Source: a virus
Strand: one strand, 5' to 3'
Virus record (IMG/VR): IMGVR_UViG_3300036845_000487
Span: 1 to 24,760 of that record
DNA length: 24,760 bases
Shown here: piece after piece, positions 1-24,760 of the stretch
How positions within the stretch are numbered: position 1 is the stretch's first letter
Layout of the letters: every line of letters starts with the position of its first letter
The notes under the pieces: generated by a model
Seen by the model: the letters and a program-made list of their open reading frames with translations, nothing else
Database searches by the model: none
What the model was told of the DNA's origin: nothing
Made by a program: the position numbers and the translations under genes

Positions 1-366
1 GACGTTCAATCGGAGCTGCGTCGTCCTGGGGATGTCGTTGGCGCGCTCGACGCCGCGGGTCAGCGTGGTGATCGTCTGCCGGGCGACGCTGCGCTGGTGG
101 GTCGCCGCCCGCACCTCGACGGTCGGCAGCTCCTCGGTGGTCAGCCGCCGATAGCCGCGGGTGCGCTCGTTCTTGTAGACCACCTTGTGCTCGCGCTCGG
201 CGATCTTGAGGGCCGACTGCAGCAGGTGCTGGTACGGGCGGATGTCGGTGAGGCCGGCAGCGGCGCTCAGCCGGTGGAAACTCAGCAGCGCGCCCGGCGG
301 CGTGGCGGCCAGCAGCTCGACGAGGGCGAGCGTCTCAGGTTTCGCTACGAAGATGGGCGACGGCAT
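1..366 (-). CDS. Phage-type protein of unknown function (3' end cut by window edge)
   Basis: The frame opens at ATG 366 and stays open to base 1 (122 codons), so the C-terminus lies outside the window. The product starts MPSPIFVAKPETLALVELL and has a helical N-terminal half followed by a basic stretch (residues about 50-75, AEREHKVVYKNERTRGYRRL). That could be a small DNA- or RNA-binding module, but I do not recognise the family. Third codon positions are almost all G or C, as in neighbouring real genes. It lies downstream of the terminase small subunit in the same direction, so it probably belongs to the leftward late region. Function unknown. Confidence 0.7.
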   Translation of the reverse strand, partial: MPSPIFVAKPETLALVELLAATPPGALLSFHRLSAAAGLTDIRPYQHLLQSALKIAEREHKVVYKNERTRGYRRLTTEELPTVEVRAATHQRSVARQTITTLTRGVERANDIPRTTQLRLNV

Positions 367-369
367 CTA

Positions 370-812
370 AGGGGCTCCGGTGCGTTGAGGGGCGTGGCCG
401 AGCGTGGCCGCGACGTGCCATGCGATGTGGTGCGCAGAGCAGCGACGCGCGGCGAAGCTGGGTGGTGGGGGGGCGGACGATGCGTTGAGGCGCAGAGAGT
501 TGCGAAGCGCCGCACAGAGCTGCGTTGCCAGGCGCAGCGGCGATGCGCGGGGCGAAGAACGTTGCGATGCGTTGCAGAGCGCCGCGTTGAGATGCCCTGC
601 GCAGAGGTGCGTAGCAGCGCGACGAAAGCGGTTGGGGGCCAGAGGTAGACGTTGCGGTGCGGGGCAGCGCGTTTGAGTTGCGTTGCGGCGCGTCGCGTAG
701 CCATGCGGCGCGTGGCGCTGCGACGGGGCCGGGGAAGAACGTTGCGTTGCGGCGAGGCGAGAAGCGCCGCGGGGCGCGGCGTGGCGAGGAGATGCGCGGC
801 GCCGCCGTGTCC
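370..812. repeat. G-rich degenerate short-repeat tract, no convincing gene
   Basis: About 440 bases between two minus-strand genes are built from variants of TTGCG, GCGTTG and GCGATGCG. GAAGAACGTTGCG occurs twice (from about 553 and 733) with a third relative, GTAGACGTTGCG, at about 645. TGCGTTGAGG occurs near 380 and at 481. Long frames are open on both strands, but they give R/A/P/S-rich peptides with no family character and no ribosome site. I read it as non-coding or decayed repeat DNA. Confidence 0.5.
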
Positions 813-818
813 ATTTCC

Positions 819-1409
819 TTACTCAGCCGCCAGTTGCCGGTTGTCCTGCCAAGCGATCTTGACGATCTCGAACCTGCCGTTGCTGCCGCCCTTCTCCGGC
901 CGGAAGCGACCGACCCCGACGAACATCGCCGCCACCTCCAGCATCTCGGTGAACATCGCCTGGGTGATGATTGGGTCGAGCACCCAGACATCGAATGTCG
1001 TCTCCCACTTCGGCATCATCGGGAACCGCCGGATCACCCGCTTGCCCGAGCCCCGCACCCCGTCCGCGTTGACGCTGATCGGCAGGCCCTGCACCGTCGC
1101 CGGGTCGATGTTCAGCCGCGGCGGCTCCGGCACCATCAGACCGGACGTGAACTTCGCCGTCCAGGTTGCGTTGCCCTGGCCGGAAATCTTCTTCTTGGTG
1201 TACTTGGCCGCGTTGATCAGCGCCTGGTGGACGCCGTGCGCCGGGATCACGACGCTGGCGCGGTCGTCGCTCAGCGTCATCTTGCTGCGCCAGGTGCGCT
1301 GGTCGTGCGCGTCGTGGCTCTCGCCCTCCAGAAACGGCTCGTCGTGCTGGCGGCTCTGCGAGTACGGGGACGAGCCCCGGATGCTGATCGTGGCGACCGA
1401 GAAGTCCAT
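819..1409 (-). CDS. Conserved phage-type protein, function unknown
   Basis: This 196-residue product begins MDFSVATISIRGSSPYSQSR. The frame stays open further upstream to 1658, but ATG 1409 is preferred because GGAG lies 7 bases before it and the upstream part (P/S/R-rich) does not look coding. The C-terminal half contains the stretch FVGVGRFRPEKGGSNGRFEI (about residues 165-184). I recall that style from phage hypothetical proteins but cannot name a family. No signal peptide or membrane segment is seen. It lies downstream of the terminase small subunit with a 485-base gap, and an operator-like palindrome at 1462-1478 is 53 bases upstream, so it may have its own promoter. Confidence 0.75.
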   Translation of the reverse strand: MDFSVATISIRGSSPYSQSRQHDEPFLEGESHDAHDQRTWRSKMTLSDDRASVVIPAHGVHQALINAAKYTKKKISGQGNATWTAKFTSGLMVPEPPRLNIDPATVQGLPISVNADGVRGSGKRVIRRFPMMPKWETTFDVWVLDPIITQAMFTEMLEVAAMFVGVGRFRPEKGGSNGRFEIVKIAWQDNRQLAAE

Positions 1410-1461
1410 GTGGCGGCTCCGTGGTTGCCCCCCGGTAATTCGCCCGCGGCTTGTCGGGGCT

Positions 1462-1478
1462 GTCAAGTATGAATTGTC
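1462..1478. promoter_or_regulatory. Operator-like palindrome GTCAAGTATGAATTGTC
   Basis: This 17-base site matches the GTCAAG-N5-CTTGTC pattern at 13 of 17 positions relative to the copy at 8799-8815. It lies 53 bases upstream of the minus-strand gene starting at 1409. On the minus strand it contains TTGACA, usable as a -35 box. It is one of nine such sites in the window. Confidence 0.5.
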
Positions 1479-1755
1479 GGAGGACCCGCTATGGGGGACC
1501 CAAAAAGGGGACCCAACTTCTGGTGGAGGGGGCCCCGATTTGGGAAAAATGGTGGGGGTATGTGGGGCGATCTCTACCGGCCGGGGTTCGGCTAAAGTGT
1601 CCAGGGCGTCCCCCCTCCGGGGGCGCCGCGGTGCTGCGAGTAACGTGCAAGTCGTCATGCAGTATATGTGTGTATAGTGATGTACTGGTATGTATTCGAT
1701 CGAGGCCGTGCAGTGCTCGCAAGGTTAGTGATGAAGAGCGTCACGCTGTCCCACC

Positions 1756-1776
1756 TCTGTCCCCCCGGAGGACAGA
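1756..1776. terminator. Perfect 7-bp hairpin downstream of the terminase small subunit gene
   Basis: TCTGTCC and GGACAGA are separated by a 7-base loop. The hairpin lies about 120 bases beyond the stop of the minus-strand terminase small subunit. No T-run follows on either strand, so a simple intrinsic terminator is not proven; a structural role in packaging is another possibility. Confidence 0.25.
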
Positions 1777-1894
1777 CCGCGCACCCGCGTTGGCTGGGAA
1801 AGCGGGGAACAGGCATGAAAGCTGAGTGTATTCAGCCACTTAGCTCAAGCCTGGCAAGGCGTGTCCCCAACAACACCCCCAAAGCGGCCGGCGT

Positions 1895-2473
1895 CTAAGC
1901 ACCCTCGTCGGGGTCTGAAAGCTCTTCATATTCAGCGTCTTGCGCCTCATCGACGGGCCCAGGGATCAAGCCTTGGATCGCGGCCTGATCGAGCAGCGCC
2001 CTCAACGCGGCGCGGCCAACATCGTCGAGGCTGGCGGGGTCGATGACGTGCCTGGTGGTCGTCTGCAGCTCGCCCTCGACCTTGAGCGTCCTGGCTGGCC
2101 CGTAGCGGCCGTTGTCCCAGCAGGCCAGCAGGCGCAGCCGCATCTCGCACTGGGCCTTGGCGCGTAGCACGGCGGCCGTGTTGAAGTGCGGGACGCCTTC
2201 CTTGTCGAACACCACGTCCTCGCTCTTGTCGTCGATGATCTCCAGCACCTCGACCGCCAGGCTGTCCCAGCCGAGCGCCCGCGCCGAGGCGATCTCCTCG
2301 GCGTAGGCTGGGTCCTTGTGCTCCCAACTGCTGACTGTCCGCTGGCTGGTGCCATGCCTCCTGGCGACGACGCTCAACGGCAACCCGCCCATCAGCCCGC
2401 GCACCACGTCAGCCTTCAGCTGCTCTCGATCGAGGCGGCGCTGGCGCCAACCTGGGGGGTCGTGCTTCGACAT
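1895..2473 (-). CDS. Terminase small subunit-like protein
   Basis: The 192-residue product starts MSKHDPPGWRQRRLDREQLK. An N-terminal helix-turn-helix (about residues 16-55, with SVVARRHGTSQRTVSSWEHK) would bind the phage packaging site. A helical oligomerisation region follows (YAEEIASARALGWDSLAVEV, then AVLRAKAQCEMRLRLLACWD), then an acidic tail. This architecture matches the small terminase proteins of many alphaproteobacterial prophages. The frame is open without a stop up to ATG 2725, so an automatic caller would give a 276-residue protein at 1895-2725. I prefer ATG 2473 because the terminase homology begins there and an operator-like palindrome sits just upstream (2485-2501). ATG 2473 lacks a clear Shine-Dalgarno site, so the start is uncertain. 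The large subunit is not in the window. Confidence 0.72.
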   Translation of the reverse strand: MSKHDPPGWRQRRLDREQLKADVVRGLMGGLPLSVVARRHGTSQRTVSSWEHKDPAYAEEIASARALGWDSLAVEVLEIIDDKSEDVVFDKEGVPHFNTAAVLRAKAQCEMRLRLLACWDNGRYGPARTLKVEGELQTTTRHVIDPASLDDVGRAALRALLDQAAIQGLIPGPVDEAQDAEYEELSDPDEGA

Positions 2474-2484
2474 CGCGCACGCGA

Positions 2485-2501
2485 GACTAGCATCACTTGA
2501 C
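2485..2501. promoter_or_regulatory. Operator-like palindrome upstream of the terminase small subunit
   Basis: On the minus strand this reads GTCAAGTGATGCTAGTC, 13 of 17 identical to the site at 8799-8815. It ends 11 bases before ATG 2473. This supports an independent transcription start for the terminase gene rather than read-through from 2725. Confidence 0.5.
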
Positions 2502-2725
2502 AAGATGCGGGAGCCGGCCCGTCGCCTCGTCATCCTGCCGGCGAGGCCGCATTGACCCGGCAGCCGCCAGGCCATGCAGTCCGACCCGATGCAGCGCGAG
2601 AGCGGGCGCCAGTCGTCGTCCACTCCCCTGATCTGCTCCTTGCCGTTGCTGGCCTGCCAGTAGTCGCCGAGCTGCACGATCCGCACGAACGGGCACCACT
2701 TGGTCCTGGCTTCATCCTCGGTCAT
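2493..2725 (-). CDS. Small Cys-containing phage protein, frame joined to terminase ORF (possible frameshift)
   Basis: From ATG 2725 (AAAGG 10 bases upstream) the frame reads MTEDEARTKWCPFVRIVQ and then CIGSDCMAWRLPGQCGLAGR. This resembles a family of roughly 60-70-residue stand-alone phage proteins with the C-x4-C-MAW and CGLAG signatures, possibly metal-binding. In the literal sequence it runs in frame into the terminase small subunit. If one base is missing near 2530, the frame would instead end QDDEATGRLPHLVK with a stop at 2493-2495, giving a normal-sized separate protein with good third-position G/C. Function unknown. The alternative is a true fusion, 1895-2725. Confidence 0.45.
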
Positions 2726-2746
2726 CTCAACAACCTTTGCTGTTTA

Positions 2747-2827
2747 CCCCTCTCAAGGGGTGAGCCCCAAGCGAACCCCACCCCCCCCACGCAGTGGGGG
2801 TAGGGGGAACCCCCCCGTAAGGGGGGG
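2747..2827. other. Cluster of G/C-run hairpins
   Basis: Three inverted repeats lie in 80 bases: CCCCT-CTCA-AGGGG (2747-2760), an imperfect C-run/G-run pair around an ACGCAGT loop (about 2777-2806), and C7-GTAA-G7 (2810-2827). They lie upstream of the 2725 start and next to the GGATCGAAG repeats. They could terminate the early leftward operon, or structure the DNA around a packaging or replication site. Sequence alone does not decide. Confidence 0.45.
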
Positions 2828-2853
2828 TAGGTGGATGGCGAACACCAATACCG

Positions 2854-2982
2854 GGATCGAAGGGGGGATCGAAGCCTCCTAAAGTGGATCGAAGGCAACT
2901 TTAAAGGAGGATCGAAGGGTGGATCGAAGCTACCTGAGATGGATCGAAGGGGGATCGAAGGGGGATCGTAGGGGGATCGAAG
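2854..2982. repeat. Nine iteron-like copies of GGATCGAAG
   Basis: GGATCGAAG starts at 2854, 2866, 2886, 2909, 2921, 2941, 2952 and 2974, with a one-base variant (GGATCGTAG) at 2963. Start-to-start spacings are 12, 20, 23, 12, 20, 11, 11 and 11 bases, mostly near one or two helical turns. All copies have the same orientation. No gene overlaps them. The position immediately upstream of the terminase small subunit unit suggests terminase binding sites (pac or cosB). An iteron replication origin is the main alternative. Confidence 0.8.
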
Positions 2983-3041
2983 CCAGCAAAAAGCCCCGCC
3001 AGCGGCTGCCAGCGGGGCTCAAGCTCAGCCATGTCAGGCGC

Positions 3042-3293
3042 TCAGCGCGGGATCGGCACGCCCCGAACCCACGGGCCCATCTCGTCGGTCACCGCCTGCA
3101 GCTGGAAGCGCAGCTGCGCCAGCAGCGCCTGCGCCCCAGCATAGTCCTTCCCGGCCCGCACCGCGGCCGCCAGTCGGGCCACGCGCAGCTTGGGCACGCC
3201 CAGCGCCCGCGCCAGGTCGCCCTGCCACTTGTCGCCGTAGAGCCGCTCAGCGAAGCCTACGAGGGCCGCGGCGTAGTTCGGCGGGGTCTGCAT
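3042..3293 (-). CDS. Small phage protein with possible helix-turn-helix
   Basis: The 83-residue product begins MQTPPNYAAALVGFAERLYG. The segment KWQGDLARALGVPKLRVARL (about residues 22-41) has the spacing of a helix-turn-helix, and the rest is helical. Its ATG (3293) overlaps the stop of the upstream gene as TGATG, so the two are translationally coupled. It is the last gene of the leftward early operon before the repeat region at 2854-2982. A DNA-binding role is inference. Confidence 0.7.
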   Translation of the reverse strand: MQTPPNYAAALVGFAERLYGDKWQGDLARALGVPKLRVARLAAAVRAGKDYAGAQALLAQLRFQLQAVTDEMGPWVRGVPIPR

Positions 3294-3574
3294 CAGCTTT
3301 CCTCCGCCGGCAGGTCGCGCAGCCCGCGAGCGTAGGCGCGGGCGAACGGCTCGCTGTAGCAGAGCTTCGACAGCGCATGCTGCTTGCCCTGCGCGGCGTG
3401 GACGACGGTGACGCCGAAGATCGGCTCGCCGAGGAAGCCCTCGCCCTGGCTGATCTCGAACGCGTAGTCGCCCGACCAACCGTAGCGAACCACCCGCGGG
3501 GTCATGGGGTTCGGCGTGTCGTCGTAGGCGCCGCGGATCAGGTCGCGGGCCGAGGTGGTGGTCTTCTCGTCCAT
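3293..3574 (-). CDS. Small phage protein of unknown function
   Basis: The 93-residue product begins MDEKTTTSARDLIRGAYDDT. It has a mixed alpha/beta pattern, with WSGDYAFEISQGEGFLGEPI in the middle and an Ala/Arg-rich C-terminus. No catalytic motif or membrane segment was seen. It is tightly coupled to its neighbours: its ATG at 3574 abuts the stop of the 3574-3993 gene, and its stop overlaps the next ATG. Not recognised. Confidence 0.7.
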   Translation of the reverse strand: MDEKTTTSARDLIRGAYDDTPNPMTPRVVRYGWSGDYAFEISQGEGFLGEPIFGVTVVHAAQGKQHALSKLCYSEPFARAYARGLRDLPAEES

Positions 3575-3993
3575 CAGTCGATCCCCCAGGGTGCGCGGTC
3601 ATACTCGCGCGAGGCGCGGATGGCATCGAGCAGCACAGCAGGCGCTTCGTCCTCGCTGGCGCCGCCGATCTGCGTGGTGATCTCATCGCAGAGACGCTTG
3701 GCCGCGCTCGTCGACCAGGCCGCGTCCTCGCACGCCTGGTAGGCGTAGCAGTCGACCTGCTTCAGCAGCCAGGCGACGCCCGGCCCGCGCACGGCGCCGG
3801 CGAAGCTGAACGCCGCCGTCAGCTGGCCGTCTTCGTTGAAGTAGGGCTCGGCCCGCTCATCGTAGCGAGCCCGCAGCGAGCGCTCGTTCTCGCGCAGCAA
3901 CGTCTCGCCGACGATCGCCGGGTCGCGGCCGAGGTCGGCCAGCGCCGTCGCCAGGACGGCTATGTGGTTGTGGGTGCAAAGCCAAGCAGACAT
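3574..3993 (-). CDS. Phage protein of unknown function (139 residues)
   Basis: The product begins MSAWLCTHNHIAVLATALAD. The leader GGAAAGGACCGAACCA directly precedes ATG 3993 and gives a strong ribosome site, which fixes the start. The sequence is helical, with features such as YFNEDGQLTAAFSFAG and a Cys/Tyr-containing stretch (LLKQVDCYAYQACEDAAW). I recall similar proteins in prophages and phage-like islands, often beginning with a CTH-x-H-I pattern, but no function is established. The long opposite and offset frames here are shadows. Confidence 0.78.
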   Translation of the reverse strand: MSAWLCTHNHIAVLATALADLGRDPAIVGETLLRENERSLRARYDERAEPYFNEDGQLTAAFSFAGAVRGPGVAWLLKQVDCYAYQACEDAAWSTSAAKRLCDEITTQIGGASEDEAPAVLLDAIRASREYDRAPWGID

Positions 3994-3999
3994 TGGTTC

Positions 4000-4096
4000 G
4001 GTCCTTTCCGATGGGGCTGATCCCCACGCCCTCGGCCCCGGCCCAGCTTGCGCTGTCGGGGCTCTGGCGCGCGTCGAGCGCGGGATGGGGCGACGG
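4000..4096. repeat. Duplicated intergenic module, copy A (hairpin plus leader)
   Basis: This gap is homologous to 5272-5368. Both carry the ribosome-site leader, a G/C hairpin and a shared 23-base identical block (4062-4084 matching 5334-5356). The hairpin here pairs GCCCCG (4035-4040) with CGGGGC (4057-4062). It sits between the stop of the 4097-4393 gene and the start of the 3574-3993 gene, and could act as an attenuator or RNA processing site. Confidence 0.6.
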
Positions 4097-4393
4097 TCAG
4101 CCCACCTTGCGGTGGAGGGCAGCGGCCAGGGTGCGGTTGTGGTCGCGCAGGTCGGGGTAGACGTGCGCGAGCGCCTGCTGCAGCGCCAGGAGCTGCGCGC
4201 CGCGGATTTGCACCATCGGGTGGCCCGTGCTGTCGCTGGGCGCGTCGTGGGCGCGGTTGACGACCTGCGCGGCGACATCGACGAGCGCCGCGACAGCGCC
4301 CGGCGCGGGTGCGCTCGGCCCGTTGGAGGGGCGAAAGCCCTGCGCCCAAAGGGCGTCGAACTGGGCCTGCGTGAGGGTGGTGGTGATGGTCAT
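4097..4393 (-). CDS. Small phage protein of unknown function with FDxLWAQGFRP motif
   Basis: The 98-residue product begins MTITTTLTQAQFDALWAQGF. The motif FDALWAQGFRP (about residues 12-22) is shared with the C-terminus of the neighbouring 4876-5268 protein. The remainder is helical, including a C-terminal segment AQLLALQQALAHVYPDLRDH. AGGAG lies 8 bases before ATG 4393. It is part of the leftward operon of small genes; role unknown. Confidence 0.75.
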   Translation of the reverse strand: MTITTTLTQAQFDALWAQGFRPSNGPSAPAPGAVAALVDVAAQVVNRAHDAPSDSTGHPMVQIRGAQLLALQQALAHVYPDLRDHNRTLAAALHRKVG

Positions 4394-4439
4394 TGGGGTA
4401 ACTCCTGAAATTGGGTTGGTTGAGATGGTGGTGCGCGGC

Positions 4440-4778
4440 TCAGCGCGCCTCGGGGCTGGCCGGGACCGACACGAACAGCTCGCCCGTGGCGACGCGGGCG
4501 CGCAGGGCGTCGAGCTGAGCGCGGACGGCGGGGGTGTCAAACGCCACCGCGTCCTTCCAGACGCCTTTGTGGCCATAGGGCACGTCGAACACCACGACGC
4601 TGTAGCTCTCGCGGCGCTCGTCGCCGCGCAGCACCGCCTTGCGCAGCTGGGTGAAGACCCGGAAGCTGCGATCGTCGCCGGCCGGGGCGTGGTAGACGTT
4701 GCCGATGTAGCCGCAGCTGACGCCGAGGTCGGCATAGTCGGCCTTGAGTTGGGCCTCGGGGTCGATCCAGGTAGTCAT
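4440..4778 (-). CDS. Small phage protein of unknown function
   Basis: The 112-residue product begins MTTWIDPEAQLKADYADLGV. A predicted mixed fold contains SCGYIGNVYHAPAGDDRSFR and YSVVVFDVPYGHKGVW. GGGAAAGGACC precedes ATG 4778. It is the first gene after the promoter-like element at 4817-4855, so it heads a sub-operon. Not recognised. Confidence 0.75.
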   Translation of the reverse strand: MTTWIDPEAQLKADYADLGVSCGYIGNVYHAPAGDDRSFRVFTQLRKAVLRGDERRESYSVVVFDVPYGHKGVWKDAVAFDTPAVRAQLDALRARVATGELFVSVPASPEAR

Positions 4779-4816
4779 CAGTGGGTCCTTTCCCTCAGTG
4801 CGTTGAACGCCCCCCT

Positions 4817-4855
4817 CTTATGAGGGGAGCGCCCAATGATGTCAATTCGATATCA
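4817..4855 (-). promoter_or_regulatory. Leftward promoter with palindromic operator over the -35 box
   Basis: On the minus strand, TTGACA (4840-4845) and CATAAG (4817-4822) are separated by 17 bases, a good sigma-70-like pair. The 19-base near-palindrome TGATGTC-N5-GATATCA (4837-4855) covers the -35 box. The same element recurs at 6285-6303. It would drive the gene starting at 4778. The likely binding protein is unknown. Confidence 0.55.
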
Positions 4856-4875
4856 GGTAGGACAGGACGCCGCAG

Positions 4876-5268
4876 TCAGCCTGCCTCCCCGCTGGTCGGC
4901 CGGAAGCCCTGGGCCCAGAGCTTGTCGAACAGCGCCTGGGCCTCGACGCGACGCTCCTCGTCGAGCTGCGCCTGGCGCGCATCCTCGGCCGCCTGCCAGA
5001 CGGCGTGCGCCTGGGCCAGCGCCTCGGGCGTCGTCGACCGCTCGATCTCGGCCCGCACCCAGGCCCACTTCTTGGCCTCCAGATTGAGGCTGCGGTGGTC
5101 GCTGCGACCGCGAACATCGACGAGCGGGTTCGAGTGGATGACGCCGTCCTTGTTGCGGCCATCGGGGGTGAGCCAGACGTGGTAGCGGCGCTCGGCGTCC
5201 TGCCAGCCGGCGCTGTAGCGCATGCTGCTGGAGCTGAAGTCGCCGTGGAAGGTGATGGTGATGGTCAT
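4876..5268 (-). CDS. Phage protein of unknown function ending in LWAQGFRP motif
   Basis: The 130-residue product begins MTITITFHGDFSSSSMRYSA from ATG 5268, preceded by GGGAAAGGACCC. The N-terminal half is beta-rich and the middle is a charged helix (AEDARQAQLDEERRVEAQAL) that could form a coiled coil. The C-terminus carries FDKLWAQGFRP, nearly the same as the N-terminus of the 4097-4393 product. An in-frame ATG further upstream (5298) lacks a ribosome site. Unknown function. Confidence 0.75.
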   Translation of the reverse strand: MTITITFHGDFSSSSMRYSAGWQDAERRYHVWLTPDGRNKDGVIHSNPLVDVRGRSDHRSLNLEAKKWAWVRAEIERSTTPEALAQAHAVWQAAEDARQAQLDEERRVEAQALFDKLWAQGFRPTSGEAG

Positions 5269-5271
5269 GGG

Positions 5272-5368
5272 TCCTTTCCCTGGGGGCCGATCCCCCACGC
5301 CTTCGGGCCCCGCCCGGCGACTGCCGTGGGGCCCTCTGGCGCGCGTCGAGCGCGGGGATGGCGGGGCG
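5272..5368. repeat. Duplicated intergenic module, copy B (hairpin plus leader)
   Basis: This is homologous to 4000-4096 and shares the identical block at 5334-5356. The hairpin pairs GGGCCCC (5305-5311) with GGGGCCC (5328-5334), in the same relative place as in copy A although the stem sequence differs. A compensatory change of that kind hints that the RNA structure is kept. It separates the 5369-5680 and 4876-5268 genes. Confidence 0.6.
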
Positions 5369-5680
5369 TCAGCGCACTAAGGGGTGGTGCGTCATCCCGC
5401 GGGTCATGTGGCCATGCCAGATTTCGGGCGGGATCGGCTTGACCTCGGGCGCCTCGCGGTCGTCAGCGGTGGCGACGAGGGCCCGGCAGAGGAACTCGGA
5501 GTCGAAGAGGCGGACGGGCTGCGTCCAGCGCTGACTGGCGGCCCGCCACTTCACCACGAAGGGCGCCCCACCGGAGGTGAAGTGGTGCAGCTTGGCGTAC
5601 TGGCGCGCGCCCTTGCTGCCGAAGCTGACGAAGATGCCGTCGCCGCGCCGCAGACGCATCAGGTCGGGATGGGTGGTCAT
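5369..5680 (-). CDS. Small phage protein of unknown function
   Basis: The 103-residue product begins MTTHPDLMRLRRGDGIFVSF. The early part (GDGIFVSFGSKGARQYAKLH) suggests a small beta-barrel-like fold, followed by FVVKWRAASQRW. GGGAAAGGACCC stands a few bases before ATG 5680. The gene lies within the leftward operon between two unknown genes. No enzyme motif was seen. Confidence 0.73.
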   Translation of the reverse strand: MTTHPDLMRLRRGDGIFVSFGSKGARQYAKLHHFTSGGAPFVVKWRAASQRWTQPVRLFDSEFLCRALVATADDREAPEVKPIPPEIWHGHMTRGMTHHPLVR

Positions 5681-5750
5681 GTGTGGGTCCTTTCCCAGGT
5701 GAGCACTGGCGCTCAGATGACGGGCGCCGCAACCGCCCGTCTGCTGAAGG

Positions 5751-6224
5751 TCAGCTGCGCTCGCAGGGGATGGCGCGGGTGAGGTAGCCGGCCCACTCGG
5801 ACGACCGGCACGCCCTGAGGGCGAGGTCTTCGCGACTGGCCCAGGTGAGCGCGTGCCAGATTTCGCCGCCCGCGTGATCCGCCTCGACCTGGGCGGTGCG
5901 CGCGGCCAGCTGGGCGGCGACGTAGGCGTCGGCGTCGGCATAGGCGCCGACCGCCTCGACCGCTTCGGCCAAGCCCTTCTCGCGCCGCGCGGCGGTCTCC
6001 TCGGGCGTCTCCCAGCGGTAACGCTCGACAGCGTCGTCGATGAAGCTGCGCCAGTAGGCGTAGTTGCTGCGGTCGCCGCGCTGGTGCGCGGGGGCCTTCG
6101 CTCGGGCGAGGTCGACATCGTAGAGCCGCCGGCCGATCACGACGTGGCTGTAGACGCGGCTCTGGCTGACGCGCTTGGCGATCGAGCCATCCGGCAGGGT
6201 CGCGGTGTGGGTGGTCTTAGGCAT
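5751..6224 (-). CDS. Phage protein of unknown function (157 residues)
   Basis: The product begins MPKTTHTATLPDGSIAKRVS from ATG 6224. The leader GGGAAAGGACCCCGCCA sets the start, while an in-frame ATG at 6293 would run through the promoter. The first third contains a YSHVVIGRRLYDVDLARAKA pattern. The centre is a helical, charged region (ETPEETAARREKGLAEAVEA) and the C-terminus includes WHALTWASREDLALRAC. It is the first gene after the palindrome-promoter at 6266-6303. Phage-type hypothetical. Confidence 0.76.
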   Translation of the reverse strand: MPKTTHTATLPDGSIAKRVSQSRVYSHVVIGRRLYDVDLARAKAPAHQRGDRSNYAYWRSFIDDAVERYRWETPEETAARREKGLAEAVEAVGAYADADAYVAAQLAARTAQVEADHAGGEIWHALTWASREDLALRACRSSEWAGYLTRAIPCERS

Positions 6225-6265
6225 TGGCGGGGTCCTTTCCCTTAAGGCCGTTAGATGAGCCCCCT

Positions 6266-6303
6266 GCTTAAGGGCCGCCCAGAGTGATGTCAAACGGATA
6301 TCA
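6266..6303 (-). promoter_or_regulatory. Second leftward promoter with palindromic operator over the -35 box
   Basis: On the minus strand, TTGACA (6288-6293) and TTAAGC (6266-6271) are 16 bases apart. The near-palindrome TGATGTC-N5-GATATCA (6285-6303) covers the -35 box and overlaps the last codon of the primase-helicase gene. It is the same element as at 4837-4855 and would restart transcription for the small genes below the primase. Confidence 0.55.
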
Positions 6304-8238
6304 CCTCTCAGGTGCGACAGGTGGTCCTACCCGTTCGATGAAGCTGATCTGCCGGGACTTTGGACCCCAGGTTCCGACGCGGATGGCGCCGACGACGAAC
6401 TGCCGGTTCATCGCCGCCTGGAAGCCTTTCATGGTGGTGCCGTGGGCGCGTGGATCAGCGGCGAACAGGGTGGGCCCGTAGTTGCGGCCGGGGAGGTGGC
6501 TGACGGTGCGGCCCTCGGCCTTGAAGGCGTCGAGCAGCTGCAGGAACTGCGCGTCGACCCGGTCGGCGGCAATCTGGCGGTCGAGGCCCGACGCCGCCGG
6601 GCCGCTCAACTCGTCGCAATCGAAGGCCCCGGCCACGTAGCGCAGCCGCAGCTCGGCGCCGGCCTGGGTGTAGTTGGCCTTCTTGACCGCGAGCGTGCGC
6701 AGGTTGGGCTCGGACGCGCCGCCGTCCTCGGCGACCGGCGCCGACATGAACATCCGACTACGGACGGAGTTGTTCCAACCCGTTGAGCCCGACAGGCCGC
6801 TGCCCGTGGCGAGCCCCGTCAAGCTCGGGTGACCGAGCAGCAGCATGGCGGTGTCGGCCGGCATCGCCAGGCCGCGCAGCAGCCGCACGAACTGGCGCAC
6901 CTGGCTGCGCTCGTTCTCGTTGGCCCCGTACACGTCGGCCAGGCTGTCGAAGACCACCAGCGCCGGGCGATCTAGCTCGACGAACCGCCGCAGCTCCTCC
7001 CACCTCGGCGTGGCCTGCAGCGCCTGGCCTGGCGCGCCCGTCACCAGCAGCGCGTCCTCGTCGGCCAGCGACCACATCGTCAGCCCTGGCGCGCGCTCCA
7101 GCGCCACCCCGTAGAACGTGCTGATCTGATCGGTGCGGCGGTGCAGCTCGTCGCGGTCATCCTCGGCCGACAGATGCAGCGCCCGCCCCTGGCGTACCTG
7201 TTGGCCGATCCAGGGGAGGCCGGCGGCCGTCGCGAAGGCCAGCTGCAGCGCCAGGATCGACTTGCCGACGCCGCCGTCGCCGCCCAGCAGCGTGACGGTG
7301 CGCGCCGGCACTAGGTCGGGGACGTGCCAGACGCGGGATGGGACCAGCAGGCCCTCAAGACTGGCGGCCGTGAACGCGCCGATCAGCGCCGGGGCCGCCA
7401 CGCCATAGGCCGGCAGCTCGGCGGCCAGCGCCTCCAGGTCGGCGGCCGTGTGGCCCTCCAGGTAGTCGCTGGCGTCGCCCTTGGGCGGGCACGCGGGCCA
7501 GGCCTGGCTGAGGTCTTCCAGCAGCCGTACCCGCGCGGCCACCGGCGCCAGCTGCGCCGCCACCGCCCGCGCATGCTCGCGGCCAGCCTCGTCGTTGTCG
7601 CCGAGCGCGACGACATCGGCGCCCTTGAAGTACGGGTTCAGCGCCGGCTTCCACTTGCCGGCCCCGCCAGCGTTGGTGGTCGCCGCCAGGCCCTCAGCGC
7701 GCAGCCGATCGACATCGCGCTCGCCCTCGACGACCCAGATGGTCCGCCCCTCGGCAATGGCGCTGATCAGCTCGGGCAGCCGGTAGGGGATCGGCTCGAT
7801 GCCCTTCGTCGACCATATCCAGTCGCCGTGCCCGTCCGGGCGCCGCTGCACGAACGCCTTGGGCCGCTTGCGGCACACCTGGAACACCAGCGCCTGGTCG
7901 GCCGCTTGGTAGCCGTAGGTCTGCACGATGTGAGCAGCGCCAGGGTCATGCCCGTTCGGCTTGGACGGCGCCGGCGCCGGGTAGTTGGTGTCGATCCAGT
8001 CCCAGGCAGCGTCATGGTCGAGCAGCTCCTGGCGCTCGACGAAGGTGACGACGCCGCCGCCCTCCTTGATCTCGTGGTTGTAGAAGAGGCCCTTCACGGG
8101 ATCGACGGCCATCGAGCCGTGGGTCCCCCAGCGCAAGAGCGTCGGCGTCGAGAGTTGCGGGTTGGGATCGCCGAGCAGGCGCCGGGCGACTGGCTCCATC
8201 AGGGAGCGTAACTCCGCGTCACTGCGGTACGCGGGCAC
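6301..8238 (-). CDS. TOPRIM primase fused to RepA-type (AAA_25) helicase
   Basis: This is the phage replication protein, 645 residues, starting GTG 8238 after a strong GGAGGGGGG ribosome site. The N-terminus (residues about 30-70, including GLFYNHEIKEGGGVVTF) is the zinc-less N-domain type seen in phage primases. A TOPRIM core follows, with VVEGERD (E171) and GDNDEAG (D214, D216) for metal binding. The helicase part has Walker A GGDGGVGKS (319-327), Walker B VVFD (428-431) and a GH motif near 470, as in RepA/AAA_25 ATPases. It would prime and unwind phage DNA. The gene overlaps the RuvC-like frame by 20 bases and follows it in the Cro-led operon. The family assignment is confident, but primase activity is not proven by sequence. 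Confidence 0.93.
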   Translation of the reverse strand: MPAYRSDAELRSLMEPVARRLLGDPNPQLSTPTLLRWGTHGSMAVDPVKGLFYNHEIKEGGGVVTFVERQELLDHDAAWDWIDTNYPAPAPSKPNGHDPGAAHIVQTYGYQAADQALVFQVCRKRPKAFVQRRPDGHGDWIWSTKGIEPIPYRLPELISAIAEGRTIWVVEGERDVDRLRAEGLAATTNAGGAGKWKPALNPYFKGADVVALGDNDEAGREHARAVAAQLAPVAARVRLLEDLSQAWPACPPKGDASDYLEGHTAADLEALAAELPAYGVAAPALIGAFTAASLEGLLVPSRVWHVPDLVPARTVTLLGGDGGVGKSILALQLAFATAAGLPWIGQQVRQGRALHLSAEDDRDELHRRTDQISTFYGVALERAPGLTMWSLADEDALLVTGAPGQALQATPRWEELRRFVELDRPALVVFDSLADVYGANENERSQVRQFVRLLRGLAMPADTAMLLLGHPSLTGLATGSGLSGSTGWNNSVRSRMFMSAPVAEDGGASEPNLRTLAVKKANYTQAGAELRLRYVAGAFDCDELSGPAASGLDRQIAADRVDAQFLQLLDAFKAEGRTVSHLPGRNYGPTLFAADPRAHGTTMKGFQAAMNRQFVVGAIRVGTWGPKSRQISFIERVGPPVAPER

Positions 8239-8764
8239 GACCCCCCTCCGCTGGACGACCTCCCATTGTTAGCGTGGCGCCGGCGCCAGCGGCGCGGTGA
8301 AGACCGCAGGCTCCGATCAGGCCGGCCTCGGCGCGATCGACATCCTTCTTGAGCGCGAATAGCCCGGCGTGAGCGGGCCAGCGGGCGATGGCTTGCGCCC
8401 GTGCGATGTCCTTGTTCTCTTTGCCGGGCGGCACGCCCGCGTACCGTTTCCAGGTGGCCGGCGTCAGCCAGACGATGGGCAGATCGTAGGCGCCGGCGAT
8501 CCCTTCGATCACGCCGCGGGCGCGACCAAATGCAAAAGCAGCCACCTTGGCATCCGTAGGCCGCGCCCCCACCCACTCGCAGAAAATGCGGCAGGCTTGT
8601 GACCGCGCGATGATCTCGGCAAGCAACGGCGCGTTGGTTGCCCTTCGGCCGTTCGCTTCAAGCGTCGCCGGCATGTCGACGACATCGATCAAATCGGCCG
8701 CCTCGCTTAGTATTGCGATGGCGCCATTCACACCGAGATCAATACCAAGAACGACAGCCGCCAT
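8219..8764 (-). CDS. RuvC-like Holliday junction resolvase/nuclease
   Basis: The 181-residue product begins MAAVVLGIDLGVNGAIAIL, the classic RuvC first strand with catalytic Asp (about D9). It continues with CEWVG (acidic Glu about residue 63), the helix AAFAFGRARGVIEGIAGAYD, WLTPATWKRYAG, and the final acidic pair in KKDVDRAEAGLIG. It probably resolves branched recombination or replication intermediates before packaging. ATG 8764 follows GACGGAACGGTCACA; the operator at 8799-8815 lies about 35 bases upstream. The literal C-terminus overlaps the primase start. After about 8312 the frame loses its G/C third-position bias, and a one-base shift would give the shorter ending AVFTAPLAPAPR, so a local indel is possible. 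Confidence 0.88.
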   Translation of the reverse strand: MAAVVLGIDLGVNGAIAILSEAADLIDVVDMPATLEANGRRATNAPLLAEIIARSQACRIFCEWVGARPTDAKVAAFAFGRARGVIEGIAGAYDLPIVWLTPATWKRYAGVPPGKENKDIARAQAIARWPAHAGLFALKKDVDRAEAGLIGACGLHRAAGAGATLTMGGRPAEGGRARVPQ

Positions 8765-8795
8765 TGTGACCGTTCCGTCATCTGATGTCGCACGC

Positions 8796-8818
8796 CTTGA
8801 CAAGCCGGACTTGACAAG
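8796..8818. promoter_or_regulatory. Operator with two CTTGACAAG half-sites
   Basis: On the plus strand CTTGACAAG occurs twice, overlapping the 17-base palindrome GACAAGCCGGACTTGAC (8799-8815). It lies between the Cro-like gene (stop 8832) and the RuvC-like start (8764). It is the most symmetric of the nine sites and is taken here as the reference copy. TTGTCA on the minus strand could serve as a -35 box. Confidence 0.6.
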
Positions 8819-8831
8819 GAAATTAAGGCTC

Positions 8832-9083
8832 TCAGCCTGCTGCGTCGGTCGTCTCGGAGGGCGGCGCGTCGTAGAGGTCGGGACGGAGGCGCCAAGGGGG
8901 TATGCCGGTGACATCTGACAGCTGGCGGACCCATTCCGCCGGAACCGCGTGCCATCCGCTGATCGCCTGCTTGGTGATGCCAAGCTTGAGGCCGATCTCC
9001 TTGAGGTTGCCGTATTGCGAATACCGGAAGGCTTCGACCGCCTTCTGTGCCTCAGGCGAGGGAGTGCTTGCGCGCTTCGCCAT
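8832..9083 (-). CDS. Cro/YdaS-like DNA-binding regulator
   Basis: The 83-residue product begins MAKRASTPSPEAQKAVEAFR. The helix-turn-helix is NLKEIGLKLGITKQAISGWH (residues about 26-45), followed by VPAEWVRQLSDVTGIPPWRL and RPDLYD, the ending typical of Cro/YdaS-type regulators. It is the first gene of the leftward early operon, divergent from the CI-like repressor across 81 bases. By analogy with lambdoid switches it should oppose the repressor. A half-site CTTGAC lies at 9090-9095 just upstream of its ATG. YdaS-type antitoxin is a naming alternative, but no toxin partner is seen. Confidence 0.82.
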   Translation of the reverse strand: MAKRASTPSPEAQKAVEAFRYSQYGNLKEIGLKLGITKQAISGWHAVPAEWVRQLSDVTGIPPWRLRPDLYDAPPSETTDAAG

Positions 9084-9164
9084 AGCAACCTTGACCTCGA
9101 CTGCTTCCGCCCGTCAGCAATCTCCGCCCACTTACGAAAAGCGTCAAGTTAGGCCTTACCGACC
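9084..9164. promoter_or_regulatory. Divergent immunity control region with operator at 9143-9159
   Basis: The 81 bases between the Cro-like and CI-like starts hold the palindrome GTCAAGTTAGGCCTTAC (9143-9159), only 5 bases before the GTG start of the CI-like gene, and a CTTGAC half-site at 9090-9095. ACTTACG precedes the palindrome (from 9130), an arrangement repeated at 9804-9825. The repressor gene has no Shine-Dalgarno site, so a leaderless message is plausible. Confidence 0.6.
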
Positions 9165-9731
9165 GTGATCGAGACCCCCACCATCGGCGCGCGCATCGCG
9201 CTGGCCCGCGACACCTACCGGCTGAGCCAATCGCAGCTGGGCGCCAACCTGGGCGTCACCCGCGCGGCGGTCAGCCAGTACGAGCAGGACAAGATCAGGC
9301 CCCGGCCGAGGGTGATCGACCGCCTGGCGGAGATGTTCAACTCGGACCCGGAGTGGTTCGAGCGTGGCAGCGGCAAGGGGCCCGACGTGCTCGACGTGCC
9401 GGTGACCATCCCCGAGATCAACATCGCGCTGCTGACGCTGCAGGCGCCTGATCCACGCGAATTGCACGTCGGTCGCCACTGGCGGCTGCCGAGCGCGACG
9501 TTCGAAGAGATCGACAAGCTCCGTGATCACATGGTCGCGATCCTGGCCCCGAACGACGCCGCGCCGATCCTGGCTGGTGACAGGGTTTTGATCGACACCC
9601 GGCGACATCGCGGCGCCGGCGTGTTCCTCTTTATCGATCCGATCGGGGTGCGGCTCTCCAGCCGTGACGGCAACTTCCCGAGCAAGGCGCGGATCATCGG
9701 CCGCGCTATCGGCTACCTGCGGACGCTCTGA
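9165..9731 (+). CDS. CI-like phage repressor (XRE helix-turn-helix plus degenerate S24/LexA-like domain)
   Basis: The 188-residue product begins MIETPTIGARIALARDTYRL (GTG start). The XRE domain is clear: SQSQLGANLGVTRAAVSQYE then QDKIRPRPRVIDRLAEMFN (residues about 18-60). The C-terminal 65 residues (AAPILAGDRVLIDTRRHRGA through IIGRAIGYLRTL) match the beta fold of S24 peptidases and LexA. The usual Ser-Met nucleophile region reads NDAAPIL, and the expected Lys strand reads GVRLSSR, so self-cleavage looks impossible. It likely maintains lysogeny by binding the GTCAAG-N5-CTTGAC sites. It faces the Cro-like gene and is followed by a 129-base control region. Confidence 0.87.
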   Translation: MIETPTIGARIALARDTYRLSQSQLGANLGVTRAAVSQYEQDKIRPRPRVIDRLAEMFNSDPEWFERGSGKGPDVLDVPVTIPEINIALLTLQAPDPRELHVGRHWRLPSATFEEIDKLRDHMVAILAPNDAAPILAGDRVLIDTRRHRGAGVFLFIDPIGVRLSSRDGNFPSKARIIGRAIGYLRTL

Positions 9732-9770
9732 AAACCGGCCGTGTACGGCTCGGTTGTAACCAGTCGATCC

Positions 9771-9833
9771 GTCAATTTGCGCTTGACCAGCCGCTCAACC
9801 GAGACTTACGCTTCCCGTCAAGTGAGGGAGCCG
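9771..9833 (+). promoter_or_regulatory. Operator/promoter region for the rightward recombination operon
   Basis: GTCAATTTGCGCTTGAC (9771-9787) is a palindrome of the shared type. TTGACC (9783-9788) and TTACGC are 17 bases apart and could form a promoter. A GTCAAG half-site follows at 9817-9822 in the context ACTTACG-N5-CGTCAAGT-N-AGG, the same arrangement found before the repressor gene (9130-9153). The gene at 9861 lies about 30 bases downstream. Confidence 0.5.
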
Positions 9834-9860
9834 AAGAGACCGGGAAGGGGAGTGGCGTAA

Positions 9861-10118
9861 ATGCCTGAGCCGGATTGGGAAGAAGTCTCCACGCTAGCCA
9901 TCAAAGGCGCCCAGCGAGATGCCGTCGAAGCGATCCGCGACGCGGCCATCATCATCAAACACATCGGCGGCCGGAACGCCGTCGACACCTACCTGAACCA
10001 TACGCTCTGCGAGCTGTTGAGCGTCGCGATCAACGAGCAGGGCCAGGCGAACGCCTGCCAGCTGATGTACGCCGGCCTGGTCACCGCCGAAAACTACACC
10101 GAGAAGACCAGGTGCTGA
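9861..10118 (+). CDS. Small helical phage protein of unknown function
   Basis: The 85-residue product begins MPEPDWEEVSTLAIKGAQRD. It is almost entirely helical (AVEAIRDAAIIIKHIGGRNA, then ELLSVAINEQGQANACQLMY) with no catalytic motif. GGGGAG precedes ATG 9861 with normal spacing. It is the first gene of the rightward operon, immediately before the YqaJ exonuclease, so it may be an accessory or regulatory protein of recombination. Not recognised. Confidence 0.75.
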   Translation: MPEPDWEEVSTLAIKGAQRDAVEAIRDAAIIIKHIGGRNAVDTYLNHTLCELLSVAINEQGQANACQLMYAGLVTAENYTEKTRC

Positions 10119-10119
10119 C

Positions 10120-11025
10120 GTGGACGACGCGCGCCTCGATCCCGATGCGTTGGGCAACGCCGGCACCCCCGAGGAGCGGCGCACCGGCATAGGCGGTTCC
10201 GACGCCGCCGCCGCCCTTGGCCTCTCGCCCTGGCGCTCGCCGTACGACCTCTGGGAAGAGAAGGTCGGCCAGGCGCCGCCGATCGAGCAGACCGAGCCGA
10301 TGCTCTGGGGCAAGCTGCTGGAGGACATCGTCCGGCGTGAGTACGTCCGCCGCACCGGGATGGAGGTGACCTACCGCCAGGAGATGGTCCGCCACCCGGC
10401 GCGCCCCTGGATGTTCACGCACCTGGACGGCGAGATCGGGCGGGATGGCCGCGCGATCCTGGAGGTGAAGACCTCGCGCATGGGCCAGGACTGGGGCGAG
10501 CAGGACACCGACGAAATCCCGCTGCCCTACCTCGTCCAGGTCCACCACGCCCTGGCGGTCACCGCGGCCGAGGTCTGCGACGTGGCGGTGCTGATCGGCG
10601 GCCAGGACTTCCGGCTCTACCAGGTCAGCCGCGACATCGAGATCGAGCAGCAGCTGATCGAGGGCGAGGCGGCGTTCTGGGAACTGGTGACGCAGGGCGT
10701 GCCGCCGCCGCCGAGGACCCTGGAAGACGCGGTGAAGCGCTGGGGCCACTTCGACGCCAAGGGCTACGTCGTGGCCGGCGAGGCCGAGCTGAACGCCATC
10801 GACATCCTGCGGCGCAGCAAGGGGCTGCGGAAGGAACTCGACGAGGCCGAGGAGATGGCCAAGCTGACGATCATGGAGGCGCTCGGCGATAACGGCCTGA
10901 ACCTCGTGCATCCGGCCGGCGAACTGCTGGCGACCTGGAAGCTGGATAGCGGGCGCAAGGCCTACAGCGTGGCGGCCAAGGAGCCGTCGCGGCGCTTCCT
11001 GGTCAAGCATTTGGATGAGGTCTGA
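10120..11025 (+). CDS. YqaJ-type phage recombination exonuclease
   Basis: The 301-residue protein starts at GTG 10120 next to the upstream stop. It shows the YqaJ/lambda-exonuclease fold of PD-(D/E)XK nucleases: GIGGSDAAAALGLSPW (about 23-38), LWGKLLEDI with Glu69, HLDG with Asp103, ILEVKTS with Glu115 and Lys117, and YLVQVHH with Gln140. The C-terminal half is helical. Such enzymes resect double-stranded ends 5'-3' and work with a single-strand annealing protein, for which the next gene is the candidate. Its stop (11023-11025) is followed at once by the next start, so the pair is probably co-translated. Confidence 0.92.
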   Translation: MDDARLDPDALGNAGTPEERRTGIGGSDAAAALGLSPWRSPYDLWEEKVGQAPPIEQTEPMLWGKLLEDIVRREYVRRTGMEVTYRQEMVRHPARPWMFTHLDGEIGRDGRAILEVKTSRMGQDWGEQDTDEIPLPYLVQVHHALAVTAAEVCDVAVLIGGQDFRLYQVSRDIEIEQQLIEGEAAFWELVTQGVPPPPRTLEDAVKRWGHFDAKGYVVAGEAELNAIDILRRSKGLRKELDEAEEMAKLTIMEALGDNGLNLVHPAGELLATWKLDSGRKAYSVAAKEPSRRFLVKHLDEV

Positions 11026-11026
11026 G

Positions 11027-12172
11027 ATGTCCGACGAAATCGCAGTCGTAGAGAACCCGTTCGGCGAGAGCGCGGCGCGACCGCCTGCGACGCTGACAGC
11101 GATGGCCGAAGCCGCCGCTGAGCGCGAGGTCGCTGAGGTGCAGGCCGGCGTCATCATGGCGCGCAAGTTTCCGCGCGACCGCATCGCCGCCACGGACGCC
11201 ATCCTGCAAGACTGCACGCGCCTCTCGCTCGCCCAGGCGGCGGTCTACAACTACTCGCGCGGCGGCACCGAGATCACCGGCCCATCGATCCGGCTCGCGG
11301 AAAGCTTGGCCCAGAACTGGGGGAACATCTCGTTCGGCATCAAGGAGGTGGTGCGCGGCGAGCGCCAGTCCGAGATGGAGGCCTTCGCCTACGACCTGCA
11401 GACCAACCTCAAGGTCCGCCGCGGGTTCATCGTCAAGCACGAGCGCTACAGCCGCACCGGCGGCCGTCAGGCGCTCACCGGCGACGTGGAGCGCGATGTC
11501 AACGAGATCACCAGCAACCAGGGCGCCCGGCGCCTGCGCGCCTGCATCCTGGCGGTGATCCCCGGCGATGTCGTCGAGGCCGCCGTCACCCAATGCGAGA
11601 CGACGCTGCTGGCCAAGGCCGATACCTCTCCCGAGGCGGTGGGCAAGCTGGTCACCGCGTTTGAGCAGTTCGGGGTGACGCGCGAGCAGATCGAGACGCG
11701 CATCCAGCGCCGCCTCGACACCATCCGCCCAGCCCAGATCGTGCAGTTGCGCAAAACCTGGGCGTCGCTCAACGACGGCATGTCGGTGGCCACCGACTGG
11801 TTCCCCAAGCCGCAGCCTGAAGGCGGCGAGCCGGCCGCGCCGGAGGCGAAGGGCAACGAGGGCCTGAAGGCGAAGCTGCGCCCTACTGCACGGGCCGCTT
11901 CAGCCCCTGCCGCCGACCAAGCCCCTGGCGAAGCTGCACCGCCTGCCTCCGAGCCTGGAACGGCGGCTGGTACGTCGGCTACTGGCGACGCTACTTCGGG
12001 TGAGCGCCCCCAGAGCGGTGCCCACACTGCGGGGCTGGCAACACCTACGCCGGGCTCTGCGACCGCTGCGTCACCGCCTTCGCCGGGCCAGGAGGCCTCT
12101 GGCCAGCCGCCGCCCGCCAAGCCGTCGAGCGCTGGCGAGCTGCCACTACGTGAGCCTGGCGAGGAAGGCTGA
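11027..12172 (+). CDS. Candidate single-strand annealing/recombination partner (C-terminal frame suspect)
   Basis: ATG 11027 is preferred over ATG 11015 because GAGG (11017-11020) precedes it. The core (residues about 30-280) contains VIMARKFPRDRIAATDAILQ, YNYSRGGTEITGPSIRLAES and LAQNWGNISFGIKE, then RRLRACILAVIPGDVVEAA. I recall such proteins beside YqaJ-type exonucleases in prophages. By position it should be the annealing partner, but I cannot tie it firmly to RecT, Erf or Rad52. From about 11880 the frame loses its G/C third-position bias and turns into an A/P/S/G-rich tail. The -1 frame then carries the bias and ends NGGWYVGYWRRYFG with a stop at 12001-12003. A missing C in the run at 11881 would explain this, and the true gene would be 11027-12003. 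Confidence 0.7.
   Translation: MSDEIAVVENPFGESAARPPATLTAMAEAAAEREVAEVQAGVIMARKFPRDRIAATDAILQDCTRLSLAQAAVYNYSRGGTEITGPSIRLAESLAQNWGNISFGIKEVVRGERQSEMEAFAYDLQTNLKVRRGFIVKHERYSRTGGRQALTGDVERDVNEITSNQGARRLRACILAVIPGDVVEAAVTQCETTLLAKADTSPEAVGKLVTAFEQFGVTREQIETRIQRRLDTIRPAQIVQLRKTWASLNDGMSVATDWFPKPQPEGGEPAAPEAKGNEGLKAKLRPTARAASAPAADQAPGEAAPPASEPGTAAGTSATGDATSGERPQSGAHTAGLATPTPGSATAASPPSPGQEASGQPPPAKPSSAGELPLREPGEEG
12000..12153 (+). pseudogene. Small zinc-ribbon-like protein, frame apparently broken by one extra C
   Basis: From 12004 to the stop at 12151-12153 one frame reads ERCPHCGAGNTYAGLCDRCV and ends QAVERWRAATT, with strong G/C third-position bias and a CPHC-x8-C-x2-C metal-binding pattern. 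It has no start codon. If the five-C run at about 12007-12011 had four C, GTG 12000 would begin MSAPERCPHCG, overlapping the previous stop as GTGA, the coupling used throughout this operon. It is therefore a real small gene either frameshifted or affected by a sequencing error. Confidence 0.5.
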
Positions 12173-12315
12173 TGGAGATGCGCCCTGTCCGCTCCGTCGC
12201 GGTCGAGGCGATCATCGGGGCCAGCAAGGGGGCGCCCCCCGACCGTCCGACCTTGCTGGCCTTGCTGCATTGGATTGGGAGCCTGAGATGGCCGACTGGT
12301 ACGACCCAAAAGTGA
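12172..12315 (+). CDS. Small phage protein of unknown function (47 residues)
   Basis: ATG 12172 follows AGGAAGG at good spacing. The product is MEMRPVRSVAVEAIIGASKG and then APPDRPTLLALLHWIGSLRW. Third positions are G/C-rich through most of it. A short hydrophobic helix (TLLALLHWIGSLRW) may contact membrane or protein. The gene overlaps the next one by 28 bases. Too short for family recognition. Confidence 0.5.
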   Translation: MEMRPVRSVAVEAIIGASKGAPPDRPTLLALLHWIGSLRWPTGTTQK

Positions 12316-12584
12316 AGCTGCCCGAGGACGGCGAGCAGTGCCTGCTGATGCCGCATGAGCGCGGCGGGCTGGTCACCACCCACGTCTTCGGCCCGATGCC
12401 CTGGAACGCCAAGAACGGCTGCTGGCTGGATATCTTCGCCACGCCCGAGGCCGGCGAGATGGTCGACCCGGCCCAGGTGGGCTGCTGGACGTTGTGGGCG
12501 CCGATCGCGCCGGCCGAGGGTCTGCCGACCCCATTCGAAGCGTTCGAGAAAGTCGATGCCGAGCCTCAACGCCAGCATCCGTGA
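12288..12584 (+). CDS. Small phage protein of unknown function
   Basis: The 98-residue product begins MADWYDPKVKLPEDGEQCLL from ATG 12288 with GGGAG upstream. It contains several Trp/Cys positions (PMPWNAKNGCWLDIF, QVGCWTLWAPI), a compact style common for phage-specific small proteins. The frame is open further upstream, to 12000, but that part has no coding bias. It overlaps the next gene by 29 bases in the same operon. Unknown role. Confidence 0.78.
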   Translation: MADWYDPKVKLPEDGEQCLLMPHERGGLVTTHVFGPMPWNAKNGCWLDIFATPEAGEMVDPAQVGCWTLWAPIAPAEGLPTPFEAFEKVDAEPQRQHP

Positions 12585-13227
12585 CATCGCGCGCCCGGCC
12601 GGCGTCTACCAGCTGCCGATCGACGAGCGCGGCTTCCCGGTGCCCTGGTTTGTCGACTGGCCGGACGGTAAGCCCGACCATCGCGTCATCGACGGCCGCA
12701 AGTTCTACGCTGCGGTCAAGCAGCAGCGCTGCTGGGTCTGCGGCGTCCGCCTGGGGCGCGTGAAGGCCTCCGTGATCGGCCCCATGTGCGCGGTCAACCG
12801 GATCACTTCGGAGCCGCCCTGCCACCCGCAGTGCGCCCGCTACGCGGTGGTGGCGTGTCCGTTCCTGTCGAAGCCGCGGGCCCGGCGCAACGAGAAGGAG
12901 CTGCCTGAAGGGCGCCGCGAGGCCGCCGGCATCGCGCTCGACCGCAACCCCGGCATCGGGGTGGTCTGGGAGAGCCTGCACGCCTCCAAGCCATTCAGCC
13001 CAATGGCGGGCCAGCAGGGCACGCTCTTCGAACTGGGCGCGCCGCACCGCGTCACCTGGTGGCGCGAGGGTCGCCCGGCATCGTGCGATGAAGTGCGAGA
13101 GTCGATCTTCGCGGGTCTGCCGGCGCTGCTCCAGGTCGCCCACCAGGAGGGCCCCGAGGCGGTCGCAGCCCTGGCGGAGGCCACGGTGAAGGCGATGAAG
13201 CTGCTGCCAGAGCCGGCGCCGGCATGA
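12556..13227 (+). CDS. Conserved Cys/His-rich phage protein, probable zinc binder
   Basis: The 223-residue product begins MPSLNASIRDIARPAGVYQL. A metal-binding core spans about residues 55-110: QQRCWVCGVRLGRVKASVIG, then PMCAVNRITSEPPCHPQCAR and VVACPFLSKP. This arrangement (C-x2-C, MCAVN, H-x3-C, CPFL) is a recognisable phage hypothetical family, but its activity is unknown to me. The C-terminal half is helical. The start was chosen at ATG 12556, where homology-like sequence begins; the ribosome site is weak (GAGAAAG). It sits in the recombination/accessory operon. Confidence 0.85.
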   Translation: MPSLNASIRDIARPAGVYQLPIDERGFPVPWFVDWPDGKPDHRVIDGRKFYAAVKQQRCWVCGVRLGRVKASVIGPMCAVNRITSEPPCHPQCARYAVVACPFLSKPRARRNEKELPEGRREAAGIALDRNPGIGVVWESLHASKPFSPMAGQQGTLFELGAPHRVTWWREGRPASCDEVRESIFAGLPALLQVAHQEGPEAVAALAEATVKAMKLLPEPAPA

Positions 13228-13418
13228 GCGTCGTCGTCCCGCTCTCCGACCAGATCAAGTGCGCTGAGCGCGAGGTGGCGCTGCGCAAGCGCGCCTACCC
13301 GAAGTGGGTGCAGTCGGGGCGCATGAAGCGCGAGACCGCCGACTACGAGATCGCCGCGATGGAGGCCGTCCTGGCGAGCCTGCGGGCGCTGTTCAGTGTG
13401 CAGGCGACCTGGCTATGA
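13224..13418 (+). CDS. Small conserved phage protein (64 residues)
   Basis: The product begins MSVVVPLSDQIKCAEREVAL. The body (RKRAYPKWVQSGRMKRETAD then YEIAAMEAVLASLRAL) is a two-helix charged protein of a type I recognise from many proteobacterial prophages, usually uncharacterised and sitting among recombination genes. The ATG overlaps the previous stop as ATGA. It may be a coiled-coil or nucleic-acid accessory factor; that is inference. Confidence 0.82.
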   Translation: MSVVVPLSDQIKCAEREVALRKRAYPKWVQSGRMKRETADYEIAAMEAVLASLRALFSVQATWL

Positions 13419-13870
13419 AGACGATCCCGCCGGCCGACCAGATCGAGATCGTGCGCGCCGAGGACCCGCCGCCGCTGCCGTCCAAGCCGCTGCCGGACAC
13501 AACGCCGCTCAGCGAACTGCACCTCACCGCTCGCCCGCGCGGCGTCCTGAAGACCTACCGCCGCTACGAGCTTGGCGGCGCCCGCGATGACTGGGGCATG
13601 CAAGTGGTGCTGGCGACGGTCGGCGATCTCAGGCGCGAGAGCGACGCCTCCCTGCTGCGCCAGGAGAACTTCGGTCGCAAATCCCTGATCGAGCTGCGCG
13701 AGGCCTGCGGCGATACGGTCCCCTATGACCGGAGGCTCTATCCCCCGTCGCTGGCCCAGGCGCTCGGTGAAGACAAGGCGCAGATCGTCATGGCCATACG
13801 GTCGGTGGCGGGTCAGCTGTATCGGCTCGCTGAGCTGATCGAGCAGGCTGCGCGGAAGGGGTCGCTATGA
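13415..13870 (+). CDS. RNA polymerase alpha-CTD-like (helix-hairpin-helix) phage protein
   Basis: The 151-residue product begins MKTIPPADQIEIVRAEDPPP. Residues about 29-103 resemble the C-terminal domain of RNA polymerase alpha: TTPLSELHLTARPRGVLKTY aligns with the PVDDLELTVRSANCLK helix, and VGDLRRESDASLLRQENFGR plus KSLIELREAC aligns with the hairpin region ending in LGKKSLTEI. The Arg matching E. coli R265 and the Gly-Arg/Lys-Lys-Ser turn are kept. About 15 extra residues (around ELGGARDDWGMQV) sit between the two halves. There is no alpha N-terminal domain. It might compete for UP elements or bridge activators to polymerase. The start ATGA overlaps the preceding stop. Confidence 0.8.
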   Translation: MKTIPPADQIEIVRAEDPPPLPSKPLPDTTPLSELHLTARPRGVLKTYRRYELGGARDDWGMQVVLATVGDLRRESDASLLRQENFGRKSLIELREACGDTVPYDRRLYPPSLAQALGEDKAQIVMAIRSVAGQLYRLAELIEQAARKGSL

Positions 13871-14043
13871 CCCAGCACCCGCCCGCCACGCACGTCCACC
13901 TGGAGGACGGCCACGTCTACCGGATCGACGAGCTGACGCTGGAGCAGGCGCGCCAGGTGATCGTCCGGCTTTGCGATGACCTGGAGGTCGAGCGGCAGAA
14001 GAGGGACACCAGCGATGGCTTTCGGCTTCGACCCGGCGTGTGA
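13867..14043 (+). CDS. Small phage protein (58 residues)
   Basis: ATG 13867 overlaps the previous stop as ATGA. The product runs MTQHPPATHVHLEDGHVYRI then DELTLEQARQVIVRLCDDLE and ends GFRLRPGV. It looks like a short strand followed by a helix, with coding-like third positions. The next gene starts inside it at 14015. Unknown function; chosen for coupling and codon bias. Confidence 0.68.
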   Translation: MTQHPPATHVHLEDGHVYRIDELTLEQARQVIVRLCDDLEVERQKRDTSDGFRLRPGV

Positions 14044-14245
14044 AGACCTCGCCGAGCTGTTCATCGACGATCCCCCGCAGCGGTCGCGGCTGTTGAGGGT
14101 CGGCTACGCCCAGGCCGAGCTAGACATTCTGCGGCGCCGGCTGGCCCAGCACATCCAGGAAGCGATCGAGGACTGGTTCGCGGTGCTCGACGACGAGATC
14201 GAAGCGAAGGAGAGAGAGCATGGACACCCAGCAGATCACCGTTGA
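14015..14245 (+). CDS. Small helical phage protein (76 residues)
   Basis: ATG 14015 follows GAGGGA. The product begins MAFGFDPACEDLAELFIDDP and continues with a long helix, YAQAELDILRRRLAQHIQEA then IEDWFAVLDDEIEAKERE, which could form a coiled coil. An in-frame ATG at 13976 lacks both bias and ribosome site. It overlaps the next gene by 26 bases. Not recognised. Confidence 0.75.
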   Translation: MAFGFDPACEDLAELFIDDPPQRSRLLRVGYAQAELDILRRRLAQHIQEAIEDWFAVLDDEIEAKEREHGHPADHR

Positions 14246-14828
14246 CCGTGAGGAGGCGCGCGAGCTGTTCCGCAAGTACAAGGAGCACCAGCACTACAGC
14301 ACCCCCGTCGACCTTGAGATCATGCGCGCGTACGACGCCGTCGCGAATGGCAAGGTGCTGATCCGCGCCGTCGCCAGCATCGCCAGCGCCGGCCTCGGCG
14401 AAGACGGCCTGCCGAAGCTGGCCATCTGCCGCGCCGCCGACGACCAAGGCCGGCTCATCGAGCAGTGCCACCTCTATCTGAAGGACGATGGCGGCGCGCG
14501 GTTCTCGACGACGCCGTGGGCCAAGGACCGCAATTGGCGCACCTACGTCGACATCCCCGCCGATAGCTTCCCGAGGTCCCCCAAGCGCTTCCGCCACTGG
14601 GCCGCCCAGGTGCCGCTGGTGCCGATCCATCTGCGGCCGAAGCCGCGCCGGGGCAACCCGCTGGGCGCGCTCGCCAACTACCACGTCCTCTGGGAAGCTG
14701 AGTGGACGCGGATCGTGCCGAAGGACCCGCTGCTGCTGCGCCAGGTCGGCCGGGGCGACCTCTGGATCGTCTGCGCCGCCTGGGACCTCACCGAGGTCGA
14801 GCGCGCCGTGCTGGCGGGCCGGCTATGA
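14220..14828 (+). CDS. Phage protein of unknown function (202 residues)
   Basis: The product begins MDTQQITVDREEARELFRKY after a strong GAAGGAGAGAGAGC leader. The N-terminal third is helical. The middle is beta-rich (KLAICRAADDQGRLIEQCHL) and the C-terminal part (NYHVLWEAEWTRIVPKDPLL then GDLWIVCAAWDLTEVERAV) looks like a compact fold. Similar proteins are, as I recall, common in rhizobial and related prophages, but no activity is known to me. No catalytic signature was identified. It is in the middle of the coupled plus-strand operon. Confidence 0.83.
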   Translation: MDTQQITVDREEARELFRKYKEHQHYSTPVDLEIMRAYDAVANGKVLIRAVASIASAGLGEDGLPKLAICRAADDQGRLIEQCHLYLKDDGGARFSTTPWAKDRNWRTYVDIPADSFPRSPKRFRHWAAQVPLVPIHLRPKPRRGNPLGALANYHVLWEAEWTRIVPKDPLLLRQVGRGDLWIVCAAWDLTEVERAVLAGRL

Positions 14829-15064
14829 GCGACCTGACCACCCTGGCGACGCTGGAGCGCATCGTCGACCGCGCGCGCGGTCGGTTCTTCGAAGAGGGCC
14901 GCTGGGATGTGAGCGGCCTTAGGGTGCTGGAGCTGCTGGACGAGGAGATCAAGGCGGAGCGCGCGCCCAAGAAGCCGTGGACGAAACCGACGCTGACCAC
15001 CGCTCAGCTGAGCGACAGCGGGGCCGGCAACAAGGTCGAGCCTGACGGCGAGATGCTGTCGTGA
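14825..15064 (+). CDS. Small phage protein (79 residues)
   Basis: ATG 14825 overlaps the preceding stop as ATGA. The product begins MSDLTTLATLERIVDRARGR, has a helical acidic middle (LRVLELLDEEIKAERAPKK), and a Ser/Thr/Gly-rich tail that looks disordered. The paired-helix start resembles the 14015-14245 product in style (both end a helix with LDDEIEAK or LDEEIKAE), so the two may be distant duplicates. Unknown function. Confidence 0.74.
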   Translation: MSDLTTLATLERIVDRARGRFFEEGRWDVSGLRVLELLDEEIKAERAPKKPWTKPTLTTAQLSDSGAGNKVEPDGEMLS

Positions 15065-15327
15065 CCGAGGACGAGAAGAAGGCAGCCCTTAAGTCCGGCG
15101 ACATCATCCGGGTGGTCAGCGACGCCGCCTGCACGGCTGACCCAGGCATCCAGTACTTTGGCGCGCTCTGCGTCGTGCATGAGGTCAGAGGCTGGGGCGT
15201 GCTGGCCGCAATCCCGGTCCCGTGGACCGACAAGCACGCCATCATCCCGGTGCGGCTGGCCTGGGAAGACTTCGATCTGACCGGCGGCCGCATCCCGTGG
15301 GAGCCCGAGGAGGTCGACCGTGGCTGA
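15061..15327 (+). CDS. Small phage protein (88 residues)
   Basis: The GTG start at 15061 overlaps the previous stop as GTGA. The product begins MTEDEKKAALKSGDIIRVVS and is beta-rich afterwards (IQYFGALCVVHEVRGWGVLA then KHAIIPVRLAWEDFDL), suggesting a small SH3-like or OB-like barrel. This fold guess is from pattern only. Its stop lies inside the next gene's first codons. Confidence 0.76.
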   Translation: MTEDEKKAALKSGDIIRVVSDAACTADPGIQYFGALCVVHEVRGWGVLAAIPVPWTDKHAIIPVRLAWEDFDLTGGRIPWEPEEVDRG

Positions 15328-15898
15328 CCGCATGACCAAGGCCGAACGCGACGACCTGGTGCGGCTCATCAAGCAGCGCGAGAAGGTCGCCAAGACGGCG
15401 GCCGAGCAGCGCTCGGCGGCGATGCTGGCCGAGTTCGAACGGCAGGTCAGCGCGCTGCACAACTTCGCCACCGACGAGGTGTGGAGCGCCGCCGCCCAGG
15501 CGGCCGCCGACGCCGCGAAGAAGTGCAACGAGGAGATCGCGGCCAGGGCCAAGGAGCTTGGCATCCCCGACGAGTTCGCGCCGAAGCTCACCTATGGCTG
15601 GTCGCGCCGCGGCGAGAACGAATACCAGGCTCGGCGCGCCGAGCTGCGCCGGGTAGCGAAGGCCGAGATCGAGACGGTCGAGGGGCTGGCGCGAGTGCAG
15701 ATCGAGGCGCAGTCGGTCGAGGCGCAGACCCAGGTCATCGCCCACGGGCTGACCAGCGAGGCGGCGATCAGCTTCCTGCAGAACATGCCGGCCATCGAGT
15801 CGCTGATGCCGCCGCTCGATGTCGCCACGATCCAGGCCAAGATCGCCGAGAACGCACGCGGCCGCGGCGCCCGGCCCTACCTGCTGACCGATGATTGA
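15320..15898 (+). CDS. Phage protein of unknown function (192 residues)
   Basis: The GTG start at 15320 gives MADRMTKAERDDLVRLIKQR. The first 100 residues are helical and charged and may form a coiled coil (REKVAKTAAEQRSAAMLAEF, AAAQAAADAAKKCNEEIAAR). The centre has KLTYGWSRRGENEYQARRAE, and the last third is helical with VATIQAKIAENARGRG. This organisation is seen in phage proteins near replication genes, but I cannot assign an activity. It overlaps both neighbours by 8 bases. Confidence 0.8.
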   Translation: MADRMTKAERDDLVRLIKQREKVAKTAAEQRSAAMLAEFERQVSALHNFATDEVWSAAAQAAADAAKKCNEEIAARAKELGIPDEFAPKLTYGWSRRGENEYQARRAELRRVAKAEIETVEGLARVQIEAQSVEAQTQVIAHGLTSEAAISFLQNMPAIESLMPPLDVATIQAKIAENARGRGARPYLLTDD

Positions 15899-16328
15899 GC
15901 GCGGCGCCAGCGATGAGGCGCGCGAGGTCTACCTGGACCTCAAGCAGCGCTACCGCTTCCTCTACGGGATGGGCCTGCAGGCGCGCCTGGCCACGCAGGG
16001 CCAGGACATCGTCGACTGGTGGGGGATAGGCAGGCCCGGCGAGCGCCGGCCGCCAGTGGCCACGCCAGAGCCGCGCGCGCCGGCTCGGTGGGGCGACCTT
16101 CCCGATCGGGTGCGGGAGACCATCCGCGCCGTCGCCGCCGAGCGCGGCGTGCCGGTCGAGAAGATCATGGGCTACCAGCACCTCGCCAGCTACGCCCAGG
16201 CGCGCCAGGAGTGCTACCGGCGCCTGCGCGCCATGCCCTGGCGGGGCGGCCACCCGAGCCTGCTGCAGATCGGGCTCTGGCTGCACCGCGACCACACCAC
16301 CGTCCACCACGGCCTGAAGCGAGGATAG
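15891..16328 (+). CDS. DnaA domain IV-like phage DNA-binding protein
   Basis: The 145-residue product begins MIERGASDEAREVYLDLKQR. Residues about 75-145 match the DnaA DNA-binding domain: VRETIRAVAAERGVPVEKIM then YAQARQECYRRLRAMPW, and LLQIGLWLHRDHTTVHHGLK, which contains the DnaA-box signature RDHTTV. DnaA domains I-III (including the AAA+ ATPase) are absent. It could bind DnaA-box-like sites in phage or host DNA as a replication or transcription modulator. The linker (RRPPVATPEPRAPARWGDLP) looks disordered. Confidence 0.87.
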   Translation: MIERGASDEAREVYLDLKQRYRFLYGMGLQARLATQGQDIVDWWGIGRPGERRPPVATPEPRAPARWGDLPDRVRETIRAVAAERGVPVEKIMGYQHLASYAQARQECYRRLRAMPWRGGHPSLLQIGLWLHRDHTTVHHGLKRG

Positions 16329-16335
16329 CCGAGCC

Positions 16336-16617
16336 ATGAGCAAGATCGTCGCGCCCTGGGACGATGCCACCGTAGCGGCCCTAAATCGCTGGCAGGCGGC
16401 CGGTTTCGTCCACCCCTTCACCTGTGGCGGCGAACGCTCGGACGCCGTCCACAGGTACTACGCGCTCGCCCAGGGCCAGGGTGACCGGGGTATCCTGGTG
16501 GCGACGCGCGACGGCTGGGTTTGCCCGGCCTGCGACTACCGGCAGGACTGGGCGCACGACTTCATGGTCAGCAAGCCCATCGACCCGCTGACGTTCCTGG
16601 GCAGGAGTTCAGCATGA
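16336..16617 (+). CDS. Small zinc-ribbon-like phage protein
   Basis: The 93-residue product begins MSKIVAPWDDATVAALNRWQ and has the pattern GFVHPFTCGGERSDAVH with a later WVCPACDYRQDWAHDFM. The two Cys/His clusters probably bind one zinc. This VHPFTCG type is common in proteobacterial phages and is usually unassigned. It starts 7 bases after the DnaA-like stop. Confidence 0.83.
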   Translation: MSKIVAPWDDATVAALNRWQAAGFVHPFTCGGERSDAVHRYYALAQGQGDRGILVATRDGWVCPACDYRQDWAHDFMVSKPIDPLTFLGRSSA

Positions 16618-16859
16618 GGTTCCGCGAGCACGGCACCGGCAAGCCGCTCCTGCAGTTGCAGGACCGCGCCGCCCTGGTGGCGCACCTGAAGGCGCAGTTC
16701 GCGCCCTGGCCCGACCTCGACCGCGTCGACCCGGCCAAGCTGAAGACCGAGCCCTTGGGCGTCTTCGGCGCGCGCCAGCCGCCGGGCTGGGCCGGGCGCG
16801 TCTTCCTGGTGACGCTGCCCGACTACGGCGTCGTTGGGTACGCCGACGAGCCGCTGTGA
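16614..16859 (+). CDS. Small phage protein (81 residues)
   Basis: ATG 16614 overlaps the previous stop as ATGA. The product begins MRFREHGTGKPLLQLQDRAA and contains AHLKAQFAPWPDLDRVDPAK and a beta-rich end (GRVFLVTLPDYGVVGYADEP). It has coding-like third positions and no recognisable domain. Confidence 0.75.
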   Translation: MRFREHGTGKPLLQLQDRAALVAHLKAQFAPWPDLDRVDPAKLKTEPLGVFGARQPPGWAGRVFLVTLPDYGVVGYADEPL

Positions 16860-16872
16860 TGGGAGAAGCGCA

Positions 16873-17166
16873 ATGGCGGATTTTGAGATCATCGACCAGC
16901 TGACCAGCGAGTTCACCGAGCGCGCTCATCAGCTTGGTTATGGCGTCGCGGTGGTGGTGATCGACCCCGACGAATGCGTCTCGGCAGCGCTCAGCACCGA
17001 GAACGTCAGCGAGGCGACGGTCTGCGCTGGCGTGCTGCTCGCGTCGATCCTGCGCGGAGGGCCGCCGAGCTGCCCGCACTGCCTGAACAACTACCGCCGC
17101 TGCGAGGCCGCGCTGCGCACGATGCACGAGCACCCTGAGACCCCACAAGCCCACCACCTGAATTGA
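16873..17166 (+). CDS. Small phage protein with C-x2-C cluster (97 residues)
   Basis: ATG 16873 follows GGGAGAAG. The product begins MADFEIIDQLTSEFTERAHQ, continues with GYGVAVVVIDPDECVSAALS, and ends with a Cys group, SCPHCLNNYRRCEAALRTMH, that could bind a metal. An upstream in-frame ATG (16834) lies inside the previous gene and lacks bias. Unknown role. Confidence 0.78.
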   Translation: MADFEIIDQLTSEFTERAHQLGYGVAVVVIDPDECVSAALSTENVSEATVCAGVLLASILRGGPPSCPHCLNNYRRCEAALRTMHEHPETPQAHHLN

Positions 17167-17168
17167 CC

Positions 17169-17516
17169 ATGACCAAGCCGCGCCTGCCACCCGGACATCG
17201 AGCACTGCTCGCGCACCTGATCGCGGGCGGGCTCATCCAGCCGGACGAGAGTGGGCTCGCCTGGGTGAGCGCCACGCGGTCGAACGGCTGGTTCACCAAC
17301 GAGGCGGTGGCGCGCGTCCGGCAGCGCGGCTTCAGTCACCGCGACGAGGACGGCCGCCACCGCTACAAGCTGGTGGAGAGCCGCTATCCACATAAGCTGG
17401 AGGCGACGATCGACACGACGCCGAAGCCACCGAAGGAGCCGAAAGAGGCCAAGCCGCCGCACACGCCCAGGCGCCCGAAGCGCCAGGCGCACGAGCGCAC
17501 GGAGCGGCTGACGTGA
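17169..17516 (+). CDS. Small basic phage protein (115 residues)
   Basis: The product begins MTKPRLPPGHRALLAHLIAG. The N-terminal 75 residues are a compact alpha/beta part (GLAWVSATRSNGWFTNEAVA, then RHRYKLVESRYPHKLEATID). The tail is Pro/Lys/Arg-rich (TPKPPKEPKEAKPPHTPRRP) and probably binds nucleic acid or is disordered. A TTG start at 17163 would add two residues. Confidence 0.74.
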   Translation: MTKPRLPPGHRALLAHLIAGGLIQPDESGLAWVSATRSNGWFTNEAVARVRQRGFSHRDEDGRHRYKLVESRYPHKLEATIDTTPKPPKEPKEAKPPHTPRRPKRQAHERTERLT

Positions 17517-17716
17517 TCACCCTCCGCAACGAGCCCTGCGGCTGCCCTGAGGGCGCCTGCTGGGCCTTCGTCGAACCGGCCAGCGAGTGCATCAACCGGC
17601 TGACTGGCGAGGTGGTGACGCGCCACTGCGAGGTCTGCGATCCTGGCGGCTCGGGCAGCACCTGGCACCATGACGGGCAGTGCTTGCGCTGCCGGCACCT
17701 GGAGCGGCTGACGTGA
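17513..17716 (+). CDS. Cys-rich small phage protein (67 residues)
   Basis: The GTG start at 17513 overlaps the preceding stop as GTGA. The product begins MITLRNEPCGCPEGACWAFV and later has RHCEVCDPGGSGS and WHHDGQCLRCRHLERL, giving nine Cys and several His. A zinc-ribbon or two-site metal protein is likely. Its C-terminal ERLT is the same as that of the gene before it. Confidence 0.75.
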   Translation: MITLRNEPCGCPEGACWAFVEPASECINRLTGEVVTRHCEVCDPGGSGSTWHHDGQCLRCRHLERLT

Positions 17717-18189
17717 CCAAGCCCCTCTCGCCCTTCATCCCCATCCACAACCGCGTCGCTGACGCCCAGGCGCAGTCTGCGGCGCTGATGGAGCGCACCC
17801 AGCCCGCCGAGGTCGCCTGCGGTGGCTGCACGCTCTGCTGCCGATCTGGCGAGCTGATCCTCGTCACCGAGGACGACCCCGACTACCCCTACGACACCCG
17901 CGAGATCGTGGTCGGCGAGCGCACCTTCCTGGCGCTCCAGGTGAAGGCGGACGGATCGTGCGTCTACGTCACCGACACCGGCTGCGCGATCCACGGTCAC
18001 GCGCCGCTGACCTGCCAGGTGTTCGACTGCGGCGCGCTCTACGCCTCGACCACCCGCGCGCAGCGCCGCGCCACCATCGGCGCCGCCAACCGCTCGTTCG
18101 AAGGCCGCGCCTACGTCAAGGCGCTCTATGCTCGGGGCCGCGAGCTGCACCGGCTGCGGATCGGCCTGGAGGAGCAGCGGGATGGGTGA
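17713..18189 (+). CDS. YkgJ-family Cys-cluster protein (first of two)
   Basis: The GTG start at 17713 gives MTKPLSPFIPIHNRVADAQA, 158 residues. The YkgJ pattern is clear: ACGGCTLCCRSGELILVTED (C-x2-C-x2-CC, residues about 36-55), SCVYVTDTGCAIHGHAPLTC and QVFDCGALY. This family is annotated as a zinc- or iron-chelating, possibly Fe-S, domain, with no defined reaction. It overlaps the next gene, which encodes a second, more divergent member. Its purpose in a phage is unknown; metal-dependent RNA or protein modification is one guess. Confidence 0.88.
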   Translation: MTKPLSPFIPIHNRVADAQAQSAALMERTQPAEVACGGCTLCCRSGELILVTEDDPDYPYDTREIVVGERTFLALQVKADGSCVYVTDTGCAIHGHAPLTCQVFDCGALYASTTRAQRRATIGAANRSFEGRAYVKALYARGRELHRLRIGLEEQRDG

Positions 18190-18907
18190 ATCCAAACGCC
18201 GCGCCGAGTTCACAACCGTCCTCGACATGATGACCGGCAAAGAGCGGCAAGTGCGCAATGCCGGCGACGTGACCACGTTCCTGCGCAAGCATCGACCGCG
18301 GGAGGCTGCCGTCGTCCCGTGCGACGGGTGCAGCGAGTGCTGCTATCACGCGGGCGTCGATGTCTACCCGGAAGTTGACGCGGCCAACCTACCGTTCCTG
18401 ACGACCGAGCGCCGGGACGACGGCAAGCTCTACCTTGCTAAGCGCGCGGATGGGGCGTGCGTACATCTGGGCCCGAACGGCTGCACCGTCAGAGAGCACC
18501 GGCCCAGAGCCTGCCGAAACTACGACTGTCGCGTCTACTCGCTGTTCTCGATGGCTGACAAGTTCGACGGCGACCACAACGCGCCGGCTTGGTTTTTTGA
18601 CGCCAGGACGATCGAGGGCCGAGCGTACCTCGAAGCTGCGCGCCTGTGCGGCATGGCGGAATTGGTAAGGCGTCGCCGCGCCGGGGAGGACGCCTCGGCC
18701 AGCGCCGTGGCCAACGCGGTGCTCACTTCAGAGTTCTTCGCCAAGACCCAGGAGTTCTATCGGGAGATGTGGTCAGCGCCGCCCGAGCAGCGTCTGGCTT
18801 TCGTTCGCAGTTGCGGCCTCGATCCTGATGACCCGGAGGGCATGCAGGAGACGCTGATGGAGGCCACGCGCAAGATGCTAGGCGATTCCGAAGAGCAGCC
18901 GGGATGA
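18182..18907 (+). CDS. YkgJ-family Cys-cluster protein (second of two)
   Basis: ATG 18182 gives 241 residues, MGESKRRAEFTTVLDMMTGK onward. The YkgJ cluster spans about residues 47-120: PCDGCSECCYHAGVDVYPEV, CVHLGPNGCTVREHRPRACR and NYDCRVYSL. A C-terminal helical extension of about 110 residues (from the stretch AWFFDARTIEGRAYLEAARL onward) is absent in the first copy. The two genes overlap by 8 bases, so the proteins are co-produced and may form a heteromer. Confidence 0.88.
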   Translation: MGESKRRAEFTTVLDMMTGKERQVRNAGDVTTFLRKHRPREAAVVPCDGCSECCYHAGVDVYPEVDAANLPFLTTERRDDGKLYLAKRADGACVHLGPNGCTVREHRPRACRNYDCRVYSLFSMADKFDGDHNAPAWFFDARTIEGRAYLEAARLCGMAELVRRRRAGEDASASAVANAVLTSEFFAKTQEFYREMWSAPPEQRLAFVRSCGLDPDDPEGMQETLMEATRKMLGDSEEQPG

Positions 18908-19149
18908 AGGCGCCGATGCTGAGCGCCGCACGGCACCGCTCACGGCGCCGCGTCATCCGCGCGGCGGCGCACGACCCGCACCTGACGCTGGAGTACGACA
19001 TCGCGTCGGGCCTGTTCACGGTGTCGATGGGCGGGCTCAGCCAGGAGACGGTGGTGGTGAAGGCGCTCGACACGATCCTGGGCGACGCGCGCGGCAAAGC
19101 CTCGCTGTTCATCTTCGCCGTGCAAGAGCGGATGTGGTGCGGGCGGTGA
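18904..19149 (+). CDS. Small basic phage protein (81 residues)
   Basis: ATG 18904 overlaps the YkgJ stop as ATGA. The product begins MKAPMLSAARHRSRRRVIRA, with a strongly basic N-terminus, then a beta hairpin (LTLEYDIASGLFTVSMGGLS) and a helix (TVVVKALDTILGDARG). It may bind nucleic acid. Not recognised. Confidence 0.73.
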   Translation: MKAPMLSAARHRSRRRVIRAAAHDPHLTLEYDIASGLFTVSMGGLSQETVVVKALDTILGDARGKASLFIFAVQERMWCGR

Positions 19150-19152
19150 CCG

Positions 19153-19380
19153 ATGACGACGCCTATCCTGCTGGAGACCTATTTGCGGCAAATCCGCGAG
19201 GTGGCGCTCAAGGAGGGGCCGCGCCCGCAGATCGTGAAGCTGGCCGACATGGCGCTGAACGCGTTGGAGACGATGCGGGACGGAATCGTCACCGTCCGGC
19301 GACCGCCGACCGCATCCTCGTCGGCCGAGACGGAAGCCAGTGGTTCGTCGCTGGTTGGTCGGGGCGCGCCACGCAGTTGA
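19153..19380 (+). CDS. Small phage protein (75 residues in the literal frame; possible frameshift)
   Basis: The product begins MTTPILLETYLRQIREVALK and is helical to about residue 48. After about 19300 the literal frame becomes S/T/G-rich and loses bias. The -1 frame reads ADRILVGRDGSQWFVAGW and ends at a stop at 19383-19385, which looks far more protein-like. One missing base near 19302 would restore a protein of about 77 residues. The gene lies between an 81-residue basic protein and a small membrane protein. Confidence 0.62.
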   Translation: MTTPILLETYLRQIREVALKEGPRPQIVKLADMALNALETMRDGIVTVRRPPTASSSAETEASGSSLVGRGAPRS

Positions 19381-19404
19381 GGTAGCAGCCAAGGGAGGAA
19401 CGCC

Positions 19405-19563
19405 ATGCTGCACGTCCTGTTTATCCTCGCCGTCGTCGTCGGCTTCATCATGTGGTTCTTGGCCACCTGGCCGGTGCCCTACGGTGAGCGCATCGCCCGA
19501 GCCTGCTTCGCCGTCGCGGCGGTGATCTGGGCCATCGACGCCTTCGGCGGCGCCGGGAAGTGA
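19405..19563 (+). CDS. Small two-helix membrane protein (52 residues)
   Basis: ATG 19405 follows an excellent AAGGGAGGA site. The product, MLHVLFILAVVVGFIMWFLA then TWPVPYGERIARACFAVAAV and IWAIDAFGGAGK, has two predicted transmembrane helices (about residues 2-20 and 33-46) with a short basic loop. Holin-like size and topology are possible, but it sits far from the visible late genes, so a holin role is not claimed. Its stop overlaps the next GTG. Confidence 0.75.
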   Translation: MLHVLFILAVVVGFIMWFLATWPVPYGERIARACFAVAAVIWAIDAFGGAGK

Positions 19564-19751
19564 CGATCGACCCCACTGAGGCGCTGCTGGACGAGCAGCT
19601 CACCGCCCTCAGACAGTGCCTGGCGGAGGTGCAGGCGACCTTCAAGGCTGGAGGCTATGCCGAGCTGCCGCCCGATGAGCGGGCGCTTCTTGATCGCCTC
19701 GTGAACGAAGCGGCCGACGCGATCGATGACTACTTCGCCGATGAGGGCTGA
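19560..19751 (+). CDS. Small acidic helical phage protein (63 residues)
   Basis: The GTG start at 19560 overlaps the previous stop as GTGA. The product begins MTIDPTEALLDEQLTALRQC and is helical and acidic throughout (ALLDRLVNEAADAIDDYFAD). It is the last gene of the rightward operon; a convergent gene starts to read from the other strand 75 bases on. Unknown function. Confidence 0.72.
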   Translation: MTIDPTEALLDEQLTALRQCLAEVQATFKAGGYAELPPDERALLDRLVNEAADAIDDYFADEG

Positions 19752-19813
19752 GCGCGCCGGTCGCGGGTCAGCCGAAGCGGCCCCACCGGCTCTGGCCGAC
19801 TCCGCCGACCAGG

Positions 19814-19827
19814 GGCGCATAGGCGCC
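19814..19827. terminator. Weak hairpin between convergent genes
   Basis: GGCGC-ATAG-GCGCC forms a 5-base-pair stem with a 4-base loop in the 75-base gap between convergent genes ending at 19751 and 19827. No T-run is present, so terminator function is tentative. Confidence 0.25.
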
Positions 19828-20069
19828 TAGCGTTTCGGCGCATGCACGCCGCACCAGGTCGAGCCGTCCGCCAGCTTGACCTTGCCGGGGTAGCGGCACT
19901 GCTGCCACGAGCCGATCTGACCCCAGCAGCGCGGCTGGCCCGTGCGCTTGCCGAAGTGAAAGACCGGATACGGCTCGTGGGCGTAAGGCGAGCGGCCATC
20001 GGTGTGGAAACGGTTGAACACGGTGAAGGAGCGGGCTGCGTTCAGGTTCGTCAGCGGGTCCTCGTCCAT
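19827..20069 (-). CDS. Small Cys-containing phage protein (80 residues)
   Basis: ATG 20069 is 2 bases from the upstream stop. The product begins MDEDPLTNLNAARSFTVFNR and ends with a Cys/His group, CWGQIGSWQQCRYPGKVKLA then WCGVHAPKR, suggesting a metal site. The frame is open further upstream to 20276, but that part is S/P-rich and overlaps a better gene. It is the second gene of a short minus-strand unit facing the rightward operon. Confidence 0.74.
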   Translation of the reverse strand: MDEDPLTNLNAARSFTVFNRFHTDGRSPYAHEPYPVFHFGKRTGQPRCWGQIGSWQQCRYPGKVKLADGSTWCGVHAPKR

Positions 20070-20070
20070 C

Positions 20071-20325
20071 TCAGCGCTTCCGCTTCGCCCCGGCGATCTG
20101 CTCGGGGGTGGGGATGGGAAACTGCCGCCCGCGGCCGGTGGCGGCGTACTCCTCGAACTGGCGGGTGAGCGCATCGACATCGACCCCGACGCCGGTGATC
20201 GTCGGGCCCATGCCGCAGCTGACGCAGACGGGTCGGCGGTAGGGGCCGAGCGTGTAGCAGATGGGTCCGTCGACAACGACGCAGGGCGTCAAGGCGGACC
20301 GCTGGCGCGAGCAGTGCTGGGTCAT
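20071..20325 (-). CDS. Small Cys-containing phage protein (84 residues)
   Basis: ATG 20325 follows GAGGG with normal spacing. The product begins MTQHCSRQRSALTPCVVVDG and contains ICYTLGPYRRPVCVSCGMGP, a probable zinc ribbon, followed by a helical C-terminus (DVDALTRQFEEYAATGRGRQ). It is divergent from the excisionase-like gene, with two operator-like palindromes between them (20356-20400), so it may be under repressor control. Function unknown. Confidence 0.74.
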   Translation of the reverse strand: MTQHCSRQRSALTPCVVVDGPICYTLGPYRRPVCVSCGMGPTITGVGVDVDALTRQFEEYAATGRGRQFPIPTPEQIAGAKRKR

Positions 20326-20355
20326 TTTGCAACCCTCGCGCAACTCGCGCCCCCT

Positions 20356-20400
20356 GACAAGTCCGGCTTTACAGCGCCCGACAGACAGGTGTGGCTTGAC
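20356..20400. promoter_or_regulatory. Two tandem operator-like palindromes between divergent genes
   Basis: GACAAGTCCGGCTTTAC (20356-20372) and GACAGGTGTGGCTTGAC (20384-20400; minus-strand form GTCAAGCCACACCTGTC) are 28 bases apart centre to centre. They lie between the gene starting at 20325 (minus) and the excisionase-like gene at 20451 (plus). TTGACG inside the second site could be a -35 box for the plus-strand gene. Confidence 0.55.
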
Positions 20401-20450
20401 GCCCATGTAAAGCGGTTCAAGAGTGCGCGCGAGCTTCTGGAGGCGATGAA

Positions 20451-20678
20451 ATGCCGACGCTGAGGCCTGCGGTGCTGAAGCCCGGCCGGCTGGCCTACTC
20501 GGTGGCCGAAGCCGCAACGGCGCTGGGCGTGTCCGACATGACGATCTATCGGCGGATCAAGGATGGCAGCTTGACGACTTACAAGTGGGGCGGACGAACC
20601 CTCATCCGCCCCGAAGACCTGCAAGCGAGCCTGGACGCCGCGCTAGGCCGCACGCCGGAAGGGCAGGACGACCGCTGA
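20451..20678 (+). CDS. xis: Excisionase-like helix-turn-helix protein
   Basis: The 75-residue product begins MPTLRPAVLKPGRLAYSVAE. The winged-helix core (YSVAEAATALGVSDMTIYRR, then IKDGSLTTYKWGGRTLIRPE and DLQASLDAAL) is the MerR/excisionase DNA-binding fold. GGAGG lies 7 bases before ATG 20451. It is convergent with the integrase and overlaps its 3' end by 36 bases, an arrangement that allows antisense coupling. It is probably the recombination directionality factor, though a general transcription regulator of the same fold is possible. Operators upstream suggest repression in the lysogen. Confidence 0.85.
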   Translation: MPTLRPAVLKPGRLAYSVAEAATALGVSDMTIYRRIKDGSLTTYKWGGRTLIRPEDLQASLDAALGRTPEGQDDR

Positions 20679-21932
20679 GGGCGGCACGCAGTAGCGGGAC
20701 CACTCACTCATCACCACCCGGCGACGCTCTAGCCAGCGGTCGGTCAGGTAGGCTTGGCTCACGTCGCTGCCGATCTTGTGGGCGAGGCACACGTCCATCA
20801 GATCGCGGTCGAAGACGCCGTGCTTGCCGTGCGTCATCGCGGTTCCCCAGTTCTTCAGCGAGCTGCGAAACCCGTGCGTGGTCGGCTTCTCGCCAGCCAG
20901 CGCCTTGACGTGCATCAGCATCTCCTTCGGCGTGTAGGCCTTCCCCTTGCCGTTCGGGAAGATCAGGTCGTTGGGGCGCGCGCCGACCGGCGGCTTCGCT
21001 TTGCGCAGGATGCGGACCATGTGGATGCTGAGCGGGATGACGTGCGGCTCGCCGTGCGTGTCGTCCTCGGCCTTCATCCGCTCGGGCGGGATCGTCAGGG
21101 TGCGCGCCTTCAGATCGACCTCGCGCCACTCCGCTTCCAGAATCTCGTTCGCCCGGCAGCCGGTGGCGATCACCATCTCCAGCGCGCGGGCGCTGATCTG
21201 CGGACGCAGCGCCAGCTTGGACAGAAACGCCGGCACTTGCTGATAGGGCAGCGACGCGCGGGACTTGGGATGCGCCTCGAACTTGCGGCCGATGGCGCGC
21301 TCGATCAGCTTGAAGTCGGCCGGGTTCACCCGCACGCCGTCCTGCTCGGTGTTGACGTAGCGGTGGTCGAGGACCCGGCGGATGCGCCCGCACAGCTCCT
21401 TGGCGGTGGCCGGATGCTCGGACCAGATCGGCGCGATGATCGCCTTCACGTCGTCGCGGCCGATGTTGTCGATGGGCATCTGCGCCAGCGCGCCGACCGT
21501 GATGCCGTCCGACTCGGTGTCGGTCATCTGGCGCACCCAGCACTGACGGGCGTTGGCGCTCTTGGGCGCGAGGTAGCTGGCGTTGGCGCTGGCCCACGCG
21601 GCGAACGTCGGGATGCCCTTGGCCGTCTCGGCGGCGGCCTTGTTGTGGACGATGGGGTTGATGCCGTCGCGCAGCAGCTTGCGGTCGTTGTCGCGGATGC
21701 TGCGAGCGTCGGCGAGGCTGATGGTGTCCGGGAACTCGCCGGGGAACATCCGCTCCTTCGGCTTGCCGGCCCACTGAAACTTGTGCAGGAAGCGGGCGCG
21801 GCCCGCGGCGGTCACGATCAGCCAGAGGCCGCCGCCGTCCCCGAAGTCCTTGGTGGCGCCGGCGGTGCGGAGCTTGGCGATGTCCGCCAGGAGCTGCTTG
21901 TGAGCGAGCTTGTTGGTGGTGCGCTTGGTCAT
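20643..21932 (-). CDS. int: Phage tyrosine integrase
   Basis: The 429-residue protein starts MTKRTTNKLAHKQLLADIAK at ATG 21932, preceded by GGAAGGGGACC. ATG 22007 is in frame but has no ribosome site. The N-terminus is of the DUF4102/P4-integrase type (FGDGGGLWLIVTAAGRARFL). A SAM-like core-binding domain occupies about residues 105-205. Catalytic residues are Arg260 (ATGCRANEIL), Lys287, His353 and Arg356 (THGFRSS), His385 (CLAHKIG) and Tyr395 (SQAYLTD), so the site is complete. It would integrate and, with the excisionase, excise the phage. The attachment site is probably close by but was not identified. Confidence 0.95.
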   Translation of the reverse strand: MTKRTTNKLAHKQLLADIAKLRTAGATKDFGDGGGLWLIVTAAGRARFLHKFQWAGKPKERMFPGEFPDTISLADARSIRDNDRKLLRDGINPIVHNKAAAETAKGIPTFAAWASANASYLAPKSANARQCWVRQMTDTESDGITVGALAQMPIDNIGRDDVKAIIAPIWSEHPATAKELCGRIRRVLDHRYVNTEQDGVRVNPADFKLIERAIGRKFEAHPKSRASLPYQQVPAFLSKLALRPQISARALEMVIATGCRANEILEAEWREVDLKARTLTIPPERMKAEDDTHGEPHVIPLSIHMVRILRKAKPPVGARPNDLIFPNGKGKAYTPKEMLMHVKALAGEKPTTHGFRSSLKNWGTAMTHGKHGVFDRDLMDVCLAHKIGSDVSQAYLTDRWLERRRVVMSEWSRYCVPPSAVVLPFRRAA

Positions 21933-22250
21933 TTTTGGTCCCCTTCCGCGTCCCCGGAAACATCCCCAATTGGGCGTGTGGAGCGGTGTGGGACCATGTG
22001 AGCCCATGTTGGGACATGAGCAAGCAAGTGGTTGTTTTGGAACAGCTAAGTGTTAGCCCGTGTGGCAACTTGAGGTGCTATGTTGGCGATCCCACCTTTC
22101 CCCGCGAAAGCGGGAAGTCCTGGCATTTTTCCAATCCATTCAAGCGCTTGTCCTGATCTTGGGGGAACGGCTCCCCAATAACGTCCCCAATTCGGCAACC
22201 GTCAGGTGGTGAGCGCCCGCGCCGACCTGTGCGCTTCCGTCACACCACGC
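21933..22250. other. Gene-free region upstream of integrase; candidate attP arm region
   Basis: About 320 bases are without a convincing gene. They hold TCCCCAATT at 21962 and 22188, nested repeats around CCATGT and GGGACATG (about 21993-22019), a GNRA-type hairpin CCCGC-GAAA-GCGGG (about 22098-22112), the perfect palindrome CAAGCGCTTG (22141-22150), and a TTGGGG/CCCCAA hairpin (22159-22178). AT-rich runs separate them. Integrase arm and core sites commonly look like this, but no tRNA 3' end or other recognisable core is visible. Confidence 0.4.
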
Positions 22251-22267
22251 GTCAAGGTAGGCTTGCC
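22251..22267. promoter_or_regulatory. Operator-like palindrome before the 22270 gene
   Basis: GTCAAGGTAGGCTTGCC matches the shared operator pattern. It ends 2 bases before ATG 22270, leaving no room for a ribosome site, as at the repressor gene (9143-9159). TAGGCT inside it could be a -10 box for a leaderless message. Confidence 0.55.
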
Positions 22268-22269
22268 CG

Positions 22270-22425
22270 ATGACGCCGCTGCTCTGGCACGTCCTGTTCT
22301 ATGTCGGGCTGTTCGTGATGGGCGTCGGGCTCGGCCGCTTGGCGGCGGCCTGGGCGCGGCAGCCTAGACGCCCCAGCGGCGCGCGTAGAGCCTGGCGCGT
22401 TCCTGGTAGGCGTCGCGGAAGCTGA
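22270..22425 (+). CDS. Possible small membrane protein (51 residues)
   Basis: ATG 22270 opens MTPLLWHVLFYVGLFVMGVG then LGRLAAAWARQPRR, with one transmembrane helix (about residues 4-24) and a basic tail. Support is the operator site directly upstream and G/C-rich third positions in the first 30 codons. The last 20 codons overlap the minus-strand gene at 22364-22588, so the end is less sure. Unknown role. Confidence 0.45.
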   Translation: MTPLLWHVLFYVGLFVMGVGLGRLAAAWARQPRRPSGARRAWRVPGRRRGS

Positions 22426-22588
22426 GCCCGAGCCGGTCGGCGACTTCCCTGATCTCGGACATCGTCACCGCCTTCATCAGGAGGCGCACGCGCTCTTCTG
22501 GCGAGAGCCCCCGATAGACCGGCGCGGGGTTCGTCGATGGCGGCAGCAGGCGCGCCTTGAACCTCTCCATTGCGAAGGCGTCAGCCAT
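22364..22588 (-). CDS. Small phage protein with probable helix-turn-helix (74 residues)
   Basis: The product begins MADAFAMERFKARLLPPSTN. The C-terminal part, SPEERVRLLMKAVTMSEIRE then VADRLGLSFRDAYQERARLY, resembles a sigma-like or MarR-like helix-turn-helix. An operator-like site (22596-22612) is 7 bases upstream of ATG 22588 with no Shine-Dalgarno site. ATG 22570 (MERF) is an alternative start. It is divergent from the small plus-strand genes at 22631. Possibly a regulator. Confidence 0.66.
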   Translation of the reverse strand: MADAFAMERFKARLLPPSTNPAPVYRGLSPEERVRLLMKAVTMSEIREVADRLGLSFRDAYQERARLYARRWGV

Positions 22589-22595
22589 GTGCTGA

Positions 22596-22612
22596 CGCTA
22601 GGGCCGCTTGAC
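22596..22612. promoter_or_regulatory. Operator-like site between divergent small genes
   Basis: On the minus strand this reads GTCAAGCGGCCCTAGCG: a full left half-site and a weaker right half. It lies in the 42-base gap between ATG 22588 (minus) and ATG 22631 (plus). CTTGAC on the plus strand could be a -35 box. Confidence 0.4.
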
Positions 22613-22630
22613 GGATATGGAAAGTCGTTG

Positions 22631-22720
22631 ATGTCTTTTGGTGTGGCCGCCTTCATAGATGCAGCGGCGGTGGCTGGGCTGCTGCTGCTGCTCTGGCTGC
22701 TGCTGCGGCGTCGGCCTTGA
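22631..22720 (+). CDS. Very small single-span membrane protein (29 residues)
   Basis: ATG 22631 gives MSFGVAAFIDAAAVAGLLLL followed by LWLLLRRRP. One hydrophobic helix ends in an Arg-rich cytoplasmic anchor, a complete small membrane protein. It stops 10 bases before ATG 22731, with that gene's ribosome site in between. It resembles small phage membrane proteins in size only. Support is moderate because of the length. Confidence 0.42.
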   Translation: MSFGVAAFIDAAAVAGLLLLLWLLLRRRP

Positions 22721-22730
22721 GGAGGTCGCT

Positions 22731-22958
22731 ATGACGGAAGCTGCGATCCGCGCCGCGCTCGCCGAGGCTGACACCGTCGCGGCCGAGCATCCCAGCTGGG
22801 CGGCCTTCGTGGTCTGGGCGAAGCGCGCGCGAGCGCTCTACGACGCCAGCCGCCGAGAGTGGCGGGCGCAGAGCCCGGCGATCGACGTGGCGGCGGTGGA
22901 GAGCGACTACGACCTGACGCCGGCCGTGTTGACCATCCAGGCGCGGATCGGCGGATGA
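22731..22958 (+). CDS. Small helical phage protein (75 residues)
   Basis: ATG 22731 follows GAGGAGG, a very strong site. The product begins MTEAAIRAALAEADTVAAEH and continues as helices (PSWAAFVVWAKRARALYDAS), ending AVLTIQARIGG. The upstream extension to 22659 (Cys-rich) is a frame shadow of the small membrane gene. It overlaps the next gene by 4 bases. Unknown function. Confidence 0.74.
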   Translation: MTEAAIRAALAEADTVAAEHPSWAAFVVWAKRARALYDASRREWRAQSPAIDVAAVESDYDLTPAVLTIQARIGG

Positions 22959-23170
22959 GCGACGAGCAGGAACCCTGGTCGTCCGGCTTCGGGCTGGCCC
23001 CCTTGAAGACCGAGGGCGAGGCGTTGCCATACGACCTCGGCGCCGGGCCGGGCGTGCCACTGACGCGCTGGGGGCGCGTGCTGCACCGCGTCGAGATCGT
23101 GCGCGAGCGCCTGCGCTACCTGCCCGGCCGCGTCTGGTGGGCGCTCTTCGGCGGAACCTACTACGACTAG
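22955..23170 (+). CDS. Small phage protein (71 residues)
   Basis: ATG 22955 overlaps the preceding stop as ATGA. The product begins MSDEQEPWSSGFGLAPLKTE and ends with a basic-aromatic segment, ERLRYLPGRVWWALFGGTYY, which may lie on a membrane. The TAG stop (23168-23170) shares the palindrome CTAG with the stop of the convergent tail gene. Unknown function. Confidence 0.7.
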   Translation: MSDEQEPWSSGFGLAPLKTEGEALPYDLGAGPGVPLTRWGRVLHRVEIVRERLRYLPGRVWWALFGGTYYD

Positions 23171-23853
23171 GTGTAGGCGAACGCCGCGGCGCCGCTGAGA
23201 CCGGGTGAGCCGTTGCCGTTGGTCACGAGGCTGGCGTCGCCGCCGGCGCCGCTGGTGATCAGGTTGCCGCTGATCCCGACGCCGCCGTGGCTGGGGGTCG
23301 GGTAGAGCGTGTTGCCCTGGCCGGTGTTGCCGTTGAGGTTGACCTGGGCCCCTGAGGCGACGCCGCCCTGGCCTCCGGCGCCGGGGTTCCAGGTCCCTCC
23401 CTGGCCGCCGCCGGCCTGCATGTTCACCGCGGTGGAGAACGAGCCGTTGGTGATCGAGGAGGCCAGCGCGTTGCGGCCAGTGAACTGGATCGTCGGGTCG
23501 CCGCCATCGGCACCGGGCGAGATCACGATGTTGAACGTCGCGCCCCAGTCGGCCGAGGTGAGCGGAAACGTCGAGCGGCAGAGGGCGCCCGAACCGCCTG
23601 AGCCTGAGACGCCCTGCGGGGTGCGCGTCATGTAGGGCGAGAAGCTGCCGCCGCCGCCAGGGCCGCCAAGCTCGATGACGAGCTGCGAGGGCCCTGGCTG
23701 GCCGGTGGGCGGCGTCGGGATCGTCTCGGTGAAGGTGCCGTAGGTCGGGTACTGATGAGTGACGGGCGGGAAGGTCGCGGGAGGTCCGCCGCCACCGCCG
23801 CCACCGCCGCTGCCAGCCGGCGCGTCCAGCAGTGTACGGACGGCAAAGGTCAC
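23167..23853 (-). CDS. Glycine-rich tail/receptor-binding-type protein
   Basis: The GTG start at 23853 overlaps the tail fibre stop as GTGA; an upstream in-frame ATG (23988) lies inside the fibre gene. The product begins MTFAVRTLLDAPAGSGGGGG and is built of Gly-rich blocks (LGGPGGGGSFSPYMTRTPQG, AGGGQGGTWNPGAGGQGGVA) alternating with beta strands (ATFNIVISPGADGGDPTIQF). Such polyglycine sandwich architecture is known from distal tail-fibre adhesins. It probably forms or caps the receptor-binding tip together with the upstream fibre protein. About 228 residues; C-terminus AAAFAYT. Confidence 0.78.
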   Translation of the reverse strand: MTFAVRTLLDAPAGSGGGGGGGGPPATFPPVTHQYPTYGTFTETIPTPPTGQPGPSQLVIELGGPGGGGSFSPYMTRTPQGVSGSGGSGALCRSTFPLTSADWGATFNIVISPGADGGDPTIQFTGRNALASSITNGSFSTAVNMQAGGGQGGTWNPGAGGQGGVASGAQVNLNGNTGQGNTLYPTPSHGGVGISGNLITSGAGGDASLVTNGNGSPGLSGAAAFAYT

Positions 23854-24760
23854 GCGAACGCCTTGATCAGGCTGGCCAGCCAAGTACCGGTGCTGGCGAA
23901 GAACGTCGCCACCAGCAGATCGACGGCGTTGGCGGTGGTCGACAACACGCCGGCCGTGCCGCCCGGCCAGCGGAAGTTGGAGGGCCACGCCATCGTGCGG
24001 TTACCGGTGCCGTCCTGCTGCAGGCGCCAGTTGATGGTCTGCCCGTCGTCCATGTTGGCGATGGCGACCGCGCCGGTGACGCTGCCGCTGAGGGTGGTCG
24101 TGAAGACGTTGGAAAGCGCGCAGTCCATCGCCATGCCGGTGGCCGCGAAGGCGATGGGCACGGGGCGGGTGTTGGCGCCGCCCTGGTTCCAGATCATCCG
24201 GCCGGTCATGAAGCCGCCGATGGCGAAGTTGCCGCCGACGCCGAGCGGGCCCCCGACGTTCAGCCCCTGGGTGGTCGCGTTGTAGGTGAGGCCGCCGTCG
24301 CCCGCGAAGAAGCCGCTGGCACCGGCGTACTGCACCGCCCCGGCCGGGCCTGCCGCCTCCTCGGCGATGCTGTCAGCTCGGCGCGCGCCGTAGATGGGAT
24401 CGATGATGATCGCCGCGCCGACGCCGCTGGGGATCGCCACCGTGCCGGCGACGCTGGCGGACGCAAACCCGATGGTGCTGTTGGCGCCCGTGCAGACGTT
24501 GGCGACGAAGTAGAAGCCGCCGACCCCCGCCGGCAGCTGATAAGTGACCGGGCCGCCCGGCACGCCGGTGACGACGACGTTGGGACACAAGTACTGCGCC
24601 AGCGTCAGCGCCTGCACGCCGGTGAGGCCTTGGGCGTTCAGCGTCGTGAGCCCGCCCAGCGCCTGATCGAGCGCATGGGCGTTGTTGTTCATCGGCTGGT
24701 CCCAGGTGCCGGGATCGGCGGCGTTCGGCGGGGTGGCCAGCGACTTGTTGGTGGTGACGG
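23850..24760 (-). CDS. Tail fibre protein (5' end beyond the window edge)
   Basis: The frame is open to the right edge. ATG 24692 (MNNNAHALDQALGGLTTLNA) is internal, because the preceding codons read TTNKSLATPPNAADPGTWDQ, a typical fibre N-terminus (PGTWDQP-x-N). The middle is beta-rich and Gly/Ala-rich (AGVGGFYFVANVCTGANSTI, TYNATTQGLNVGGPLGVGGN). The C-terminus, ANMDDGQTINWRLQQDGTGN then RTMAWPSNFRWPGGTA, is a repeated beta motif of tail fibres. It is translationally coupled to the glycine-rich gene downstream. Likely structural and involved in host recognition. Confidence 0.85.
   Translation of the reverse strand, partial: VTTNKSLATPPNAADPGTWDQPMNNNAHALDQALGGLTTLNAQGLTGVQALTLAQYLCPNVVVTGVPGGPVTYQLPAGVGGFYFVANVCTGANSTIGFASASVAGTVAIPSGVGAAIIIDPIYGARRADSIAEEAAGPAGAVQYAGASGFFAGDGGLTYNATTQGLNVGGPLGVGGNFAIGGFMTGRMIWNQGGANTRPVPIAFAATGMAMDCALSNVFTTTLSGSVTGAVAIANMDDGQTINWRLQQDGTGNRTMAWPSNFRWPGGTAGVLSTTANAVDLLVATFFASTGTWLASLIKAFA

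Follow-up and report, generated by a model that had tools for sequence, protein, structure and literature searches.

Eight strong copies of a 17-base palindrome, GTCAAG-N5-CTTGAC, lie between the genes of an uncultured bacterial virus, and comparison with related phages suggests that they are probably operators of a CI-like repressor, possibly shared in part with a Cro-like protein, that together form a dispersed lysogenic regulon. The DNA analysed, here called the window, is 24,760 nt long (IMG/VR record IMGVR_UViG_3300036845_000487, positions 1–24,760). The putative immunity region is arranged as follows:

8219–8764, minus strand: RuvC-like resolvase (phrog_1770, 1.8e-19), opening the leftward unit that follows operator A
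8799–8815: putative operator A, GACAAGCCGGACTTGAC, 22.0 bits; the ATG of the RuvC-like gene (8764, minus strand) lies 34 nt downstream
8822–8827, minus strand: outer element of A, CTTAAT, with 6 nt between it and the GTCAAG half
8832–9083, minus strand: small Cro-like protein with a YdaS-related HTH, encoded divergently from cI; may be a second ligand
9131–9136, plus strand: outer element of B, CTTACG, 6 nt upstream of B
9143–9159: putative operator B, GTCAAGTTAGGCCTTAC, between cro and cI, with the start codon of the cI-like gene 5 nt further on, 15.9 bits
9165–9731, plus strand: CI-like repressor with an HTH_3 and a C-terminal domain, proposed as the main ligand
9771–9787: putative operator C, GTCAATTTGCGCTTGAC, in the gap separating cI from the operon that holds the 85-aa and YqaJ exonuclease genes, 23.5 bits
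9782–9822, plus strand: possible rightward promoter, overlapping operator C
9861–12172, plus strand: 85-aa gene, YqaJ exonuclease and phrog_3657 gene, behind operator C

The remaining sites, with the genes that they adjoin, are:

1462–1478: putative operator, 52 nt upstream of the 819–1409 gene (minus strand), 20.8 bits
2485–2501: putative operator, 15.6 bits, followed after 11 nt by the likely start codon of the terminase small subunit (ATG at 2473, minus strand)
20356–20372: putative operator in the divergent gap between the 20071–20325 gene (minus strand) and the excisionase-like gene, 16.8 bits
20384–20400: second putative operator in that gap, 19.1 bits, with an outer element, GTAAAG, at 20407–20412
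20451–20678, plus strand: excisionase-like gene (PF12728, 9.4e-10; phrog_66), adjoining the 20356 and 20384 sites
20643–21932, minus strand: tyrosine integrase (PF00589, 1e-10; phrog_1)
22251–22267: putative operator adjoining the integrase gene, 17.3 bits, followed 2 nt later by the ATG that opens a 51-aa ORF (22270–22425) not among the gene-caller picks
22596–22612, minus strand: doubtful half-site, GTCAAG with an outer CTTTCC (22619–22624), 6.0 bits

The first-pass annotation had proposed nine sites, and a direct check of the letters of the window finds all nine sequences in place; in eight of them, all but 20356, one of the two strands carries GTCAAG intact. None matches the consensus perfectly: three have one mismatch, five have two, and 22596 has three. 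Allowing up to three mismatches, the window holds 23 matches, of which the nine sites are a subset, compared with 7.07 ± 2.83 in 100 dinucleotide shuffles, and the motif is therefore enriched. A weight matrix was then trained on 26 sites from nine related phage contigs, with the window excluded, and sites scoring 14 bits or more with this matrix are referred to as strong. The top eight matches in the window are eight of the nine sites, at 23.5 to 15.6 bits; the next-best score is 9.0 bits, a gap of 6.6 bits. Because the training sites were chosen by their likeness to the consensus, these scores are partly circular, and the positions are not. The ninth site, 22596–22612, drops out, its 6.0 bits lying in the background range and being too low for an operator. 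Its layout is repeated in one relative (G003, at 14630), and another (G002) keeps the gene-adjacent CTAGCG without the GTCAAG; we regard 22596 as a half-site at best, with a CTAGCG side that is probably not an operator half.

The strong sites are far more numerous than chance predicts. In 500 shuffles that preserved the encoded proteins and their codon usage within genes, and dinucleotides within gaps, the mean number of sites of at least 14 bits was 0.158 and the maximum 2, against eight in the window, and none of 3000 column-permuted palindromic matrices found more than 3 window sites. Equal-scoring matches inside genes at similar density, the outcome that was named beforehand as counting against the regulon, did not emerge from the matrix scan and the shuffles. 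In non-coding DNA the motif ranks first (Poisson rank) among 53,248 six-base palindromes with gaps of 0–12, with 8 seen and 0.088 expected from independent bases; by raw counts, poly-C patterns exceed it there. When palindromes are ranked de novo over the whole window, coding DNA included, codon-related patterns such as TCGACG-N10 lead the list.

All eight strong sites fall within the 13.1% of the window that is non-coding, as the first-pass annotation had it, given a terminase small subunit start at 2473. The 2485–2501 site lies inside the longest terminase ORF (start 2725), so that its placement in a gap requires the 2473 start, which is plausible since the Sf6_terminase match begins at residue 102 of that ORF. 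Across 13 repressor-bearing records, 59 of the 62 sites of at least 14 bits are in gaps; the three within genes are in G008, G009 and G011. The further description of the sites as lying beside promoters was not borne out: a simple sigma-70 scan of 8200–10200 found none, and only the 9771 site in that region has a −35/−10-like arrangement kept in relatives. An Rfam search gave no matches.

Around cI and cro the three putative operators hold their positions in most relatives, in which the repressors are 44–61% identical. A site of at least 14 bits is present at the position of operator A in all 12 repressor-bearing relatives, at B in 11 (G012 has a weak site, 10.0 bits), and at C in 10, the others being G004 (11.6) and G002 (7.8), the latter without operator C. 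The CI-like repressor matches PF01381 (HTH_3; 9.4e-11) at 42 bits against a curated cut-off of 23, as well as the phrog_4 repressor family (4.3e-15). Its recognition-helix segment, TRAAxSxYE, is nearly invariant among the 13 repressors, and the C-terminal part diverges. The C-terminal model has a pLDDT of 78, with LexA, UmuD′ and 186 CI listed among its matches, all at E values of at least 0.3. The window repressor has a segment, APNDAAP, that lacks a serine; it may correspond to the S24 motif of self-cleaving repressors, where a catalytic serine would be expected. Two genome-contig scans (94 and 65 pattern-matching stretches) yielded no cellular relative of the repressor. A phage-collection scan gave 8 records with best identities of 27–36%, and as the VIA-align comparison covered mainly residues 3–69, the absence of C-terminal relatives there means little.

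Profile matches also bear out most of the neighbours named by the first-pass annotation, namely the terminase small subunit, the RuvC-like, CI-like and excisionase genes, and the YqaJ exonuclease (PF09588, 2.6e-33; phrog_434). In its “recombination operon”, the gene after the exonuclease (11027–12172) matches phrog_3657 (2.4e-88), a phage family of unknown function, and RecT was rejected as a label for this gene for that reason. In several relatives, homologues of neighbouring genes at 9861–12172 follow one another in matching order.

The motif follows the repressor gene among related loci. The 13 repressor-bearing records contain 62 sites of at least 14 bits in 304,458 b, compared with 6 sites in 484,381 b in 27 control loci (L029, L030 and L039 among them) that share other genes and have no repressor; no control locus has two sites, and two have a high-scoring one (18.3 and 17.8 bits). 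One close relative, G010, shares the primase (73%), RuvC (74%), exonuclease (79%) and phrog_3657 (69%) genes, has no repressor or Cro homologue, and has a best motif score of 7.13. Judged by this co-occurrence, the motif appears to depend on its cognate repressor.

A distance of more than 1200 b separates five of the eight strong sites from cI. Among the 13 repressor-bearing records, 23 sites of at least 14 bits lie beyond this distance, in 8 records, and 400 permuted matrices gave a mean of 1.65 and a maximum of 12 by the same count. These outlying sites, and the tracking of the repressor gene by the motif across loci, support the earlier proposal that control may reach beyond the immunity region. 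The other five records have no site of at least 14 bits outside that region; they include G002 (20 kb) and G007 (14.8 kb, best score 13.8), and the remaining three are shorter than 9 kb. An orthologous site was found for only one of the dispersed strong sites of the window, 1462, which has a counterpart in G006 at 2985, 53 nt upstream of a 71%-identical gene.

We propose that the CI-like repressor would bind as a dimer, with one HTH on each GTCAAG half, and that the divergent Cro-like protein may use some of the same sites. In a lysogen, operator A would shut off the leftward RuvC/primase unit and operator C the rightward exonuclease operon, B would control cI and cro themselves, and the dispersed sites would separately silence the terminase end, the excisionase gap and the small genes on the integrase side. 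At operator C the right half doubles as a −35-like CTTGAC, and a bound repressor would thus keep RNA polymerase out; the possible promoter continues with 17 nt, CTTACG (9805–9810), 6 nt and a GTCAAG half-site (9817–9822). At B, 2485 and 22251, which lie 2–11 nt before a start codon, initiation or early elongation may be blocked.

The presence of CTTGAC within the palindrome raises the question of whether the sites could chiefly be sigma70 promoter elements of the host, with paired GTCAAG and CTTGAC marking promoters that diverge and not a site for a repressor. CTTGAC is the −35 hexamer of alphaproteobacteria, a group to which the host of this phage may belong, and CTTGAC-N17-CTATAT is the Sinorhizobium meliloti sigma70 consensus (PMC2873474). 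At site C (9771), a CTT-type hexamer follows CTTGAC by 17 nt in nine of ten aligned records. We nonetheless consider this explanation unlikely: among 26 dispersed sites, examined on both sides (52 oriented flanks), a TATAAT-like hexamer is never found 16–18 nt after the embedded -TTGAC, promoters leave the constant N5 spacing of the palindrome unexplained, and gene-sharing loci without the repressor, which still need promoters, mostly lack the motif.

The Cro-like protein could instead be the main ligand, the dispersed set then serving to switch genes off in the lytic phase and not as a lysogenic regulon. Its gene adjoins cI in the aligned relatives and its HTH is conserved (50–77% identity in six of them), and G010, which lacks both genes, lacks the motif. 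Wherever the Cro-like gene was inspected it occurs together with cI, so co-occurrence cannot separate the two as ligand. The HTH match itself is weak, PF15943 (YdaS_toxin) being hit at 7.5e-6 and 26.1 bits, below the gathering cut-off of 30, which a homologue in L014 scores at 30; there is also a match to the phrog_35 repressor family. We think it improbable that Cro is the principal binder. The CI and Cro proteins of a phage switch usually bind the same operators, and this alternative is thus not exclusive of CI control. A short palindrome fits many regulators, and a host regulator might bind the sites, the phage having adopted its box. This is the least credible alternative and very improbable, since the motif follows the phage repressor gene among related phage loci and clusters at fixed positions around it.

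Returning to the putative repressor operators, an unexpected feature is an element, CTTNNC, that recurs 6 nt outside the better half-site. It may not simply be a −10 box: -TTGAC lies 17 nt upstream in only 1 of 19 flanked, oriented dispersed sites, and at 1462 and G006 2985 the element is on the side away from the gene. Nor does it behave as just another copy of the CTTGAC half, since the base at its fifth position is C in 42 of 82 oriented flanks, compared with A in 53 of 82 for the core half. A more speculative and rather unlikely reading is that each operator is a module, CTTNNC-6-GTCAAG-5-CTTGAC-6-GNNAAG, whose half-sites alternate along a single face of the helix (their centres 12, 11 and 12 bp apart). 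The half-site would double as a host −35, and the outer half would be recognised by the Cro-like protein or by another dimer of the repressor. If so, few changes would turn any host-type phage promoter into an operator, one element would serve two regulators or two affinity states, and dispersed immunity control would be easy to evolve.

The closest solved HTH is that of P22 c2, both by sequence profile (8.1e-9) and by fold (Z 12.3, rmsd 1.3 over 67 residues). The P22 c2 operator differs from this motif, and P22 c2 is not known to have a dispersed operator set. The two-domain 186 CI ranks second in Foldseek for the full-length model (1.3e-4) but with an rmsd of 14.0, and the C-terminal domain alone gives only insignificant matches to it (E 0.66–0.78); 186 CI uses distal sites and loops DNA (PMC8053113).

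The idea of dispersed operators is not new, as phiC31, L5 and BPs have dispersed repressor sites, 18–30 of them in phiC31 and L5 (PMC4557955). The window phage resembles phiC31 in having many repressor sites across the genome, and differs from it in that phiC31 has three repressor isoforms and another gene layout. By the same text, BPs gp33 binds four extra regions, with three of four promoters down-regulated in the lysogen; BPs likewise has operators at its switch and additional ones in short gaps between genes elsewhere, but as paired 12-bp half-sites 5 or 8 bp apart, whereas here there is a single 17-bp palindrome, often with an outer CTTNNC. The stoperators of L5 (Cluster A) are similarly dispersed gap sites far from the repressor gene. 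They are described (PMC9283540) as 13-bp, asymmetric, predicted to be monomer-bound and oriented with transcription; the sites here are inverted repeats, and GTCAAG-N5-CTTGAC is the top palindrome in non-coding DNA rather than an asymmetric 13-bp site. What is shared with all three systems is the recurrence of one motif in numerous gaps at a distance from the repressor gene.

A literature search found nothing relevant on a GTCAAG palindrome with a phage repressor, on dispersed operators of prophage repressors, or on a conserved inverted repeat for the phiC31 repressor. In the literature covered, phage-wide dispersed-operator regulons are documented for mycobacteriophages and phiC31. To these is added an uncultured phage group with a palindromic putative operator and natural variation in 13 records, as well as one relative in which the immunity block has been replaced. 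The recurring outer CTTNNC poses a concrete, testable question about how the operator is built, and the set as a whole offers a starting point for sequence-based prediction of repressor–operator pairs, immunity groups and silenced genes.

All nine copies of the 17-base palindrome GTCAAG-N5-CTTGAC quoted in the first-pass annotation were confirmed in the window. A search with up to three mismatches returns 23 matches, against 7.07 +/- 2.83 in shuffles; because such a search blends signal with noise, a weight matrix was drawn from sequences outside the window, namely 26 sites near the repressor gene in nine related phage records (three per relative, except two from G002). With this matrix the window's top eight sites, named here by start coordinate and running from 23.5 to 15.6 bits, are 9771, 8799, 1462, 20384, 22251, 20356, 9143 and 2485, and the ninth-highest score (9.0 bits) falls within a gene. 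The earlier count of nine therefore stands for eight, but the remaining site, 22596, scores just 6.0 bits.

The matrix and codon-preserving comparison proposed with that count were run: against the eight strong window sites, 500 shuffles preserving the codons of each protein and the dinucleotides of each gap contain a mean of 0.158 sites of at least 14 bits (maximum 2). Permuting the half-site columns (3000 matrices) gives a mean of 0.13 sites and a maximum of 3. In a ranking of 53,248 palindromes (every hexamer, gaps of 0-12, two mismatches), GTCAAG-N5 is the most over-represented in non-coding DNA, with 8 occurrences against 0.088 expected from independent bases; across the whole window, codon-related patterns come first.

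The window (24,760 bases, 68.8% G+C) is an entire IMG/VR virus record and probably a fragment. It encodes a tyrosine integrase, an excisionase-like protein, a small terminase, a RuvC-like resolvase, a primase/helicase-type protein, a YqaJ exonuclease, an HTH_3 repressor (9165-9731, plus strand) and a divergent small Cro-like HTH protein (8832-9083, minus strand), a set that fits a temperate tailed phage. Two adjoining genes at 17713-18907 match proteins of the same relatives at 78-85% and 32-37%, and the second has a zinc- or iron-chelating domain (CxxCxxCC). Two sets of repeats lie upstream of the small terminase: GGATCGAAG direct repeats (2941-2982; 11-bp period, 3.8 copies), and two copies of a 42-nt repeat at 2854 and 2909; the stretch 2854-2982 may serve packaging or replication.

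All eight strong sites lie in non-coding DNA, which makes up 13.1% of the window as judged by a simple gene caller plus three hand-set genes (the small-terminase and RuvC-like starts and the excisionase-like gene). The placement in gaps noted previously thus holds, given a corrected small-terminase start: the longest ORF, from 2725, would contain 2485-2501, the terminase profile match starts at residue 102 of that ORF, and an ATG at 2473 is 11 nt past the site. Among repressor-bearing records, 59 of 62 sites of at least 14 bits are in gaps, although the caller overlooked some small genes in relatives, such as cro in several; checked tblastn or ORF positions of the relatives' repressor and cro do not overlap the three sites kept near the repressor. 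The high-scoring matches within genes number one each in G008, G009 (repressor gene start) and G011 (another gene). Those within the first repressor codons (G009, locus L020, 1404-1420, 18.9 bits; G008, 1604-1620, 20.1 bits) could represent an additional, fourth operator of the immunity region or arise by chance from the coding sequence.

At 22596, as at G003 14630, there is a GTCAAG half, an outer CTTTCC or CTTCCC, and a CTAGCG that precedes a homologous small gene (51% identical). G002 retains CTAGCG without GTCAAG, so that CTAGCG is probably part of the gene's leader, and 22596, rejected as a full operator, is a half-operator at most. Adjoining this leader, whose CTAGCG G002 and G003 also have, an inverted repeat GCGTCAGC-CATGT-GCTGACGC (22578-22598) spans the start codon of 22364-22588 (minus strand).

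Repressors sharing 44-61% identity with the window's occur in twelve relatives; the nearest located are further IMG/VR contigs, and no relative turned up in two scans of genome contigs. In alignments of ten records and in three further records, three sites are kept near the repressor: A (8799-8815) ahead of the RuvC-like gene, B (9143-9159) in the cro-cI gap, mostly 2-5 nt ahead of the repressor start, and C (9771-9787) past the repressor. A reaches 14 bits in 12/12 relatives, B in 11/12 (G012, 10.0) and C in 10/12 (G004, 11.6; G002, 7.8); for the nine training records there is some circularity in these scores, though not in the positions. Beyond 1200 bases of the repressor are 23 sites of at least 14 bits, in 8 of 13 records and five of them the window's own, against a mean of 1.65 (maximum 12) for 400 permuted matrices; no such distant site was found in G002, G005, G007, G008 or G009, three of them records under 9 kb. 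Few dispersed positions are orthologous: 1462 corresponds to G006 2985, each 52-53 nt upstream of the same gene (71% identical). Dispersed sites in relatives include:

G001 733, ahead of a PAPS-reductase-like gene
G001 33932, ahead of a tail-fibre gene
G001 35705 (13.7 bits), adjoining an excisionase-like gene
G003 13655, ahead of an HNH gene adjoining an integrase
G004 18284, adjoining an integrase

A G/C-rich element TTTTTCCCAAATYGGGGCCCCC (minus strand), at 1528-1549 in the window and at L017 2280-2301 in G006, lies near one operator in each, and a similar stretch occurs around G007 4658.

The motif accompanies the repressor gene across related loci. The 13 repressor-bearing records (304,458 bases) hold 62 sites of at least 14 bits, 25 being training sites. 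Control loci, which share the exonuclease, RuvC, primase or the 202-residue gene at 14220 and lack this repressor, hold six in 27 loci (484,381 bases; L061 and L062 overlap), at most one per locus and the best 18.3 bits; the comparison is loose, many of these loci being distant, and six have weak repressor hits (25-37% identity). A sharper comparison is offered by G010 (L025, 5,263 bases), which matches in primase (73%), RuvC (74%), exonuclease (79%) and the next gene (69%). Neither a repressor nor a Cro homologue was found in it, its top motif score is 7.13, and a different 91-residue ORF (L025 3200-3475, minus strand), with no Pfam match, occupies the place of cro and cI. Gene pair and sites are thus absent together in this one short record, an apparent immunity-module swap within an otherwise similar replication/recombination block.

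From sequence comparison the eight strong sites are well supported as operators, with the HTH_3 repressor as their probable ligand. P22 c2 is the nearest match to the repressor HTH, both by profile and by fold (Z 12.3, rmsd 1.3, 67 residues). Across 13 repressors the recognition-helix segment TRAAxSxYE hardly changes and the C-terminal half varies, as expected given a fixed operator. The Cro-like HTH is also conserved (seven proteins aligned), so the Cro-like protein likely shares the predicted operators. Modelled alone, the repressor C-terminal domain gives insignificant matches only, LexA, UmuD' and 186 CI among them; the full model lists 186 CI, but at rmsd 14. In the window protein the segment APNDAAP, which we take to be the S24 motif region, contains no serine; on that assumption, this would be compatible with a repressor incapable of self-cleavage.

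Outside the operators, 26 dispersed sites (including 22596, G003 14630 and G001 35705, all below 14 bits) provide 52 oriented flanks; in 18 of these CTT begins at exactly -12 nt from the site, against at most three flanks at any other offset from -42 to -6. The outer element is mostly CTTACC, CTTTCC, CTTTAC or CTTGAC at dispersed sites, and CTTACG, CTTACT, CTTAAT and similar at A and B; independently of this count, CTTGAC-N6-GTCAAG ranks sixth among the window's non-coding palindromes (5 against 0.088). At C the operator's right half opens a CTTGAC-N17-CTTACG arrangement, with GTCAAG next, a spacing equal to the S. meliloti CTTGAC-N17-CTATAT (PMC2873474); away from C, -TTGAC stands 17 nt upstream in one of 19 flanked oriented sites. 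The outer element could serve as a -10 box, in which case the operator would cover the transcription start, or as an additional half-site displaced outward by one turn of the helix.

The contrast first drawn with a compact OR/OL pair is fair for lambda but introduces no new principle: phiC31 and L5 have 18-30 dispersed repressor sites, and BPs has extra repressor-bound operators in four intergenic regions, three of whose four promoters are down-regulated in the lysogen (PMC4557955). The L5 sites are asymmetric (PMC9283540), whereas those of the window are palindromic. Dispersed repressor sites as such are already known.

Follow-up and report, generated by a model that had tools for sequence, protein, structure and literature searches.

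A candidate replication origin in a phage-like record, and iteron arrays 3′ of RepA-like primase-helicase genes

The DNA analyzed here (the window), an entire IMG/VR record of 24,760 bp that lacks end repeats, harbors an array of short direct repeats upstream of the gene for the terminase small subunit (terS, Table 1). The repeat, GGATCGAAG, occurs eight times exactly and once as a variant, in a single orientation (+ strand) and far above chance. Because the neighboring genes (1895-2725 and 3042-8238) lie on the - strand, its functional reading is CTTCGATCC. Successive copies are separated by 12, 20, 23, 12, 20, 11, 11, and 11 bp, the gaps of 20 and 23 bp corresponding to about two periods. 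These positions bear out the description given in an earlier interpretation made from the letters of the window alone (the sequence-only reading), namely eight perfect copies and one variant in the same orientation, spaced by 11-12 or 20-23 bases. Allowing at most one mismatch to GGATCGAAG gives 22 matches in the whole window, vs. a mean of 6.8 and a maximum of 13 in shuffles; the 13 near-matches that lie outside the array are scattered. On the gene strand, CTTCGATC reaches 9 copies per 300-bp stretch, a count attained in 0 of 200 dinucleotide shuffles (mean 3.4). Tandem Repeats Finder detects only the segment 2941-2982, with a period of 11. Neither an Rfam search nor a DNA similarity search with 2480-3330 against phage records returned a match. 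The region is not strongly AT-rich anywhere near the array, the lowest GC content per 50 bp being 48% (2875-2949).

Table 1. Features of the array region and of the primase-helicase gene (positions in the window)
Feature	Position	Strand	Basis
Exact GGATCGAAG copies	2854, 2866, 2886, 2909, 2921, 2941, 2952, 2974	+	Read from sequence
Variant copy GGATCGTAG	2963	+	Read from sequence
Iteron array, nine CTTCGATCC (one variant), period of about 11 bp	2854-2982	-	Sequence and same array in L059
C/G hairpin CCCCCCCTTACGGGGGGG	2810-2827	-	One pair altered on both sides in L059
C/G hairpin CCCCCACTGCGTGGGGG	2784-2800	-	Sequence, compared with L059
C/G hairpin ACCCCTTGAGAGGGGT, just ahead of small ORF	2746-2761	-	Sequence, compared with L059
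Terminator-like hairpin ending upstream operon	2988-3019	-	Read from sequence
Block of small genes from primase stop to array, absent at the corresponding place in L059	3042-6227	-	
Conserved short ORF preceding terS, a gene of its own in L059	2541-2725	-	
Terminase small subunit (terS)	1895-2473	-	PF20901, E=5e-12; phrog_1482
Primase-helicase and proposed reader of the iterons, with an RSF1010 RepA-like AAA_25 core, a weak match to Toprim and a predicted winged helix at the C-terminus	6301-8238	-	
C-terminal winged-helix domain	6304-6606	-	Structure model, mean pLDDT 81

The array follows an upstream gene of the - strand that ends at 3042 and is flanked on its other side by three C/G hairpins (2746-2827), the G/C hairpins that the sequence-only reading had placed beside it. 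That reading had also put the array directly upstream of terS; it does lie upstream, 381 bp from the ATG, with a small ORF (start 2725) in between. In the window, this KWCPF-type ORF and terS share a single open frame (1895-2725; 276 codons); they are two genes in the close relative L059, and the ORF is seemingly absent from a second relative, L089. A conserved, apparently non-coding element found 3′ of terS (window 1470-1600, L059 4640-4780; + strand GGGACCCAAAAAGGGACCC ... TTTGGGAAAAATGG ... GTATGTGGGG) is a candidate recombinase or packaging site; L089 and L116 seem to have pieces of it close to the resolvase and terL, in a four-way alignment that is not decisive. In three relatives, terS and terL are separated by a gene for a serine resolvase that is oriented convergently to terS (L059:4958-5626, L089:1403-2119, L116:7692-8369). 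Elsewhere in the window, the ORF 13304-13870 weakly matches the C-terminal domain of the RNA polymerase alpha subunit (E=9e-5, below Pfam's cut-off).

Beyond the array lies the gene for a primase-helicase, whose stop codon is 3.3 kb away, the interval being filled by small genes. The helicase core of the protein matches AAA_25 (E=1e-32) and the structure of RSF1010 RepA (1g8y, E=5e-8). In the model of its last 101 residues, the order of elements is helix-helix-helix-strand-strand, as in a winged helix, and the structural neighbors are mostly winged-helix domains, none of them close (Foldseek E of at least 0.06; Z scores of at most 8.3).

Homologues of the primase-helicase were found in the contigs L059 (65% identical), L079 (73%), and L081/G001 (58%). 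In L059, a CTTCGATCC array with nearly the spacings of the window begins 23 nt past the primase stop codon and is followed by the same hairpins, small ORF and terS as in the window. G001 carries an array of CTTCCAACC/CTACCAACC at the contig end, and L089, found via terS, has CTTCAGACG/CTTCACACG repeats. A further relative, G007 (L133-L136; 65,970 bp with a 123-bp end repeat), looks complete: opposed sets of CTGCGTCCCCC flank an AT-rich stretch upstream of terS (32560-32990), which is a PICI-like layout, while its helicase (45010-47244) has a D5/SF3-like half in place of the RepA-like half and no array behind it. Wherever terS is visible in a close relative (L059, L089, and G007), an array lies upstream of it, as in the window; the absence of the array from close relatives, which the sequence-only reading had named as evidence against itself, did not occur. 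Among these relatives the position of the array is constant and the sequence of the repeat variable. Viral contigs searched with terS or with the 3042-3305 protein as the only query returned no relatives, and the terS alignment had no match in genome contigs; at the loci found via the small ORF (L091-L108), inspection by eye of up to 450 bp before the ORF revealed no array. Some other contigs with pairs of GGATCGAAG contain many copies with a regular period of 15 or 18 bp (e.g., L031, L046, L057) or a period of 22 bp (L025) and were set aside as they looked unrelated. At the start of one of these, L025 (positions 10-180; IMGVR_UViG_3300025652_000386), GGATCGAAGTRA-like repeats recur mostly at 22-bp intervals, possibly another origin with a nearly identical iteron.

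The placement seen in L059 recurs behind this helicase family at large. Homologues of the helicase were gathered from 385 alphaproteobacterial and 398 proteobacterial genomes, and an array was defined as an 8-mer repeated in the 300 bp after the stop codon to a degree matched by at most 1 of 60 shuffles. Such an array occurs in 19 of the 38 usable helicase 3′ regions of proteobacterial genomes, vs. 1 of 35 stretches 600 bp further on (Fisher 3e-6) and 3 of 164 stretches located 3′ of other ORFs (Fisher 2e-13), and in 46 of 76 helicase 3′ regions of viral contigs (L059 and G001 included) vs. 3 of 74 control stretches (Fisher ~1e-14); both sets contain related sequences, so that the Fisher values overstate independence, but most arrays are nonetheless distinct in sequence. 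Under this strict criterion, 30 of the 76 viral and 19 of the 38 genomic helicases have no array. Each of the 46 viral arrays begins no more than 45 nt past the stop codon (median 4.5), the spacings peak at 11 bp, and 75% of the spacings up to 24 bp measure 10-12 bp. The iteron sequence is specific to the element and often CTTC-like. In the viral set, C/T-rich iterons (e.g., CTTCCACC, CTTCCAAC, CTTCAGAC, CTGCAAAC) are read in gene orientation in 30 cases vs. 2 reversed, a family that CTTCGATCC of the window and CTTCAGACG of L089 fit. Hairpins of the CCCC-loop-GGGG type follow 12 of 38 such helicase genes vs. 0 of 35 controls (shuffle expectation ~3). Named examples include Rhizobium phage RHph_Y3_1, with six copies of CGTTCCCA directly 3′ of the helicase gene, and Wolbachia phage WO, with seven copies of AAGTTGGC directly 3′ of RepA. 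In the phage WO sequence KX522565.1, the AAGTTGGC/AAGATGGC array lies directly after the ATPase/RepA gene gwv_1128 (L191:3940-4260) and is a candidate for the WO origin; iterons do not come up in a term search of a WO genomics paper (PMC9203015).

Comparing proteins with iterons points to the helicase as the partner of the array. The similarity of iterons correlates with the similarity of C-terminal domains once the contribution of the core is removed (partial r 0.34, p 0.001). Since the helicase core also tracks the iteron (partial r 0.29), the assignment of iteron reading to the C-terminal domain is not clean. The window and L059, which have a common iteron, are 83% identical in the helicase C-terminal domain and 72% in the core, whereas the window and G001, with different iterons, are 56% identical in the C-terminal domain. 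With so few sequences, each comparison between close relatives is weak alone.

The candidate readers encoded elsewhere in the window agree less well with the iteron. If the array were a pac site, TerS rings would bind the repeats beside their own gene, the terminase would cut and headful packaging would begin there. Its position upstream of terS in the window and three relatives would suit this role, as would the distant loci, in 4 of 10 of which terS is the next recognized gene past the array, and the end repeat of G007, as circularly permuted genomes often assemble in this way. However, the terS genes next to distant arrays come from unrelated families, and many helicase-adjoining arrays have no recognized terS in the next gene. 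Repeat and TerS helix-turn-helix would be expected to co-vary at a pac site bound by TerS, and in the three sequences available for this comparison they do not: the window and L059 share one iteron with differing TerS recognition helices (SQRTVSSW vs. SEPTVLYW), and the helix-turn-helix regions are closer between L059 and L089 (66%), whose iterons differ, than between the window and L059 (56%). In addition, DNA binding by the small terminase of SF6 depends little on the local sequence (PMC4737164). We regard a pac site as unlikely. A packaging role appears weakened only, because an origin beside a packaging gene could serve both purposes; that the iterons of an origin double as regulatory sites or as the starting mark for packaging would agree with the position of the array at the early/late boundary, kept in close relatives, but the combination seems quite improbable.

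With an operon terminator on one side and the leading gene of the packaging operon on the other, the array could also be an operator, through which a regulator of the phage, be it the CI-like protein 9165-9731, the Cro-like protein 8832-9083 or the small helix-turn-helix protein 3042-3305, would govern the terS transcript. CI/Cro-type repressor families usually bind palindromes, whereas the sites of the array are asymmetric direct repeats. Moreover, the recognition helix of the Cro-like proteins is identical in L059 and G001 and those of the CI-like proteins nearly match in the window and G007, yet in both pairs the iterons differ; the 3042-3305 protein has no homologue in L059, which carries the identical iteron. 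An operator is very improbable. Overall, iteron identity appears to track the helicase and not the TerS helix-turn-helix, CI or Cro. The DnaA-C-like protein 15891-16328 was also considered as an array binder and rejected, with no tblastn match in relatives; the L059 sequence ends before that position.

We consider it probable that the array is the iteron part of a phage replication origin, bound by the primase-helicase, likely via its C-terminal winged helix, with unwinding towards the C/G hairpins and Toprim priming there or close by. The direct basis of this assignment is the array itself, its conservation, its position 3′ of the helicase family and the co-variation of iteron and helicase; from these we infer binding, the iteron-reading domain, unwinding, and priming at hairpins. 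The primase-helicase would sit on one face of the DNA and bind the CTTCGATCC sites, spaced by about 11 bp, most likely with its winged-helix domain. The RepA-like ring would then load, open the duplex and unwind it towards the neighboring C/G hairpins, at or near which the Toprim part may prime. The sequence-only reading had left the choice between packaging signal and replication origin; the arrays 3′ of the helicase in L059, in the viral and genomic sets and in phage WO speak for its second half, while an iteron that does not follow the TerS helix-turn-helix and arrays lacking terS in the next gene speak against the first. The GC skew it had proposed as a check gives no origin signal; skew follows gene direction and is therefore uninformative on the origin. 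Counting against an origin, the array is not adjacent to the primase stop in the window, adjacency being seen in relatives only. The lack of a strongly AT-rich stretch and the helicases without an array (30 of 76 viral, 19 of 38 genomic) also weigh on this side. The main awkward case is G007, where the array is still upstream of terS and the helicase has the D5/SF3-like half.

The wider proposal, for which we see about even chances, is that primase/RepA-helicase/winged-helix proteins initiate replication in phages and prophages of Pseudomonadota, Wolbachia phage WO included. Each would read a private iteron of 8-11 bp, recurring at each helical turn immediately 3′ of its own gene, beside C/G priming hairpins, and initiator and origin would move and diverge as one cassette, forming a widespread and apparently undescribed replicon class. 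A literature search covering journals open without subscription found no description of such an origin, whether for phage WO or for AAA_25 helicases. To our knowledge, most temperate phages other than the model systems have no known origin. If the proposal is true, the origin could be read from sequence as an array behind the stop codon of a RepA-like helicase, a rule that would cover dozens of phages and prophages, phage WO among them, and the rule of position (array 3′ of the initiator gene) appears to be much more general. Some 65 initiator/iteron pairs would then form a natural set and a route to how the predicted winged helix selects DNA.

Several known systems combine parts of this arrangement. 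At pac sites of the SPP1/SF6 type, repeats also lie near terS; in the window and its relatives, TerS specificity does not track the iteron, and SF6 TerS itself has little local sequence specificity (PMC4737164). SCCmec Cch2 is an initiator helicase that, like SaPI Rep, uses its C-terminal domain to read direct repeats located a short way 3′ of its gene (PMC7581432). It differs from the window in its helicase class, its separate primase-polymerase and its three iterons of 5 nt.

In plasmid RSF1010, priming occurs at small hairpins (ssi sites, RepB′) after unwinding by RepA (PMC4234260). The helicase core of the window is related to RSF1010 RepA by family match and may likewise form a hexamer, as predicted by family. 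Its iterons also lie beside hairpins resembling the ssi sites of RepB′ priming (PMC4234260); the C/G hairpins are kept in L059 and similar ones follow helicase genes in the genomic set (12/38 vs. 0/35), their priming role being putative. In contrast to the separate RepA, RepC, and RepB′ of RSF1010, the window combines helicase, weak Toprim match and predicted winged helix in one polypeptide. The oriV iterons of about 20 bp are bound by a separate RepC, whereas the window has 9-mers every ~11 bp; the protein scans revealed no RepC-like gene.

The closest layout is that of SaPI/PICI origins, where iterons lie immediately 3′ of the initiator-helicase gene (Rep/Pri-Rep), often with terS further on, specificity resides in the C-terminal domain and primase and helicase are sometimes fused (PMC6092414, PMC7581432). 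The iterons are 3.3 kb from the corresponding gene in the window; L059 and 46 of 76 viral homologues have them directly 3′ of it. Unlike SaPI/PICI origins, which have two iteron sets around an AT-rich region, a layout seen only in the relative G007, the window has one unidirectional set and C/G hairpins without an AT-rich core. The element is a phage-like record with a helicase of the RSF1010 RepA-like (AAA_25) type. The arrangement is thus of a known kind, the SaPI/PICI origin 3′ of rep, and what is new here is the helicase class, the single iteron set and the hairpins.
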